Assembly: GCF_013372125.1 (NCBI RefSeq) | Contig: NZ_CP053826.1 | Coordinates: 1,240,001-1,304,000 of the forward strand | Reading direction: 5' to 3' | Length of the DNA stretch: 64,000 bases | DNA from: Campylobacter curvus | GTDB lineage: Bacteria; Campylobacterota; Campylobacteria; Campylobacterales; Campylobacteraceae | Shown here: piece by piece, positions 1 through 64,000 of the stretch | How the letters are laid out: every line of letters begins with the position of its first letter | Position numbering within the stretch: the first letter of the stretch is position 1 | Position numbers and translations under genes: made by a program | The notes under the pieces: generated by a model | Seen by the model: the letters and a program-made list of their open reading frames with translations, nothing else | Databases searched by the model: none | What the model was told of the DNA's origin: nothing

Positions 1-98
1 AGATCGGTAGATTTTTAGACAAAAAGCTGGGCGGTGACAGCAACTCCACAAACAGTACGAAAGACGCGGTAAAAGGGCTACTTAAAAATTTATTTTGA
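1..98 (+). CDS. C-terminal end of a gene cut by the window edge (possibly AsmA-like)
   Basis: An open frame runs from base 3 to a TGA at 96-98 and encodes the last 31 residues of a protein, ending KDAVKGLLKNLF. The composition (GG, Ser/Asn/Thr-rich, then an amphipathic helix) resembles the tail of AsmA-type envelope proteins, but the piece is too short for a firm assignment. The next gene starts 27 bases after its stop, so the two may be cotranscribed. Confidence 0.45.
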   Translation, partial: IGRFLDKKLGGDSNSTNSTKDAVKGLLKNLF

Positions 99-124
99 AA
101 ACAGATGCGACAAAAGGAGCGAAA

Positions 125-637
125 ATGGTGCAAAAACACATCGTCATCACGAAAAAGACGATAGAAAATTTAAACGAGGATAACTATTTTGACGTGATAG
201 AGCCACTTTGGTTCAGTGTCGATATTTATGATAGTTACGAGATTTACGAGCGCACATTGCAGCCTTTTTCGCGCGAGCAGCGATACGTCTTTACTACGGA
301 GTGGCTGATAGCGGAGGTTAGCAACGGCGGCTTCGAGCAGTTTTTTGACAACTCGACTGGCATCGTTTTAAAAGATGCTTTGGAGGGTTTGAAGCAGATG
401 GATTGCGATGATGCGGTCAGTGTGATAGAGCGCGTCATAGAGTGCTACGGCGTGTTTTCCTCGCTTGATCGCAAGACGCGCTGGGTGGAGATGGAAAACA
501 TAAGCGACGAGGCGTGGGAGAAAATAGACGCGCTTAATGATGAATTTTACAAGCTTGAAATTTATCCCAAAATGCTAAGCTATATCAAGGCAAACGCCGA
601 TAAATTTTTATTTGACGGCGTGGTGGATACGGAGTGA
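125..637 (+). CDS. DUF4375 (DMP19-type) family protein
   Basis: A predicted 170-residue soluble protein. The central segment around residues 60-80, with WLIAEVSNGGFEQFFDN, carries the NGGF-Q-F signature of the DUF4375/DMP19 family, often found among immunity-like genes beside polymorphic toxins or as orphans. The ATG at 125 is preferred because AAAGGAG lies 6 bases upstream; a TTG at 95 in frame would overlap the preceding gene and has no such site. It is the only gene of the local immunity-type array that looks intact. Its exact target is unknown. Confidence 0.75.
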   Translation: MVQKHIVITKKTIENLNEDNYFDVIEPLWFSVDIYDSYEIYERTLQPFSREQRYVFTTEWLIAEVSNGGFEQFFDNSTGIVLKDALEGLKQMDCDDAVSVIERVIECYGVFSSLDRKTRWVEMENISDEAWEKIDALNDEFYKLEIYPKMLSYIKANADKFLFDGVVDTE

Positions 638-640
638 GAA

Positions 641-771
641 ATGAAAACTACCGATGAGAAAATGTCGATCATAAACGGCGGCAAATATGACACCGATATG
701 ATACTTTAAGCTATGCCAGCGAGCTTGTTTTTCTCAATTATTACGTCTCTTGGGGCGATATCACAAAATAA
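641..771 (+). pseudogene. Frameshifted remnant of a small gene
   Basis: An ATG at 641, 3 bases after the preceding stop, opens a 22-codon frame ending TAA at 707-709. A second frame read from 706 (LSYASELVFLNYYVSWGDITK, stop 769-771) continues with protein-like composition. Joining them near 704-706 would give about 42 residues. I do not recognise the product. The second stop overlaps the ribosome binding site of the SUFU gene, which suggests a formerly translated gene in the same operon. Confidence 0.35.
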
Positions 772-781
772 AGGAGCAAAT

Positions 782-1342
782 ATGGCGCCGACAAGCAGAC
801 AAAAGGAGCTTTTTAAAAAGCTTGCGCCGATACTTGGCATAGATACGCGCGTTGTGGGATACGGCGATGACGAGGGCAAAAACAGCATCGACATTTTAAG
901 CTGCCCCGACCCCACAGACGCCGAAGTGATGTTTTACTCCACGATCGGGCTATCGGAGCGCGAAATAGATGGCAGGCGGTATGAGATATTGATGAGCGGA
1001 CGGCGCGAATTTGACTTCGTGCCCAATATCCTAAGCACCTGCGCCTTTTTCGTGATAAAGGACGGCTGGAAGTGCGCTTGCGGAAATACCTTTGATACGT
1101 TAGTGCAGATGTATCACCCGAGCAAGGAGATGAAGCACATTTTATTCACCGAACCTTATTTGTGGGAGGATAAGCTGCACGGCTTTACAGCGGGCGGCGA
1201 AGCGGTCTAATTTGTGCTCGCCGTGCCGATCGCGCAAAATGAGCTTGAGTATAAAGCTAAATTTGGACTTGACGCGCTGGAAACGCTGCTTGAGGAGCGT
1301 GAAACGGATATTTTCGACCTTGATAGGAAGTCAGTCGTCTAA
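782..1342 (+). pseudogene. Suppressor-of-fused (SUFU) domain protein, interrupted by an in-frame stop
   Basis: The ATG at 782 follows AAAGGAG. The first 142 residues carry SUFU-domain features: the STIGLSE motif near residue 50, then RRYEILMSGRREFDF and the ILSTCAFF helix. Translation stops at TAA 1208-1210. The same frame then continues without another stop for 43 codons, beginning FVLAVPIAQNELEYKAKFG and ending DLDRKSVV (stop 1340-1342). That is the expected C-terminal part of SUFU proteins (L-PI--E--Y--G and the final R-S-V). The gene is therefore a full-length SUFU gene with one nonsense codon. Bacterial SUFU proteins are known members of polymorphic-toxin immunity loci. Confidence 0.75.
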
Positions 1343-1348
1343 ATTTAG

Positions 1349-1459
1349 AAATTTATCATCGAATTTGGCAGTGCTCGTAGGGCGATTGGGCAATTATTTA
1401 GACCCGATGAGAAAATCAGTAGTCCTGCAAAATTTTATGAAAATATAAACAATAAATAA
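1349..1459 (+). pseudogene. Possible C-terminal fragment of an unrecognised protein
   Basis: A frame open from 1349 (after a TAG at 1346-1348) to TAA 1457-1459 reads like a protein C-terminus and includes FGSARRAIGQLFRPDEK. It has no start codon or ribosome binding site. It sits between two broken immunity-type genes, so it is most simply a leftover of a deleted gene. Identity is unknown, and it could be chance. Confidence 0.25.
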
Positions 1460-1487
1460 GGTTCGTTCGGTTTTAAGGAGAATTTTT

Positions 1488-2046
1488 ATGGCGAGATATG
1501 AATTAGGTGCAGTGTATAAAATAGAAGGCAGCAATAAAACATATTATGCACGGCTCGTCGGAAAAGATTGTTACGGTATTTACGCTCCCTTTGAGGAAAA
1601 TCCAAGCGAGCAGGTTTTAGAAAAAACACCCTATCGCCTCTATATCGTTTGCAATAGCTTTCCTGTAAAGCGCGGTATTTGGGAAAAGGTATTGCCTTCG
1701 CCTGCTCCCAAAGATACCAAGCGATGGCAGGCTCCCGAAAGAGCAAACTATGCAAACTTTAATCCGGCATTGTTTTTACGGCAGCATAGAATTTTTAGGC
1801 AAGACGGGAATATATGAATGCGGCAAAGAACATTTTATCGCTTTGGTAAAAGCTGGTATGATAGAGCATATTTTTAACAGGCACGAACATATTCCGAACT
1901 TTTTAGGATGTTATTACGACGGCTATCCTGAAAGTTATATTTTAGAGGAGGCGTGGTTAAAAAGCGGTATTATCGAGGCTCAAAGGGAAAAAGCTGCCGC
2001 GCTTAAAGAAATGGGATTTACTGTTGACGGGTTGGCGGACGGCTAG
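1488..2046 (+). pseudogene. Imm26-like immunity protein gene split by a frameshift
   Basis: The ATG at 1488 follows TTAAGGAG. The first frame (109 codons, to 1817) begins GAVYKIEGSNKTYYARLVG, a layout like the N-terminus of Imm26-family proteins, with a hydrophobic YRLYIV strand and a W near residue 64. After NFNPALF the meaningful reading moves to another frame (YGSIEFLGKTGIYECGKEHF, continuing to 2046). The switch coincides with the TTTTT run at 1773-1777, consistent with a one-base slip. Restored, the protein would have about 185 residues. The family assignment is tentative; the frameshift is direct from sequence. Confidence 0.55.
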
Positions 2047-2078
2047 AATAACAGTTTCCGTATTTAAAGAAAAAAGAT

Positions 2079-2120
2079 ATGGAAACACTCGAATATACAT
2101 ATTGCGATACGACACTTTAG
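2079..2120 (+). pseudogene. 13-residue N-terminal stub
   Basis: An ATG at 2079, preceded by the A-rich AAAGAAAAAAGAT, encodes METLEYTYCDTTL and then TAG. It follows the broken immunity array and lies about 70 bp before mobile element R1. It may be the truncated start of another array gene. Support is weak. Confidence 0.2.
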
Positions 2121-2183
2121 GTAAAGATCGATATAGCCGTTAGCCGGACAGCGCCGCTCCACTACACTTCAATTTTGGCTATA

Positions 2184-2376
2184 TTTTCTTTGGCTCTGTT
2201 ACAATATTTCACTGGTTTTTAGATTTTAAAGCGAAGTCAAACCTTGTGAAGCGACGCTATCGCCGCCGATTTACAGGGAAGCGGTAGCTGACCGCGTAAA
2301 TCGTGCTATATGTTCGGCGTTTTGCGGAGCGAACAAGGTTTGCGAAGTAAGTGTCAATGATTTATTATTTTTCTTT
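2184..2376. mobile_element. R1: MITE-like element (177 bp) with 8-bp flanking repeats
   Basis: The left end at 2192 reads GGCTCTGTTACAATATTTC. The core at about 2235-2340 is nearly identical to that of R7 (about 5 differences in 109 bases). The right end reads GTGTCAATGATTTATTA, matching the inner part of the family's terminal inverted repeat, but the outermost bases (TAACAGAGCC type) are missing. TTTTCTTT occurs at 2184-2191 and again at 2369-2376, as expected for a target duplication. No gene is inside. It accounts for most of the gap before the end of uvrB. Confidence 0.75.
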
Positions 2377-2428
2377 TTATCCATCAGCAAAACGCTAGAG
2401 CATCATCCTACTGTAAATTTTAACTAAT

Positions 2429-4408
2429 TCACAACTTCCTAATCTTGGCTATCTCATCCCTTAGCGCCGCAGCCTTTTCGAATTCTAGCTGCGCAGCGGC
2501 TTCGAGCATCTGTTTTCGCAGCTCTTTTATGATTTTAGCGCGTTCGGTGGTCGGAATTTTTTCTAAATTTTTCGCCTTACGGTAGGTCTCGCCTTCATCC
2601 TCGATATGCAGGCTCTCTTCGATATTTCTGCTGGCTGAGCGCGGCGTTATGCCGTTGGCTTTGTTGTATTCATCTTGCAGCTTACGGCGCGCATTTGTCG
2701 TATCCATCGCCTCTTGCATAGATTTTGTGATCTTTTTGGCAAACATCAGCACGCGACCATTGACATTTCTGGCCGCCCGCCCCATCGTTTGTATGAGACT
2801 CGTCGTGGAGCGTAAAAAGCCCTCCTTGTCAGCGTCCATGATAGCTATGAGGCTGACTTCTGGCATATCAAGCCCCTCGCGTAGTAAATTTATGCCGATG
2901 AGCATGTCAAAGTCGCCCCCGCGAAGCCCTCTGATGATCTCGTTTCGCTCGATGGCGTCGATATCGGAATGCATATATTTGACCTTGACGCCAAGCTCAG
3001 TGTAGTAGCGACTTAGCTCCTCCGCCATTTTCTTAGTCAGCACCGTCACCAGCACGCGCTCGTTTCGCTCGATGACCTTTTTTGCCTCGTCAAATAAAAT
3101 TTCGACCTGATTGTCGCTGTCTTTTATCTCGATGAGCGGATCAAGTAGCCCTGTCGGACGCAAAATTTGCTCATACACATGCCCCTTTGAAAGCCTCAGT
3201 TCAAGCTCGTTTGGCGTCGCCGAGACAAAAAGAAATTTCGCCTTTTTGTTTATAAACTCATCAAATTTTAGCGGGCGGTTATCAAGCGCGCTTGGCAGGC
3301 GAAAACCGTATTCAACCAGCACCTCCTTGCGGCTGCGATCACCTGCATACATGCCGCGAAACTGTGGCAAGCTAACGTGACTCTCATCGACGATGACTAG
3401 GTATTCGCCGCTATTAAGCAGCTCGAAATAATCAAACATCGAATAGGGCGTTTCGCCCGGCTTTTGTCCCGTGAGATGGCGCGCGTAGTTTTCGATACCC
3501 TTACACATGCCCGTGCTACTCATCATTTCCAGATCAAATTCCACGCGCTGTTTTAGGCGCTGAGCCTCCACTAGCTTGCCCATAGCGTTAAATTCTACCA
3601 GTCGCTCGTCCAGCTCCTTTTCGATGTCCTTTATCGCGACTTTTAGACGATCCGCGCCCACGATAAACTGGCTCGTGGCGTAAAGCGTAAATTTACCGAC
3701 ATCTTTTAGCTTTTTGTTATCCAGCACGTCAAAATGATACATCGCCTCGATTTCATCGCCAAAAAACTCGATGCGTAGGGCTTCGTCGTTGTAATACGCC
3801 GGATAAATATCGACCACGTCGCCATTCACGCGAAAGTCGCCGCGGTCAAAATAAGCGTCGTTTCGCTTGTAGCCCATATCCACGAGCTTTGTAAGCAAAT
3901 TTCGCTGATTTAGCCGTTCGCCGACGTTTAGGTAGGCGACCATGCCTTGGTATTCGCTCGGGTTGCCTAAGCCGTAGTTTGCCGACACCGAGGCTACGCA
4001 GATCACGTCGTTAAAGCTAAGCAAGCTCGCCGTCGCACTTAGTCGCATGCGCTCGAGCTCCTCATTTACGGAGCTGTCCTTTTCGATGTATAGGTCGCTG
4101 CGCGGTATGTAGGCCTCCGGCTGATAGTAGTCGTAGTAGCTGATGAAATACTCCACGTGATTGCTCGGGAAAAAGCCCTTAAACTCGCTATAAAGCTGTG
4201 CGGCGAGGGATTTGTTATGCGTCATGATAAGTGTTGGCATGTTTAGCTCACGGATCACGTTTGCCATCGTGAAGGTCTTGCCGCTGCCCGTGACGCCAAG
4301 CAGGGTGTTATATTTGTTGCCGCTTTTTATGCTTTTTACGATATTTTCTATCGCCCTTGCCTGATCGGGGCTGGGGCTAAATTTAGACGAAATTTCAAAT
4401 TTACTCAC
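2429..4408 (-). CDS. uvrB: UvrABC system protein B (excinuclease subunit)
   Basis: UvrB is the helicase-like damage-verification subunit of nucleotide excision repair; it receives damaged DNA from UvrA and recruits UvrC. The 659-residue protein has Walker A GVTGSGKT at residues 38-45, the beta-hairpin segment [12 protein letters not shown], a DESH box near residue 337, helicase motif [14 protein letters not shown], and a C-terminal UVR motif (about 620-655) that contacts UvrC. Length is normal. The ATG at 4408 follows AAAGG. It is transcribed divergently from the ZapB-like gene. Confidence 0.97.
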
Positions 4409-4436
4409 ATTTTACCTTTAAATTTAATGGCTAAAT

Positions 4437-4464
4437 TTTATATCAAACGCCGCCCCTTTGTCAA
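4437..4464 (-). promoter_or_regulatory. Candidate sigma-70 promoter of uvrB
   Basis: On the minus strand TTGACA (plus-strand 4459-4464) is followed after 16 bases by TATAAA (4437-4442), about 30 bases before the uvrB start. A classical -35 box is unusual for this genus, so the match stands out. Confidence 0.5.
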
Positions 4465-4501
4465 ACCTTGAAATTTTAAAAAGAATTTAGCCTGTGCGTG
4501 C

Positions 4502-4507
4502 TAAAAT
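4502..4507 (+). promoter_or_regulatory. Candidate -10 box for the ZapB-like operon
   Basis: GCTAAAATATGG contains a TAAAAT -10 box 31 bases before the ATG at 4539, in the divergent uvrB intergenic region. Confidence 0.4.
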
Positions 4508-4538
4508 ATGGCTTCACTACCAAATTTAAAGGATCAAA

Positions 4539-4772
4539 ATGTTAGAAGATAGCGCGGTTTTAAGCACCCTTACAGGCAAGGTAAACGACCTCATCGCAAA
4601 ATACGAAGAGCTTTGCAAAACGAACGAAGAGCTACACAATCAAATCGTAACGCTAAAAGCGCAAAATGAGGCCAAAAGTAACCAAATAATGCGCCTTGAA
4701 GAGGACCTTGACAAGAAAAATAGCGAAGCCGACGACGTTCTTAAGAAAATCGAAGCAGTGCTTGGAAAATAA
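4539..4772 (+). CDS. Small coiled-coil protein, ZapB-like
   Basis: A 77-residue protein that is almost entirely heptad-patterned coiled coil (LIAKYEELCKTNEELHNQI and LEEDLDKKNSEADDVLKK). It resembles ZapB-type cell-division coiled-coil proteins in size and pattern. The ATG follows AAAGGATCAAA. Its stop overlaps the next start by one base (TAATG), and the next product looks ZapA-like, which supports a division role by context only. Any short coiled coil could fit, so the function is inferred. Confidence 0.6.
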   Translation: MLEDSAVLSTLTGKVNDLIAKYEELCKTNEELHNQIVTLKAQNEAKSNQIMRLEEDLDKKNSEADDVLKKIEAVLGK

Positions 4773-4996
4773 TGAAACAAATCACGCTTACGATCTCATC
4801 TCGCGACTACACTATCACTTTAGAGGATGATTTTGCGGAAATTTTCGAGCGTGACTGGCAGAAATTTATGGGAGGACGTAAATTCATCGAGCCAAAGGAG
4901 CTTCTAAACGCCTTCATCGAGAAATGCTACGAAAGCCACACAAACGAACGTGCAGTAAAAAACGTCATAAAAGACGTCGAAAAAGCTTTAAAATGA
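4772..4996 (+). CDS. Small ZapA-like protein
   Basis: A 74-residue protein. The N-terminus, KQITLTISSRDYTITLED, has the beta-strand pattern of ZapA N-termini (a short strand, a loop, then Y-I), followed by an acidic/aromatic helix. ZapA bundles FtsZ filaments at the division site. This protein is shorter than typical ZapA (about 100 residues) and lacks the long C-terminal coiled coil, which the upstream partner could supply. It is translationally coupled on both sides (TAATG and ATGA overlaps). Confidence 0.45.
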   Translation: MKQITLTISSRDYTITLEDDFAEIFERDWQKFMGGRKFIEPKELLNAFIEKCYESHTNERAVKNVIKDVEKALK

Positions 4997-5418
4997 AAAA
5001 TATAATGAAAAAAGCCGCATTCACGATGATAGAGCTGGTTTTTGTCATCGTCATACTGGGCATCTTAGCCGGAGTCGCACTGCCAAAGCTGTTTTTTACG
5101 AGAGACGATGCGAGTCTGGCAAACGCAAGAGCCCAAATGATCGCCGTTCAAAGCGGAATTTCACTGGCGTATAATGACAGCTTGCTATCAGGAAACCCGG
5201 GCTATCCCGCAAACCTAGGAGATAACGGCGCGAGCCTGTTCGTCGGAGTCACGAACCTAGGCGTAAGAGACGCGGGAGCCGGCAAAAACGGCTGGCACAA
5301 AACGGGCGGAAACACATACACGCTCACTCTTGGCAGAGAAACGGCAAATTTCACCTACGATCCTACTAACGGCGCATTTAACTGCACCGACGGCAGTCTG
5401 TGCGACAAAATGCAATAG
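4993..5418 (+). CDS. Type IV prepilin-like (pseudopilin) protein
   Basis: A 141-residue protein with a class III signal: KKAAFTMIELVFVIVILGIL, i.e. a basic leader, cleavage before Phe, Glu at +5 and a hydrophobic helix. Residue -1 is Ala rather than the usual Gly. The C-terminal globular part has two cysteines (FNCTDGSLCDKMQ) that could form a disulfide. The ATG at 4993 overlaps the preceding TGA; a longer upstream frame has no ribosome binding site. Such proteins serve type II secretion or DNA-uptake machines. No pilus assembly genes are adjacent. Confidence 0.8.
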   Translation: MKNIMKKAAFTMIELVFVIVILGILAGVALPKLFFTRDDASLANARAQMIAVQSGISLAYNDSLLSGNPGYPANLGDNGASLFVGVTNLGVRDAGAGKNGWHKTGGNTYTLTLGRETANFTYDPTNGAFNCTDGSLCDKMQ

Positions 5419-5420
5419 GT

Positions 5421-7283
5421 ATGTTTTATTACGAGATCGCTTTTAACGGGCTAAATTTAGCCCCCCTCACCTATCATTCAAGCCAAAAGATCGAGATTTT
5501 TAGAGCCGTCAGCGTGCCGCTAAACAAAAAGCAAGCGATCGGCTACGTGATAAAAGAGTGCGAAAAGCCAAATTTCAAAACACTTGAAATTTTAGAAATT
5601 TTAGATATCAGGCTCACTCCGGCACAAGCCCAGATGGCAAATTTCATCGCGCACTACTACACCTGCGAGCTTGGCGTGGCGTTAGGGCTTTTCGAGCCTG
5701 AAGATTTGAGCCTCGTTTGCGAGCAAAAAGAGCGAAATCCAGCGAATTTCACAGCCGCCCCGCAGCTAAATGAAGCCCAGCAAAACGCACTTGCTTTTAT
5801 AAATTCTCACAAAACGGGGCTGCTTTTTGGCGACACGGGAAGCGGTAAAAGCGAGGTTTATATAAGTAAGATACGAGAGGTCTTAAACAGCGGCGATCAA
5901 GCGCTATTTTTGATGCCTGAAATTTCACTCACGCCGCAGATGCAAAAGCGCTTGGAAGGCTTTTTTGGCGAGGCGGTAGCGATCTGGCATTCAAAGATAA
6001 CCGCCAAAAAAAAGGGCGAAATTTTAGCAAATATCGCAAACGGCAAGGTCTTGCTAATAGCCGGTGCGCGCTCGGCGCTCTTTTTGCCATTGACGCGCCT
6101 AAAGCTGATCATAGTCGACGAGGAACACGACGATAGCTACAAAAACACGGGCTCTAGGCCGCATTACAACGCAAGAGACCTGGCACTCTTTTTGTCCTCG
6201 AAATTTGACATCGGCGTGGTGCTTGGAAGTGCGACGCCAAGCCTCACGAGCTTTCACAAACAAGACGTCTTTCGCCTAAGGGGGACGTTTTTTAAATCCC
6301 AAAAGATATACATCTTTGACGAGAGCGAGACCGGGCTTAGCCAAAGCCTAAAGCACGAGATCGAGCTTTGTCTGGCAAGCAAAAAGCAAGCAGTCATCTG
6401 CCTGCCGACAAGGGCAAATTTCAAATACCTAGTCTGCAAAAACTGCGGCGAGACGATAAAATGCCCGTTTTGTAGCGTCGGTATGAGCTTTTATAAAAAA
6501 CAAAACGTCTTAAAATGCCAATATTGCGAGTATAAAATGCCCGTGCCAAAAACCTGCGACAAATGCGGCAGCGAAATGATCGAAGCCAAAAAGATCGGCA
6601 CCAGCGAGCTTCTCGAGCAGCTTCAGGGCGAATTTGCAAACGCACGCATCGCAAAATTTGACCGCGACGAGATAACGACGCAAAACAAGCTCGTGCGAGC
6701 GCTCAAGGAATTTAACGACGGCAAGATCGACATATTAGTAGGCACGCAGATGCTGAGCAAAGGCCACGACTACCACAGCGTCGGGCTCGCCGTGATAATG
6801 GGTGTGGACGAGCTTTTGAACTACCCTGACTTCAGGGCGCGCGAAAAGACCTTGGCTCTGGCCATGCAAGTGGCGGGTAGGACCGGTAGAAACGGCGTCG
6901 GCCGCGTGCTGGTTCAAAGTAGGACGCGAGAATTTTTTGAAAGCTATATCGAAAACTACGATAAATTTTTAAGCGACGAGATGCCTTTTAGGCAGGGGCT
7001 TTACCCGCCGTTTATGCGCCTACTTCGTATCGTCATCTCTCACAAAAACGATGCTACGGCGAAAAACGCGATGAACGAGTCGCTCGCCAAGATCAAAATT
7101 TTAGAGCAAAAAACAAAGCTTTGCGTCGTAGGATACGGCAAATGCGCTATCGAATACTTAGGATCGAAATTTCGCTACGAAATTTTACTGCGCGCCAGCT
7201 CTCACGTCCCGCTTTTGATGGCAGCGGATCTTTGCGCGAGCGAATTTACGGATATCGACATCGACCCCGTAAATTTCAGCTAA
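5421..7283 (+). CDS. priA: Primosomal protein N' (PriA helicase)
   Basis: PriA restarts stalled replication forks by binding D-loops and loading the replicative helicase. The 620-residue protein has Walker A GDTGSGKS at about 136-143, a DEEHD box near 232, and a zinc-binding insert from about 337 (CKNCGE, CPFC, CQYC, CDKCG: eight cysteines). Helicase motifs V/VI follow (GTQMLSKGHDY and QVAGRTGR). The ATG at 5421, 2 bases after the pseudopilin stop, aligns best with the family; the in-frame ATG at 5400 would overlap that gene. Shorter than the E. coli protein, as usual in this class. Confidence 0.95.
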   Translation: MFYYEIAFNGLNLAPLTYHSSQKIEIFRAVSVPLNKKQAIGYVIKECEKPNFKTLEILEILDIRLTPAQAQMANFIAHYYTCELGVALGLFEPEDLSLVCEQKERNPANFTAAPQLNEAQQNALAFINSHKTGLLFGDTGSGKSEVYISKIREVLNSGDQALFLMPEISLTPQMQKRLEGFFGEAVAIWHSKITAKKKGEILANIANGKVLLIAGARSALFLPLTRLKLIIVDEEHDDSYKNTGSRPHYNARDLALFLSSKFDIGVVLGSATPSLTSFHKQDVFRLRGTFFKSQKIYIFDESETGLSQSLKHEIELCLASKKQAVICLPTRANFKYLVCKNCGETIKCPFCSVGMSFYKKQNVLKCQYCEYKMPVPKTCDKCGSEMIEAKKIGTSELLEQLQGEFANARIAKFDRDEITTQNKLVRALKEFNDGKIDILVGTQMLSKGHDYHSVGLAVIMGVDELLNYPDFRAREKTLALAMQVAGRTGRNGVGRVLVQSRTREFFESYIENYDKFLSDEMPFRQGLYPPFMRLLRIVISHKNDATAKNAMNESLAKIKILEQKTKLCVVGYGKCAIEYLGSKFRYEILLRASSHVPLLMAADLCASEFTDIDIDPVNFS

Positions 7284-7287
7284 ATTC

Positions 7288-7299
7288 AGCGCTTGCGCT
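7288..7299 (+). terminator. Short hairpin after priA
   Basis: AGCGC-TT-GCGCT lies 5 bases after the priA stop and is embedded in a longer imperfect CTAAAT/ATTTAG pairing. There is no clear T-run, so termination activity is uncertain. Confidence 0.3.
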
Positions 7300-7346
7300 A
7301 GAGTATTTAGAATTCACTTTTTAAAAACAGAGCTAAAAAATTTTAT

Positions 7347-7714
7347 GGCTCTATTATAGTAAAGTATTGACACCAGCTTCGCTTCTGCTTTGCAGTTGCG
7401 AACGAAGCGAAGCAAAAACCCTGCTCACTCCAGGAGCGACCTAGCACAGACGCGAACAGCGTTTCAAGGAAATCTTTTTGCTTCGCAAAAAACACGATGC
7501 TGATTTTGTGCGGGAGCGAGTAGCCGAACGTATAGCACGATTTGCGCGGTCAGTTAATACTTCCCTGTCCTCGTAGCGAAGTCTCGTTACGAGTGCGTAG
7601 CACGAAGTAAAAATCGGCGGCGATAAGCTCGCTAATAAGGTTTTTACAGGGATGCTGTTCGCATTCTCCTGCTCTTGAAATTTAAAAGAATACTTTCTTT
7701 TTTAAAACAGGGCC
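7347..7714. mobile_element. R2: longest MITE-like element (about 368 bp), possibly composite
   Basis: The left end at 7347 reads GGCTCTATTATAGTAAAG then TATTGA. The right end reads TTTTAAAACAGGGCC (reverse complement GGCCCTGTTTTAAAA). Internal modules occur in the same order as R6 (CTTCGCTTCTGCTTTGCAG near the left; ATCGGCGGCGATA and TACAGGGATGCTG near the right), plus a 66-bp module at 7428-7493 shared with R4. The 8-bp flanks do not match. A second family-like end (ACAGAGCT, 7326-7333) just outside the left border suggests nested insertion or rearrangement. It fills most of the priA-ispG gap. Confidence 0.65.
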
Positions 7715-7757
7715 AAACAAAAAACTAAATTTCAACCTTTTAAAACCTTAAATTTTA

Positions 7758-7763
7758 TATAAT
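7758..7763 (+). promoter_or_regulatory. Candidate -10 box of ispG
   Basis: TATAAT lies 25 bases before the ispG start and 43 bases after the right end of element R2. Sequence upstream of this promoter is therefore element-derived. Confidence 0.55.
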
Positions 7764-7788
7764 CGCTTAAAAATTTACGAGGCAAAAC

Positions 7789-8847
7789 GTGCAAAGATAC
7801 CCAACCAAACAGATCAAAATTCGCGACGTCGCTATCGGCGGGGACGCGCCTATCCCGGTGCAGTCGATGACATTTTCAAAGACCAAAGACATTAAAGGCA
7901 CGCTCGCGCAAATTCAGCGCCTTTATTTTGCGGGCTGCGATATAGTGCGCTGCGCCGTGCTTGATAAGGAGGATGCCAAGGCCCTGCGTGAGATCGTGGC
8001 TAAAAGCCCGTTGCCGATTGTCGCGGACATTCATTTTAATCACATCTACGCCATAATGGTGAGCGAATACGTCGATGCCATACGTATCAACCCCGGAAAT
8101 ATCGGCTCAAAAGAGCGGATAAAAGCGGTCGTAGACGCGTGCAAGCAGCGCAAGATCCCTATCAGGATCGGTGTAAATTCCGGCTCGCTCGAAAAGCAGT
8201 TTGAGGAGCGATACGGGCGCAGTGTCGAAGCGATGGTAGCGTCCGCGATGTATAACATAAATTTGCTCGAGGACTTTGACTTTACCGACATCAAAATTTC
8301 GCTCAAATCAAGCGACGTGGAGCGCACTATGCAGGCCTACCGCACGCTTCGTCCAAAGGTGCCCTACCCCTTTCATCTAGGCGTGACGGAGGCAGGGACT
8401 AGCTTTCACGCGACGATAAAGTCCGCGATCGCACTTGGTGGACTGCTGCTGGAGGGCATCGGCGACACGATGAGAGTCAGCATCACAGGCGAACTGGAAG
8501 AAGAGATCAAGGTCGCAAAGGCGATCTTAAAGGATAGCGGGCGGCAGCGTGAGGGGCTAAATATCATCTCCTGCCCTACTTGCGGGCGTTTGCAAAGCGA
8601 CCTGATGAAAGCGATCAAGATCGTCGAGGAAAAGACGAGGCACATAAAAGAGCCGCTAAACGTCTCCGTAATGGGCTGCGTGGTAAATGCGATCGGCGAG
8701 GCAAAGGGCGCTGACGTGGCTATCGCCTTTGGCAAAGAAAGCGGACTAATAATGCGCCGCGGCGAAGTCGTCGCAAGGCTAAAAGAGAGCGAGCTGGTCG
8801 ATCGCTTCCTCGCCGAGATCGACGATGAAATAAAATCAAGAGAATAA
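7789..8847 (+). CDS. ispG: 4-hydroxy-3-methylbut-2-en-1-yl diphosphate synthase (IspG/GcpE)
   Basis: IspG converts MEcPP to HMBPP in the MEP isoprenoid pathway using a [4Fe-4S] cluster and reduced flavodoxin or ferredoxin. The 352-residue protein begins [25 protein letters not shown], typical for the family. The cluster cysteines are visible in ISCPTCGR (about 260-265) and [11 protein letters not shown] (about 294), with [12 protein letters not shown] following. It starts at GTG 7789 with ACGAGG upstream. ispE, another MEP gene, lies in this window at 53.3 kb. Confidence 0.96.
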
Positions 8848-8904
8848 ATTTGAAAGCTTTTTAACCGATGCGGATCAAAATATCAATAAAAATTTAAAGG
8901 ATCA

Positions 8905-9447
8905 ATGGTGAGAAAATTTATTTTTGCGGTAATGACTTTGGCTGTTTCGTTAAATTTTGCCTTTGCCTTTGAATTATCGGCGCAAAAAGAGCTTGAATAT
9001 GGATTGGAGGCATCTTATTATCAAGACTTGGCAAGAGCGGCAAAGCACTTTGAGAGCGCTTGCGATAAAGGAAGTATCAATGGGTGCTCTTTCCTTGGTA
9101 TCAGTTATTACAACGGTGAGGGCGTGAGGCAAGACTATAAAAAGGCGATGGAGATTTGGCAAATGACATGCGACAAAAAAGACGCCGTCGGCTGCGCTCA
9201 GCTTGGTTTTGCATACAAGAGCGGCAAAGCTGTGAAGCAAGACTACAAAAAGGCAATGGAGCTTTATCAAAAGGCCTGCGATCTAGGGGGCGCTGATGCT
9301 TGCTACGATGTCGCTTCTTTATATCTTGATGCAAAAGGCGTGGAGCAAAATTTCAAAACAGCCAAAGAGTATTTTGGCAAAGCATGCGATCTGGGCGATC
9401 AGTTTGGCTGCGACGACTACAAAAAGCTAAATGAAGCCGGATATTAA
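8905..9447 (+). CDS. Secreted Sel1-repeat protein (Hcp-like, cysteine-rich)
   Basis: A 180-residue protein with an N-terminal signal peptide (KFIFAVMTLAVSLNFAFA) and four Sel1-like repeats of about 36 residues, each with A--Y--ACD-G---GC--LG--Y--G-GV-QD. Cysteines in each repeat are placed to pair, as in the Helicobacter cysteine-rich protein (Hcp) family. Sel1 repeats form an alpha/alpha solenoid for protein binding; the ligand is unknown. AAAGGATCA precedes the ATG. A shorter relative lies at 18.5 kb. Confidence 0.85.
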   Translation: MVRKFIFAVMTLAVSLNFAFAFELSAQKELEYGLEASYYQDLARAAKHFESACDKGSINGCSFLGISYYNGEGVRQDYKKAMEIWQMTCDKKDAVGCAQLGFAYKSGKAVKQDYKKAMELYQKACDLGGADACYDVASLYLDAKGVEQNFKTAKEYFGKACDLGDQFGCDDYKKLNEAGY

Positions 9448-9465
9448 AATTTAAACGGAGCGAAA

Positions 9466-10878
9466 GTGGCAAAAAATAAATTTAACGACGTGGATTTTCA
9501 CAACCTTTACGACCTTGACATGGAGCGAGCGATATTAAGCTCGATACTGCTAAACAACGATGCTTTAAGCGAAATCTTTGACATCATAAAGCCAAATGAC
9601 TTTTATCTAAAAGGACACGCCGAAATTTACAGCGCGATGATAGAGTGCCTAAATTCCGACGTTCCTATCGCGACATCGTTTTTAAAAAACAAGCTGGGAG
9701 ATAAATTCGACGAAAATCTCATCGCCGATATCCTGGCTACAAACTCGGTCATAGATATCGAGAAATACGCGACCGAACTACGCGAAAAATCAATCAAGCG
9801 AAACCTCATAAAAATAGCCCACGAGATCCCGGGCAAAGTGAGCGAGGATAAAGCCAGTCGCGACATGATCGATGAGCTGAGTCAAGAATTTTACTCGCTC
9901 GTCGAGGGCGGCAACGCCGGCACGATAAAGCAGAGCAAAGAGATCATCTCCTTGATGTTAGAACACCTTAAAAAGCAGTCCGAGCTCGAGGACAAGGACA
10001 TCGTGGGGCTAGATACGGGCTTTAGGCAGCTAAACGAGATGATAAAAGGCTTTAAAAACGGCGATCTCATCATCATCGCGGCGCGCCCCGGCATGGGAAA
10101 GACGACACTTTGTCTAAATTTCATCAGCCATACGCTTCGCATCGGCAAAGGCGTGGTATTTTTCTCGCTCGAGATGCCCGCAGAACAGATAATGATGAGG
10201 ATGCTGGCCGACAAGACCTCGATACCGCTTCAGAATTTGATGACAGCCAAGATGGACGACGAGGAGTATGCACGCCTCAGCCACGCTTGCAACGACTTTG
10301 CCGCGAGCAAGCTCTTCGTGCATGACAGCGGCTACGTGAATATCCATCAAATACGCACGCAAATGCGAAAGTTAAAGGCGACCCATCCTGAAATTTCACT
10401 CTGCGTCATCGACTACATCGGCCTCATGATGAGCACGAACAACTTCGCCGAACGCCACATACAAATCGCCGAAATTTCACGCGGGCTAAAGCTGCTCGCA
10501 CGTGAGCTAGACATGCCTATAATCGCCCTGAGCCAGCTAAACAGAAGCCTCGAGTCTCGCGCGAACAAACGCCCTATGCTAAGCGACCTGCGCGAGTCGG
10601 GCGCCATCGAGCAAGATGCGGACATCATATTGTTCGTTTATCGCGACGAGGTCTATCTCGAACAAGAGGAAAAAGAGAAGGAAAAGCGCGCCAGAGCCGA
10701 GGGCAAAGAGTATAAAAGCGAGGTCGTCTTTAACAAGCTACAAGAAAGCGCCGAGATCATCGTGGGCAAAAATAGAAACGGCGAGACGGGCTCTATCGAC
10801 GTGCTCTTTCACAAGCAGCACTCGCGCTTTGCCGACAAGCCTTTTGGCGCGGCACACACGGCTGAATTCCAGGGCTGA
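9466..10878 (+). CDS. dnaB: Replicative DNA helicase DnaB
   Basis: The hexameric 5'-3' fork helicase. The 470-residue protein has the N-terminal helical domain (DLDMERAILSSIL), a linker, and the RecA-like domain with Walker A ARPGMGKT near residues 205-212, Walker B SLCVIDYIGLM, motif SQLNRSLESR and GAIEQDADIILF. It starts at GTG 9466 after ACGGAG, 18 bases downstream of the Sel1 gene. Its TGA overlaps the ATG of the comEC-like gene. Confidence 0.96.
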   Translation: MAKNKFNDVDFHNLYDLDMERAILSSILLNNDALSEIFDIIKPNDFYLKGHAEIYSAMIECLNSDVPIATSFLKNKLGDKFDENLIADILATNSVIDIEKYATELREKSIKRNLIKIAHEIPGKVSEDKASRDMIDELSQEFYSLVEGGNAGTIKQSKEIISLMLEHLKKQSELEDKDIVGLDTGFRQLNEMIKGFKNGDLIIIAARPGMGKTTLCLNFISHTLRIGKGVVFFSLEMPAEQIMMRMLADKTSIPLQNLMTAKMDDEEYARLSHACNDFAASKLFVHDSGYVNIHQIRTQMRKLKATHPEISLCVIDYIGLMMSTNNFAERHIQIAEISRGLKLLARELDMPIIALSQLNRSLESRANKRPMLSDLRESGAIEQDADIILFVYRDEVYLEQEEKEKEKRARAEGKEYKSEVVFNKLQESAEIIVGKNRNGETGSIDVLFHKQHSRFADKPFGAAHTAEFQG

Positions 10879-12155
10879 TGCCGCTTTTTACGAGGCGCGT
10901 TCATTACATTTTTTTCGCGCTGTTTTGCTTAGCCCTGCTGGGGCTAAATTTAGCCGTTTGCTACGCTAAATTTCAAAATTTTATGGATAAGGGCGAGCAA
11001 GAGCTCGTCGCCAAAGTCGAACTAGACTACGTAAAGACGAACGAAAAAGGCAAAAAATACAGAATTTTACGCCTGGATACAGGCGAGTTTAAATTCTACA
11101 CCATAGCCGCAAAGAGCGATGAATTTAGAGTCGGTGACAAGATCACTCTGGTCGTGCAAAACATCGACGTGAGCTTTAAAGACTATCTTAGCGGCATGTT
11201 TTATATGCGCTCAAGCGAGAGGAAAATTTTAAACGAGCCGACAAGCGAGCCGAACACCTTACCACTTCGAGATAAAATTTTAAATTTTATCCAAGCTCAG
11301 CACGAAAACGCCAAAATTTCACAGCTTTATAGCGCGCTGTTTCTGGCGACAGCGGTATCCGGCGAGCTACGAGAGGATGTCGCATACTGGGGCGTCGCGC
11401 ACCTTGTGGCGATCTCGGGCTATCATCTAGGCGTCATAGTAAGCGCTTTGTTTTTGCTCGCTGCGCCCCTTTATATGGTGCTTTGCGCGAGATTTTTCCC
11501 TTTTAGAAGTTACAAATTCGACATAAGCTTGCTCGCATTTGGCGTCTTGGCGTTTTATTTTTATCTGATCGGCTTCGTGCCAAGCTTCCTACGGGCCTTT
11601 GTGATGAGCGCATTTGGCTTTTATATGCTTTGCCGCGGCATCAAAATTTTGAGCTTTCCCACACTTTTTATCGTGATCTGCTTTTGCGTGGCGATGTCTC
11701 CGTCCTTGGCGCTTAATGTGGGCTTTTATTTTTCATGCGCCGGAGTGTTTTATATATTTTTGTATCTGCATTATTTTAAGGATAAATTCGGCCTGCTCGC
11801 ACACTCGTTGCTCTTAAATTTATACGTGTTTTTCGCGATGGAGGTCATCGTCCTTTACTTTTTCCCGCTTATCAGCCTCCAGCAGTTTGGCGTGATACCG
11901 CTTAGCTACGTTTTTACGGTCTTTTACCCGCTTAGCGCTCTACTTCACGCACTAAATTTAGGCTCGATCTTTGATGAGTGGCTGGTGAAATTCTTAAATT
12001 TCAGGCTCGCTTCCACGCAGCTACATATCCCGCTTGCTCTGTTTTTAAGCTACAATCTAATCTCGCTTTTGGCCGTAAGGTTTAAAATTTTAGTCCTGTT
12101 GCCGCCTATCATCGGCGCTGGCTGCTTCGTCGTGGCTGTTTTTGACCTATACTAG
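10878..12155 (+). CDS. comEC: ComEC/Rec2-family membrane protein (competence DNA channel)
   Basis: ComEC forms the inner-membrane channel for single-stranded DNA in natural transformation. The 425-residue protein has an N-terminal membrane helix, a periplasmic beta-rich OB-type domain (about 40-110) and the Competence domain with the hallmark AHLVAISGYHLG near residues 174-185, then about nine hydrophobic helices. It lacks the C-terminal metallo-beta-lactamase domain of Bacillus ComEC, as is usual in short epsilonproteobacterial versions. Its start overlaps the dnaB stop (TGATG), so translation is coupled. Confidence 0.85.
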   Translation: MPLFTRRVHYIFFALFCLALLGLNLAVCYAKFQNFMDKGEQELVAKVELDYVKTNEKGKKYRILRLDTGEFKFYTIAAKSDEFRVGDKITLVVQNIDVSFKDYLSGMFYMRSSERKILNEPTSEPNTLPLRDKILNFIQAQHENAKISQLYSALFLATAVSGELREDVAYWGVAHLVAISGYHLGVIVSALFLLAAPLYMVLCARFFPFRSYKFDISLLAFGVLAFYFYLIGFVPSFLRAFVMSAFGFYMLCRGIKILSFPTLFIVICFCVAMSPSLALNVGFYFSCAGVFYIFLYLHYFKDKFGLLAHSLLLNLYVFFAMEVIVLYFFPLISLQQFGVIPLSYVFTVFYPLSALLHALNLGSIFDEWLVKFLNFRLASTQLHIPLALFLSYNLISLLAVRFKILVLLPPIIGAGCFVVAVFDLY

Positions 12156-12249
12156 CCGGCATCAAAAGCAAAATTTAGCCACCATTTTGGTTCCCTTAAA
12201 TTTACTCTGCTTTGGGATGCTGGCTTAAATTTGTGTTGAATTTTTAAAT

Positions 12250-13017
12250 TTATTTCCTCTTTGAGCGGGTGTCGTATTGCCCCAGCATGCCAAACATCTT
12301 ATCGTGCCTGATAGCTGCCGCTAGCAGCCTACGCACCTCGCTTTTATCCGTTACGCATCCGGGCGCACTCATGAAGCCCTCTATCTGCTCGGCGGTGAGC
12401 GGCTTGTTTTTATCCACACCCCAGTAAGGCGATACATAAACGGGTGTCGTCGGTTCGCTGCGCCAGCTATCTTTTAGCCCACCCATATCGACCGCGTCGT
12501 AGCCGATGTCGTCTAAAAATTTCACTACCGCTGCCTTTGCACCCTCATCGTCAGCCGTCACGGGCAGCGCGCTTCGCTTCTTTGAGCCAGTAGCCCTGGC
12601 CAGACTTAGTAGCCGCACGAAATCAACGTTATTTAAAGCGCGCACGACGCGAGAATTTACCAAATGGCGCTGCACGAGCTCGCTTGTCGTGATGACGTCC
12701 GTTCGCACTTCCTGCATCACGCCGTCTCTTTGCGGGTAATAATTCATCGTGTTTATGACGATCTTGCCCGCCAAAAGCCTGGTTGGCAGCTTCGTGTATG
12801 CTTCAAACGGGATGGCGACGACTAGCATATCGGTAAAATTTGCCACACCTTCTAAATTTAAAGCTCTTATGTCGCCTTTTAACGAAGTGATGAATTCAGC
12901 CAGCGTTTCGGGCGCTCTGCTGTTGCAAATGGCGACTTTGTAGCCCGCATTCAGCGCGAGTTTTGCTACTTGCTTGCCGATCATACCGCTTCCTATTATA
13001 CCGATAGTTTTTTGCAT
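12250..13017 (-). CDS. NADP oxidoreductase, coenzyme F420-dependent type (Rossmann protein)
   Basis: A 255-residue protein with N-terminal dinucleotide-binding motif IGIIGSGMIGKQVA, then SRAPETL and TDMLVVAIPFEAY, as in NADPH-dependent F420 reductase and related FNO-like families. Campylobacter is not known to make F420, so the real substrate is probably an NAD(P)H-dependent reaction with another acceptor. The ATG at 13017 is chosen because AAAGGAG lies 5 bases upstream; a longer frame to 13065 would overlap the neighbour. It lies downstream of the YihY gene on the same strand. Confidence 0.8.
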   Translation of the reverse strand: MQKTIGIIGSGMIGKQVAKLALNAGYKVAICNSRAPETLAEFITSLKGDIRALNLEGVANFTDMLVVAIPFEAYTKLPTRLLAGKIVINTMNYYPQRDGVMQEVRTDVITTSELVQRHLVNSRVVRALNNVDFVRLLSLARATGSKKRSALPVTADDEGAKAAVVKFLDDIGYDAVDMGGLKDSWRSEPTTPVYVSPYWGVDKNKPLTAEQIEGFMSAPGCVTDKSEVRRLLAAAIRHDKMFGMLGQYDTRSKRK

Positions 13018-13048
13018 TTTTTCTCCTTTATTTATAGTTTTTGCGACG

Positions 13049-13873
13049 TTAAATTTCCTTTTCACCGACCTTTTCCAGATACGCGCACAGCTTCACTCCG
13101 TAAAGAAAGATGATCCACGAGACGTAGATCCACACAAAAAAGAGCAAAACGACCGAAAATGAGCCGTAAATGCTAAGATAGGTCTTGTTATTTACTGCGT
13201 AAAATACGAAAATGCTCTTTCCCAGATACCAGATGAGTGAGGCGACAAAGGAGCTAAAAAGCACGTTTTTTAGGGCTAATGAGCGGTTTATCGAGATGAG
13301 ATATGTCACGCAAAATATCGCCCAGATGATGAGATACGGAAATATGCTCAAAAAATTTATCCACTTCGTGTAGGTGCTCGCGTTTAGCATATCCTGAAAT
13401 AAATTTGAAAGATAAAAACTAAGTCCAAGCCCTAATGGTGCGAGCGTGATGAGCGTCCAGTAGGCGCTAAGGGAGTTCCAAAATTTGCGCCCGCTCGTGT
13501 GCATGATGCGGTTTATGACGTATTCGTAATCGGCAAAAAACATAATGGAAGTAAAAATGATCGCGCCAAGTCCGAGGATACCAAGGCTCGAGCTATTTTG
13601 CAAAAAGGTCTCGATGTAATTTGAGATCGCTTCTTGATTTGACGGCAGCAGCTGCGCGAAAATAAACTCCTTGATCTTTGTGTAATAGACGCTAAAACTA
13701 GGCATCTGCGTGAAAAGCGAGAGCGAGATGAGCAGCACCGGGATGATAGAAAGCATCGTGTGAAAGCTGAGGCTTGAAGCGTAGTGCAGCAGCTCTTTGT
13801 CCTTGATCTTGACGGCTGCTGATAGCCAAATTTTCAGCGTTTGTTTGATAGCGTCAAATTTATCTTTCGTCAT
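13049..13873 (-). CDS. YihY/BrkB-family inner membrane protein
   Basis: A 274-residue protein with about six hydrophobic helices and the YihY/BrkB pattern: LHYASSLSFHTMLSIIPVLL near residue 26, DYEYVINRIMHTSGR, FWNSLSAYWTL and the final ILYGVKLCAYLEKV. The family is widespread and was misnamed ribonuclease BN; its transport role is unproven. Spacing of 31 bases to the downstream oxidoreductase suggests one transcript. Confidence 0.88.
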   Translation of the reverse strand: MTKDKFDAIKQTLKIWLSAAVKIKDKELLHYASSLSFHTMLSIIPVLLISLSLFTQMPSFSVYYTKIKEFIFAQLLPSNQEAISNYIETFLQNSSSLGILGLGAIIFTSIMFFADYEYVINRIMHTSGRKFWNSLSAYWTLITLAPLGLGLSFYLSNLFQDMLNASTYTKWINFLSIFPYLIIWAIFCVTYLISINRSLALKNVLFSSFVASLIWYLGKSIFVFYAVNNKTYLSIYGSFSVVLLFFVWIYVSWIIFLYGVKLCAYLEKVGEKEI

Positions 13874-13980
13874 TTGCGTCCTTTAAAGCCCTCCAAAAGC
13901 ATCGTAGATTTAGCGACTATGATGGCATAAGAGCTAAGCTTTAAAGGGCGTTTGGCGGTATTCTTGTCTTGAGGTTTGCC

Positions 13981-14023
13981 GGCTAAATTTAAAGCTGTTT
14001 TGATATCTCGTTTAAATTTAGCC
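13981..14023 (-). terminator. Large perfect hairpin between the PgbA-N and YihY genes
   Basis: GGCTAAATTTAAA (13981-13993) pairs perfectly with TTTAAATTTAGCC (14011-14023) around a 17-base loop, downstream of the minus-strand gene ending at 14084. There is no T-run, so it could be a processing or attenuation hairpin rather than a classic terminator. Confidence 0.5.
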
Positions 14024-14083
14024 AGGCTCGTCATTTCTCGGGTCCGCTTGGCTTTAGGCTGTGAAATTTAGCGTTTTGACGCA

Positions 14084-14806
14084 TTATTCGTCCTCTTCAA
14101 ACAGCCTCTCGTAGTGAGCGTCGTAGTTGTTTATGTGTTCGCTGTTAAATTTCCAAAAGACCGTGTCTATGTCGCTCACACGAGTATAAAACGGCAGTTG
14201 ATAGTATTCAACCTCGCCGGTTTTGAATTCTTTCAAAATTTTAAAGCTTTGACAGTCGGCAAATACGCTGCGTCCGTCCATCGCGACAAAGATGAGTCCC
14301 GCCGCGCTTTGCGAGCACATCTTGCGAAAATCGTCGCGGTTCGGGTTTGGCTTGTATTCATAACTAAGATAGGCTCCGACGATGTCCGGGTGGATGAATA
14401 TCATATTTGGAAACGCCGCAAGCACCTCTTCATATATCTCTTTGTTCGGCACTACGATGACAGAGCGGTTGTAAAGGTAGTTTAAGACTGCCGTATCGCC
14501 GACTGCGGGTGCGACGCCCGGTAGCGGGAGTGCGGGCTGAGCCAGGGTGTCAAATACTTCAAATCTTAGCTTTGCAAAGCCTCCACTTTTTGAAATGACG
14601 CTAACGCGCGCGATTATCGAGCTTTCGGTCTTAAATTTATGAAGCACGACGCCGCTTGAGCCGACTAAAATTTCAGGACTGTCGACGATAGTAGCAGTGC
14701 CGTCATCGTCTATGCTTATGATAGGCGCTCTATACTCGTTTAAATGAAATTCTGCAGCAAATGCATAGTTTAAAAATAGCAATAAAATCAAAGCGAAACG
14801 TTTCAA
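14084..14806 (-). CDS. Exported protein with plasminogen-binding (PgbA) N-terminal domain
   Basis: A 240-residue protein with a signal peptide (FALILLLFLNYAFA). The mature part (EFHLNEYRAPIISIDDDGTATI, VGSSGVVLHKF, NRSVIVVPNKEIYEEV) matches the PgbA_N family, named after Helicobacter plasminogen-binding proteins. The Lys-rich C-terminal tail that binds plasminogen in PgbA is absent, so that activity should not be assumed. The start is TTG at 14806 with AGGAG upstream; no in-frame ATG fits better. It is divergent from the M23 peptidase. Confidence 0.75.
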   Translation of the reverse strand: MKRFALILLLFLNYAFAAEFHLNEYRAPIISIDDDGTATIVDSPEILVGSSGVVLHKFKTESSIIARVSVISKSGGFAKLRFEVFDTLAQPALPLPGVAPAVGDTAVLNYLYNRSVIVVPNKEIYEEVLAAFPNMIFIHPDIVGAYLSYEYKPNPNRDDFRKMCSQSAAGLIFVAMDGRSVFADCQSFKILKEFKTGEVEYYQLPFYTRVSDIDTVFWKFNSEHINNYDAHYERLFEEDE

Positions 14807-14838
14807 AAATCATCTCCTGTGTTTGAAATTTTTGGGTG

Positions 14839-14844
14839 ATTATA
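14839..14844 (-). promoter_or_regulatory. Candidate -10 box of the PgbA-N gene
   Basis: Minus-strand AGGCTATAATCACC contains a perfect TATAAT about 33 bases before the TTG start, in the gap shared with the divergent peptidase gene. Confidence 0.55.
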
Positions 14845-14889
14845 GCCTAAAAATGCTTTATTTTTTGCAAAATTAAAGCAAGTTTTGAG

Positions 14890-14895
14890 TAAAAT
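14890..14895 (+). promoter_or_regulatory. Candidate -10 box of the M23 peptidase gene
   Basis: TAAAAT followed by CAAGC lies 28 bases before the ATG at 14924. The same TAAAATCAA context precedes alaS and uvrD in this window. Confidence 0.4.
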
Positions 14896-14923
14896 CAAGC
14901 CGAAATTCTGTAAAAGGACATAG

Positions 14924-16093
14924 ATGCTGCGCGCTCTTATTATTTTTTCTTTTTTATTTTTAAATTTATACGCGCTTGAACCTACCGTCAAAGAACTAAG
15001 CTGGCCAAACGGCAGCCATTTTTTAAATTTCTTGGAAAACAACAAAATCCCATTATCTCTTTACTACAACCTATCAAGCGAGGATCAAGAGCTGGCCGCA
15101 GAGATAATAGCAGGCACGAAATACCAAATTTTAAAAGACAACGACGGTAATACGCTTCAAGTGCTGATCCCTGTGAGTGACGAGCTTCAGATGCATATTT
15201 TCAGAGACGATAACGACAACTTCAAACTCGAATACATCCCGATCTCTTATCAAAGCGAAGACAAGGTGCTAAGCCTAAAGGTCGAAAAATCGGTCTCGGA
15301 AGACATATTCGACTACACGGGCTCCGGCACGCTGGCACTTGGCTTTAAGGACGTATTTAAGGGCTCGAATATCGACTTTAAAAAGATAAACAAAGGCGAT
15401 CGCATCGTTATCGTTTATAATCAAAAAAAGCGTATGGGACGCTCTTTTGGCACTCCTGAAATTTACGCCGCACTGCTTGAGACTAAAAATAAACGCTACG
15501 TGATGTATAAATTTGAGGATAAATTTTACGACAGAAACGGCAAGAAAAACGATAAATTCTTGCTCGTGCGTCCGCTATTGAACGCTCGCATAACATCGGC
15601 ATTCACGCTTAAAAGATGGCATCCGATACTTCGCAGATATCGCGCGCACCTTGGCGTAGACTATGGAGCTCCGCGCGGCACGCCTATACGAGCTGCAGGC
15701 GACGGGACGGTGAAATTTATGGGGACTAAAAGCGGCTACGGCCAAGTGCTCATCATCAGACATCCGGGCGGCTATGAAACACTTTACGCGCACCTAAATG
15801 GCTTTGCTAAGGGTATAAGATCCGGAATGAGCGTCAAACAAGGCACTCTCATAGCCTACGTAGGCACGAGCGGCATGAGCACCGGCCCGCACCTGCATTT
15901 TGGCCTTTATCTAAACAACAAACCGATGAATCCGGAAAGCGCCATCAAGGTCGTAAAAAGCATAGAGGATAAAAAAGAAGCGGCAAAATTTAAAGCCGTC
16001 GTCTCTGAAAAAGACGCTTTGATAAAAAAGGCGATGGCTGACGATACGCTGCCGCCAAAAGCGGAATTTTTTCCAAATGTCATAGAATTTTAA
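14924..16093 (+). CDS. M23-family peptidoglycan metalloendopeptidase
   Basis: A 389-residue exported protein with an N-terminal signal (ALIIFSFLFLNLYA). An extended N-terminal region with a CSD3-type inhibitory-domain layout precedes the zinc peptidase domain. The zinc ligands are visible in HLGVDYG (His about 242, Asp about 246) and GPHLHFG (about 322-326), with the LYAHLNG catalytic-region motif between. M23 enzymes cleave peptide crosslinks; in Campylobacter and Helicobacter such enzymes help set helical shape. The gene is followed 14 bases later by mgtE. Confidence 0.9.
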   Translation: MLRALIIFSFLFLNLYALEPTVKELSWPNGSHFLNFLENNKIPLSLYYNLSSEDQELAAEIIAGTKYQILKDNDGNTLQVLIPVSDELQMHIFRDDNDNFKLEYIPISYQSEDKVLSLKVEKSVSEDIFDYTGSGTLALGFKDVFKGSNIDFKKINKGDRIVIVYNQKKRMGRSFGTPEIYAALLETKNKRYVMYKFEDKFYDRNGKKNDKFLLVRPLLNARITSAFTLKRWHPILRRYRAHLGVDYGAPRGTPIRAAGDGTVKFMGTKSGYGQVLIIRHPGGYETLYAHLNGFAKGIRSGMSVKQGTLIAYVGTSGMSTGPHLHFGLYLNNKPMNPESAIKVVKSIEDKKEAAKFKAVVSEKDALIKKAMADDTLPPKAEFFPNVIEF

Positions 16094-16107
16094 ATCAAAG
16101 ATAAAAG

Positions 16108-17475
16108 ATGAATCCAGAACTAGAGGAAGCAAAAGAGCTCATAGACCAGCACCTAGACGAGGAAAAAGAAAATAGCGATCTAACGCCGTCCGAGCTGGCC
16201 CAGCATCTAAAAACGCTCAAAAAACACGATGAAGAGCTATTTACCGAGTATCTAAGCAAGCTAGATCCTGAAGTGTTAGGTGATGTGGCTATCGAGATGC
16301 CAGATCACATGCTAAAAGACGTGATCGATACGCTTCCTTCAGAAAAGATCGTCGAGGCGCTCGAGGAGCTCGAAAGCGACGACGCGACCGACCTTTTGCA
16401 ATACATCGAGGAAATCGACGAGGAAAAGGCCAAAGAGCTTTTTGACGGGCTGGACAGAGAAAATCAAGATGAAATTTTACGCCTTAGAAGCTACGACGAG
16501 GACGAAGCAGGCGCGTATATGCAAACCGAGCTCTTTTCGGCCAAGCTTTATGAAAAGCTAGGAGATGCGGTAGCCAGGCTAAGACAGCTAAAACAAGACG
16601 GCGAGCTTGAAAACGTATCGCAACTTTTTGTCATAAACAACGCCGGCGTCTTGCAATACGCTATCCCGCTTGAGGATCTGATACTATTTGACTTCTCAAA
16701 AAGGCTGGCAGAAAATATACAAAGCACGGATTCCGAGCATTATAAGCCCCACACCGCACTTGATAGCGATAACATAAAAGACGTCGTAAGCGTAGTCCAA
16801 GACTACGACCTAAGCGTCATACCGGTAGTCGATAGCAAAGGCGTTTTGCTGGGTCGTATCACGACAGACGATATCCACGACATCATACAAGAGAGTGCGA
16901 CGGAGCAGATATATAACCTAGCCGGTGTCGACGACGAGGCCGAGGAGGACGACACTCTCGTAAAGGCGGGAAAGGCGCGCGCCATTTGGCTGAGTGTAAA
17001 TTTGATGACAGCCATCTTTAGCTCGTTCATCATCGGACTTTTTGACCAAACGATAGCAGCCTACGTAGCGCTGGCCGTGCTTATGCCGATAGTAGCCTCG
17101 ATGGGCGGCAACACCGGCACACAAGCACTAGCCGTCACGGTGCGCCGTTTAGCCCTTGGCGAGATAGAATTTAAAGACGCCAAGAGCGTTTTAAAGCGCG
17201 AGGTGAGCATCTCGTTCATAAACGGCATCATCTTTGGCTGCGTTATGGGCGTCATAGCCTCGGTTTGGTTCAACAAAGGGCTGCTTGGCGTAGTCATCGG
17301 GCTTAGCATGATCATAAATTTATTTTTTGCCGGCTTTTTTGGCACGATCATACCGCTCACGCTCAGAAGGCTAAACATCGATCCTGCAGTGGGCTCAGCG
17401 GTCATACTCACTACTTTCACCGATGCGATCGGATTTTTCAGCTTTTTAGGACTTGCAAAATGGATACTCATATAA
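16108..17475 (+). CDS. mgtE: Magnesium transporter MgtE
   Basis: A 455-residue Mg2+ channel. It has an N-terminal superhelical MgtE_N domain rich in Asp/Glu (LPSEKIVEALEELESDDATDLLQ), a CBS pair at about 135-265 (IPVVDSKGVLLGRITTDDIHDII), and five C-terminal membrane helices from about 290. The pore-region motifs PIVASMGGNTGTQALAV and the final TDAIGFFSFLGLAK are present. Cytoplasmic Mg2+ closes the channel through the acidic and CBS domains. Its stop overlaps the NUDIX gene by 16 bases. Confidence 0.95.
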   Translation: MNPELEEAKELIDQHLDEEKENSDLTPSELAQHLKTLKKHDEELFTEYLSKLDPEVLGDVAIEMPDHMLKDVIDTLPSEKIVEALEELESDDATDLLQYIEEIDEEKAKELFDGLDRENQDEILRLRSYDEDEAGAYMQTELFSAKLYEKLGDAVARLRQLKQDGELENVSQLFVINNAGVLQYAIPLEDLILFDFSKRLAENIQSTDSEHYKPHTALDSDNIKDVVSVVQDYDLSVIPVVDSKGVLLGRITTDDIHDIIQESATEQIYNLAGVDDEAEEDDTLVKAGKARAIWLSVNLMTAIFSSFIIGLFDQTIAAYVALAVLMPIVASMGGNTGTQALAVTVRRLALGEIEFKDAKSVLKREVSISFINGIIFGCVMGVIASVWFNKGLLGVVIGLSMIINLFFAGFFGTIIPLTLRRLNIDPAVGSAVILTTFTDAIGFFSFLGLAKWILI

Positions 17476-18047
17476 CGGATCTTAAAATTCTACCCCTTGA
17501 AGAGTCCAAATACTTAAAGCCTTTCAGGCTGGAATTTAAACAAAACGGACTCACGCGCAACTGGGACTGCGTAAAGGTGATGAACAGCGTCTCGGTCTTT
17601 CTTTATCACGAGCAGCGCAACGCATTTTTATTTGTCAAGCAGTTTCGTCCGGCGGTCTGGTACTCGCAAGGCAAAGAAAATATAAAAACAAATGAGCGAG
17701 GCTATACTTATGAGCTTTGCGCAGGGCTCATGGATAAGGGGCTAAGCGAGGAGCAGACTATCCGCGAGGAGGCTGTCGAAGAGGTCGGATACAAGCTTGA
17801 TGGCATAGAGCGTATCACGATGACATACGGAGCGTTTGGCTTTGGCGGCAACACTCAAACGATGTTTTATGCGCCTATAAACGAGAGCATGCGCGTAAGT
17901 AGCGGCGGCGGGATAGACGGCGAGGATATCGAGCTAGTCTTCATAAAGCGTCAAGATATGCAAAATTTCATCTTTGACGAGAGCAAAGTAAAGGGCTTTG
18001 GCCTACTTTTTGCCTTTTTGTGGTGGGAGAAATTTAAAGGCGTTTAA
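17460..18047 (+). CDS. NUDIX hydrolase, nucleoside-diphosphate-sugar type
   Basis: A 195-residue protein. The NUDIX box reads GLMDKGLSEEQTI then REEAVEEVGY at about 88-111. The catalytic EE--G core is kept, but the first Glu of the classical GX5EX7REUXEEXGU box aligns with Leu, and Arg with Glu, as in NUDT14/UDP-sugar or ADP-ribose diphosphatase-like members. FVKQFRPAVWY upstream fits that subgroup. It overlaps mgtE by 16 bases. The substrate is inferred only. Confidence 0.85.
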   Translation: MDTHITDLKILPLEESKYLKPFRLEFKQNGLTRNWDCVKVMNSVSVFLYHEQRNAFLFVKQFRPAVWYSQGKENIKTNERGYTYELCAGLMDKGLSEEQTIREEAVEEVGYKLDGIERITMTYGAFGFGGNTQTMFYAPINESMRVSSGGGIDGEDIELVFIKRQDMQNFIFDESKVKGFGLLFAFLWWEKFKGV

Positions 18048-18076
18048 ATTTAGGATTTTAAAAAGTGTCGATTTTT

Positions 18077-18323
18077 AAAATTTTGGCTCTTTTCTGACTA
18101 AAGTATTGATTTATTGAAATTTAAGCGTAGCCAAATAGGATGAGCGGCGACATTACCCTCCGAAAATCAGGAAAGCCGTAAGGCTGACCGCGATTTTTTG
18201 CTTCGATTTCTTCTCGCAACTGCGAACAGAACGTGCTACACGTTAGGCACTCTGTCGCAAGCTCATCTTATTTGCGAAGCTTTTAAATTTATCAACGCTT
18301 TATCAGAAAAGAACCAAAATTTT
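18077..18323. mobile_element. R3: MITE-like element (231 bp) with perfect 8-bp target duplication
   Basis: The left end at 18085 reads GGCTCTTTTCTGACTAAAG then TATTGAT. The right end (18291-18315) reverse-complements to GGTTCTTTTCTGATAAAG then CGTTGAT. AAAATTTT flanks both sides (18077-18084 and 18316-18323). Subterminal arms also pair (AAATAGGATGAGC on the left, GCTCATCTTATTT on the right), so the element could fold into a long hairpin. Its interior is diverged from other copies but retains GCTGACCGCG and TTTTTTGCTTCG modules. Confidence 0.85.
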
Positions 18324-18505
18324 AAATATTTTAGCGTAGTCAAATCTTATTAGCAAGCCTATCGTTGTAGCTTTGCTCGGCTATTTGCTCCAACACAGAC
18401 GCCGTTTGTGTCCGCGATCGTAGTCGCTACTGAAGAGAGCGAAATTTGCAAAGCCTAAATTTATTTATTTTTTACGCATGGATGCTAAATTAACAAAATC
18501 AAAAT
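18324..18505. repeat. Diverged relic of the same repeat family upstream of a Sel1 gene
   Basis: Directly after R3, AGCGTAGTCAAATCTTATTAG and AAGCCTATCGTTGTAGC resemble the AGCGAAATCAAACCTTGTGA and GACGCTATCGCC stretch of R7/R1 with many substitutions. No clear terminal repeats or target duplication were found. No gene lies in this stretch; the end of it carries the leader of the next gene. Confidence 0.35.
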
Positions 18506-18517
18506 TTGGAGGTAAAT

Positions 18518-19036
18518 ATGAAACAAATCCTATTTCTAGCAGTCTTATCGGCCTTTGCCTTTGGCATGGGCGATGCAAACCTGACCGGCAACGTAAAGCC
18601 AAGCTCCGAGGTCGTGCTCGACAAAGAGTATGAAAAATCGGCTAAAATTTTCAAACAAAGCTGCGAAAAAGGCAATATGTATAACTGCTATAATCTCGCC
18701 AACTTCTACAAAGAGGGTCGCGGCGTCGTAAAGAGCGAGCAAAACGCGATCAAATACTACGAAATTTCATGTAACGGCAAGCTGCCTTACGGCTGTTTCG
18801 CACTTGGCGAATACAATCTAAACGCTAAAAATTTTGAAAAAGCGGTAGAATATTTTAAAATTTCATGCGAGCTTAACGACGATAAGGGTTGTTTGAAGCT
18901 TGCGGAGGCTTATTACGTCGGTGAAGGCGTGGCAAAAGATCTTGAAAAGGCCAAAAATTTATCACAAAAAGCTTGTCAAATGGGAAACGACAAAGGCTGT
19001 CAGGCTTATGAGAATTTAAAATCAAGTGCAAATTAG
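18518..19036 (+). CDS. Secreted Sel1-repeat protein
   Basis: A 172-residue protein with a signal peptide (KQILFLAVLSAFAFGMGDA). Three to four Sel1-like repeats follow (SAKIFKQSCEKGNMYNCYNLANFY, YYEISCNGKLPYGCFALGEY, YFKISCELNDDKGCLKLAEAYY, KNLSQKACQMGNDKGCQAYE), each with a cysteine pair. It is the same architecture as the protein at 8.9 kb, with different repeat sequences. The ATG at 18518 follows GGAGGTAAAT; the in-frame TTG at 18506 is within that site. The ligand is unknown. Confidence 0.85.
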   Translation: MKQILFLAVLSAFAFGMGDANLTGNVKPSSEVVLDKEYEKSAKIFKQSCEKGNMYNCYNLANFYKEGRGVVKSEQNAIKYYEISCNGKLPYGCFALGEYNLNAKNFEKAVEYFKISCELNDDKGCLKLAEAYYVGEGVAKDLEKAKNLSQKACQMGNDKGCQAYENLKSSAN

Positions 19037-19051
19037 GCTACATCGTAGCCT
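19035..19051 (+). terminator. Perfect 7-bp hairpin after the Sel1 gene
   Basis: AGGCTAC and GTAGCCT flank a 3-base loop and overlap the Sel1 stop codon region. There is no T-run in either direction. It lies between convergent genes, so it may serve both. Confidence 0.35.
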
Positions 19052-19057
19052 AACGCG

Positions 19058-19138
19058 TCAAAAAGATATCTTTTTTAAGATCGCAAATAAAATCACAAAA
19101 GCCAAGAAAATTCCGACAAGAATAACGTAATCAGACAT
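19058..19138 (-). CDS. Candidate 26-residue single-helix membrane protein
   Basis: On the minus strand an ATG (19136-19138) opens 26 codons: MSDYVILVGIFLAFVILF, then AILKKISF, then TGA. The product would be one hydrophobic helix with a short polar N-terminus and a Lys-Lys C-terminal end, like known bacterial single-pass mini-proteins. AAAGG lies about 10 bases upstream. It is too short for normal gene calling. I do not recognise a family, and only the hydrophobic pattern supports it. Confidence 0.4.
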   Translation of the reverse strand: MSDYVILVGIFLAFVILFAILKKISF

Positions 19139-19262
19139 CCTACCAACCTTTTATTTATTTGCGCTATTGTAACAGATTTTTAAAAAGACTGCAAAAAATA
19201 TAGTCGCTAAGTATCTTATAACTCTAAATATCATAAAATACCGCCAAAATCAAAGGAAATTT

Positions 19263-21356
19263 ATGAGTGAGAACGAGAGCCTTTTTATAAATCGCGAGCT
19301 TAGTTGGCTACGCTTCAACTCGCGCGTCTTAGCCCAATGTGAAAAGAACATACCGCTGCTTGAAAAGCTAAAATTCATAGCCATCTATACGACGAATTTA
19401 GACGAATTTTACATGATCAGGATCGCCGGGCTAAAGCAGCTTTTTGCCGCCGGTGTGGTGACTAGCGGAAGCGACGGCATGAGCCCGCTAGATCAGCTTC
19501 GTGAGATCAGAAAATACTTGCAAGAGGAGCAAAAGCTAGTCGAGGCACACTACAACAAGACTAAAGACGCACTGGCAAAAGAGGGTCTTCTCATCAAAAA
19601 CTATGACGAACTTGATGACGAGCTGAAGGCGAAATGCGACGAATATTTTTTCTCAAATATCCTGCCGGTCATCGTGCCTATCGCGGTGGATACGACGCAC
19701 CCCTTTCCTCACCTAAACAACCTCAGCTTCTCGCTCGCCGTAAAACTAGCCGACATCGAGCATCCTGAAATTTTAAAATACGGCATGATCCGTATCTCTC
19801 GCGTCTTGCCGCGTTTCACTCAGCCTAGCGAAAAGGTCTATGTGCCCATCGAAACCATCGTCCACCGCCATGCTGAGGAAATTTTCCCCGGCTACAAGCT
19901 GCTTAGCTCGTGTGCGTTTAGAGTCACCAGAAACGCCGACATCGTCATAGAAGAGGAAGAGGCGGATGACTTTATGATGATACTGGAGCAAGGGCTAAAA
20001 CTACGTAGAAAAGGCGCTTTCGTGCGCATGCAGATAGAAAAGGACGCGGATAAGGACATACTTGAGTTTTTAAATTCTCATATGAAAATTTTCCATAAAG
20101 ATATCTTTTTCTCAAATGTCCCGCTCACGCTCAGCTCACTTTGGCAGATCGCCTCAAATAAGGACTTTAGCCACCTGGCAAATCCTCCTTACGCACCAAA
20201 GACCTTGCCGCCGTTTGGCGAAGGTATCTCGATATTTGATGCTATCGACAAAGAGGACATCGCGATCATGCATCCTTACGAGAGCTTTGATCCGGTCGTT
20301 AGCTTCATCAAAGAGGCGAGCAAAGATCCCAAAGTCATCTCCATACGCATGACGCTTTACCGCGTGGATAAAAACTCGCCTATCATCCAGTCTCTCATAG
20401 ACGCTGCCAGCGATGGCAAACAAGTGACCGTCATGGTCGAGCTAAAGGCGCGCTTTGACGAGGAGAATAACCTGCACTGGGCAAAGGCTCTAGAAGACGC
20501 CGGCGCACACGTGATATACGGCATTACAGGCTTTAAAGTGCATGCCAAAGTCTCTCAGGTCATCCGCCAGATCGGCGATAAGCTGAAATTTTACATGCAT
20601 TTTGGTACGGGCAACTACAACGGCAGCTCGGCTAAAATTTACACCGATGTGAGCCTCTTTACTAGCCGCGAGGAATTTAGCAACGATACGACGACGTTCT
20701 TTCACATCCTCTCTGGCTACAATAAAAACCGCCGCCTAAAAACGCTCAGTATGTCGCCGTTTCAGATAAAAGAGCGTATCATAGAAAAGATAAAGATCGA
20801 GGCGTCCAAAGGCGCTCAAGGGCGCATAATCGCAAAAATGAACGCCCTTATCGACACGGACGTGATAGAGGAGCTAAGTCTGGCTTCAAACGCCGGCGTG
20901 AAGATCGATCTCATCGTGCGCGGAGTGTGCGGACTGCGCCCCGGTATAAATGGTAAAAGCGAAAATATCCACGTGCGCTCGATCATCGGTAAATACCTCG
21001 AGCACGCTAGAATTTTATATTTTAAACACAGCGATCCTAAAATTTACATCTCGAGTGCAGACTGGATGCCACGAAATTTAGAGCGCCGCTTGGAGCTGAT
21101 GACGCCGATTTATGACGCGAGACTACAAGAGAGAATGCTTGAAATTTTAGAGCTTCAGCTAAGCGACAACGAGCTTGCCTTTGAGCTAAAAAGCGACGGC
21201 GAATATGAAAAAGTGGGCCGCAGCAGCGATGCAAAGGTCATAAACAGCCACGATGTCCTAGAAAACTATATCGCTAAAATTTATAGATCGCTCAAGAAAG
21301 ATACCGACAAGGCAAAGGCCGATCTCATCGCGACGAAGTTATTAAAAGAGAGCTAA
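19263..21356 (+). CDS. ppk: Polyphosphate kinase 1
   Basis: Ppk reversibly polymerises ATP terminal phosphate into polyphosphate, important for stress survival in Campylobacter. The 697-residue protein begins with the family signature [17 protein letters not shown]. The autophosphorylated histidine is in [10 protein letters not shown] (about 425), with the second conserved His region in [27 protein letters not shown] and FGTGNYN motifs are present. Length is normal. The ATG follows AAAGGAAATTT. Confidence 0.96.
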
Positions 21357-21360
21357 ATTC

Positions 21361-21470
21361 GGCCCTTTGTGGCAGCAAATACTTCACAAATCTTATACGC
21401 TCCAGGAGCGACCTAGCGTAGACGCGGGCAGCGTTTCAAGGAAATCTTTTTGCTTCGCAAAAAACTACTC
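21361..21470. mobile_element. R4: partial MITE-like element downstream of ppk
   Basis: Starts with GGCCCTTTGTGGCAGCAAAT, a degenerate family end, just after the ppk stop. Bases 21400-21465 match R2 7428-7493 with only 4 differences in 66. No recognisable right terminal repeat or target duplication is seen. A small AGCCC-CTGC-GGGCT hairpin follows at 21471-21484 before the convergent exonuclease gene. Confidence 0.55.
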
Positions 21471-21487
21471 AGCCCCTGCGGGCTTCC

Positions 21488-22309
21488 CTAATTTTCGTCG
21501 GCAATAGCGTCGCTATTTTGCAAGCTTGGCTCTGGTTTTAGCTTCATGCTAGGAGCGGTCTTACTAAAATTTATGAGATCCTCTACGCTTTGGACGCTAA
21601 AAGGCAGCCTAGAGATGCAGATCTTTAAAATTTCAGTCGCTGCAACGGCGTCATTTAGGGCTCTGTGATGAGTATTGTTTATGCCAAGCAGCTCTTTTAG
21701 CGAGCCAAGCCCGTATTTTTGTGAGGCTATTGTTCTGCGCGAAAGATCGATCGTGCAAAGCTTGCGGTTTAAAAGCATCCCAAGCCCGATGTTGCTTAGG
21801 CTCTGCGAGATAAATCCATAGTCAAAATTTACATTATGCGCGACAAAAACGCTCGTACCAAGGAAAATTTTAAACCGCTCGAGTACGCTTTTAAGTGACG
21901 GTGCACCCATTAGATCGCTTTGGCTGATGCCGGTTAGCTGCGTGATGTTTTCAGGAACGAAAGGTGCATCGACAAAGCTTTCAAAACGCCCGATCTCTGC
22001 GCCGTTTTTTATCTTTAGCGCGCCTATTTCGATGATCTGACCGCTGGTTATGCCACCGCTGGCTTCGATATCCACGACACAAAATTCCTGCTGCGTTATA
22101 TCTCTAAATCTAGTTTGCAGCTCGATCTCATTTTGCTCGTTTCTAACGATATCAAGCCCTAAAGTGCGCCAAAGCTCGATGTTTTTCACGTCTATGACGC
22201 CGACAAGCTCCTCTATATCTGAAAATTTCGATACGAACTCATGATAGCTCATGCTATGAGCGGCTAAAATGTTGAGTAAATTTTCCAGGCGCTGCTTTTG
22301 CGGTTTCAA
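21488..22309 (-). CDS. DnaQ-like 3'-5' exonuclease (DEDDh)
   Basis: A 273-residue protein. After an N-terminal helical extension of about 75 residues it has the DEDDh exonuclease motifs: VVDIEASGG (Asp80, Glu82), FVAHNVNFDYGF, and HHRALNDAVAATEI with the catalytic His-x4-Asp. It resembles the epsilon proofreading subunit of DNA polymerase III or a stand-alone relative. The extended N-terminus is not typical of E. coli DnaQ, so the polymerase link is inferred. Its ATG overlaps the stop of rpe. Confidence 0.85.
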   Translation of the reverse strand: MKPQKQRLENLLNILAAHSMSYHEFVSKFSDIEELVGVIDVKNIELWRTLGLDIVRNEQNEIELQTRFRDITQQEFCVVDIEASGGITSGQIIEIGALKIKNGAEIGRFESFVDAPFVPENITQLTGISQSDLMGAPSLKSVLERFKIFLGTSVFVAHNVNFDYGFISQSLSNIGLGMLLNRKLCTIDLSRRTIASQKYGLGSLKELLGINNTHHRALNDAVAATEILKICISRLPFSVQSVEDLINFSKTAPSMKLKPEPSLQNSDAIADEN

Positions 22310-22953
22310 AACTCAAGCTTTATCGCACGAATCGCTTGTTCGTAGGAATTTGACGAAAATATATAGTTGCCGGCGACCAGGATATCAGCGCCGGCCTCCT
22401 CGAGGTCTGGGGCGTTCAGCCCGTTTATACCGCCGTCTACTTCGATGAGGCATTTTGCGTTTTTTTTATCGATCATCTCGCGAAGAGCGCGGGTTTTTTC
22501 TATTACTTGCGGCATGAAGCTTTGCCCGCCAAAGCCAGGATTTACACTCATCAAAAGCACCATATCGACCTCGTTTATGATGTATTCGAGCGAATTTATC
22601 GGCGTATGCGGATTTAGCACGATGCCAGGATTCACGCCGTTTTTTCTGATATGGTCTATGAGGCGTAGCGGGTGCTTCTCCTCCTCGATATGAAAGGTGA
22701 GAAATTTAGGCTTAAGCGGCAAAAAAAGATCTGCAAAAAATGTATTATTTTCGACCATCAAGTGTATGTCAAGTGGCTTTGTAGCGGCCTTTGCGACGGC
22801 ATTTACGACGACAGGCCCTATCGTCAAATTTGGCACGAAATGCCCGTCCATCACGTCTACATGAATGAGGTCACAGCCCGCTTCGCAGATCGCTTCTATC
22901 TCGGCCTTTAAATTTCCAAAATCAGCTGACAAAATACTTGGCGCTACATACAT
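22306..22953 (-). CDS. rpe: Ribulose-phosphate 3-epimerase
   Basis: Interconverts ribulose-5-phosphate and xylulose-5-phosphate in the pentose phosphate pathway. The 215-residue TIM barrel shows VAPSILSADFGNL, LIHVDVMDGHFVPNLTIG (metal-binding His-x-Asp), DIHLMVEN, LMSVNPGFGGQSF and EVDGGINGLNAPDL. Length is standard. It is translationally coupled to the exonuclease (4-base overlap) and lies 9 bases after the STAS/CheX-like gene. Confidence 0.96.
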   Translation of the reverse strand: MYVAPSILSADFGNLKAEIEAICEAGCDLIHVDVMDGHFVPNLTIGPVVVNAVAKAATKPLDIHLMVENNTFFADLFLPLKPKFLTFHIEEEKHPLRLIDHIRKNGVNPGIVLNPHTPINSLEYIINEVDMVLLMSVNPGFGGQSFMPQVIEKTRALREMIDKKNAKCLIEVDGGINGLNAPDLEEAGADILVAGNYIFSSNSYEQAIRAIKLEF

Positions 22954-22962
22954 TTTAGCTCC

Positions 22963-24333
22963 TTATTTACTCACGAATATCATGCCAAATTCCTCGTCTT
23001 TGACATGTAGTTTTGCCAAAGCGCCCTTGCTGACACGATCGAAAAATCTCTCGTTTATGAGGATTTTAGGCATCGTGACCTTGACGCCTGGCTCTTTTTG
23101 CAAAAGAGAGGATAAAATTTTATTTACTATGATGCTAAAGACCTGAGAGTAACCGCTCAAATAGCCATTTTCTAAGTCTTTCGGCGCTAAAATTTTACAA
23201 ATTTTCTCGGCTTTGTCCTTTTTTAGCCCCAAAATGAACCTCATCTCAAAATCACCGTAAAACAGCACGCACGCACGCACGAAATCGTTTTCGTTGCTCA
23301 CGTCGTAGGTTTGCACCTTGGTATCGGCGCAAACTATCTGAGCGTTCGTAAGCGGCAGCAACGTATCGATCGTAGATGAGATGATGAAAGGCAAAATTTC
23401 AACGATATTTTTAGTGATGTGAGACGGGGCGATCTCAAATATCCGCTTTTTAAGATACACGGTCGAGTCATCGTCGAAAAACTCCTGCAAGCTCTTGTAT
23501 AAAAGCATGTTTGCAGACTTTAGTCTATTTACAAGATCAATAGAGGTATTGTTTTGATTTAGCCCGCAGATACCAAGCAAAGCGCCAAACTGGGAGCTGC
23601 TTTGAGATAGCTTTATCAAAAATTCGCCGCCTCTGACGTTTAGCGCACTCGTTATATTTACCCAAAATATAAAAAATTTAAAGCCGATCTTTAGCATATT
23701 TTGATGATATTCTACGTCGAATTCCTCCACGAAATCAGAGTCCATTATGCCCTCTATGCGGTAGATCACGACATCGTCTTTTACGAAAGATTGTATAAAT
23801 TTTCTGGGCGAGACGAGGTGAGTGCGTGCGCTTATGGCGTAAGGTCTATTTTTACTAACTCTTAAAAATTCTCTCAAATGTCCGGCGACCCTTGGCTTAT
23901 AGCCGCGCTGGGCGAGCCTTTGAGCTATAAAGGCGCGATGCTCTTCGTTTTCGTTGAAAACGACTATCTTCTCATCTGCGTTCATCGCGATCTTGTTAAA
24001 AAACAGGCTCGCTATATCTTCGGTCTCAAAAAGCGAGAAATTTATGATCTTCGAGCTGGTCTTCATCATCAGCTCGAAAAAGCCCTCGTCATAGTCGCAA
24101 ATGCCTATACGAGCGCCGGTTTGCTTTGAAATTTCAACCAGCTTGCCTATCATGCTCGCTAGACAAAGAGGGCTAAAAAACGTCACATCTTTTAAAGAAA
24201 GCAGGACACATGTCGTATTTCTGGCCTCGATAAGCTCGATATCTTTTTTACTCGGATGCTTGCCGAGGAAATTCCCCTCTAAAAATCCAAACGGGCGGAT
24301 GATCGCCAAAGAGCCGTTAAATGTGAGTTTCAT
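22963..24333 (-). CDS. Multidomain STAS / CheX-like protein
   Basis: A 456-residue cytoplasmic protein I cannot name. Residues 1-90 look like a STAS-type fold (NTTCVLLSLKDVTFFSPLCLASMI, then a helix). The middle region carries a second STAS-like unit (VVIYRIEGIMDSDFVEEF, FKFFIFWVNITSALNVRGGEFL). Residues about 310-456 resemble CheX/CheC phosphatase-type domains: GDFEMRFILGL and QVFSIIVNKILSSLLQKEPGVKVTMPKILI, where the usual E-I-x-N helix is degenerate. It overlaps the HDOD gene (ATGA), suggesting a joint role in signalling or motility. The domain reading is by eye. Confidence 0.5.
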   Translation of the reverse strand: MKLTFNGSLAIIRPFGFLEGNFLGKHPSKKDIELIEARNTTCVLLSLKDVTFFSPLCLASMIGKLVEISKQTGARIGICDYDEGFFELMMKTSSKIINFSLFETEDIASLFFNKIAMNADEKIVVFNENEEHRAFIAQRLAQRGYKPRVAGHLREFLRVSKNRPYAISARTHLVSPRKFIQSFVKDDVVIYRIEGIMDSDFVEEFDVEYHQNMLKIGFKFFIFWVNITSALNVRGGEFLIKLSQSSSQFGALLGICGLNQNNTSIDLVNRLKSANMLLYKSLQEFFDDDSTVYLKKRIFEIAPSHITKNIVEILPFIISSTIDTLLPLTNAQIVCADTKVQTYDVSNENDFVRACVLFYGDFEMRFILGLKKDKAEKICKILAPKDLENGYLSGYSQVFSIIVNKILSSLLQKEPGVKVTMPKILINERFFDRVSKGALAKLHVKDEEFGMIFVSK

Positions 24334-25079
24334 CGCTGCAAAGCCTTTTTGAGCGCGATCGTCATCTCCGCACTCGCATGGATGCTGACGTCTAAAATTT
24401 TGTTGAAACCAAAGTCGTAAAATTCAGGTTGGCAAAACTCGTAAGCAAGCAAAATTTTAAGATATCCCATCACCTCTATTTCCTTCATAGTAAGCTTTTG
24501 CATATCCCAGCCCGCCGCCTTACAAGCGGTATCAAAAAGGCTGATGTCGTAGCCTCTTTGTAAAATTTTATCGTAGCTGGTATCGGTGAGGGATATGATC
24601 TCGTCAAAGCTATACGAATAGCTTGAAAATACGAGCTCGCAAAGTATTATATTGATGAGCATATAAGAGGCTATGGTCAAATTTCGCTGATTTTTTAGCT
24701 GCAAATAGCCAAGGAGCTTGTTCCAATCAGATAGGAATTTAGCGTTAAATTCAGCAAGCTGCAAAGTGCTTATATCAAAGACCTTCCATTGTTTGGGGGT
24801 CTTTAAAAAGACGAAGTAAGAGTAAATAATCATCCTAAGCACGTCTACACCGAGCAAATGAGAGATCGCCACTATGTCTTTATCCTGCGTATCTACGCCA
24901 AAATCGGCCGCTCTAACAAGCGTCAAAAAATAGGCTCTAAAGGTCTTGTCGGCGCTGAAATTTTCAATTACGGCGGATATATCGCCGATGCTTAGTAGTT
25001 CCTCGCATCTATCGCTGGTTTCGTGAACGTTGAATATATTTTCTAAAATTTTATCGATCTGTTCTTGAGGGATCATCAC
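24330..25079 (-). CDS. HDOD-domain protein
   Basis: A 249-residue protein. The segment LVRAADFGVDTQDKDIVAISHLLGVDVLRMIIYSY (in pieces about residues 53-88) matches the core of HDOD domains (L-x-x-A-N-F, SI--AI-LLG---L). HDOD proteins are HD-superfamily relatives lacking catalytic metal ligands and act in signalling; a Campylobacter HDOD protein is linked to motility in the literature. It is first in the operon HDOD, STAS/CheX-like, rpe, exonuclease. Confidence 0.7.
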   Translation of the reverse strand: MMIPQEQIDKILENIFNVHETSDRCEELLSIGDISAVIENFSADKTFRAYFLTLVRAADFGVDTQDKDIVAISHLLGVDVLRMIIYSYFVFLKTPKQWKVFDISTLQLAEFNAKFLSDWNKLLGYLQLKNQRNLTIASYMLINIILCELVFSSYSYSFDEIISLTDTSYDKILQRGYDISLFDTACKAAGWDMQKLTMKEIEVMGYLKILLAYEFCQPEFYDFGFNKILDVSIHASAEMTIALKKALQR

Positions 25080-25197
25080 AAACTCGGTTATTTAATTAAA
25101 ATTTACGCGTATTTTATCTATTATTTTCTTAAAAAAGCGACAAGAAAATTTATCGTTTGAAAAATACTCTTTAAGCGTCGCTTTTGTTTATTTTAGA

Positions 25198-25203
25198 TAC
25201 AAT
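25198..25203 (+). promoter_or_regulatory. Candidate -10 box of rpmB
   Basis: TAGATACAATC contains TACAAT 31 bases before the rpmB ATG, preceded by the T-rich stretch typical of Campylobacter sigma-70 promoters. Confidence 0.5.
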
Positions 25204-25234
25204 CAGCAGAAATTTTTGTTTATAAGGAAAAAAT

Positions 25235-25426
25235 ATGTCAAGAAGATGCGCTATAACAGGCAAAGGTCCTATGGTTGGCAACAACGTAAGTCACGCTAAC
25301 AATAAGACCAAAAGAAGATTTTTGCCAAATCTTAGAACTATCCGCGTTACGCTGGAAGATGGCACGACTAGAAAGATAAAAGTCGCCGCTTCTACTCTAA
25401 GAACGATGAAAAAGCAATCAAACTAA
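25235..25426 (+). CDS. rpmB: 50S ribosomal protein L28
   Basis: A 63-residue basic protein beginning [19 protein letters not shown] with [13 protein letters not shown] and the C-terminal [11 protein letters not shown], all characteristic of bacterial L28. ATAAGGAAAAAAT precedes the ATG. The K+ channel gene begins 21 bases downstream. Confidence 0.97.
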
Positions 25427-25447
25427 CATGCAAAACAAGAGGAATTT

Positions 25448-26578
25448 ATGTCTTTTCTTACAAGGCTTTTAAAATTCCTCAACTGGTCAAGCTCCTCTAA
25501 ACCCGAAATAAGCCTCGATACCCAACTTTACGAACAGTTAAAACCTTTTAGATTTCCTCTGATAGCCGTTGTGCTTTTGCTACTTTTTGGCTCGCTCGGA
25601 TATGTCTTTATAGACAATTTCTCCCTGATAGACGCCTTTTATCAAGCGGGCATGACATTTACGACAGTCGGCTTTACCGAGGTCGCACCTATAACGCCAA
25701 AGGGCAGGATATTCACCATCACATTCATTTTGATCGGCTTTATGATCTTCACGCTATCTATCGGCGTCGTAATCGAGGTCTTGAAAAGAGGCACGCTAAT
25801 AAATATTTTAAAGGAAAGACGCATGCTTTATAAGATCGCAAGGTTAAAAAACCATTTCGTCATCTGTTACCACAACCTCTACACCATCGAGCTAAGCGCG
25901 GAATTTCGCGAAAATCACATCCCTTTTGTGGTCGTGGACGACCGAGAGGACTTGGCGGAGATCGCACAAATTTATAAATATCCTTATTTCATCAAAGCCC
26001 AGCCCCACACCCAGGTCGCATTTTTAAAGACTCACCTCTCAAGCGCGAAAGGCCTCATCACGCTTAGTCCAAATATCGCTGATAATATCGCCCTGATCGC
26101 ATCCGTGCGCCTTTATGAAAAGGAAATTTCAAGACGAAAGCCATATCACATCATCACGAATTCAGATAGCGAGGACGATACTCAGCGTCTAAAAAAACTA
26201 GGTGCGGACAACGTCGTGAGCCCCTCTCGTCTGGTCGCTCAGCGACTAAGTGCGATGAGCGTGCGCCCCGACATGGAAAATATGCTCGAGCAGTTTTTAT
26301 ATAAGAAAAACTCTCCTATCGACATCGAGGAGATCTCGGTGCCTGACTACTCTTGGGTGCGTTTTAAGCGCCTAAAAGAGACGCATCTGCGAAATATCAC
26401 AAACGCCGATGTCGTCGGTATCCGCGATATGAATAACAAATTTATCCCGATGCCAAACGGCGATACGCTCATAGGCACAGGCACGAAGCTTTTAGTCATC
26501 GGTACTGTCGATGGCATAAGGCTAACAAAGCGCGTCATAAAAAGCAAGCATAAACCGGAGGAATTTAAATATGTTTAA
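25448..26578 (+). CDS. Two-helix potassium channel with RCK domain
   Basis: A 376-residue protein. Two membrane helices (about 36-54 and 90-110) flank a pore loop with filter TTVGFTEV at 72-79 (TVGF in place of TVGYG). Residues from about 130 form an RCK/TrkA-N fold (HFVICYHNLYTIELSAEF, FVVVDDRED) and 290-365 a TrkA-C domain (VVGIRDMNNKFIPMPNGDTLI). The RCK glycine motif GxGxxG is replaced by YHNLYT, so dinucleotide binding is doubtful. It overlaps argJ by 8 bases. Confidence 0.85.
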   Translation: MSFLTRLLKFLNWSSSSKPEISLDTQLYEQLKPFRFPLIAVVLLLLFGSLGYVFIDNFSLIDAFYQAGMTFTTVGFTEVAPITPKGRIFTITFILIGFMIFTLSIGVVIEVLKRGTLINILKERRMLYKIARLKNHFVICYHNLYTIELSAEFRENHIPFVVVDDREDLAEIAQIYKYPYFIKAQPHTQVAFLKTHLSSAKGLITLSPNIADNIALIASVRLYEKEISRRKPYHIITNSDSEDDTQRLKKLGADNVVSPSRLVAQRLSAMSVRPDMENMLEQFLYKKNSPIDIEEISVPDYSWVRFKRLKETHLRNITNADVVGIRDMNNKFIPMPNGDTLIGTGTKLLVIGTVDGIRLTKRVIKSKHKPEEFKYV

Positions 26579-27761
26579 GATAACGCCTCTTGAAAACGGA
26601 CTTGAAAATGTCGAGGGATTTTATTTTGGCGGGGTAAATTCCGGCTTTAAAAAGGACGCAAACGACCTTGGATTCATACGAAGCGACGAGCCGGTCGATG
26701 TCAGCGCTAAATTTACGTCAAACAAATTTAAAGCTGCACCGATCAGACATTTTTTAAAATATCCTCAAAATTTCAAAACGAATTTCATCTTGCTAAATTC
26801 CAAAAACGCAAACGCTATGACCGGTGAGTCCGGCGTTGAGGATATAAATTTTTTATTTAAAGAGCTCGAAAAAAACGTGAAATTCAGCCTTGTTGATCCG
26901 ATCATGAGCTCGACTGGCGTCATCGGCTATAGGCTGGATACGGCGAAAATAGCGGCCGCCTTTAGTAAATTTGACTTTAGCTCACGCGACAGCGATGCCG
27001 TAGTAAGCGCCATAATGACGACTGACAGCTTCAAAAAGCAAGTCGCCTACGAGGTCACGCTCGAGGACGGATCAAAATTTAGCATCGCAGCCATTTGCAA
27101 GGGTGCCGGCATGATAAATCCCTGCCTGGCGACCATGCTTTGCTTCATCTTGACTGACGCAAATATCCCGAAAGCCGACATGGACGAGCTACTAGGTATC
27201 GCCTGCGAAAAAAGCTTTAATGCGGTAAGCGTCGATGGCGACACCTCGACAAACGACACGGTGATGCTGCTTACCTCAAGAAAGAGCGATGCCTACGATA
27301 AAGCCGCGTTTGCAAATATCTTAAATCTGATAACCAAAGAGCTATCGCTCATGCTGGTACGCGACGGCGAAGGAGCGAGCAAGGTAGTGGAATTTGAAGT
27401 AAAAGGCGCACTGGACGCCCAACAAGCCATGCACGCAGCAAAGGCGCTCTCAAATTCGCTTTTAGTAAAGACTGCGATCTTTGGCGAGGATCCAAACTGG
27501 GGGCGCATAGCCTCGACTATCGGCGCTAGCGGCGTAGAGTGCGACGAAGAAAAGCTAGTCATCTACTATGACGATGTGCTGGTTTATGACGCCACACACA
27601 AGGAGCTTGACAAGATCCGCGAGCAAGCCGCACACGCCGTGATGCAAAAGCCAAGCTACAAAATAAGCTGCGATCTTGGCATCGCAAAGGCTAAATTTAG
27701 CGCTTACGGCTGCGATCTGGGACACAAATACGTTAGTATAAACGCGGACTACCGCTCTTAG
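26571..27761 (+). CDS. argJ: Glutamate N-acetyltransferase / amino-acid acetyltransferase (ArgJ)
   Basis: ArgJ transfers acetyl between N-acetylornithine and glutamate in arginine synthesis and may also use acetyl-CoA. The 396-residue precursor shows SSTGVIGYRLD, the self-cleavage site in CKGAGMINPCLATMLCFI (Thr of ATML becomes the nucleophile), VDGDTSTNDTV and FGEDPNWGRIASTIG. Length is standard for the family. The ATG lies inside the end of the channel gene. Confidence 0.95.
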   Translation: MFKITPLENGLENVEGFYFGGVNSGFKKDANDLGFIRSDEPVDVSAKFTSNKFKAAPIRHFLKYPQNFKTNFILLNSKNANAMTGESGVEDINFLFKELEKNVKFSLVDPIMSSTGVIGYRLDTAKIAAAFSKFDFSSRDSDAVVSAIMTTDSFKKQVAYEVTLEDGSKFSIAAICKGAGMINPCLATMLCFILTDANIPKADMDELLGIACEKSFNAVSVDGDTSTNDTVMLLTSRKSDAYDKAAFANILNLITKELSLMLVRDGEGASKVVEFEVKGALDAQQAMHAAKALSNSLLVKTAIFGEDPNWGRIASTIGASGVECDEEKLVIYYDDVLVYDATHKELDKIREQAAHAVMQKPSYKISCDLGIAKAKFSAYGCDLGHKYVSINADYRS

Positions 27762-27815
27762 TCAAGCATTTACACTTCTTTGTTAAAATTTTTGAAATTT
27801 TTCAAAGGAGCTTTG

Positions 27816-28025
27816 ATGTTACACGAATACACAGATCTCATCAACGAGCTAAAGCCGAAAGACGCTCGTTTCGCCGCACTATGCGCCAAACACGATGAAC
27901 TAAACAAGCGCATAGACAGCAAAGACGTGCCTGACGGTGCCGAGCTTGACACCATGAAAAAAGAAAAACTCAGGCTAAAAGACGAAATTTACGCTGCGGT
28001 ATTAAAATACAAAGAGACCCTCTAA
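27816..28025 (+). CDS. YdcH (DUF465) family small protein
   Basis: A 69-residue highly charged helical protein: ARFAALCAKHDELNKRID, LDTMKKEKLRLKDEIY, with the H-D-L/E-L and KKEKLRLKDEI signatures of DUF465. The function of the family is unknown. The ATG at 27816 follows AAAGGAG; the longer in-frame start at 27780 would add a T-rich leader with no binding site. Confidence 0.85.
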   Translation: MLHEYTDLINELKPKDARFAALCAKHDELNKRIDSKDVPDGAELDTMKKEKLRLKDEIYAAVLKYKETL

Positions 28026-28029
28026 CTAA

Positions 28030-28054
28030 AGCGCCTTCTTTTGCGGGAGGCGCT
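28030..28054 (+). terminator. Hairpin after the YdcH-family gene
   Basis: AGCGCCT (28030-28036) pairs with AGGCGCT (28048-28054) around an 11-base loop, 5 bases after the stop codon. The following sequence is AT-rich. A plausible Rho-independent terminator. Confidence 0.6.
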
Positions 28055-28105
28055 AAATTCCACTTTATTTTATTAGACGCTATTTTTAAAAGTATTAATT
28101 TTCAA

Positions 28106-28334
28106 AATTTTAAGGCTTCGTTACAATATTTCATTGATTTCCAGATTTCAAAGCAGGAGAATGCGAACAGCATCCCTGTAAAAATCTTATGAAGCGACTC
28201 TATCGCCACCGATTTACAGGGAGGCGAAGCGACCGAGTAAAAAACGTGATACTGATTTTTCACAACGCTCCACTCGCAACCGCTAGCAGAAGTGAAGGAG
28301 TAAAAGTAGCTTGAAGGTATAGAGCCAAATTTAA
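28106..28334. mobile_element. R5: MITE-like element (213 bp) with 7/8-matching flanks
   Basis: The left end at 28114 reads GGCTTCGTTACAATATTTC then ATTGAT; the right end (to 28326) ends TATAGAGCC, i.e. GGCTCTATA reversed. The flanks AATTTTAA (28106-28113) and AAATTTAA (28327-28334) differ at one base. The core GCAGGAGAATGCGAACAGC, CATCCCTGTAAAAATCTTA and CACCGATTTACAGGGAGGCG matches R6 (reverse strand) and R2. It lies downstream of both the YdcH gene and the convergent cysE gene. Confidence 0.75.
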
Positions 28335-28349
28335 ATGACAAAAGAGCTT

Positions 28350-28901
28350 TTATATGATAAATTCCGGTTCAAATTTAGCACCGTTCACGCGCACGATGCG
28401 AGCCGGGATGCCAACCACCGTGGCGTTAGATGGGACATCTTTTAGCACGACGGAATTCGCTCCGATCTTGGTGTTTTCACCTATCGTGATAGCGCCTAAA
28501 ATTTTAGCTCCGGCAGCGATAGTCACGCCATTTTTGACGGTCGGATGGCGCTTGCCGGTCTCCTTGCCCGTCCCTCCCAGCGTGACTTGATGATACATCA
28601 TCACGTCATCGCCTATCTCGGCAGTCTCACCGATGACGACGCCCATGCCGTGATCTATGAAAAATCTTTTGCCGATCTTGGCACCGGGATGTATCTCGAT
28701 CCCGGTCAAAAATCTAGCCATCTGTGAGATAAATCTAGCCAGAAAAAAGTGTCTTCGCAGATATAAAAAATGTGAAATTTTATGAAAAGCGACCGCGTGA
28801 ATGCCCGGCGTATTTATCAAGATCGCTGCAAAACAACAATTTTTGACCGACGGATCTTTCTCGCGAACGACGCTGACTAGCTCTTTTAGACCATCCCACA
28901 T
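28350..28901 (-). CDS. cysE: Serine O-acetyltransferase
   Basis: Makes O-acetylserine from serine and acetyl-CoA for cysteine synthesis. The 183-residue protein has the N-terminal helical part and a left-handed beta-helix: [57 protein letters not shown]. It is shorter than E. coli CysE (273) and of the compact EpsC-like length. It lies 5 bases after cysK, completing a two-gene cysteine unit. Confidence 0.93.
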
Positions 28902-28906
28902 AAATT

Positions 28907-29812
28907 TTACGCTCCGTAAAGCTCTGTGCTTAGGTAGCGCTCGCCGTTATCCGGAGCTACGAACAGAACTTTTTTGCCGGCTCCCAGCGCCTTTGCGACC
29001 CTTTTTGCCGCTACGTAAGCCGCACCGCCGCTGATACCAAGCATTATACCGTCGCTCTTTGCCAGCGCGCGCGAGCCGGACATCGCATCTTCGTTGCTGA
29101 TCTTTTCGATACCATCAACGATACTCATATCCATCGTCGCCGGGATAAATCCGGGCGCTAGGCCTTGGATCTTATGAGGTCCAGGATTGCCGCCACTTAG
29201 AACCGGCGACGCCTCAGGCTCTACTGCGATAAATTTCGTAGCATAGCCCTTTGCTTTGAGCGCTTTTGCGACTCCGCTTATCGTCCCACCCGTGCCTACT
29301 CCGGCTACGAAAGCATCTAGGCTGGTAAAATCGGCCGCCACCTCTTCGCCTGTCGTCAGCTCATGCGCTTGCGGGTTGTATTTGTTTTCAAACTGGCTTA
29401 GCATCACGTGATTTGGCTGGCTAGCTAGCTCGTGAGCCTTTGCGATCGCGCCTTTCATACCGTTTGCCGCAGGCGTGAGCTCCAGACGAGCGCCGTAAGC
29501 TGCGACTATCTTACGCCTTTCGATACTCATGCTCTCAGGCATGCAAAGCACCACTTTATAGCCCAAAGATGCCGCCACCATCGCGATACCGATGCCGGTG
29601 TTCCCGCTAGTAGGCTCGACTATCGTATCGCCCTTTTTAAGAGTGCCGTCAGCTTGCATTTTTTCTATCATATTTAAAGCTATACGATCTTTGACCGATC
29701 CACCCGGGTTGAAAAACTCGAGCTTGGCGTAAATTTCAGCCTCATCGGCACCGGTTTTTAGCTTGACGACAGGCGTTTTGCCGATCGTTTGCGCGATATT
29801 TTGGTAAATCAT
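28907..29812 (-). CDS. cysK: Cysteine synthase A
   Basis: A PLP enzyme converting O-acetylserine and sulfide to cysteine. The 301-residue protein has PLP lysine K41 in [11 protein letters not shown], the substrate loop [12 protein letters not shown], phosphate-binding [11 protein letters not shown] and C-terminal GISGGAA. The ATG at 29812 is chosen for its strong upstream AAAGGAGGG; an upstream in-frame start at 29872 lacks one. cysE follows immediately. Confidence 0.95.
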
Positions 29813-29884
29813 CTTACCCTCCTTTAATATTAGGTATTTAGTTTGTAAATTTATCGTAAATTTTACAACCAAAATACAACGAGC

Positions 29885-30553
29885 CTAACCAGCTTCGCCA
29901 AGTATCGCCCTACCTCGTTCACTTAAAATTTTACCTTTGAAATTTTGCTTGCAAAATTCCAACACCAAAATGTGATAGAGCTTTAAAATTTCAACATCAT
30001 CATAAATTTCATCGTCTAAAATCTCATAAATTTTAGAGTATTCAAGCCCGCTTAGCCACTCCTGTGCCTCGTCGTAGCTATCAAATTCATACCCCAAAAA
30101 ACCTAATATCCTAAGCACATACGCGTCCACGACCATGACTGCCCTACCGCACGCATACGCCAAGATCGCGTCACAAGTCTCGGCCCCCACGCCCTTTACG
30201 CCAAGTAGCCACTCCCTGCTTGCATTTTCTTTAAAATTTTCAAAATCATCAAAGCTCTCTCGCATGGCTAGGCACAGTGCGCGAAGCCTCTTTGCCTTGG
30301 TATTGTAAAAGCCGCTTGGCTTGATCAGGTTTGCAAGGCTTGGGGTGTCAAGCTCACAGATCGCAGACAGGCTCATCTTGCCTGCATTTTTTAAATTTTC
30401 AAGCGCTTTTTCTACGTTCCGCCAGTTTGTATTTTGCACCAGCACAGCGCCCACGACGACTTCAAACGTCCCCTCATTAGGCCATTTTAGCTCCTTAAAA
30501 TTTCGCTCTTTCATAGAATTTAGCAGCGCCACAAAAAGCTCGGTCGTCGTCAT
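29885..30553 (-). CDS. HhH-GPD DNA glycosylase, MagIII-like 3-methyladenine type
   Basis: A 222-residue endonuclease III-superfamily protein. The N-terminal EVVVGAVLVQNTNWRNVEKAL, GFYNTKAKRLR, the helix-hairpin-helix LLGVKGVGAETCDAILAYA and the catalytic Asp in VMVVDAYVLRIL are clear. The four-Cys iron-sulfur loop of endonuclease III is absent, as in Helicobacter MagIII, which removes 3-methyladenine. Base specificity is inferred from that resemblance. It overlaps the DUF815 ATPase by 4 bases. Confidence 0.8.
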   Translation of the reverse strand: MTTTELFVALLNSMKERNFKELKWPNEGTFEVVVGAVLVQNTNWRNVEKALENLKNAGKMSLSAICELDTPSLANLIKPSGFYNTKAKRLRALCLAMRESFDDFENFKENASREWLLGVKGVGAETCDAILAYACGRAVMVVDAYVLRILGFLGYEFDSYDEAQEWLSGLEYSKIYEILDDEIYDDVEILKLYHILVLEFCKQNFKGKILSERGRAILGEAG

Positions 30554-31314
30554 TTTAAATTTTCCTTAAAGGCTAGATAAAACTGCTTCGCCGTTCGTCC
30601 GCTACGGCTGGCACGAAGCGTCGCATAGTTTTTGGCGAGCTCGTGAAGCTTGTTTTTATCGCAGCGATGATCTTTAAAATAAAAGTCTACGATACGCAGA
30701 TATTCATCAAAGCTGCCTTGGTAAAAACTTATCCAAAGTCCGAAGCGATCGGCAAGCGAAATTTTCTCTTGTACCGCGTCGCCGTGATGTATCTCGCCTT
30801 GAGAGATCAGCGTGTTTTCATTATCGCTTTTGCTCTCGCTCATCAGATGTCTGCGGTTTGAAGTAGCGTAAAACAGCACGTTGCTCGGGGCTTTTTGTAT
30901 CGAGCCCTCCATGAGTGGCTTTAAAAATTTATACTCCTTGTTTCCATCTTCAAAGCTAAGATCGTCGCAAAAAATGATGAATTTAAACTCGCTTTCGCGC
31001 ACTTCGTCGATGATGTCGGCTAAAAATCTAAGATCCTCAGAGCCAAGCTCGATGATACGAAGCCCGTGTTCGCAAAATTTAGTGAAAACAGCCTTTACCA
31101 GACTTGATTTGCCACATCCTCTCTCACCCCAAAGAAGCGCGTGATTTGCCCCTTTGCCGTCTAAAAAATTTTGCGTATTTTCTAAAATTTGTCTCTTTTG
31201 AGCCTCGATACCAAGCAGACTGCCCATATCTACGAAATCAATATCGCTAACAGCCACCAGCGCGCCCTTGCCGGCTCTAAAAACGGCTGCTTTTTGCTTC
31301 TTCCAGTCTATCAT
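30550..31314 (-). CDS. DUF815-family AAA+ ATPase
   Basis: A 254-residue P-loop ATPase. Walker A GERGCGKSS lies near residues 63-71, Walker B FIIFCDDLSFE follows, then YATSNRRHLM (sensor-1-like) and a helical C-terminus. The family is widespread with no established function. It overlaps mfd by 4 bases and the glycosylase by 4 bases, so it sits in a repair-related stretch of the operon. Confidence 0.88.
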   Translation of the reverse strand: MIDWKKQKAAVFRAGKGALVAVSDIDFVDMGSLLGIEAQKRQILENTQNFLDGKGANHALLWGERGCGKSSLVKAVFTKFCEHGLRIIELGSEDLRFLADIIDEVRESEFKFIIFCDDLSFEDGNKEYKFLKPLMEGSIQKAPSNVLFYATSNRRHLMSESKSDNENTLISQGEIHHGDAVQEKISLADRFGLWISFYQGSFDEYLRIVDFYFKDHRCDKNKLHELAKNYATLRASRSGRTAKQFYLAFKENLK

Positions 31315-34256
31315 TTGGCCTCCTTTCTTAGATGGATCAAAATTTCATCTATCACGTCGTCATCGTCTTTGCTGCGAGATCTTAGGCGCACTTTTTCATC
31401 GTTTTTGCGCGTCAAAACGATATTTTGCTCGCTGTTTGAGATCGCCTTGTAGCCGCATTTTAGAGCTAAAATTTTGATCGCTATGAGGTCTAAAAACTGC
31501 TTTGTATAAACGTCCATCTTGCCAAATCTATCCTCAAGCTCATTTGCTATCTCGTAGACCGCGCCCACGCTCTCGCATTTGCTAAGACGCCTGTAAATTT
31601 CAAGCCTGAGGCGATCCTCGCGGATGAAGTCTTGGTTTAAAAAGGCGTTTATGCTTAGCTTTAGATCGATCTTGTCAAGCTTTGCGCTGTCGTTGTTTAA
31701 AAGCTTGTTTATCTCGTCTTCAAGCATCTTTAGATAAAGCGAGTAGCCGATAGCCTCGATGTGTCCGCTCTGCGCCTCGCCTACGATATTGCCGCCACCT
31801 CTGATCTCAAGGTCATGATAGGCTAGTAGCGAGCCGGAGCCCAAAAACGAGTTGCTCTCAAGTGCCAATAGACGCTTCAGCGCATCGCCTCCCAGCGCGT
31901 CCTTGTCCTCGACTAAAAAGTAACAATACGCCTGTTTGTCGCTCCTACCGACGCGTCCACGCAGCTGATGCAAGTCGGCCATGCCAAATTTATTTGCATT
32001 TTCGATGATGATGGTGTTTGCGTTTGGCAGGTGGATGCCGCTTTCTACTATGCTCGTGCAAAGCAGCACGTCGTATTCGCCACGCTCGAATTTCATCATC
32101 TCGTCCTCGGTGGTTTTGGCGTTTATCTTGGAGTGAAGCACGAGGATGCGGATTTTAGGTAAAATTTTACGTAAATTTTGCGCGGTCTGCTCTATGTCTG
32201 CGATATGGTTGTGGATATAAAATGCCTGTCCACCGCGTCTCATCTCACGCATGAGGGCCTCTTTAACGACCTTTTCGTCCCACTCTCTCACGCTCGTTCG
32301 CACATCGAGCCTAGAGCTTGGCGCAGTGGCTAAGACCGAGTAGCTTTTTATCTTGCTAAGCGCCATATTCAGGCTCCTAGGGATCGGTGTGGCGCTCATG
32401 CTCAGGATATGAGAATTTGCCGAGACCTCTTTTAGCTGCTCTTTTTGTTTGACGCCAAATTTATGCTCCTCATCGATGACGATGAGCCCGACGTTGTTCG
32501 CCTTTACGCCTAAAAGCGCGTGAGTACCGACGCACACGCAAGGTTCGTTGTCTTTTAGCGCCTTTAACATCGCTGATTTTTCCTTAGCGGATGTAAATCT
32601 ATCGAGCCTGAAAATTTTGACGCCAAAGTCCGCGAACCGCTCCTTTAGGCTCTTATAATGCTGCGCGCTAAGAAGCGTGGTCGGCACGAAAAAGAGCGCG
32701 CTAAAGCCTGATTTGACGCAGGCAAATATCGCGCTCATCGCGACCTCCGTCTTTCCAAAGCCAACATCCCCGCTTAAAAGCCTATCCATGACTCGCGCGC
32801 TTTTTAGATCGCTCATTATCTCCTCGACCGCTTTTTGCTGATCGGTAGTGTAGTCAAATCCTGCGTTTTGCACGAATTTTAGATATTCAAGATCGTTTTT
32901 TTCTATCACTTTGCCAGCTATGAGCTCGCGCTTTGCAGCCATAGCGACGATCTTTGAGGCGATGACGAAAAGCTTCTCGCGCACCTTCTCTTTTATCTTT
33001 GCAAAGCTTGCCTTTCCTAGACGGTCCAGCACCGCGACCGAGCCGTTTTGCGCGATGTAACGATCGATCAGGTTTAGATGCTCTACCGGTAGCAGCAGCT
33101 TATCGTCGTTTTGATAAGCGATCACGACGAATTCTTTCGTTGCACCCAAAACGGTTATCTTTTCAAGTCCTAAAAACCTGCCTATGCCGTAGTCCTCGTG
33201 CACTACGTAGTCGTTTATCTTTAGCTCGTCCACTACAAGGCTGGCACGCTTTACGCGTCTTTTTTTCTCAAATTTATTGAGCGAAACGATGATCTGCTCG
33301 TTCGAGGTCAAATTTAAAACGAGCGGGCTTTGCACGAACTGCACGTTTTTAAAGCGCCTTAGATCAAACTGGCTAAAAAGCCCTTCGTTGCGCGCCAGGA
33401 CGCTGATCTTTTTGTTTTGATTGAGCTCGAAAAAATCATCGTTTAACGTAACGACCAGGTCTTTATAGACTTTGGCCTCGGGTAAAATTTTAAATTTTTC
33501 AAGCCTCTTTGCATCGTCTGCAAGCTCGCTAAGATCGATCTTTTTAACGAGTTTGCACTCAAATTCGGCCAGATAATCGCCAAAATCATCTATCGCCCAA
33601 AAACCCAGCGAATTTAGATCGTTCACCAAAGCGTCCGTTTGCATCCGCTCTATCTTTTGGCTCACGTCTTCAAACTCAGCCTTGCTTAAATTCGCGATAA
33701 ACGGCGTTATCTCCACGCTTTCTAGCTCCGTTTTCGAGCTTATTTGCGTGGCGGTGGAGTAGTTTCTGATACTCTCGACCTCATCGCCAAAGAGCAAAAT
33801 TCTGACCGGCTCGTTCATATTTACGCCGTAAATGTCGATGATCTCGCCTCTAAGGCTAAATTCTCCCGCACCTTCGACGATATCAACGGCCTCGTAGCCA
33901 AAGCGCATGAGCTCGTCTGCAAGCTCGTTTAAATTCAGCTTTTGACCGAAATTTATCGTCCTGCTTTGTAGGTGTTTTGCCTTTGGCAGGCGGTTTAGCA
34001 GGGTGTGAAAGGGGCTAATTATGAGCTTTTTGCCGTTAAATTTATAATAAGCGCTAAGCACGCTTGAAATTTCAAAAAGCTCCTCGCTGAAGCTTCGCAG
34101 ATCGTCGCCAAAATGCGCTCTAAAATCAGGTAGTCTAAATGCTTTAAAGCCGGCAAATTCCGCCGCATCGGCGCATAGGCTCGCCTCTTTGTCGTCCTCG
34201 CAGATCAAAATTTGAGCGTCGTTTTTTAAAAGATATTCATAGACCCTTGCTTGCAT
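31311..34256 (-). CDS. mfd: Transcription-repair coupling factor Mfd
   Basis: Mfd displaces RNA polymerase stalled at lesions and recruits UvrA. The 981-residue protein has the UvrB-like N-terminal region, the RNA-polymerase-interaction domain (LKINDYVVHEDYGIGRFLGLEKI), Walker A GDVGFGKTE, the DEEHKFG box, TRG motif SKINAKTTEDEMMKFERGEYDVLL and a C-terminal D7 domain. It is shorter than E. coli Mfd (about 1150) mainly at the N-terminus. The start overlaps folC by 20 bases. uvrB is elsewhere in this window. Confidence 0.95.
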   Translation of the reverse strand: MQARVYEYLLKNDAQILICEDDKEASLCADAAEFAGFKAFRLPDFRAHFGDDLRSFSEELFEISSVLSAYYKFNGKKLIISPFHTLLNRLPKAKHLQSRTINFGQKLNLNELADELMRFGYEAVDIVEGAGEFSLRGEIIDIYGVNMNEPVRILLFGDEVESIRNYSTATQISSKTELESVEITPFIANLSKAEFEDVSQKIERMQTDALVNDLNSLGFWAIDDFGDYLAEFECKLVKKIDLSELADDAKRLEKFKILPEAKVYKDLVVTLNDDFFELNQNKKISVLARNEGLFSQFDLRRFKNVQFVQSPLVLNLTSNEQIIVSLNKFEKKRRVKRASLVVDELKINDYVVHEDYGIGRFLGLEKITVLGATKEFVVIAYQNDDKLLLPVEHLNLIDRYIAQNGSVAVLDRLGKASFAKIKEKVREKLFVIASKIVAMAAKRELIAGKVIEKNDLEYLKFVQNAGFDYTTDQQKAVEEIMSDLKSARVMDRLLSGDVGFGKTEVAMSAIFACVKSGFSALFFVPTTLLSAQHYKSLKERFADFGVKIFRLDRFTSAKEKSAMLKALKDNEPCVCVGTHALLGVKANNVGLIVIDEEHKFGVKQKEQLKEVSANSHILSMSATPIPRSLNMALSKIKSYSVLATAPSSRLDVRTSVREWDEKVVKEALMREMRRGGQAFYIHNHIADIEQTAQNLRKILPKIRILVLHSKINAKTTEDEMMKFERGEYDVLLCTSIVESGIHLPNANTIIIENANKFGMADLHQLRGRVGRSDKQAYCYFLVEDKDALGGDALKRLLALESNSFLGSGSLLAYHDLEIRGGGNIVGEAQSGHIEAIGYSLYLKMLEDEINKLLNNDSAKLDKIDLKLSINAFLNQDFIREDRLRLEIYRRLSKCESVGAVYEIANELEDRFGKMDVYTKQFLDLIAIKILALKCGYKAISNSEQNIVLTRKNDEKVRLRSRSKDDDDVIDEILIHLRKEAK

Positions 34257-35424
34257 AATAATCCCTCAAAAAGGCCTCCACGAGATAAAACGAGCCAAAA
34301 GCGAGGTAGGTTTTGCCGTTTCTTGCGGCTAAAATTTCAGTCATATCGCTTCTGGCAAAGTCACGATAAGGCAAATTTAGCTGCGTCAAGGCCTTTTTTA
34401 TGTGCTCGCCGCCAAGCTCTCTCTCCTCGCTTTTGTAATCATACACCAAAACGCTTGATACGACGGGCTTTAGCGCACTTAGGACCGCTCTAAAGTCCTT
34501 GTCTAAAAAGGAGTTGTAAATGAGCGTGAGCTTCTTACCTTTGAAATTCCTAGCGATAGCCTGCGCGCCAAGCTCGTTATGTCCGACATCAGCGTATAAA
34601 TTTCGCGCCACCCTCTCGCACCTTCCGCCAAGATCTAACGCGCCTAAATTTTTCATATCAAATTTTACTCCAAGCTGTCTCGCCGCTGCAGCCGCCAGAG
34701 TCAAATTCGAGATCAAAAAATCAGGCAGATCAAACCTTTGCGCGTAGTCTAAAATTTCATTTTTTTCATCAAGGTTTAAAATTTCAGAGGCGAAATTTAG
34801 CTTTGCACGCCTAGTGCGGGCGATATCAAGCGCCACTTTCAGGCTAGTCTCGTTCATCGTATCGTTTAGGATATTTGTATCGCTCATGGCGTTAAATTTC
34901 GTGAGCGATATCCGCTCTATCGTATCTCCTAGCATCGCCATGTGATCAAGCCCGATCGGCGTAAAAAGGCTCAAAATTTTATCATACACGTTCGTAGCGT
35001 CGAATTCTCCGCCCATACCCGCCTCGCATACGAAATAATCGCACCCCTCAAAGAGCACCGCAGCAAGCAAGGTAGCGTATTCAAAGTAGCTCGTTTTTAT
35101 CTTAAATTCGTCGCTTAATAAATTTTGCAATCTCTCATGCGCCGCCTCTAAAATTTCATCGCTCGCCACGCAGCCGTTTAGCCAAAATCGCTCGTTAAAT
35201 TTAAAAATATGAGGACTGGTGTAATGCCCGACGCTAGCGCCCGTACTTCTTAAAATTTGAGCCAAAAAGCGCCCTGTCGAGCCTTTGCCGTTCGTGCCGA
35301 TGACGTGAATGATCTTAAAGGGCTTTAGCGCGCCTTTGATACTACGAAAAGCGCGTGGCATGCGGGTATAGTCGATCTCTTTGTAAAATAGAGGCTTGCC
35401 CTCTAGGAATTTCTGAAGCTGCAT
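34237..35424 (-). CDS. folC: Dihydrofolate synthase / folylpolyglutamate synthase
   Basis: A Mur-ligase-family enzyme adding glutamate to dihydropteroate and folates. The 395-residue protein shows the P-loop VIGTNGKGSTGRFLAQIL, HYTSPHIFKFNERFWLNG, EAGMGGEFDATNVYD and LGLDHMAMLGD-type motifs. It is slightly shorter than the E. coli enzyme. It lies 12 bases after the GGDEF gene and overlaps mfd. Confidence 0.92.
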   Translation of the reverse strand: MQLQKFLEGKPLFYKEIDYTRMPRAFRSIKGALKPFKIIHVIGTNGKGSTGRFLAQILRSTGASVGHYTSPHIFKFNERFWLNGCVASDEILEAAHERLQNLLSDEFKIKTSYFEYATLLAAVLFEGCDYFVCEAGMGGEFDATNVYDKILSLFTPIGLDHMAMLGDTIERISLTKFNAMSDTNILNDTMNETSLKVALDIARTRRAKLNFASEILNLDEKNEILDYAQRFDLPDFLISNLTLAAAAARQLGVKFDMKNLGALDLGGRCERVARNLYADVGHNELGAQAIARNFKGKKLTLIYNSFLDKDFRAVLSALKPVVSSVLVYDYKSEERELGGEHIKKALTQLNLPYRDFARSDMTEILAARNGKTYLAFGSFYLVEAFLRDYYASKGL

Positions 35425-35436
35425 AAAATTTAAAAC

Positions 35437-37008
35437 CTAGCCGATTATCTTTGGCATGACTTGGTTGCGACCGCCTTGTTTTGCGGCGTATAGCATCTTA
35501 TCGGCATTTTCAAGCGTCATCGTATCGCTTAAATTCGCACTTCTGGTTGCCACGCCGGAGCTTATGCTGACCTTTATCGTCTCCGTTTTATAAATAAATT
35601 TGAAATTTTCTATCATCAAGCGAAGCTTATCAGCAAATTTCACTCCGTCATTAAGGCTCGTGCTAGGAAGCAAGATCACGAATTCCTCCCCACCGTATCT
35701 GCCGATAAAGTCTATCTTTCTGGCGTGTTTTTTGAGCACCTGTGCGACGGAAGAGAGGATGACGTCCCCGGCCTCGTGTCCGTAGGTGTCGTTGATCTTT
35801 TTAAAAAAGTCGATATCCACAAAGCAAATGGAGTAGTCCGTCCCATAACGCTTGTAGGCTTCCTCTATCTTTTGTATCTCGCTCATCAGCGCACGTTTAG
35901 TCGCTACCTTGGTCAAAAAGTCCTCTTTACTTTCAAGCTTGGCTGCGGCGAGCTCTATTTCGAGGGTATTGACCCTATCTTGCAGCTGCGAGATGGTCGC
36001 TTGTTTGCTGTTCATCTCGACGCCAAGCTCGCGGCTTTCTATCTCTAGCGCACCGGCGATCTCGATGAGCATATTTTTGACCTGATCTATGCTGCTTGAG
36101 TTTAGATTTATGCCTTTTAGGTCATTTTTGATGGTTTGCACTTTTATGGAATTTGTCTGCGAGCTAACGGCGATCTCTGAGATCTTCTCGCCTATGCTTT
36201 GCAGGACGCTATTTAGCGAGCCTACTTTTTCTATTATCTCGGCCCTGTCCTCTTCTATCCTGCGATCGACGAAGTTTTTTATCTTGTCTTGAAATTCAGT
36301 GCAGTTTAGACTGGCCGGATTTTGCTTTATGATATCTTTTAACGAGTGAAGCTCGCCTGCAAGCTCTTTGGTGATAGAAGGCTCTAGTGAAAACATTATG
36401 AGCTCGGCTAGTTTAGCCGCCTCACAACCCTCGTCTTTTATCATCAAAAATTTCTCAAGCTCGGCGCTCATCGTCTCAAGGTCATCAAAGTCATTGACGC
36501 CGTAATATTTCATAAAATCAAGAAATTCGTCATTATATGAGCTGATGAATTCAAACCACTTCTCGCACATGGCTTCAAGCGTCTTTTCATCGTATTTTTT
36601 CGCCAAAAGCTGCATACCTTGCTCCGCTAGAGCCTTGGCTTTTTTATTATGCAGTATGGATATGGCTTGTAAAATTTTTCTGGCAAACGAGTTTAGCGCC
36701 TGAGTCGTCTTTTTATCCTCGGCGGAATTTGGAGCGCTTTGCGAGGCGTTCCTACAAAGCCTAGCTATCATGAACGCGACGAATTCATCGATCGTTTTGA
36801 TATTTAGTCCCAAGGCTTGGTTTTTGTATTCGCCGCTTAGTCTGGAGATGTATTTTTCTATTTTCTGGCTCTCTTCGGTGGTAAAGCCGTGTTTTTTTGA
36901 AATTTCATTGAATATATCGGTGTAGTTTTCAGGTGTCAGCATCAAATGGCGGTTTTTTATCTCGCCAAGCGCCTCTTTTACGATCTGACTAACGGTTATG
37001 GCTGCCAT
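35437..37008 (-). CDS. Diguanylate cyclase (GGDEF domain) with a novel-looking N-terminus
   Basis: A 523-residue soluble protein. The C-terminal 165 residues form a GGDEF domain: the active-site loop is GGEEF at about 436-440, with FLTKVATKRAL at its start and DIDFFKKINDTYGHEAGD for metal/GTP binding. This predicts cyclic di-GMP synthesis. No clear I-site RxxD lies just before the loop. The N-terminal 330 residues are all helical with long coiled-coil stretches and no membrane segment or known sensor I can identify. It overlaps lptE by 20 bases. Confidence 0.88.
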   Translation of the reverse strand: MAAITVSQIVKEALGEIKNRHLMLTPENYTDIFNEISKKHGFTTEESQKIEKYISRLSGEYKNQALGLNIKTIDEFVAFMIARLCRNASQSAPNSAEDKKTTQALNSFARKILQAISILHNKKAKALAEQGMQLLAKKYDEKTLEAMCEKWFEFISSYNDEFLDFMKYYGVNDFDDLETMSAELEKFLMIKDEGCEAAKLAELIMFSLEPSITKELAGELHSLKDIIKQNPASLNCTEFQDKIKNFVDRRIEEDRAEIIEKVGSLNSVLQSIGEKISEIAVSSQTNSIKVQTIKNDLKGINLNSSSIDQVKNMLIEIAGALEIESRELGVEMNSKQATISQLQDRVNTLEIELAAAKLESKEDFLTKVATKRALMSEIQKIEEAYKRYGTDYSICFVDIDFFKKINDTYGHEAGDVILSSVAQVLKKHARKIDFIGRYGGEEFVILLPSTSLNDGVKFADKLRLMIENFKFIYKTETIKVSISSGVATRSANLSDTMTLENADKMLYAAKQGGRNQVMPKIIG

Positions 37009-37528
37009 TTTTGTATCCTTTTACTGCTAAATTTGCGATGTATTCATCAAACGCCTCTTTGGAGGCCTCTTTTATAGCCTCGTATTTATCTGTATCACTG
37101 ATGACACTATCTGCGTATCGCATGCTTTTTTGACGGCGTGCGACGCTAAAGTCGTATTCGCCGCTAGCAGGTATATCTACCACTCTTCCGTCTTTGAATT
37201 TCGTCTTGTAGTTGAGATTTAAAATAGCCTTATACGATGTGATATAGCCCTTTTCGTCATAAACCGTAGCTTCGTAGCTTAGCGATTTTATAGATACGAT
37301 TATCGATGTGTCCGCGTTTTTATCGTCGCTTAGGGATCTGTTTAGCCTAGCGACCATGCCCTCTTTTACAGCGTCTTTTATCCACACGCTGTTTTTAGGC
37401 TCGGTTTTACTTATGATGACATCGACATATACGCTCTCACCCATGATGTCTTGCGTGATTTTTGAAACGGGCTTATACCCGCATCCTGCGATGAGTAAAG
37501 CTATGAAAATTCCTAAAATATACCTCAA
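36989..37528 (-). CDS. lptE: LPS-assembly lipoprotein LptE-like
   Basis: A 179-residue lipoprotein with lipobox LIAGC (Cys16), then GYKPVSKITQDIMGESVYVDVIISKTEPKNS and VARLNRSLS, resembling the LptE fold that plugs the LptD outer-membrane LPS translocon. The position directly after leuS is also the lptE position in E. coli (leuS-lptE-holA), which supports the call. Sequence similarity within the family is low, so context carries weight. Confidence 0.8.
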   Translation of the reverse strand: MRYILGIFIALLIAGCGYKPVSKITQDIMGESVYVDVIISKTEPKNSVWIKDAVKEGMVARLNRSLSDDKNADTSIIVSIKSLSYEATVYDEKGYITSYKAILNLNYKTKFKDGRVVDIPASGEYDFSVARRQKSMRYADSVISDTDKYEAIKEASKEAFDEYIANLAVKGYKNGSHNR

Positions 37529-37531
37529 AAT

Positions 37532-39997
37532 TTATCCTTTGACGACTAAATTTACAAGCTTTCCTTTGATGTAAATTTCTTTTATTATCTCTTTACCTTC
37601 TATCCATTTTGCAACGCTGGCTTTAGCGGCCTTTAATACATCAGCCTCGCTAGCATCGGCGCTTATCTCAAATTCAGCTCTTTTTTTACCGTTTACGGTG
37701 ACGGCTAAATTTATCGCATCTTTCACAAACACTTCGTCTAAAATTTCAAGCTTTGTAAAATTCTTGCGTCCAAAAAGCTCCTCGCTAAGCTCATTTGCGA
37801 TATGCGGGACTATAGGCTCAAGCAAATTTAAAATAATAAAAAAGCCCTCGGTATCGACATCGTCGTTGTCCTGAGCATTTAGAGCGTTTAGCGCCTCCAT
37901 GCAAGCAGCGATCAAGGTATTAAACGCAAACGTTTCGTTAAACACCTCGCTTGATTTTTTAAGCGCCTCATAGACCTTCATGCGCGCATATTTTTCGTCT
38001 TTGCTTAAATTCGCATGCTCGATAGCAGGCAAAATTTCACTTTTTTTGATGGTTTTGGCCTTGTCCCAAAGCCTGTTTAAAAAGCGATACACCCCCTCGA
38101 CCGCACTATCGTTCCACTCGAGCTCCTTTTGCGGAGGAGCGGCGAAAAGTATGAAAAGGCGCGCCGTATCGGCTCCGTATCTGTTTATGATATCATCGGG
38201 ATCTACTACGTTGCCTTTGCTTTTGCTCATTTTTTTACCGTCTTTTAGCACCATCCCTTGAGTCAAAAGGTTGCTAAAAGGCTCATCGTCCCTTAAATAC
38301 CCTAAATCTCTAAGCACTTTTTGAAAAAATCTCGCGTACAAAAGGTGCAAGATCGCATGCTCGATGCCGCCGATGTATTGATCCACGCTCATCCAGTAAT
38401 CAACGCTCTTTTTATCAAAAGCCGTCTCCTGCCAAGTCTTTTCGTCGCTTGCAAATCTAGCAAAATACCAGCTGCTCTCGACGAAAGTATCCATCGTATC
38501 GGTCTCTCTCACGGCATCGTGTCCGCATTTTGGGCATTTTGTGTATTTCCAAGTAGGATGTTTGTCCAGTGGGTTGCCCTCACCAGTTATCACCACATCA
38601 TCAGGTAGCGCGATAGGTAAATTTTGCTCATTTTCAGGCACTACTCCGCACTGCGGGCAATGCACTATCGGTATCGGCGCACCCCAATACCTCTGGCGTG
38701 AGATCCCCCAGTCACGTAGCTTATAGTTTGTTATCCTTTTGCCAAGCCCGTCTTTTTCGAATTTTTCTATTATCGTTTGCTTGGCTTGCTTGGTTTCAAG
38801 TCCGTTTATAAGCGGCGAATTTATGGAAATTCCATACTCGGCGTTTGCTTTGTCCGTGTCAAATTTGCCCTCTTTTGGCATGACGACCTGCTTTATCGGC
38901 AAGCCAAATTTACTCGCAAACTCATAATCTCGCTGATCATGCGCCGGAACGGCCATTATCGCGCCGCTACCGTAATCAGCCAAGATGAAATTCGCCACCC
39001 AAACGGGTACTGGCTCGTTTGTGAGCGGATGAAGCACATAAATATCCAAAAATACGCCGTCCTTGTCGCTAGCTTGGCGTTCGCGCGGGCTTTGATTGAG
39101 GATCGATCTTATCTTGGCTTTCTTTGTATCGTCTAAAATTTCGCTACCCAGCAAAGCCCTAACTACCTTATGCTCTGGTGCCAGTGCGACGTAGCTCACG
39201 CCGTAGATCGTATCCGGGCGCGTAGTAAACACTTCAAATCCGTCGAATTTACCGCCCAAAGCACGGCTCGAAGCATCATCAAGGTAAAATTTAAACTCAA
39301 GGCCCGAGCTCTTGCCGATCCAGTTTTCCTGCATCGCAATGACTTGATTAGGCCATTTTCCCTCAAGCGTTTTAAGATCGTTCAAAAGCTCCTCGGCGTA
39401 TTGCGTGATCTTGAAATAATACCCCGGGAATTCGCGCTGGACGACCTCGTTGCCACATCTCCAGCAGCATCCGTCCTCTACTTGCTCGTTTGCGAGCACG
39501 GTTTGATCATGCTCGCACCAGTTTACGATCGCACTTTTCCTATAAATCAGCCCTTTTTCAAACATCTTTATAAAAAAGCTCTGCTCCCACTTGGTATAAA
39601 GCGGATCCGAAGTAGCGAGCATCCTTCTATCGGAAAATGAAAAGCCAAGACTGGAAAGCTCTTTTTTCATATAGTCGATATTTTCATACGTCCATTTTTT
39701 AGGATGGATCTTGTGCTTTATCGCAGCATTTTCAGCAGGCATGCCAAAGCTGTCAAAGCCTATGGGATGAAGCACGTTAAAGCCGTTTTTGCGGTAATAA
39801 CGCGCCAAAGCGTCGCCGATAGAGTAGTTTCTCACGTGTCCCATGTGTATGCGTCCGCTAGGATAAGGAAACATCGAAAGGATATATTTTTTTGGCAAAG
39901 TGTAATCGTCTTTTGGCTCGAATTCACCGTTTTTATGCCAAATTTCCTGCCATTTTTTCTCGATTTTCGCGGCTTCGTATTTTGAATTTTGAGCCAT
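37532..39997 (-). CDS. leuS: Leucyl-tRNA synthetase
   Basis: An 821-residue class I synthetase. The HIGH-type motif is HMGH at 51-54 after PYPSGRI; KMSKS lies near 588 in [17 protein letters not shown]. The zinc-type cysteines CPQCG and CPKCG and the editing-domain T-rich region [12 protein letters not shown] are present. The ATG at 39997 follows AGGAG; a longer frame to 40099 runs into the upstream gene and gives an atypical N-terminus. It is followed 3 bases later by lptE. Confidence 0.97.
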
Positions 39998-40005
39998 TTT
40001 ATCTC

Positions 40006-40344
40006 CTAAAATTCCTCTTGTGTCTTGGCTGATTCTATCAAAACGAGCACAAGCGAAAAGATATTTGCGATCACGGCACCGATGACAAGCGAGTAGCAAA
40101 GCACCGCATTGCCCGATACTTGCAGTATCACAAAGGCCGGTATCAGGTGCAAATCAGCCACAAGCGAGCTGGCAAAAAGCTCGGCCGAGAGCAAATTTTT
40201 AACACCGATCTTAAGCAGTGTCGAGACTAAATTTATACTGGCCGCGACAAACAGTGCGATCTCGTTTTTATCGTATAAAAATTCCACCGCCGTCGTAAGG
40301 CTCATCAAAGCAAAAAATATGTATATGACTTTTCCCCAGTTCAT
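40006..40344 (-). CDS. DUF6394-type small membrane protein
   Basis: A 112-residue protein with about four hydrophobic helices: [50 protein letters not shown] and [20 protein letters not shown]. It matches what is annotated as DUF6394 in related Campylobacter, from memory. The function is unknown. It sits between secF and leuS, 8-9 bases from each, so it is part of the same transcript. Confidence 0.65.
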
Positions 40345-40353
40345 CTTAGCTCC

Positions 40354-41325
40354 TTACACAACACCTTTTTCAAACATGGCCCGCTCTCTATCGCGTTCTT
40401 TTTTATCCTTTTGCTTTTGCGCCTCTTTAGCTCTAAAATGCTCGATGCTAAATTTAAACCAAATAAGCAAAGGCGAAGAGATATAGATTGAGCTTATCGT
40501 TCCTATGACGATGCCTACGATCAAAACGAAAGAAAATCCATGTATCATGTCTCCACCAAACAAAAATAACACCAAAACCGTCATCATGGTAGTCGCTGAG
40601 GTCAAAATAGTCCTTGAAAGCGTTGCCGAGACGGACTCGTTTATCACGCCCTCGATATCTGTCCTCTTGCTACTTTTTATGCCCTCTCGTATACGGTCAA
40701 AAATGATGATCGTATCGTTTAGCGAGTAGCCAAGCACGGTCAGTATCGCGGCCAGGGTGTCTAAATTTACATCTATATCAAAAAGCGAGATCGCTCCCAT
40801 GGTGATGATGATGTCATGTATCTCAGTCGCGATCGCCGCAAGAGCGAAACGCCACTCGAAACGAAATGCGATATAAATGAGCACCGCACCAAACGATATC
40901 AGGATCGCCATTAGGCCTTTTTCGCGCAGCTCGTCGCCTACTTTAGGTCCGACGATATCCACGCGGCGCACCTCGACGTTTCCGGTATCTTTCAAAAGCT
41001 CTTTTACGGTCACTCCTATATCAGAGCCTAAATTTGAGCTGGAGCCTGAAAATCGCACTACGACCTCATCTGTCGCACCAAACTCCGTAACGGAAGCATT
41101 TTTTAAAATTTCATTTGACGCAAAAGCCTCGCGAATTTTATCAAGCGGCGCTTTGGTGTCGTATTTTAGCTGAATGAGCGTGCCGCCCGAAAAGTCGATA
41201 CCGTAGTTTAGCCCCTTAGTAGCCAGTAAAAATATCGAACCGACAAACAAAATGAGGCAAAATACGACCGAGACGAACCTAAATCTCATAAAATCATAAA
41301 CTCTAGCCTTTGTAAAAATTTGCAT
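40354..41325 (-). CDS. secF: Protein translocase subunit SecF
   Basis: SecF with SecD uses the proton gradient to help protein export through SecYEG. The 323-residue protein has six membrane helices, FRFVSVVFCLILFVGSIFLL at the start, the GIDFSGGTLIQLKYD periplasmic motif, and the TM4-TM5 conserved TVLGYSLNDTIIIFDRIRE. It lies 2 bases after secD. Confidence 0.96.
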   Translation of the reverse strand: MQIFTKARVYDFMRFRFVSVVFCLILFVGSIFLLATKGLNYGIDFSGGTLIQLKYDTKAPLDKIREAFASNEILKNASVTEFGATDEVVVRFSGSSSNLGSDIGVTVKELLKDTGNVEVRRVDIVGPKVGDELREKGLMAILISFGAVLIYIAFRFEWRFALAAIATEIHDIIITMGAISLFDIDVNLDTLAAILTVLGYSLNDTIIIFDRIREGIKSSKRTDIEGVINESVSATLSRTILTSATTMMTVLVLFLFGGDMIHGFSFVLIVGIVIGTISSIYISSPLLIWFKFSIEHFRAKEAQKQKDKKERDRERAMFEKGVV

Positions 41326-41327
41326 CC

Positions 41328-42908
41328 CTAGCTCCTTTTATAACCAAACCAAAGGCTTGTGTTTCCGCTTTTTTCGATCTTTTCCATAAAGGCGTCAAAC
41401 ATACCGTGAGTGCCTAATATCGCCGTGATCATCGAAGCGATGATGCCGATACTCATCGTGACGGCAAAGCCCTTTACCGGCCCAGTGCCGTAAGCGTAAA
41501 GAACGGCGACGGTTATGATAGTCGTTAAATTCGCATCTATGATCGCGCTCATCGCATGTTCATAGCCCTTTTGCACGGCCGTTTTGACGCTGGCACCGTC
41601 GCGCAGCAGCTCCCTGATACGCTCGTTTATGATGACGTTAGCGTCCACCGCCATACCAATAGTAAGCACTATACCGGCCATTCCAGGCAGTGTGAGCGTC
41701 GCACCAAAAAGTGCCATCACAGCGACAAGTATCACGACGTCAGCGATCAAAGCGATGTTTGCAAAAACGCCTGAAATCCCATAATAAACAAGCATGAAAA
41801 GCACGACTGCTATCGATCCTGCCGCTAGCGCCATCATGCTTTGATTTATGCTCTCCTGCCCCAAAGACGGGCCGATACTGCGTTTTTCCAGCATCTTTAC
41901 AGGGGCTAATAACGCACCGCTTCTAAGTGCGATCGCTACGTCGTGAGCCTCATCAAGCGTGAAACCACCGCTTATCTGACCGCTACCGCCGCCTATTCGC
42001 TCGTTTATCACAGGGGCTGAATACACCTTACCATCAAGCACGATAGCAAGGCGTTTACCGACATTTGCCCCGGTAAAATCGCCAAATATCCTAGCTCCTT
42101 CGGAATTTAGAGTGAAATTTATGATAGGCAGGTTATTTTGCTGAGAAAATGCGACCTTAGCGTCGGTGAGCATCGCCCCGTCTAACACGGGGATGTTTTT
42201 AAGCACGTATTTTATGTGATCGTCTTTTGCGTCCGGATATATGATATCGCCGTAGCTCTCGGCCTCGGCAGGGCTCATAGTCCTAGCTTGATCCTGCCTC
42301 TTGTCATCGACAGCCATCAGCTGAAGGTGCGCGGCTTTTGCGATGAGATCGCGCGCGCGCTGCTCGTCATCAGCCGTTTTGATACCTGGAAGCTCGACTA
42401 GGATGTTGTCTTTGCCCTGCCTAGCTACGGTCGGCTCTGCGAGGCCAAACTGATCGAGCCTGTTTCGTATAGTCTCTACTGCTTGAGAGATGGCGTATTC
42501 TATCGTATCGGCGCGCTCTTTATCCGTAAGGGTGATCGTATAAGAAAGCCCGTTTTTTTCGACGTTGATACCGTTTATCTCTTTTAGAGCCGCATCTACT
42601 TTAGACACCTCGTCATTGTCAAGGAGCGCAAATTCCACGCTATCTTCTTTTATTTTAAATTTATCGATGAGCACTTCTTCTTTTTTTGCGTAGTAGTTGA
42701 TGCTGCCGGCGATTGATTTGATCTTGGAGTGGATCGCTTCGTCGGTCTCTACGCCAAGGAGCATATGAAGACCGCCTTGCAAGTCAAGACCAAGCGAAAT
42801 TTTAGCTCCGCTTTGAGTTTGCAAAAAAGATGGCATCGAAAAGCCAAAGCCAAAAACTAAGGCGATCAAAAGTATGATCAGCCTATAAGTCACCCTTGCA
42901 CTACGCAT
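41328..42908 (-). CDS. secD: Protein translocase subunit SecD
   Basis: A 526-residue RND-type subunit. N-terminal helix, KISLGLDLQGGLHMLLGVE signature, large periplasmic P1 domain, the IRNRLDQFGLAEPTVARQGKDNI segment (in pieces), DEAHDVAIALRSGALLAP and five C-terminal helices with GMAVDANVIINERIRE. It overlaps yajC by 8 bases. Confidence 0.96.
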   Translation of the reverse strand: MRSARVTYRLIILLIALVFGFGFSMPSFLQTQSGAKISLGLDLQGGLHMLLGVETDEAIHSKIKSIAGSINYYAKKEEVLIDKFKIKEDSVEFALLDNDEVSKVDAALKEINGINVEKNGLSYTITLTDKERADTIEYAISQAVETIRNRLDQFGLAEPTVARQGKDNILVELPGIKTADDEQRARDLIAKAAHLQLMAVDDKRQDQARTMSPAEAESYGDIIYPDAKDDHIKYVLKNIPVLDGAMLTDAKVAFSQQNNLPIINFTLNSEGARIFGDFTGANVGKRLAIVLDGKVYSAPVINERIGGGSGQISGGFTLDEAHDVAIALRSGALLAPVKMLEKRSIGPSLGQESINQSMMALAAGSIAVVLFMLVYYGISGVFANIALIADVVILVAVMALFGATLTLPGMAGIVLTIGMAVDANVIINERIRELLRDGASVKTAVQKGYEHAMSAIIDANLTTIITVAVLYAYGTGPVKGFAVTMSIGIIASMITAILGTHGMFDAFMEKIEKSGNTSLWFGYKRS

Positions 42909-43179
42909 TTGAGACTTCGATCTTTCTTGCGATAAATTCTCGTGAGACGCGCACGATTACATCGTCGTTAAGCTTAACTTTGATAAAATCCTCTTCTGGT
43001 TTTATCACCTCGCATATCAGTCCGCCGTTTGTGATGATCTTATCGCCTTTTTCAAGCTCGGAGAGCATTTTGGCGTGCGCTTTTTGCTGTTTTTGCTGAG
43101 GCCTGATGACCAAAAAATAAAATATCGCGAAAAGCACGATTAGAGGCAGTAATGAAGCTACGAAATTTCCTTCTTGCAT
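42901..43179 (-). CDS. yajC: Sec translocase accessory protein YajC
   Basis: A 92-residue protein with one N-terminal membrane helix (LLPLIVLFAIFYFLVIRPQQKQQKAH, split here as helix plus RPQQK motif), then the cytoplasmic GDKIITNGGLICEVIK and VSREFIA segments typical of YajC. It heads the yajC-secD-secF unit. The start at 43179 overlaps the divergent lnt coding start by 28 bases. Confidence 0.95.
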   Translation of the reverse strand: MQEGNFVASLLPLIVLFAIFYFLVIRPQQKQQKAHAKMLSELEKGDKIITNGGLICEVIKPEEDFIKVKLNDDVIVRVSREFIARKIEVSNA

Positions 43180-44447
43180 GGTGTTCCTTGTGTTTAAAAT
43201 TTTTAAACAGACATTTTAGCACTAAAATTATAATAAAAGCCTTTGTCGGTGCATTTTTGCTCGCAAATTTTATTTTTTTAAGCCTATTTGAAAATTCTAT
43301 TGCGGATTTTTGCTCGCCGTTTCTCACACTAGTTGGCATTTATATCATCATAAATTTGCCACGCGCTGGCTTTTTTGCAGCTGGATTTTTCACAGGGATT
43401 TTGTGGTTTTATTGGATCAGTTTTAGTTTTATTTACTATGAGTTAAGCTTTTTGATACCTTTTGTGATCCTTTTTATCGGGCTGATTTACGGGCTGATTT
43501 TTTGGCTGGCAAGCTTTCCGAGCTTCGTTGCCCTGCGCGCCGTGATGCTCTTTTTGGTTAGTTACATCCATCCGTTTGGCTTTAACTGGCTAAACCTCGA
43601 AGCGACCCTTGTTTTAGGTATTTTCGAGCCTAGCGTGCGCGGACTTATCTTTGTATTTTTAGCGGCGATCGCTCTGGCATGTTTGCCAAAATTTTACAAA
43701 TTTATAGCCGCTTTTGCCTGCCTAGTTTGTGCTTTGCAGTTTCACACGCCAGATTACAAGAGCTTGTCCTTTAAAATCAAGCTTGAAAACACGCAAATTT
43801 CGCAAGATTTAAAATGGCAAAAGGAGATGAAAAACGAATTTATAAATGAAAATTTAGCCCTGATTGAGCGTGCCATAGATGAAAATTTTACCGCTGTCGT
43901 GCTGCCCGAGAGCGCGTTTCCTCTTTTTATGACGCATGAGAAAAATTTAGTAGCCGAGCTGAAAGAAAAATCGCGCCAAATCACGATAATCGCGGGCGCG
44001 CTGGCATACGAAAACAAGCTTAGCTACAACTCGACCTTTGTCTTTGCAGGCGGGCAGATGACGCGGCTGGATAAATTTATCCTCGTGCCTTTTGGTGAGG
44101 AGATCCCGCTACCAAAATTTATAAAAGATACGATAAATCGGCTTTTTTTCAGCGGCGCGAGCGACTTTGCCACGGCTAGCTCAGTGAGCGACTACGAGCT
44201 AGCAGGTGCGAAGATCCGCAACGCGATCTGCTACGAGGCGACGCGAGATGAGCTTTTTAGCGGAGAATTTGACGCGATGATCGCTATCACAAACAACGGC
44301 TGGTTCGTGCCTAGCACCGAGCCTACGCTGCAACGCCTGCTACTAAAATACTACGCCACCAAATACGCCAAAGCGATATACCACAGCGTAAATGGCTCGC
44401 CATCTGAAATCATAACGCCTAAAATTTCGGTGTTTGATAAATTTTAA
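43152..44447 (+). CDS. lnt: Apolipoprotein N-acyltransferase
   Basis: Lnt adds the third acyl chain to lipoproteins in the inner membrane. The 431-residue protein has about six N-terminal helices, then a carbon-nitrogen hydrolase domain with the Glu-Lys-Cys triad: VVLPESAFPLF (Glu about 254), DKFILVPFGEEIPLP (Lys region about 306) and NAICYEATRD (Cys about 359), plus AITNNGWF. The ATG at 43152 lies inside yajC on the other strand; a TTG at 43188 would avoid the overlap, so the true start is unsure. Confidence 0.9.
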   Translation: MKLRNFLLAWCSLCLKFLNRHFSTKIIIKAFVGAFLLANFIFLSLFENSIADFCSPFLTLVGIYIIINLPRAGFFAAGFFTGILWFYWISFSFIYYELSFLIPFVILFIGLIYGLIFWLASFPSFVALRAVMLFLVSYIHPFGFNWLNLEATLVLGIFEPSVRGLIFVFLAAIALACLPKFYKFIAAFACLVCALQFHTPDYKSLSFKIKLENTQISQDLKWQKEMKNEFINENLALIERAIDENFTAVVLPESAFPLFMTHEKNLVAELKEKSRQITIIAGALAYENKLSYNSTFVFAGGQMTRLDKFILVPFGEEIPLPKFIKDTINRLFFSGASDFATASSVSDYELAGAKIRNAICYEATRDELFSGEFDAMIAITNNGWFVPSTEPTLQRLLLKYYATKYAKAIYHSVNGSPSEIITPKISVFDKF

Positions 44448-44602
44448 AGAAGTAAATTTAAGCCTGTCATGTAGTGAGCGAGTGTGTTTGCAAATGCGAA
44501 CAGCATTTGCTACACGAGCGAAAAATAGTAAGGTGGAGTAGGTAGCGATACTTGAATACTTGTCGCATTTTCCCATAAACAGAACCCTTGTCCGCCCCCT
44601 AT
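44448..44602. other. lnt downstream region with strong hairpin and a stray element end
   Basis: A 155-base stretch without a gene. It contains GCAAATGC-GAACA-GCATTTGC (44490-44510), a perfect 8-bp stem extended by imperfect GTGT/ACAC pairing, probably the lnt terminator. ACAGAACC at 44579-44586 resembles the right tip of the R-family elements; the piece 44461-44586 may be an eroded copy (left border AGCCTGTCA), without a target duplication. Confidence 0.35.
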
Positions 44603-44930
44603 AAAATTTAGACTCTGTTATAATAAATCATTGATACCCATTTCGCTTCTGCTTTAAAGTTGCAAACGAAATGAAGCAAAAACCCTGTTCGCTCCGCAAA
44701 GCGCCGAACATAGCACGATTTTTTGCTTCGTTACACCCGCAACTGCGAGCAGACCGCGGTCAGCTACCGCTTCCCTGTCCTCGTAGTGAAGTCTCGTTAC
44801 GAGTGCATAGCACGAAGTAAAAATCGGCGGTGATAGCGTCGCTTCACAAGGTTTTTACAGGGATGCTGATCGCATTCTCCTGCCTTGAAAGCTAAAAATC
44901 AATAAAATATTACAACAAAGCCAAAATTTA
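44603..44930. mobile_element. R6: best-preserved MITE-like element (312 bp), perfect target duplication
   Basis: The left end at 44611 reads GACTCTGTTATAATAAATC then ATTGAT; the right end (to 44922) reverse-complements to GGCTTTGTTGTAATATTTT then ATTGAT, identical at 19 of 25 positions. AAAATTTA flanks both sides (44603-44610, 44923-44930). Read on the minus strand, it contains every module found in R1, R5 and R7 in the same order, plus extra segments, so those look like internally deleted forms. No reading frame resembles a transposase. Confidence 0.88.
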
Positions 44931-44979
44931 CAAAATTTAAATCACTAAATTTTATCAGCTAAATTTAGGCGGAGGAGTT

Positions 44980-45267
44980 TCACTCCACCCCGCCTTTGAC
45001 GATCTTTCTTATCTGCATGAAATGTGGCTTTACCGCTTTAAAAAACGGATGATCGCTGTTTGCATCCATCGTCTCACCAAAGAGTTTTAGTGCGGTAAAT
45101 GCACGCTTTGCCACCTCGCCGTCAAGCTCAAATTTCGCACCCATTTTTTCGATGACGGTAAAAATTTCATCGTGCGTTTGCATATCGAAATTTATGCTTT
45201 TATCCTGCGCGTTGCCCTCTTTGTCCTCTACGTAATCAACCTTAAATTTATACTTATGCGTTTTCAA
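44980..45267 (-). CDS. DUF3861 family protein
   Basis: A 95-residue cytoplasmic protein: YKFKVDYVEDKEGNAQDKSI, THDEIFTVIEKM, ALKLFGETMDANSDHPFF, KPHFMQIRKIVKGG. The H-D-x-I-F and LKLF-E-M----HP-F motifs match DUF3861. The function of the family is unknown. It overlaps metK by 4 bases on the same strand and is the last gene of that unit. Confidence 0.8.
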   Translation of the reverse strand: MKTHKYKFKVDYVEDKEGNAQDKSINFDMQTHDEIFTVIEKMGAKFELDGEVAKRAFTALKLFGETMDANSDHPFFKAVKPHFMQIRKIVKGGVE

Positions 45268-46463
45268 ATAAGAGCCTTAAAGGTATCGACCGCATCAAGC
45301 TTTTCCCACGGATATTTGGCGTTTCCAACCTGTCCTTTGGCTGCAACTTTGGCGTATAAAAATGTATCTTTGCCGGGCTTATCAAGCCCAAATTTATCAG
45401 TTATCCAGCGTGGCGTGAGCGGGAATGTCTCGCTTACAAATTTTGACAGCTTATCATCATCCACGCCCGCTACGTGAGTGCCCATAGTATCGACGCTAAC
45501 AGATGTCGGCTTTGCCACGCCGATAGCGTAGCTTAGCTGGACGATGCACTTTTTAGCAAGCCCTGCTGCGACGATATTTTTTGCTATCCAGCGAGCCGCG
45601 TAAAGTCCGCTACGATCGACCTTTGTGTAGTCCTTGCTAGACTGCGCGCCCCCACCTATAGGAGCGTATCCGCCAAAGCTATCGACGATGAGTTTGCGTC
45701 CAGTTAGACCGCTGTCGTGAAGCGAGCTGTGATTTACGTAGCGACCTGTCGGGTTGATGTAGATGAGCGTATTTTGCTTGTCATAAAGCTCCTTTGGCAA
45801 GCCTGCTTCGTCGATCAAATTTTGCACCAGCGCTCTTAGTTCTTCGATCTTCATCGTCTCGACGCAAGGAGCGGAGACCACGATCGTGTGGATGCGCTGC
45901 GGGCGGCAATTTTCAAAGTTGTCCTTCGTGCCATAATCGATCGTGACCTGCGTTTTTATATCCACGCCCAGTTTGTCGGGATTTGCTTTGGCAAATTTAT
46001 AAACTTTATCGCAAAGCATCCTCGCATACGTGATCGCAGCCGGCATAAATTCCTTCGCCTCGCAGCTTGCAAAGCCAAACATAATGCCTTGATCTCCCGC
46101 GCCGATCTCGCCGCCACTTTGATCCACGCCTTGATTTATATCGCTACTTTGCTGATTGATGCAGACCTTGACCTCGATGTCGTCGGGGTGTAGGCACTGC
46201 TCTTTTGTGAAATTTGACTTACCGTCGTAGCCGATGTGCGCAAGTGCCTCTTTTACGATATGCTCGTAGTCGTGAAAGGCAAGCTTGACCTTTGAGTTTA
46301 TCTCGCCACCGATGATGATGTTTTTACCCGCGACAAAGACCTCGCTCGCGACGCGTCCGTTTGGATCTTGCGTCAAAATCGTATCGACGATACTGTCTGC
46401 GATGATATCCGCGCATTTATCGGGGTGACCTGGGCTAACTACTTCTGAGGTAAATAAATACAT
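45264..46463 (-). CDS. metK: S-adenosylmethionine synthetase
   Basis: Forms SAM from methionine and ATP. The 399-residue protein shows the start YLFTSEVVSPGHPDKCADII, GAGDQGIMFGFA (ATP-binding), GGGAQSSKDYTKVDRSGLYAARW-type P-loop region and AIGVAKPTSV. The ATG at 46463 follows AAAGGA; a frame extending to 46532 lacks support. No SAM riboswitch was recognised upstream. Confidence 0.97.
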   Translation of the reverse strand: MYLFTSEVVSPGHPDKCADIIADSIVDTILTQDPNGRVASEVFVAGKNIIIGGEINSKVKLAFHDYEHIVKEALAHIGYDGKSNFTKEQCLHPDDIEVKVCINQQSSDINQGVDQSGGEIGAGDQGIMFGFASCEAKEFMPAAITYARMLCDKVYKFAKANPDKLGVDIKTQVTIDYGTKDNFENCRPQRIHTIVVSAPCVETMKIEELRALVQNLIDEAGLPKELYDKQNTLIYINPTGRYVNHSSLHDSGLTGRKLIVDSFGGYAPIGGGAQSSKDYTKVDRSGLYAARWIAKNIVAAGLAKKCIVQLSYAIGVAKPTSVSVDTMGTHVAGVDDDKLSKFVSETFPLTPRWITDKFGLDKPGKDTFLYAKVAAKGQVGNAKYPWEKLDAVDTFKALI

Positions 46464-46496
46464 AAAATTTTCCTTTTTTCGATAATTAATCTCGTG

Positions 46497-46502
46497 ATTG
46501 TA
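46497..46502 (-). promoter_or_regulatory. Candidate -10 box of metK
   Basis: Minus-strand TGTTACAATC contains TACAAT about 34 bases before the metK ATG. Confidence 0.45.
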
Positions 46503-46560
46503 ACATTTCATAATAAAATTCAGATTAATCAAGTATGAATTTTAAAACTTTCAGCTTTTT

Positions 46561-46578
46561 TGGCTATACTTTGAGCCA
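46561..46578 (+). promoter_or_regulatory. Candidate sstT promoter embedded in a palindrome
   Basis: TATACT (46565-46570), 31 bases before the ATG, sits inside the inverted repeat TGGCT-ATACTTTG-AGCCA. A repressor binding there would cover the -10 box; alternatively it is chance. Confidence 0.4.
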
Positions 46579-46600
46579 ATAAATTTAAAACAAGGCGTAA

Positions 46601-47905
46601 ATGATGATAAGCAAACTAACCAAACGTTATGCTGATGGGAATTTGATAGTCCAAATTCTCGTCGGCATAGTCTTAGGCATAATCGTAGGCTTTTGGACGC
46701 ACCAAATGGTAGCCCCTTTCAACGAGCTCATCAAAAACGGCGTGACCGATGCCGTACAATTAGACGCCGTTAAAGGTGCAGCCCAAATGGCAAATAGCAT
46801 AGCAAACGGCATAGCGATACTTGGCAACCTCTTTGTAGGTGCATTAAAGGCCGTGGCTCCTGTCCTGGTTTTTGCCCTAGTCGCAACATCCATCATCACG
46901 AAAGAATTCGGACATACAAAGGGCATGCAAAAAGTCATCTGCCTATATCTAGTCGGTACTTTCCTGGCGTCTGTCGTGGCGGTGATATTTAGCTTTCTTT
47001 TTCCTACCGAAATACTATTAAAAGGCGTTGAAAAAGCCAGTATGGGCGCTCCACAAAATGTCGTAACTGTACTAAAAGATCTTATCTTTAAAATGGTAGA
47101 AAATCCAATATCGGCTCTTGGCTCCGGAAATTACATAGGTATCATCACTTGGGCTGTGGGCGGCGGTATAGCTATGAGAGGCTGTTCGCCAGAAACCAAA
47201 AAGATATTCAGCGACATCAGCGACGGCCTTACAAAGATCGTAAAATTTGTCATTCGTCTCGCTCCTTTTGGTATTTTTGGTATAGTTGCCATAAGCATAC
47301 ACGAGACCGGATTTGACGCTTTAAAAAGCTACATCAAACTCATCTGCATACTTGTATCGGCGATGCTCACGGTAGCTTTCGTCATTTATCCTTTGATGGC
47401 ATTTTTGATAACAAAGAAAAACCCGTATCCTCTCGTAATGACGTGTTTAAGAGAGAGCGCGATCACGGCGTTTTTCACTAGAAGTTCGGCCGCGAACATC
47501 CCCGTAAATATGGCACTTTGTAAAAAGCTCGGGCTAAAAGAGGAGCTTTACTCCATCTCGATACCCTTAGGCGCTACTATAAATATGGGCGGTGCAGCCG
47601 TGACGATCGGCATAATGACGCTTGCAGCGATAAATTCCATCCCGTCTATCACGGTGACTTTTGGCGATGCGCTGCTTCTTAGCTTCATAGCCGCTATCGG
47701 TGCGTGCGGAGCGTCTGGTGTGGCCGGAGGTTCGCTGCTTCTTATACCTCTTGCGTGCGCACTTTTTGGCATAAACAACGATATCGCGATGCAAGTGGTC
47801 GCGGTAGGATTTATCATCGGTGTCATCCAAGACTCTGTAGAAACCGCGCTCAATAGCTCCTCAGACGTCTTATTCACTGCTATCGCATCCGAAACTTCAA
47901 ACTAA
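46601..47905 (+). CDS. sstT: Sodium:serine/threonine symporter SstT
   Basis: A 434-residue dicarboxylate/amino-acid:cation symporter with eight helices plus hairpins. [45 protein letters not shown] and [19 protein letters not shown] match SstT more than GltP. The ATG at 46601 is immediately followed by a second ATG at 46604. Serine is a major carbon source in Campylobacter, which fits. Confidence 0.92.
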
Positions 47906-47932
47906 AATTTAGGGCCATTTCGCCCTAAATTT
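47905..47932 (+). terminator. Strong terminator hairpin of sstT
   Basis: AAATTTAGGGC (47905-47915) and GCCCTAAATTT (47922-47932) form a perfect 11-bp stem with a 6-base loop, overlapping the sstT stop, followed by a T-rich stretch. Confidence 0.75.
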
Positions 47933-47994
47933 ATCTCTTTATAAATTTAAAATTAAATTTTATGTAAAATGTCAAGAAAAATTTAGGATTTTAC

Positions 47995-49710
47995 ATGACG
48001 ACTTGGGATCTGACTGCATTATTTAAAAACGAAAAAGAGCTTGAAAAAACGGCTCTTGAGCTACAAACAAAATGCCAAAATTTTAAAAATTCATATGAGA
48101 AAAATTTTCTAAATTTAAAAACGGACGAGTTTTTAAAGGCCTTTGATATATACGAAAGCCTGCTTCTGCAGATATCAAAGGTCTCGACATACGCTTTTTT
48201 AGTCTTTGCAAAAGACACTAGCAAAGGGGCGTTTTACGCAAAATTTGAGGATATTTGCACCAAAGCTCAAGAAAATCTGCTCTTTTTTGAGATAATGTTC
48301 AACGAATTTGACGACGCTAAGCAGCAAAATATCATCAAAGCCTCGAAAACGCACGGATACTATTTAAGCAACGTCGCCAAGGCAAAGGCTCATCAGCTAA
48401 GCGTCAAAGAGGAACAGATCTTGCTTCGCACTGCAAATACCGGTAGTGACGGCTTTGCACGGCTTTTTGACGAGACGATGAGCGCGATGAAATTTAAATT
48501 TAAAGGCGAGTGGCTCGGCGAGGAGGAAATTTTAAGCAAGCTTCACGATAAAGACAGAAACGTCCGAAAGCTCGCTGCAAAGAGCCTTAGCGACATACTC
48601 GCAAAAAATCAGCACCTGCTTGGCTACATCTACAATATGATAAAAACGAGTCTAAAAACGAGCTGTGAGCTACGAAATTTCAAGCTTCCCGAAGAGCCAA
48701 GGCATCTTGAAAACCAAACCAGTAAAAAAAGCGTCGATGCACTGATAAAAGCCACCGAGGCGAATTTTGACCTGGTCTCTAAATTTTATGATAAAAAGCG
48801 CAAAATTTTAGGGCTCAAAAAGCTCTACGACTACGACAGATACGCTCCGCTAGAGGGAGAGAGCGAGTATAAATTTCAAAAATGCAAAAATATAGTTTTA
48901 AAAGCGTTTAAAGACTTTAGCCCTGAATTCGGCACTATCGCGCAAAGAGCCTTCGATGAGGGCTGGATCGATGTCTATCCTACACCGAACAAAAGAGGCG
49001 GTGCGTTTAGTCACTCGGGCTCGCCGGATGCGCACCCTTACGTACTGCTAAATCACACCGACGGTAGGCGCGATCTCTTCACGCTCGCGCATGAGCTAGG
49101 ACATGCGATACATCAAAATCTATCCTACGGCGTGGGCTTTTTAAACGCCGAGACACCGCTCACCACGGCCGAGACGGCGTCGGTGTTTTGCGAGATGTTA
49201 GTCTTTGACTACGTCAAAAACACCCTCAAAGGCAAGGAAAAGATATCGCTTCTTGCGGGCAAGATCGAGGACATCTTCGCTACGCTTTATCGCCAGATAA
49301 ATTTCACGACCTTTGAGCGCCGTATCCACGCATATGAGGGCGAAATTTCGCTTGATGAGATAAATAAGATCTGGCAGCAAGAGAGCGCGAAAATGTTTGG
49401 CGACAGCGTCGTGCTAAATGACTATTATAAAATTTGGTGGAGCTACATCCCGCACTTCATCCATACGCCATTTTACTGCTACGCCTACTCTTACGCGCAG
49501 CTTTTGGTGCTGGCGATCTTTGGGCTGTTTAAAAGCGGTAAATGCGAAAATTTCGTGCAAATTTACACTGAGTTTTTGAGCCTTGGCGGAAGTCGCTCGC
49601 CAAAAGAGCTGGTGGCGAAATTTGGCTTTGACATCGAGGACGCCAAATTTTGGCAGATCGGCATAAACGAGGTCAAGAAGCTAGTCGATGAATTTGAGGG
49701 GTTGAAATGA
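47995..49710 (+). CDS. pepF: Oligoendopeptidase F (M3B family)
   Basis: A 571-residue zinc peptidase of peptides. The HExxH zinc motif is LAHELGHAIHQ (about 363-373), with the third ligand Glu in TAETASVFCEML. FSHSGSPDAHPYVLLNH upstream and YSYAQLLVLAIFGL near the end are typical. Cytoplasmic, with no signal peptide. The stop overlaps the next gene by 4 bases. Confidence 0.93.
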   Translation: MTTWDLTALFKNEKELEKTALELQTKCQNFKNSYEKNFLNLKTDEFLKAFDIYESLLLQISKVSTYAFLVFAKDTSKGAFYAKFEDICTKAQENLLFFEIMFNEFDDAKQQNIIKASKTHGYYLSNVAKAKAHQLSVKEEQILLRTANTGSDGFARLFDETMSAMKFKFKGEWLGEEEILSKLHDKDRNVRKLAAKSLSDILAKNQHLLGYIYNMIKTSLKTSCELRNFKLPEEPRHLENQTSKKSVDALIKATEANFDLVSKFYDKKRKILGLKKLYDYDRYAPLEGESEYKFQKCKNIVLKAFKDFSPEFGTIAQRAFDEGWIDVYPTPNKRGGAFSHSGSPDAHPYVLLNHTDGRRDLFTLAHELGHAIHQNLSYGVGFLNAETPLTTAETASVFCEMLVFDYVKNTLKGKEKISLLAGKIEDIFATLYRQINFTTFERRIHAYEGEISLDEINKIWQQESAKMFGDSVVLNDYYKIWWSYIPHFIHTPFYCYAYSYAQLLVLAIFGLFKSGKCENFVQIYTEFLSLGGSRSPKELVAKFGFDIEDAKFWQIGINEVKKLVDEFEGLK

Positions 49711-50159
49711 TAGAGGAAATTTTAGACGATGAAAAATTTGCGCTTTTGATGAAGATGCACGTGTATGAATGTATCGACTTTTTACTGCAAAGAAATATAA
49801 ATTTTTCGATCATGGCGAATTTACCGCTAGTTAGCTTCGAGCCGGAGCTTCCTGCCGAGATAAAGGCCGGTTTTAATATGCCAGTCATCATCTTTACGCT
49901 TGCGGGCTATACCTTTGAGAGTACGAGATTGTCCGAGGACAGCATCAGCTTTGAGGCCGGATTTGGCGCTCAGGACTACGCCTCGCTGGTATCTTTGCCG
50001 CTTGGCGCGATAGTGCAGATCTTGGTCGAAAATAGCCCGATCTTGGTAAATTTCTCGATACATAAATCAAAAACGGCTCACAAAGATCACACTGAAAAAT
50101 CGATATCCGCGTTTATGTCAAACCCGCAAAACAAGGATATCTTTAAAAAGAAAAAATAG
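49707..50159 (+). CDS. SspB-like protein (putative ClpXP adaptor fold)
   Basis: A 150-residue protein, usually left as hypothetical. Residues 44-115 resemble the core of SspB: a strand ending MPVIIFTLAGYTF, then LSEDSISFEAGFGAQDY, then VSLPLGAIVQILVENSP, against the SspB pattern L-I----L-L--D-I-F-ARFGG-----VPL-A---I---N. The C-terminus is a charged tail ending DIFKKKK, where SspB has a ClpX-docking tail of different sequence. smpB, for trans-translation, lies 4 kb downstream. Function is inferred. Confidence 0.55.
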   Translation: MIEEILDDEKFALLMKMHVYECIDFLLQRNINFSIMANLPLVSFEPELPAEIKAGFNMPVIIFTLAGYTFESTRLSEDSISFEAGFGAQDYASLVSLPLGAIVQILVENSPILVNFSIHKSKTAHKDHTEKSISAFMSNPQNKDIFKKKK

Positions 50160-50189
50160 CCTTATTCGCCATTTTTAAGTATTTTTAGC

Positions 50190-50195
50190 TAAAAT
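50190..50195 (+). promoter_or_regulatory. Candidate -10 box of uvrD
   Basis: GCTAAAATCAA carries TAAAAT 25 bases before the uvrD ATG, in the 61-base gap after the SspB-like gene. Confidence 0.35.
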
Positions 50196-50220
50196 CAAAA
50201 GAAAATTTAAAAAGTGGCAA

Positions 50221-52290
50221 ATGGAAAATTTACTAGACAACCTAAACGACGCTCAACGTGAGGCCGCGCGGCACATAGACGGTCCTATGCTGATCTTAGC
50301 AGGTGCTGGAAGCGGCAAAACAAAGACGATAACCACGCGCCTTGCCTACCTCATAGGCGAGGTCGGTATCGATCCCGCAAACACGCTCACGCTCACCTTT
50401 ACGAACAAAGCCGCAAACGAGATGCGAACGCGCGCGCTTGCCATGCTAAATCAATCCGGCAAAGCTTGCACGCCGCTACTTTGCACGTTTCATAAATTCG
50501 GGCTTTTGTTTTTGAAATTTTATATCGACAGACTCGGGCGCAAAAACAACTTCATCATTATCGACACCGATGATAAAAAGCGCATCATAAAAAGCTTTGA
50601 GAGCCCGATCTCCACGGCAATACTTTCAAGCGAAATTTCAAACTACAAAAATTCTTTGCTAAGCGTCGAGGAGGTCTATAAAAACGCAAATTTCCTCACG
50701 AACGAAAAAGGCAAGGAAAATTTCTATCAAAAAGCCGCCGCGATATACGACAAATACGAAGAGTATCTACGGGCAAATAACCTGGTCGATTTTGACGATC
50801 TACTCGTGCTGACGTATAAAATTTTAGACGAGAACGAGGATCTGGCGCGTGAAATTTCAAACAGATACCGATACATAATGGTAGATGAGTATCAAGACAC
50901 CAACGACCTTCAGTATAAGCTGTTGCGAAAGCTTTGCCTTGCACACGAAAACATCTGCGTCGTAGGCGATGACGATCAAAGCATCTACGGCTGGCGCGGT
51001 GCGAAGATAGAAAATATCCTAAATTTCAAGGATCAGTTCAAAGACACCAAGATCATACGCCTAGAGCAAAACTACCGCTCGACGACACCGATATTGAAGG
51101 CTGCAAACGAGCTCATCGATCACAACCGCAACCGCCTTGGCAAAAAGCTACTTAGCGTAAAAGGCGAAGGCGAAGGCGTAAATTTACTAGAAAGCCTCGA
51201 TGAGAGCGTAGAGGCCGGCAAGATAGCAAAAAGCATAAAAGAGCTCCTAAAAAAGGGGGCGCAAGCCAAAGACATAGCGATACTTTACCGCATAAACGCC
51301 CTCTCTCGCTCACTAGAAGACGGCCTGACAAAGGAGCGCATCCCTTATAAAATGGTCGGCGGAGTGAAATTCTACGAAAGAGCCGAGGTAAAAGACGTCA
51401 TAAGCTACCTGCGCCTCATAATAAATCAAAACGATGATTTTTCACTAAAACGTATAATCAACCGCCCAAAACGCGGCCTTGGCAAGGTCAGCCTCGATAA
51501 ACTGGAAAAAATGGCCTACGAGGGCAAGACCTCGATGTTTGATGCGATATTAAATATCGATGACAAAGACGAGGCTTTCAGCAAAAAGATAAAAACGGCG
51601 CTCGTGGAATTTACGCAGATTTTAAAAGAGTTGCAAGAGACGGACTCGCTTTACGAGCTCATCGATAAAATGGAGGCGAAATTCGGCATAAAAAAATATT
51701 ACGAGAGCCTACCTGACGGCAACGAGCGCGCAGCCAACATCGACGAATTTTATGCCATGTTAAAAGATCAAATCAAACAAAATCCAAGCTTTGAGCTGGA
51801 GGAATTCCTAAACGAGCTGGCTCTTGTCAGCGAACAGGACAACATAAGCTCGGAGGCTATCAGCATAATGAGCGTGCATGCTAGCAAGGGACTTGAGTTT
51901 GAGTATCTTTTCGTGATCGGGCTTGAGGAGGGATTTTTCCCACTCATAGGCGATGGTAGCGACATCGAGGAGGAGCGACGACTGGCATACGTGGCTATCA
52001 CGCGCGCTAAAAAGCTACTCACTCTAAGCTTTGCGAATTCGCGCTTTTATAAAGGCCAAAGGACGCGCCTAAATAAGAGCAGATTTTTAAGCGAGAGCGG
52101 TACGACGCAAGGCTCGCTCGTCATCGAAGAGAGCAATGAATTTAAAAAAGGCGACCTAGTAAAACACAAAATTTTCGGTATCGGGCGCGTGACGGCCGTA
52201 AGCAAGGTCAAAAAAGAGTTCAAACTCACTATAAATTTTGCAGGCAATGTGCGCGAGATAATGTCAAGCTTCGTGGAAAAAGCGGTATGA
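50221..52290 (+). CDS. uvrD: UvrD/Rep/PcrA-type DNA helicase
   Basis: A 689-residue superfamily 1A 3'-5' helicase for repair and fork maintenance. Walker A is AGAGSGKT at 27-34; DEYQDTN lies near 222; GDDDQSIYGWRGA, LEQNYRST, VHASKGLEFEYLFV and VAITRAKK are all present. A C-terminal module (FKKGDLVKHKIFGIGRVTAV) resembles the Tudor-like RNA-polymerase-binding tail of PcrA/UvrD. It overlaps truB by 4 bases. Confidence 0.93.
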   Translation: MENLLDNLNDAQREAARHIDGPMLILAGAGSGKTKTITTRLAYLIGEVGIDPANTLTLTFTNKAANEMRTRALAMLNQSGKACTPLLCTFHKFGLLFLKFYIDRLGRKNNFIIIDTDDKKRIIKSFESPISTAILSSEISNYKNSLLSVEEVYKNANFLTNEKGKENFYQKAAAIYDKYEEYLRANNLVDFDDLLVLTYKILDENEDLAREISNRYRYIMVDEYQDTNDLQYKLLRKLCLAHENICVVGDDDQSIYGWRGAKIENILNFKDQFKDTKIIRLEQNYRSTTPILKAANELIDHNRNRLGKKLLSVKGEGEGVNLLESLDESVEAGKIAKSIKELLKKGAQAKDIAILYRINALSRSLEDGLTKERIPYKMVGGVKFYERAEVKDVISYLRLIINQNDDFSLKRIINRPKRGLGKVSLDKLEKMAYEGKTSMFDAILNIDDKDEAFSKKIKTALVEFTQILKELQETDSLYELIDKMEAKFGIKKYYESLPDGNERAANIDEFYAMLKDQIKQNPSFELEEFLNELALVSEQDNISSEAISIMSVHASKGLEFEYLFVIGLEEGFFPLIGDGSDIEEERRLAYVAITRAKKLLTLSFANSRFYKGQRTRLNKSRFLSESGTTQGSLVIEESNEFKKGDLVKHKIFGIGRVTAVSKVKKEFKLTINFAGNVREIMSSFVEKAV

Positions 52291-53108
52291 ACGCGATCTT
52301 TGTCGCAAATAAACCGGCAGGCCTTAGCTCCAATCAATTTCTAAGTCACCTAAAGCGAAAATACGGCGTCAAGAAAGCAGGCTTTTCGGGGACGCTCGAT
52401 CCCTTTGCCAGCGGCTGCCTCATCGTGGCTTTTGGTAGCTACACGAAATTTTTTAGATTTTTAGACAAAACGCCTAAAATTTACGAAGCTACGATGTGGA
52501 TAGGCGCGAGCAGCCCAAGCGGCGATAATGAAAACATCACGGATGTCAAAATTTTAAAGCCCTTTGCCGACGAGAGCCTGGAAATAGCGCGCAAAAGCCT
52601 ACTTGGACGGCTAAAATACATCCCGCCAAAATTTAGCGCCAAAAACATAAACGGCACGCGCGCTTACAAGCTGGCTCGCACAGGAGAGGAATTTAGCCTA
52701 AAAGAGCAGGAGATGGAAGTGTTTGGCTGCGAAATTTTAAGCTACTGCCACCCATTCCTCACCTTTCGCATCAGCCTAAGCGAGGGAGGATACGTGCGCT
52801 CTTATGCGCAGCTTTTTGGCAAAAGACTTGGATATGACGTATGTCTAAGCGAGCTTAAACGAATAAGCGAGGGGAAATTTCGCTTTGAGAACGAGAAATT
52901 TCTAGATATCTGTGAAATTTTAAATTTGCCGCGCAATAAATATTTAGGCGATGTTGCCGATATAATGGACGGTAAGAGTCTGAAACCAAGCGACTTTACC
53001 ACGCAAAAGGATGGGACTTATCTGCTTGAATACGATAAATTCCTAAGCATAATCGAGATTAAAAACGATACAATTAGCTATTGCTTAAATAAGGTTGAAA
53101 AATGTTAA
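52287..53108 (+). CDS. truB: tRNA pseudouridine(55) synthase
   Basis: A 273-residue enzyme making pseudouridine 55 in tRNA T-loops. The catalytic Asp38 lies in GFSGTLDPFASGCL; GRLKYIPPKFSAKNINGTRAYKLAR and SEGGYVRSYAQLFGKRLG follow. It is in a tight run uvrD-truB-csrA-ispE-smpB with 4-7 base overlaps. Confidence 0.95.
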   Translation: MNAIFVANKPAGLSSNQFLSHLKRKYGVKKAGFSGTLDPFASGCLIVAFGSYTKFFRFLDKTPKIYEATMWIGASSPSGDNENITDVKILKPFADESLEIARKSLLGRLKYIPPKFSAKNINGTRAYKLARTGEEFSLKEQEMEVFGCEILSYCHPFLTFRISLSEGGYVRSYAQLFGKRLGYDVCLSELKRISEGKFRFENEKFLDICEILNLPRNKYLGDVADIMDGKSLKPSDFTTQKDGTYLLEYDKFLSIIEIKNDTISYCLNKVEKC

Positions 53109-53332
53109 TACTAGCACGAAAAGAGAACGAGGAAATTTTACTCGGGAATGACATAAAGATCGTCGTAGTCGGCGTTTCAAAAAGTGGAGTGAAGCTTGGC
53201 ATAGAAGCTCCTAAAAATATGATGATACTTCGCAGCGAGCTCGCTAGCGACATAAAAAAAGAGAACGCCGAGGCCAGCAAGATCGCATCAAGCGCGGACA
53301 TCGAGGAACTCGCAAAGAAAATCGGCAAATGA
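53102..53332 (+). CDS. csrA: Carbon storage regulator CsrA
   Basis: A 76-residue RNA-binding dimer that represses translation, in Campylobacter including flagellin mRNA. It starts LILARKENEEILLGNDIKIVV with VKLGIEAPKNMMILRSEL, the normal fold. The C-terminal tail is slightly long. Overlaps truB by 7 bases and ispE by 4. Confidence 0.96.
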   Translation: MLILARKENEEILLGNDIKIVVVGVSKSGVKLGIEAPKNMMILRSELASDIKKENAEASKIASSADIEELAKKIGK

Positions 53333-54072
53333 AAAGCTACGCAAAGATAAATATCTTTTTAAAGATCGTCGGCACGCGCGGCGATTATCACGAAATTTTA
53401 TCGCGTTTCGTGCTTTTGGACGAGATTTTTGATGAGATAAATTTTGAAAAAGCGTCTAAATTTAACCTCGAAAGCAACGTGAATATCGAAAACAACATCA
53501 TTTTAAAGGCCAAAGATGAGCTGGCGCGTGCGGGATTTGCAAACGAGATAGACGAGTTTTTCAGCTCGCACAAGATCACGCTTCGTAAAAATATCCCGAT
53601 GGGCGCAGGGCTAGGAGGTGGCAGCTCGAATGCAGCCAGCTTTTTAATGATGGCGAACGAGAGCCTAAATTTAAAGTTCTCACGCGAGGAGCTTTGTAAG
53701 ATAGGCGCGAAAATAGGCGCCGATGTGGCATTTTTTATCCATGGCTTCAAGGCTGCGAACGTGAGCGGCATCGGCGAAAAGGTAGAAGAATTTGACGACG
53801 ACGTGCCAAGTCTTGAAATTTTCACTCCGGATGTTTTTTGCTCGACGCCCGAGGTTTATAAGAAATTTAGAAGCGACTTCATGCAAAACATCAATGTCAA
53901 AATGGCAAATGAATTTATAAATTTAAGCTCGCGCGAGCTTTTGGAAAATTTTAAAAACTACGAGCTAAACGACCTTTATGCGCCCTGCTTTGCGCTATAT
54001 CCGCAGCTTAAAATTTACAGAGATAAATTCCTAAGCGGTAGCGGGAGCACAACATTTGAGGTGAAACGATGA
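53329..54072 (+). CDS. ispE: 4-diphosphocytidyl-2-C-methyl-D-erythritol kinase
   Basis: A GHMP kinase of the MEP isoprenoid pathway. The 247-residue protein shows [22 protein letters not shown], the ATP-binding loop [18 protein letters not shown] (about 87-104), [10 protein letters not shown] and the C-terminal [11 protein letters not shown]. Slightly short. Overlaps smpB by 4 bases. Confidence 0.94.
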
Positions 54073-54521
54073 AAGATCTGGCAAAAAATAAAAAAGCCCT
54101 ACATGATTTTAGCATCCTTGAGACCTTTGAGGCGGGCGTGGTGCTAAAAGGTAGCGAAGTCAAGGCCCTGCGTGCAGGACGGGCAAATTTAAAAGACAGC
54201 TTCGTGCGTATCATCAAGGGCGAAATTTTTTTACTAAACGCGCACATCAGTCATCTAGACACTACAAATTCTCACTTTCGCCCGGACGAGCGCGCCCCTA
54301 GGAAGCTCCTCATGCACCGTAAGCAGATCGACAAGCTCTTTGGCTCGGTCACCAAAGACGGACTAACGATGGTTGTGCTCGCACTTTATCTAAATGACAA
54401 AAACATTATCAAAGCCCGCGTGGCTCTGGCAAAGGGTAAAAACCTACACGATAAACGCGAAACTCTCAAAAAGCGCGAGGCCGACCTGGAAGCACGTGCG
54501 GCGATGAAAAAATTTATATAA
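54069..54521 (+). CDS. smpB: SsrA-binding protein SmpB
   Basis: Binds tmRNA to rescue stalled ribosomes. The 150-residue protein has [51 protein letters not shown] and the basic tail [20 protein letters not shown]. It is the last gene of the overlapping run; the next gene follows after 10 bases. The tmRNA gene itself is not in the window. Confidence 0.96.
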
Positions 54522-54531
54522 AAGGAAAAAA

Positions 54532-55131
54532 ATGAAAAATTTGATAGCTTTGATATTTGCACTGTTTGTTTTTGCCGGTTGTGGCACAGAGGAGAAAAAT
54601 CAAGCGGCGAGCTTCAAAGAATTTTCACTAAACGAGGAGATCGCGCTAAAAGACGTAAACGGTAAAACGATAACTTTAGTGCGTAAAAACGGCGCTTTTG
54701 TCATAAAAGGCGACGAGAGTAAAATTTTAATGATAGATATATTCGGGACATTTTGCCCGCCTTGTCAAAAAGAGGCGGCCGAGCTTACCAAATATCAGCT
54801 GGAAAACAGCGGTAAATTCACCATTATAGGCTTGACGCATTTTGAAAACGTTACGGATGATTACGTCTTGAAAGAATTCGTGCAAAAATATAACGCTTAT
54901 TACTTCATAACCAACGATCAGTCCATAAACGACCGTCTAAGCGAGCAAATAGTGCGCGACATAGGTTACAAACACGAGATCGCCCTACCCTTTAAAGTCG
55001 TGATAAAAGACGGCGAATATCAAATTCTCACCGACGTAGACAGCGGAGAATTTGGCGTCAAATACTATCTTGGCGGCATAAAAGTATCCAGAATGAGGCA
55101 AGATCTGCAAAGAATATATGGCTCAAACTAA
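54532..55131 (+). CDS. TlpA/ResA-like thioredoxin-fold lipoprotein
   Basis: A 199-residue lipoprotein with lipobox FAGC (Cys17). The thioredoxin-fold active site is FCPPCQKEA (Cys75, Cys78), after MIDIFGT. Such proteins reduce periplasmic disulfides, often for cytochrome c assembly. It lies between smpB and the flagellar rod operon; the flgB promoter lies after its stop, so it is not flagellar by transcription. Confidence 0.88.
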   Translation: MKNLIALIFALFVFAGCGTEEKNQAASFKEFSLNEEIALKDVNGKTITLVRKNGAFVIKGDESKILMIDIFGTFCPPCQKEAAELTKYQLENSGKFTIIGLTHFENVTDDYVLKEFVQKYNAYYFITNDQSINDRLSEQIVRDIGYKHEIALPFKVVIKDGEYQILTDVDSGEFGVKYYLGGIKVSRMRQDLQRIYGSN

Positions 55132-55144
55132 AATTTAAGCCGTT

Positions 55145-55162
55145 TTGGAACGTATTTTGCTT
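55145..55162 (+). promoter_or_regulatory. Sigma-54 (RpoN) promoter of flgB-flgC-fliE
   Basis: TTGGAACGTATTTTGCTT has GG at 55147-55148 and GC at 55159-55160 with exactly 10 bases between, matching the Campylobacter sigma-54 consensus (GGAA-N8-TTGCTT core). It lies 32 bases before the flgB ATG, consistent with class II flagellar control by FlgSR/RpoN. Confidence 0.9.
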
Positions 55163-55193
55163 AGAAATTTGAAATTTTAGAAAGGATCTAGCA

Positions 55194-55628
55194 ATGTTTG
55201 TAGTGCAAACCTCAAAATCACGCCCCTTGGTAGAAGCTGCGATGGCGGCTCGCGAAATGCGCCAAAAGCTGATATCGGGCAATATCGCAAACATCGATAC
55301 TCCTTTTTATAAAGCCAGAGATATAAATTTTGAAAGCGTTTTAAGGCAAAAAGCGGACGAAATTTATAATGCCAAAAGCTCAAAAAAGCTTGAGCTTGCA
55401 AAGACCGACGAAGCGCATTTTGCGGCGGTCGATTTTCCTAAAAACGATAGCGCGCAGGTATTTTTACGCGACGGACATATGGCTAGGAACGACGCAAATA
55501 CGGTCGATCTTGACGTAGAAACGACCGAGCTTAGCAAAAACAACATCATGGTAAGTGCGATCGACGGAGCGTATAAGACTCAAGGCAATATCTTTAAAAG
55601 CGTCATCGACGCAAGCAGCAAAATTTAG
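55194..55628 (+). CDS. flgB: Flagellar basal body rod protein FlgB
   Basis: A 144-residue proximal rod protein. SGNIANIDTPFYKARDINF is the rod signature (NIAN-x-TP-Y), and the C-terminal ETTELSKNNIMVSAIDGAYKTQ helix fits FlgB. The ATG follows AAAGGATCTAGCA. First gene of the sigma-54 rod operon. Confidence 0.95.
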   Translation: MFVVQTSKSRPLVEAAMAAREMRQKLISGNIANIDTPFYKARDINFESVLRQKADEIYNAKSSKKLELAKTDEAHFAAVDFPKNDSAQVFLRDGHMARNDANTVDLDVETTELSKNNIMVSAIDGAYKTQGNIFKSVIDASSKI

Positions 55629-55636
55629 GAGATAGG

Positions 55637-56140
55637 ATGTCATACTTAAATGATTTTGACATAAGCGGATACGGACTTAGCGCGCAACGCTTCAGGATGA
55701 ATGTGATAAGCTCGAATATCGCAAACGCTCAAACTACCCGCACCGCCGAGGGTGGACCGTATAGAAGGCAAGAGGTCGTTTTTAAGGCGTTTGACTTTGA
55801 TAAAATTTTAAACGAAGAGATGAAAAACTCGGGCGGCTTACTAGAATACGAAAATCCGCTTGACGATCCAAGCTCGCCCAAAAATGCGCATCCGTCGCTA
55901 ATGAGCGTCGTAGTGGATAAAGTAGTGCGCGACGATAAGGATTTTATGCTAAAATACGATCCTAGCCACCCGGATGCGAATGCAAACGGATATGTCGCAT
56001 TTCCAAATATAAATCCGGTCATCGAGATGGCCGATCTTGTCGAGGCGACCAGGGCTTATCAAGCAAACGTAGCCGCTTTTCAAAGCGCAAAAACGATAGC
56101 TCAAAGTGCTATCACACTTCTATCAGGACAATTATCATGA
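55637..56140 (+). CDS. flgC: Flagellar basal body rod protein FlgC
   Basis: A 167-residue proximal rod protein: SGYGLSAQRFRMNVISSNIANAQTTRT, GPYRRQEVVFKA, NGYVAFPNINPVIEMADLVEATRAYQANVAAF. It follows flgB by 8 bases and overlaps fliE by 4. Confidence 0.96.
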   Translation: MSYLNDFDISGYGLSAQRFRMNVISSNIANAQTTRTAEGGPYRRQEVVFKAFDFDKILNEEMKNSGGLLEYENPLDDPSSPKNAHPSLMSVVVDKVVRDDKDFMLKYDPSHPDANANGYVAFPNINPVIEMADLVEATRAYQANVAAFQSAKTIAQSAITLLSGQLS

Positions 56141-56433
56141 TAAATAATATCGAAAAACTAAATGGCGTATCCGGCTCTCAAAATAGCAAAAAGATAGCTC
56201 CGGCAGCAGATGGCAGCGACTTTGCCAGCATGCTAAACGACTCGCTAAAAGAACTCAATAAAGTCCAAGAAAATGCCGATAAAGCCATCGCCGATCTAGC
56301 TACCGGCGAGGTAAAAGACCTGCACCAAGCGGCTCTAGCCATCGGCAAAGCAGAGACTAGCATGAAGCTCATGCTTGAAATCCGTAACAAAGCGCTCAGC
56401 GCATATAAAGAAATTTCAAGAACCCAAATTTAA
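56137..56433 (+). CDS. fliE: Flagellar hook-basal body complex protein FliE
   Basis: A 98-residue protein joining the MS ring and rod. DFASMLNDSLKELNKVQENADKA and LHQAALAIGKAETSMKLMLEIRNKAL are typical; ends YKEISRTQI. Third gene of the rod operon, 6 bases before the PBP gene. Confidence 0.95.
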   Translation: MINNIEKLNGVSGSQNSKKIAPAADGSDFASMLNDSLKELNKVQENADKAIADLATGEVKDLHQAALAIGKAETSMKLMLEIRNKALSAYKEISRTQI

Positions 56434-56439
56434 AGCTTT

Positions 56440-58275
56440 ATGAATCCCAAAAAATCAAAAATAACCATACTTTTTTTATTTATCACATTTGGGATCATCA
56501 TCTTTGTCGCGGTAGTATTTTACCGAGCGACGATCGAACGCAGACTGCCTAAACTCCAAACTAGCGAGATAAACACCGCACTTCGCGGCAATATCGTAAC
56601 AAAAGACGGCTTTAGCGTATCCTCCAGCCAAAAGCTCTATAAAGTCATGCTAGACACCAGAAACATCGATCCTAACAAAAAAGAGATGTTTATCAAGCTT
56701 TATTCGCTTTACAGCGGCGACGATCCTGACAAAGTAAGAAAGATAATAAACGCCACCAAAGGGCTTGTCACACTATCTTACAGTATCGATGCAAAGGGTG
56801 CTACATATCTTCAAGAGCTCTCAAGAAAGCTAAATAGAAAAAGCATCTTGATCTCCTATCAAGACCCAAAGACAGGACTGGCTTCCTTTCAAGGTATGCG
56901 TATAATGGAAAGCGGGCAAAACAGGCTTTTCATGTCAAAAAGTGCGCTGACACCGGTCATCGGATACGTCAATAAAACCGAGAGCGACGCACTCACTAAA
57001 AGTAAAGGCGTAAAAGGGCTCGAAAAATACTACGAGGACTATCTGGCACCGATACAAAACGCCAAAATTTTAGGCCCTAGAGACATAGGCAACAACATAA
57101 TCCTAACAAGCGACTCAAATCTGGCAAACAGAGTGGACGGCTACAACGCTGTGCTCTCCATACCGCTGAAATTTCAAACCAAGATCGAGCAGATATTAGA
57201 CGATAGGCGAGAATTTTTAGACGCCAAGGAGCTTGTCATTTGTATAATGAACAGCAAAAACGGCGAAATTTTAGCCCTCGCCTCAAGCTCCAGATACGAT
57301 CCCTCAAATATCAAAAAGCAAGACTACGGTGCGCTAAATTCTACCGCGACAGAATACGCATACGAGGCTGGCTCGGTATTCAAGCCCTTTGTCTTCGCCC
57401 TCTTGCTTCAAGAAAAAAAGGTAAATCCTTTTGAACTCGTAAATACCTACAACGGCCGCTATCAGCTTGGCAAGCGCATCATCAAAGACACGCACCCAGA
57501 GCCCTTCATGAGCGCGGAGGATGTCATCGTGCATAGCTCAAATATCGGCATGATACAGCTAGTAGAGCGCCTAAACGGTCCACAAATTTATCAAGGGCTT
57601 TTAAACTTCGGCTTTTCAAGAAAGAGTGGCATCGATATGCCATACGAGCAAGTAGGCATGATGCCGACGGTAAATAAGCTAAATTCCTCCACCTACAAAG
57701 CGACCGTGAGCTATGGATACGGCCTACAAGCGACATTTATGCAGCTTTTAAAAGCCTACAACACCTTCAACAACAAAGGCGTCGAGGTCACGCCTCATAT
57801 AGTCGAATTCCTGGAGAAAAACGGCAAGCGCTTCGAGCTGCCAAAGCCTGAACCCCAGCAAGTCATCAGCCAAGAAACAGCTAAGATCATGAAAAGGATA
57901 CTCATCAAAACCGTAGAAAAGGGAACCGGTCTAAAGGCGATGACACCGGGTCTTGAAGTGGGCGGCAAAACGGGAACGGCGCACATAGCCTCCGGCAAAG
58001 GCGGATACAGCAACACTTATAATGGCTCGTTTTTTGGCTTCGCAAACGACACCAAAGGCAACAGCTACACCATCGGCGTACTAGCGCGCGACCCTAAAAA
58101 GCCGTATTATTACTTTGGTGCGCAAAGTGCGCTACCGACCTTTAAAAAAGCGATCGATCTGATGATAGAAGAGGGATATCTCGTACCCGATCAACAGGTC
58201 ATAGCTGAATTTGAAGCTAAAAAAGAGAAGCAAAAAGACGAGAAAGCAAAGCCGCAAAAGCAAATTTTAGACTGA
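56440..58275 (+). CDS. Class B penicillin-binding protein (FtsI/PBP2 family)
   Basis: A 611-residue septal or elongation transpeptidase. One N-terminal helix (ILFLFITFGIIIFVAVVFY), the dimerisation-domain motif RGNIVTKDG, and the transpeptidase triad: SxxK in AGSVFKPF (Ser about 312), SSN in HSSNIGM, and KTGTA near 508. The C-terminus ends in a charged tail (EAKKEKQKDEKAKPQ). Its position directly after fliE suggests at least part of its expression comes from the flagellar sigma-54 promoter. FtsI (PBP3) is the more likely identity. Confidence 0.9.
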   Translation: MNPKKSKITILFLFITFGIIIFVAVVFYRATIERRLPKLQTSEINTALRGNIVTKDGFSVSSSQKLYKVMLDTRNIDPNKKEMFIKLYSLYSGDDPDKVRKIINATKGLVTLSYSIDAKGATYLQELSRKLNRKSILISYQDPKTGLASFQGMRIMESGQNRLFMSKSALTPVIGYVNKTESDALTKSKGVKGLEKYYEDYLAPIQNAKILGPRDIGNNIILTSDSNLANRVDGYNAVLSIPLKFQTKIEQILDDRREFLDAKELVICIMNSKNGEILALASSSRYDPSNIKKQDYGALNSTATEYAYEAGSVFKPFVFALLLQEKKVNPFELVNTYNGRYQLGKRIIKDTHPEPFMSAEDVIVHSSNIGMIQLVERLNGPQIYQGLLNFGFSRKSGIDMPYEQVGMMPTVNKLNSSTYKATVSYGYGLQATFMQLLKAYNTFNNKGVEVTPHIVEFLEKNGKRFELPKPEPQQVISQETAKIMKRILIKTVEKGTGLKAMTPGLEVGGKTGTAHIASGKGGYSNTYNGSFFGFANDTKGNSYTIGVLARDPKKPYYYFGAQSALPTFKKAIDLMIEEGYLVPDQQVIAEFEAKKEKQKDEKAKPQKQILD

Positions 58276-58276
58276 A

Positions 58277-58310
58277 AATTTGGACGCTATCGTTTGGCGA
58301 CGTCCAAATT
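58277..58310 (+). terminator. Bidirectional terminator hairpin between the PBP gene and the convergent small gene
   Basis: AATTTGGACG (58277-58286) pairs with CGTCCAAATT (58301-58310) around a 14-base loop, immediately after the PBP stop and before the convergent gene's stop at 58322. Confidence 0.65.
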
Positions 58311-58321
58311 CAGGCCATTGC

Positions 58322-58783
58322 CTACAATAGTCCAAACTCCGAAAGGACGGAATTTAGATCGACAGACGAGCTTGAAGTGCCGGCTAGCTTCTTTTGCCTC
58401 TCAAGCAAAGTCGAGCTCGTCATGGCGGCGTTTAGCTCCTTGCGATACTCGCTTAGCAGTTCGTCCACGACCTTTGCGAGCTCAGCCCTTTGGCTATCCG
58501 TTTTGCTCGCGTCATTGAGCCCCAAAAGCTCGGTGAGCTCCTTTTTCTTTTGCTGGATCTTCTGCTCTATCTTGTCGGCGTTTAGCTGCGTGAGATATCC
58601 GTAGGCGCCAAGCTCGGTGAGTTTGCGCTTGAATTCCTCGACGCTACCTGAAATTTTAGACTCGCTAGCTACTTTTTTGAGCGAAAGGTTCAAAATTTCA
58701 TCAAAACTATTGCTTTTGTTTTTGCCGTTAGCCTTACCGCGTTGAAGCAGATAATCAACAATATCGTTGTTCTCGACTCTCAT
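58322..58783 (-). CDS. Hypothetical helical protein, predicted flagellar regulon member
   Basis: A 153-residue soluble protein without a recognisable family. It is mostly charged helix with a coiled-coil centre (ADKIEQKIQQKKKELTELLG) and a Ser-rich C-terminal segment (GTSSSSVDLNSVLSEFGLL). The ATG at 58783 follows AAAGGAGATAC. A sigma-54 promoter match lies 30-47 bases upstream, and the gene faces the flgBC-fliE operon. A chaperone or regulator of flagellar assembly is a reasonable guess, unproven. Confidence 0.8.
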   Translation of the reverse strand: MRVENNDIVDYLLQRGKANGKNKSNSFDEILNLSLKKVASESKISGSVEEFKRKLTELGAYGYLTQLNADKIEQKIQQKKKELTELLGLNDASKTDSQRAELAKVVDELLSEYRKELNAAMTSSTLLERQKKLAGTSSSSVDLNSVLSEFGLL

Positions 58784-58813
58784 GTATCTCCTTTAAGATG
58801 AGATACTTTACGC

Positions 58814-58830
58814 AAGCAAATTTTATTCCA
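58814..58830 (-). promoter_or_regulatory. Candidate sigma-54 promoter overlapping the hemH stop codon
   Basis: Minus-strand TGGAATAAAATTTGCTT has GG (plus 58828-58829) and GC (58816-58817) separated by 10 bases, with the same GGAA...TTGCTT shape as the flgB promoter. The -24 region includes the TAA of hemH. Confidence 0.75.
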
Positions 58831-59755
58831 CTGCGTATCGCAAGATGAAATTTACAAATTCATCGCTAAAGTTAGGGCACTCCACGACATCGTAAAAGCT
58901 AAAGCCAAGCTCATCGGCAACACGCTTATATTCTATGACAAGCTCGAAGATCGTCTCCGAGTTGTCGATGCAAAATGAGATCGGATAGATGAGCGCTTTT
59001 TTGCTCTCACAAACCTTCAAAGCCTCGTTTAATGGCGGCTCCAGCCATTTAACCGGTCCTAGTCTGGACTGATAGGCTAGCTTGATCTCTTTAAATTTTA
59101 AACCCTCATCGTTTAGCATTTTTGAGAGTATTTTTACATGCTCTTTGACGTGAGCCTCGTATATATCGCCGTTATCGATGATCTTTTGAGGCAAAGAGTG
59201 AGCCGAAAATATCAAACTCATATCGCTGATATCAACGCCTAAAATTTTATTTTTTATGCTCTTTATGATGAGCTCGTTGTAGCTTTGCTCATCATAAAAT
59301 GGCTTTAGCACGCGTATCTCGCCCTTAAAATTTAGCTTTTTACAGGCTTTTTCAAGGTCATTTAGGCTAGAGACCACCGTAGTCACCGAGTGATGCGGAT
59401 ACAGCGGCAAAACGATCACTTCGTCAAAATTTTGATATCTTGCGAGCACATCTTTTGTAAATGGCGGCGTGTAGTTCATCGCAAAATCTACTGCGTATTC
59501 ATCTTGGTAGTTTGAAATTTTATCGCAAAGCGCTTGAATGAGCTCGCATATCGGAGACTTGCCTCCTATTTTGGCGTAGTTTCGTTGCGCGGTCTTGAGT
59601 CGTCCTTTGGTTATCATCATCGCTACGAATTTTCGCAAAATTTTGTTTTTTATCCCCAGGATACAGGGGTCGTTGAACATATTTTTTAAAAAGATCTCGA
59701 TCTCTTCGGGCTTGCTAGGGCCGCCCATATTTAGGAGCAATATAAGTTTTTTCAT
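58823..59755 (-). CDS. hemH: Ferrochelatase
   Basis: Inserts Fe2+ into protoporphyrin to make haem. The 310-residue protein has LLLNMGGPSKPEEIEIFLKNMF, LYPHHSVTTVVSSLNDL, SAHSLPQKIIDNGD (metal-site His about 187) and GPVKWLEPPL. It overlaps the Gfo/Idh gene by 4 bases. Confidence 0.95.
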   Translation of the reverse strand: MKKLILLLNMGGPSKPEEIEIFLKNMFNDPCILGIKNKILRKFVAMMITKGRLKTAQRNYAKIGGKSPICELIQALCDKISNYQDEYAVDFAMNYTPPFTKDVLARYQNFDEVIVLPLYPHHSVTTVVSSLNDLEKACKKLNFKGEIRVLKPFYDEQSYNELIIKSIKNKILGVDISDMSLIFSAHSLPQKIIDNGDIYEAHVKEHVKILSKMLNDEGLKFKEIKLAYQSRLGPVKWLEPPLNEALKVCESKKALIYPISFCIDNSETIFELVIEYKRVADELGFSFYDVVECPNFSDEFVNFILRYAVE

Positions 59756-60624
59756 GCAAAAAGCTCTTTGATCTTTATAGCGTCATCCACGCTTGAGAGC
59801 TCGTCGCTATCGCCGCTTTGACAAAGATCGTAAAAGGCGTCGTATTGCGCTCTTAGCTCGTTCATCTGCGCGTCTATCTTTAAATTTATCTGCCCGTCCT
59901 CGGTGAGCTGATGAAGTCTGTAATGTATAAGATCGCCGAAATACACGCCGCTTTTTGCATTCACTTCGATGCCAAAGCGCTCGAACGATCCGCAAAAAGA
60001 GTCGGTGATACTTACTAAAATTTGGTTTTTGCTTTTGAAATTTATGATGGCGTTGTCAGAGGATCTGGTGTTGGTTTTATTTGTCTGCATGCAGGAAAAT
60101 TCGCAAATTTCACTCTCCAGTAGGGTCTTTGCCAGATCGATGTCGCACAAAGAGAGCTCATTTATGATGTTTCCCTCGTGCGAGGGCTTAAAATGAGCGA
60201 TATTTACGCTATATACTTCCTCTTCTCTAGCAAGCGCTCTTTTCAGCGATACGACCGTGGGGTTAAACCTCTCATCAACTCCCGTGCAAACTCGCGCTTT
60301 ATTCACGCCCGCAGCGTATTTTATCTCTTTAAGCTCACTGGCGTTTTTAAAGATCGGGCGAGAGATCAGGATATTTTGACAGTATTTCACGCTCTGACAA
60401 AACGCATCCATCGTCTCTTGATGCGGCAGACAAAGCACGATGGCTTGGGGTTTGGCTACTTCTATGAAGCGCTTGAAATCGGTAAAAAATTCAGCCCTGC
60501 AAAAGGTATCGGTATTTTGTTTGTCAAAGACGCCGCAAACTTCAAATTTATCAGAACGCCTAAGCTCTGCGTAGTGCCTTTTGCCAACATCCGAATAGCC
60601 AACGATACCGATCTTTAGCTTCAT
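59752..60624 (-). CDS. Gfo/Idh/MocA-family oxidoreductase-like protein
   Basis: A 290-residue protein with Rossmann start KIGIVGYSDVGKRHYAELR, VLCLPHQETMDAFCQSV and VDERFNP. The usual EKP motif aligns with SRP in NILISRPIF, so the catalytic/nicotinamide lysine is lost. The protein is also shorter than most family members. It may be a non-catalytic or altered-specificity member. It is adjacent to hemH and upstream of alaS in the divergent direction; substrate unknown. Confidence 0.75.
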   Translation of the reverse strand: MKLKIGIVGYSDVGKRHYAELRRSDKFEVCGVFDKQNTDTFCRAEFFTDFKRFIEVAKPQAIVLCLPHQETMDAFCQSVKYCQNILISRPIFKNASELKEIKYAAGVNKARVCTGVDERFNPTVVSLKRALAREEEVYSVNIAHFKPSHEGNIINELSLCDIDLAKTLLESEICEFSCMQTNKTNTRSSDNAIINFKSKNQILVSITDSFCGSFERFGIEVNAKSGVYFGDLIHYRLHQLTEDGQINLKIDAQMNELRAQYDAFYDLCQSGDSDELSSVDDAIKIKELFA

Positions 60625-60656
60625 TTGCGCCCTTTAAAATTTTAGAAATTTTTAAT

Positions 60657-60892
60657 AATTATATGGCTCTATTCTGACAAAGTATTGATTTTTAACTCTC
60701 AATAGCGAAATCAAACCTTGTGAAGCGACGCTATCGCCGCCGATTTACAGGGAAGCGGTAGCTGACCGCGTAAATCGTGCTATACGTTCGGCGCTTTGCG
60801 GAGCGAGCAAGGTTTTTGCTTCACTTCGTTCGCAACTGCAAAGCAGAAGCGAAGTAAGTATCAATACTTTAATATAACAGAACCAATTATAT
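60657..60892. mobile_element. R7: MITE-like element (220 bp), perfect target duplication
   Basis: The left end at 60665 reads GGCTCTATTCTGACAAAG then TATTGAT; the right end (to 60884) reverse-complements to GGTTCTGTTATATTAAAG then TATTGAT (19 of 25 identical). AATTATAT flanks both sides (60657-60664, 60885-60892). The inside has CAAACCTTGTGAAGCGACGC and GCGAGCAAGGTTTTTG, whose ends pair into a long hairpin, and the GCGGT-AGCTG-ACCGC small hairpin. The core is nearly identical to R1. It fills most of the gap between the Gfo/Idh gene and alaS. Confidence 0.88.
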
Positions 60893-60982
60893 TTACATCT
60901 CACTTTTAAACAGATAAATTTAAAGAGCGCCCAAACCTGGCGAAATTTTAGATTTTTTATAAATTTCAAAACGATTTTTAGG

Positions 60983-60988
60983 TAAAAT
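60983..60988 (+). promoter_or_regulatory. Candidate -10 box of alaS
   Basis: AGGTAAAATCAAGC carries TAAAAT 32 bases before the alaS ATG, about 100 bases downstream of element R7. Confidence 0.45.
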
Positions 60989-61020
60989 CAAGCGAAATTT
61001 TAAAATTTATAGGAAAAAAT

Positions 61021-63579
61021 ATGCAAAATTTAGACGTAAGAGAAGCTTATCTGAATTTTTTTAAATCAAAAGGACATGAGATCATCCCCTCCGCACCGCT
61101 CGTGCCAAACGACGCGACGCTACTTTTCACAAACGCCGGCATGGTGCCGTTTAAGAGCATTTTCACAGGCGAAGTACCGCGCCCTACCCCACCGATCCGC
61201 ACCAGCTGTCAGACCTGCATACGCGCCGGCGGTAAGCACAACGACCTTGACAACGTCGGCTACACCGCGCGCCATCACACGTTTTTTGAGATGCTTGGAA
61301 ATTTCAGTTTCGGCGAATATTTCAAAAAAGACGCGATCGCATACGCGTGGGAATTTGTAACGCAGGTGCTAAAACTGCCAATTGACCGCCTTTACGTGAC
61401 CGTGCATGAGAGCGATGACGAAGCATTCGAGCTTTGGGCGCAGCACATCGCAAGAGACAGGATTTACCGCTTTGGCGACCACGATAACTTCTGGCAAATG
61501 GGCGATACTGGACCTTGCGGACCATGTTCTGAAATCTTTTACGATCAAGGCGGCGAGCATTTTAATACGCCCGAGGACTACATGGGCGGCGATGGCGACC
61601 GTTTCCTTGAAATTTGGAATTTAGTCTTCATGCAATACGAACGCTCGGCGGACGGCAAACTAAGCCCGCTACCAAAGCCAAGTATCGACACGGGCATGGG
61701 CTTAGAGCGCGTCACGGCGATAATGGAGGGCAAATTTAGCAACTACGACAGCTCGCTTTTCATGCCGCTCATCGACGAGGTCGCGAAGCTTTGCGGCAAG
61801 CCTTACAGCTACGATAGTGGGGCTAGCTACCGCGTCATCAGCGATCATATCCGCTCGGTCACGTTCCTACTCGCTCAGGGCACAACATTTGACAAAGAAG
61901 GTCGTGGATACGTGCTTCGCCGCATCTTGCGCCGCGCGATCCGCCATGGCTATCTGCTAGGCATCAAGGAGCCCTTTATGTATAAGCTCGTGGATAAGGT
62001 CTGCGAGATGATGGGCGGGCACTACACCTATCTAAACGAGAAAAAAGCGGCGGTCAAGGAGCAGGTGCGCCTGGAAGAGGAGAGGTTTCTAGCGACGATC
62101 GCATCGGGCTTGGAGCTATTTAACGAAGAGCTAGCCAAAACCAAAGAAATTTTTAGCGGCGAAACGGCGTTTAAGCTTTACGACACCTACGGCTTTCCGC
62201 TTGATCTCACCGCCGATATGCTGCGCGAAAAGGGACTAAAAGTCGATGAGGCTAAATTTGACGAGCTCATGAGCGAGCAAAAAGCGCGCGCAAAGGCTGC
62301 ATGGAAAGGCAGCGGCGACAAGAGCTCAAAGGGCGATTTTAAAGAGCTTCTTGAAGAATTTGGCGAAAATAAATTTAGCGGCTACGACGAGCTAGAAAGA
62401 CAAAGCAAAATTTTAGCCCTGCTTGATAATGATTTTAAACGAGTGCAAAATTTACGCGCGGGTGAGAGCGGCTGGGTGATGTTTGACGTTACGCCATTTT
62501 ACGCGCAAAGTGGCGGTCAGACGGGCGATACGGGCGAGATAGTGGGCGTAGGTGAAGTGCTGGATACGCAAAAATTTCACGGGCTAAATTTATCCCAAGT
62601 CGAGGTAGGCAAGCAGATAAAAACGGACGATGTGTTAAATTTAAAGGTCAGCGACGCAAGAGCCGAGATAGCGCGCCACCACTCGGCGACACATTTATTG
62701 CACGCTGCGCTGCGTAAAATTTTAGGCACGCATGTGGCGCAAGCTGGCTCGAACGTCGAAGCAGACAGGCTTAGATTTGACTTCTCGCATCCAAAGGCGC
62801 TAACGAGCGAGGAGCTAGAAATGATAGAAAAATTTGTGAATGACGCCGTGGCAAGCGGCGCGGCGGCAAAGACTGAAATAATGGACGTCGAAGCTGCCAA
62901 AAATAGCGGTGCGATCGCGCTCTTTGGTGAGAAATACAGCGAAAAAGTGCGCGTGCTAAGCCTTGGTGATGTGAGCAAAGAGCTTTGCGGCGGAACGCAC
63001 GTGAAAAACGTCAGCGAGATAGGCGCGTTTTTCATCACCAAAGAAAGCGGCGTGAGTGCGGGCGTGCGCCGTATCGAGGCGGTCTGTTCGCGTGCCGCGC
63101 TAAATTTGGCTCGCGGTTTTAGAAGCGAGCTGGCTGAAATTTCAAACGAGCTAAAAACGAACGAACCGATGGTCGCTATCAAAAAGCTAAAAGGCGAGGT
63201 GCGAGAGCTAAAAGACAAGCTCAAAAATATCGGCGACTCCCACGCCATCGCATTTACGAGTATAAATGATACAAAAATGGGCGTTGCCGTCGTCAAAAGC
63301 GGCGACATCAAAACGATGATAGATAATTACAAGAACGAATTTGCCAGCCTTGCTATTTTGCTATTACAGGTAAATGACGATAAGATCGCGATCGCTGCGG
63401 GCGTGAAAAACGCTCCGATAAAAGCCGGCGAGTGGGTCAAGATGGCGGCTAAAATTTTAGACGGAAACGGCGGCGGACGCGATGACTTCGCCACAGCAGG
63501 CGGCAAAAACGTGCTGATGATAGAGACCGCCGTCAAAGAAGCGTTTGAGTTTGCAAGAGAGAAGCTACTAAATGCCTGA
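61021..63579 (+). CDS. alaS: Alanyl-tRNA synthetase
   Basis: An 852-residue class II synthetase. Catalytic domain with [21 protein letters not shown]-type motif (in pieces) and [15 protein letters not shown]; editing-domain zinc ligands HHSATHLLH (about 553) and CGGTHV (about 656); C-terminal DHHA1 domain with [13 protein letters not shown]. The ATG follows ATAGGAAAAAAT. Its stop overlaps the downstream membrane protein by 8 bases. Confidence 0.97.
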
Positions 63580-64000
63580 ATACAACATCGCCTTTGCGCG
63601 CCTTGATCAGCTGATGCCGTTCTTTCATGTGTCGATGGTCACGCTTTTTATCGGGCTTCAAGCTGGCCTTTGGCTGGTGGCGACTTATTTTATGAAAAGC
63701 AAGCTCAAAGACGCACTGAAATACCCGCTACTGATGCATATTTTAAGGCGCTTTGGTATCTGCATCGTGATCCTACTAGTCATCATCGCGCTCACAAGCA
63801 TGACGGTCGGTCACAGCGGAGGACTAATGAAGTCGGCAAATCCAATGGCAAAGGCGATACTGGCGACAAAATGGGCACTGGAGATATTTTTGGCGTTAAA
63901 TTTGGCCTATATGTTTTATCATTACAAAAAGGCGTTCAAAGCCTTCAAGGCGCATGAAATGCTAGAAATGCAAGAGAGCCTGATCGTCGTGATATATTAT
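63572..64000 (+). CDS. Integral membrane protein, cut by the window end
   Basis: An ATG at 63572, overlapping the alaS stop, opens a frame of 143 codons that runs off the window. It shows [40 protein letters not shown] and [18 protein letters not shown] as membrane helices with basic loops. I do not recognise the family. Translational coupling to alaS is likely; the function is unknown. Confidence 0.75.

What the first reader, a model, noticed from the sequence alone, without database searches (positions are those of the whole stretch)
2184..60892. A family of MITE-like intergenic elements with 8-bp target duplications (R1-R7)
Seven copies or fragments occur at 2192, 7347, 18085, 21361, 28114, 44611 and 60665. 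The well-preserved copies share about 25-bp imperfect terminal inverted repeats (outer GGCTCTGTT or GGTTCTGTT, inner ATTGAT). Perfect 8-bp duplications flank R3 (AAAATTTT), R6 (AAAATTTA) and R7 (AATTATAT); R5 has 7/8 and R1 has TTTTCTTT with its right tip lost. Cores share modules in the same order. No transposase is present, so they would be moved in trans. GGNTCTGTT ends and 8-bp duplications recall IS6- or IS1595-type elements, but the parent is not established. I know of no named Campylobacter family like this.
Basis: partly seen in the sequence, partly recalled or inferred. Interest (0 to 1): 0.82.

Follow-up and report, generated by a model that had tools for sequence, protein, structure and literature searches.

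The report
Hairpin mini-transposons with IS1595-type ends
The seven repeats are copies of a small mobile element without a transposase gene, found at about seventy places in this bacterial chromosome, with ends like those of transposons in relatives and a core that keeps a hairpin fold; it is a new family of a known kind.

Summary
The finding holds. A profile recovers R1-R7 and 69 sites in the stretches fetched from this 1.97-Mb chromosome; 40 reach both profile ends, of which 25 have perfect 8-bp duplications (shuffled mean 0.87, maximum 6 in 10,000) and 32 at least 7/8. R7 has a clean empty site in nine relatives; the closest, G026, carries AATTATAT once. The parent type is IS1595: three congeners carry 3.0-5.2-kb transposons with similar ~25-bp ends, 8-bp duplications and IS1595 transposases, of which the elements share essentially only the tips. 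This genome has one IS1595-family transposase hit, on an IS with other ends, so the copies look orphaned. Of 47 other genus genomes only G007 has a copy. The core is a long hairpin with strong covariation (14 of 48 pairs with changes on both sides, 0 of 500 shuffles as high) and optional hairpin modules at fixed points, as in pneumococcal BOX elements. A strand preference of the fold is seen in the core (33 G.U, 3 A.C cells) but not in R7 as a whole or in two modules. New member of a known kind with unusual anatomy.

The parts
2192..2372 (+). R1: full core, right tip (about 10 bp) lost; TTTTCTTT at 2184-2191 and 2369-2376
   Evidence: profile 6e-59; 97% to a short copy over its positions 10-186; duplication read by eye
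7347..7714 (-). R2: long copy carrying optional hairpin modules; no duplication; AACAGAGCT just left (7326-7334) looks like the tip of another copy
   Evidence: profile 2e-13 and 5.4e-6; modules; neighbouring tip by eye
18085..18315 (+). R3: complete copy, left end closest to the G019 type, AAAATTTT duplication
18316..18477 (+). very degenerate second copy beside R3 (weak)
   Evidence: profile E 0.014
21356..21558 (-). R4: core fragment, no terminal repeats found
   Evidence: profile 2.2e-7; no end pair
28114..28326 (+). R5: left part of the core plus a short right tip; 7/8 duplication
   Evidence: profile 2.9e-16 over 28114-28248; right tip and duplication by eye
44611..44922 (-). R6: complete 312-bp copy with modules after core positions 47, 82, 105 and 150; AAAATTTA duplication
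60665..60884 (+). R7: complete 220-bp copy with the module after core position 150; AATTATAT duplication; empty site in relatives

Best explanation
These are non-autonomous mini-transposons (MITEs) moved by an IS1595-family transposase. The enzyme recognised the ~25-bp inverted ends (GGCTCTGTT...ATTGATT) and inserted them at AT-rich intergenic targets with an 8-bp stagger. The family multiplied in this lineage to about 70 sites; no transposase belonging to such ends is detectable in the genome now, so the copies are probably immobile unless a congener's transposon arrives. The core between the ends is unrelated to the three transposons examined. It is a long imperfect palindrome whose pairing has been kept, with optional hairpin modules at fixed points. 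SHOWN here: multi-copy family, terminal repeats, 8-bp duplications, one empty site, tips shared with IS1595 transposons, covariation, modular inserts. INFERRED: mobilisation in trans, loss of the driver, selection on a folded transcript, and an effect on neighbouring transcripts.
For: Copies: 69 sites in fetched own-genome stretches, 40 reaching both ends. Duplications: 25 of 40 perfect, shuffled mean 0.87, maximum 6 in 10,000; targets of the 25 perfect pairs are 98% A+T. Empty site: R7 flanks abut in 9 relatives and G026 holds AATTATAT once. Parents: G007 3627 bp (duplication AATATAAA) and G019 5215 bp (AAAAAAAT); G023 2999 bp, TTTTACTT read by eye. The G019 and G023 transposases are each 64% identical to that of G007 and all three pass NCBIfam's IS1595 model (182-185 bits, cut-off 75). 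The best element-to-transposon matches are tip to tip: 90% over 30 bp for G007, 89-90% over 27-31 bp for G019, 94-100% over 14-17 bp for G023. Driver not found: PF12762 rings once in the own genome, on a 746-bp IS with other ends, while the same search finds G007, G019 and G023. Structure: 97.9% of 861 cells paired, 14 of 48 pairs with changes on both sides, 0 of 500 shuffles as high, slid partners 33-41% paired.
Against: No transposition was observed. No transposon with ends identical to the main subfamily was found. Of 8 transposase regions scanned only G007 and G019 gave an end pair with at least 7/8 duplication (one region of G023 was cut before its right end; its ends come; five others gave none). 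In one search, 30 transposase loci were scanned within about 1.5 kb and only two (L096, L117), both with other ends, gave a perfect duplication. Besides the tips, one search lists internal matches of 12-16 bp (E 0.002 or weaker; best 40 rows shown). Only one of the seven window copies (R7) gave a clean empty site: R3 and R6 are absent in three of four relatives compared but with larger length differences, R1, R2 and R5 were not resolvable, and three further sites were inconclusive. The direct protein search in the own genome (none) had no control of its own. Strand preference of the fold is not uniform: R7 folds better on the other strand (-75.3 against -79.2), as do two of four modules.
Confidence: 0.92

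Rival explanations
1. Ordinary conserved intergenic DNA or structured regulatory RNAs inherited vertically, not mobile elements.
For: The fold is conserved with changes on both sides of pairs, as for a real RNA. Rfam has no match at gathering threshold in the 4 loci scanned, so it is not a known RNA.
Against: 8-bp duplications in 25 of 40 copies, empty site at R7 in nine relatives, a match in only 1 of 47 other genus genomes.
Confidence: 0.02
2. REP/REPIN-type hairpins spread by a Y1 (RAYT) transposase.
For: GC-rich hairpin modules repeated at many places.
Against: No Y1_Tnp match in any of the 23 genus genomes searched (own included), while the same search rings in 7 of 14 genomes of other genera and in 5 of 14 controls. 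8-bp duplications and IS1595-like ends do not fit REPs (recalled).
Confidence: 0.02
3. IS6-family-derived elements.
For: IS6-family ends and 8-bp duplications are similar at first sight (recalled).
Against: The three transposons found with such ends encode IS1595-family transposases. IS6 transposases were not searched for.
Confidence: 0.03
4. Elements moved by the genome's own 746-bp IS1016-like element.
For: It is the only IS1595-family transposase hit in the genome and has an 8-bp duplication.
Against: Its ends (GGCTCAAGATAAGTTA...) share only GGCTC with the elements; it is not the best match at either end of any of 39 copies compared, of the 40.
Confidence: 0.04

Closest known systems
BOX elements of Streptococcus pneumoniae (PMC3049150, passages seen)
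   Same: Intergenic composite repeats with outer parts and optional internal modules, predicted RNA fold, ends resembling an IS of the host
   Different: [quoted passage not shown] BOX ends resemble ISSpn2, these resemble IS1595-family transposons. The sequences were not compared
Correia elements of Neisseria (PMC10969869 and PMC3049150, passages seen)
   Same: Intergenic MITE with 26-bp inverted ends, more than 100 copies; RNase III cleaves transcripts that carry it
   Different: Ends not compared by computation; RNase III processing untested here
IS1595-family transposons of G007, G019 and G023
   Same: Similar ~25-bp ends and 8-bp AT-rich duplications
   Different: They carry a transposase and, beside it, methyltransferase or restriction-modification genes; the elements share essentially the tips only
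Archaeal MITEs sharing only their borders with a partner IS (PMC3852290, passages seen)
   Same: Only the inverted repeats match the partner element
   Different: Here the partner type was found in sister species, not in the same genome

Membership tests
MITE | short, without a transposase gene | tested here: met
   183-430 bp in the 40 copies; one pair of 542 bp; essentially tips shared with transposons
MITE | terminal inverted repeats | tested here: met
   51 of 74 candidate places gave a pair; ends listed
MITE | target-site duplication | tested here: met
   25 of 40 perfect 8-mers
MITE | insertion shown by an empty site | tested here: met
   R7 in 9 relatives; all other sites tried were unresolved or had larger length differences
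MITE | partner transposase in the same genome | tested here: not met
   only an IS with other ends; partner type present in sister species
IS1595 family (as non-autonomous derivative) | ends and 8-bp duplication as in transposons with an IS1595 transposase | tested here: met
IS1595 family (as non-autonomous derivative) | mobilised by such a transposase | not testable with these tools
   needs an assay
IS6 family | partner with IS6 transposase and same ends | not tested
   no IS6 search was made; the three end-sharing transposons found are IS1595
REP/REPIN | RAYT (Y1) transposase in the genome | tested here: not met
BOX-like composite repeat | optional internal modules at fixed points | tested here: met
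   by strict patterns in 69 sites with flanks: after 150 present 13, absent 24; after 82 present 13, absent 28; after 105 present 5, absent 28; the rest matched neither, among them R6 for position 150 (R6 has it)
BOX-like composite repeat | boxA/boxB/boxC sequence homology | not tested
   sequences not compared

The most novel reading that the evidence does not exclude
The core is a selfish folding cassette that is largely independent of its ends: nearly the same core rides on more than one IS1595 end type (R7 is 95% identical in the core to the main subfamily but its left tip is of the G019 type), it is kept foldable, it grows and shrinks by exchanging hairpin modules at fixed points, and one such hairpin is shared across the genus with other intergenic mosaic repeats that mostly lack these ends. 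The cassette would persist by stabilising, processing or terminating the transcripts into which it lands.
Probability: 0.2. Interest if true: 0.75.

Novelty: new member of a known kind. Interest (0 to 1): 0.5.

Why it matters
It supplies a MITE family with its transposon type identified; my searches of the held library listed none for this genus (listings, of which only the top 20 of 52 and 15 of 67 were shown). Copies that differ by single hairpin modules at identical points, spread confined to one lineage, a missing driver and strong covariation make it a good natural test of why bacterial MITEs keep foldable cores: as RNA, as DNA hairpin, or through arm-to-arm correction. It also gives insertion markers for strain comparison.

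Tried and rejected
Empty sites elsewhere: R1-R3 and R5-R6 were compared with four relatives, three further sites (773016, 775118, 777790) with ten. R3 and R6 are absent in three of the four but with extra length differences (R3: about 1 kb here against 1 bp there; R6: about 0.8 kb against 45-85 bp); R1, R2, R5 and the three sites gave no collinear junction. A fixed-spacing end pattern in the own genome was little better than its control (30 matches against 13 for the reversed pattern). A core pattern found nothing in genome contigs or viral contigs and a short copy nothing in plasmids or phages; the tool warns that records of or very near this genome may be left out, so these zeros say little about close relatives. 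A named-genome search for the transposase returned 55 loci, none from this genus (best: a Helicobacteraceae MAG, 57%); their ends were not examined. RAYT origin of the modules: rejected. Origin by internal deletion of one of the three transposons: no internal similarity beyond 12-16 bp. Rfam: nothing in 4 loci. A relation to rRNA intervening sequences (a ~200-bp one is reported in 16S rRNA of C. curvus, PMC3734277, passages) was thought of but not tested. Slippage between direct repeats as the way modules come and go: no such repeats seen at the 150 module by eye; not computed.
Full report
OBSERVATION. The seven copies were read directly and recovered by a profile built from 18 short copies. 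The window is position 1,240,001-1,304,000 of a single 1,974,918-bp contig. R3, R6 and R7 are complete, R1 lacks only its right tip, R2 is a long copy without duplication, R5 has lost most of its right half, R4 is a fragment without ends. A weak extra hit lies beside R3.

HOW MANY COPIES. R7 as a query gives 71 match pieces and R6 gives 89 in the own genome. The pieces I entered in a script (the weakest were left out) cluster into 64 places. I fetched these and the pattern-derived candidates. The profile finds 69 sites in this DNA and the window at E 1e-4, after merging neighbouring hits; 40 reach both profile ends. Parts of the genome that no search hit were not scanned with the profile. The 40 are 183-430 bp long, most often 187; one longer pair of ends, 542 bp apart with 7/8 duplication, is.

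TRANSPOSITION SIGNATURE. Ends were chosen by similarity to GGCTCTGTT and ATTGAT alone. Of 74 candidate places 51 gave a pair, 25 with perfect 8-bp duplications and 33 with at least 7/8. Re-pairing flanks at random gives 0.79 on average and at most 9 in 10,000. With profile-defined ends it is 25 of 40 perfect and 32 of 40 at least 7/8, against 0.87 and at most 6 for perfect. Perfect targets are 98% A+T. The single copy in G007 also shows AATTTTTA on both sides (read by eye).

EMPTY SITE. With window 58,800-63,700 as query, all 40 other genus genomes drawn match somewhere. In nine of them (G026, G007, G060, G021, G012, G024, G017, G063, G013) the two flanks of R7 abut, overlapping by 7-8 bases; in the rest the alignment does not reach the site from both sides. 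In the alignment, the closest relative G026 has AATTATAT once exactly at the junction; the others have a slightly different sequence there. Most simply, R7 was inserted after the split from G026. R3 and R6 are also absent from three of four relatives, but within larger gaps; other sites were unresolved.

THE PARENT. A search of 60 genomes (own included) with R7 matched 17 at E 0.01. G007 has one near-complete copy; G019 has two tip matches that bound a 5.2-kb element; most others match only one hairpin stretch (positions about 139-194). The few tip-like matches in G020, G031 and G033 gave no element. The G019 element has ends GGCTCTTTTCTGAAATAGTATTGATT, duplication AAAAAAAT, a transposase and restriction-modification genes. 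G007 and G023 carry related transposons of 3627 and 2999 bp, with ends such as GGCTCTGTTGCAATAACTTATTGATT and GGCTCTGTTGTAATAAAGCGTTGATT and an 8-bp duplication (G023 by eye). Other transposase regions gave no such ends: five of the eight scanned, and one search found perfect duplications in only 2 of 30 loci, both with other ends. The G019 and G023 transposases are each 64% identical to that of G007; all three pass NCBIfam's IS1595 model with 182-185 bits against 75. Element tips match transposon tips end to end; internal matches are 12-16 bp at E 0.002 or weaker (best 40 rows). Of 39 copies compared end by end, none has the own genome's IS as best match at either end. PF12762 finds that IS as its only hit in the own genome while ringing for G007, G019 and G023.

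TAXONOMIC RANGE. Of 48 genus genomes, own included, only the own genome and G007 (one copy, 79%) match a 186-bp copy at E 1e-6. G026, the closest at R7, has none but is only 68% complete. This looks like a burst in one lineage.

THE CORE. An alignment of 18 short copies (17 own, 1 of G007) gives a consensus hairpin of 48 pairs. 97.9% of 861 cells pair; 14 pairs have changes on both sides; none of 500 shuffles reaches any of the five measures; slid partners pair in 33-41%. Cells count sequences, not events: the three-pair flip shared by two rows may be one event, and related rows inflate shuffle results. In the core, G.U cells outnumber A.C cells 33 to 3, on 14 and 2 of 37 pairs; at the ends it is 28 to 6. 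Leaving out the one core pair whose commonest state is G.U, my hand count from the tables is 22 to 3. The same alignment folds to -51.4 kcal/mol in one direction and -30.2 in the other, where another structure is found. Because the structure was derived in the first direction, part of this asymmetry is built in. Of 33 copies with at least 7/8 duplications, 25 fold better in that direction, but they share ancestry, and R7 is among the 8 that do not; z-scores against 30 shuffles each run from -9.3 to 0.1. Two of four modules also fold better on the opposite strand. So folding is conserved, while the claim that one RNA strand is selected is only partly supported. Arm-to-arm correction of quasi-palindromes could produce paired changes without selection; it would not by itself favour G.U over A.C.

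MODULES. Longer copies are the same core with extra hairpins at repeated points: 33 bp after core position 150, 42 bp after 82, 32 or 63 bp after 105, about 20 bp near 40, and a mosaic between about 117 and 134. Strict patterns find the first in 13 sites and its absence in 24, the second in 13 and 28, the third in 5 and 28, of 69 (the remaining sites matched neither, R6 among them for the first). Combinations are not nested: R7 has only the module after 150, the copy at 1,433,403 only that after 82, and the 187-bp copies none. Hairpins resembling the module after 150 also occur in intergenic repeats of other genus members (E down to 2.9e-10). The 21 contexts compared share sequence with one another, and a GGCTCTGTT-like end (at most 1 mismatch) lies within the 900 bases examined in only 4 of 21. 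In the window the core word GCAACTGC of this hairpin occurs 4 times, always in R2, R3, R6 or R7. No RAYT was found to explain the hairpins.

WHERE THEY SIT. With a crude gene call, 20 of 69 sites lie between convergent and 6 between divergent genes (p 0.009); of 42 in tandem contexts 29 are oriented with the genes and 13 against (p 0.02); one site had no neighbour called. An earlier count on 33 copies gave 7 convergent and 3 divergent. There is no genome-wide null for these proportions. This fits avoidance of promoters, but is only suggestive.

MECHANISM. Best reading: IS1595-type transposase in trans, 8-bp staggered AT-rich insertion, amplification in one lineage, then loss of the driver. Function of the fold, most likely: a stable structure in transcripts that read into it, acting as terminator, stabiliser or RNase III site, as reported for Correia elements (PMC10969869, passages). 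This last step is inference only.

NOVELTY. MITEs with foldable transcripts, and composite ones (BOX), are known (PMC10969869, PMC3049150; passages seen). Literature searches for Campylobacter or IS1595 with MITE terms listed no such family (listings, partly capped), and the prokaryotic MITE review does not mention IS1595 or Campylobacter in its main text. The library lacks most subscription journals.

Noticed in passing
L120:6137-9763, L087:4527-9741, L121:5271-8269: IS1595-family transposons of three congeners each carry DNA methyltransferase or restriction-modification genes beside the transposase: possible defence-carrying transposons.
   Followed up: partly
L096:1423-2168 (own genome near 32,800-33,200, minus strand): A 746-bp element with ends GGCTCAAGATAAGTTA and duplication AAATCTTA, holding the only IS1595-family transposase hit of this genome; 'IS1016-like' is my label from recall.
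   Followed up: partly
21 of the loci L062-L086, around 1200-1900 of each: Other genus members hold large mosaic intergenic repeats, mostly without GGCTCTGTT-like ends, that contain a hairpin like the module after core position 150.
   Followed up: partly
G005 (loci L094, L109, L117): One congener has 25 matches to the IS1595 transposase domain, several with stop codons: an IS expansion with decay.
   Followed up: no
window 7326-7334: Just left of R2 the sequence AACAGAGCT looks like the tip of another copy, suggesting a lost neighbour or nested insertion (by eye).
   Followed up: no
ends of the main subfamily, e.g. L192:1109-1294: The end GGCTCTGTTATAAT contains TGTTATAAT, which resembles an extended -10 promoter box pointing inward (recalled motif, not tested).
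   Followed up: no
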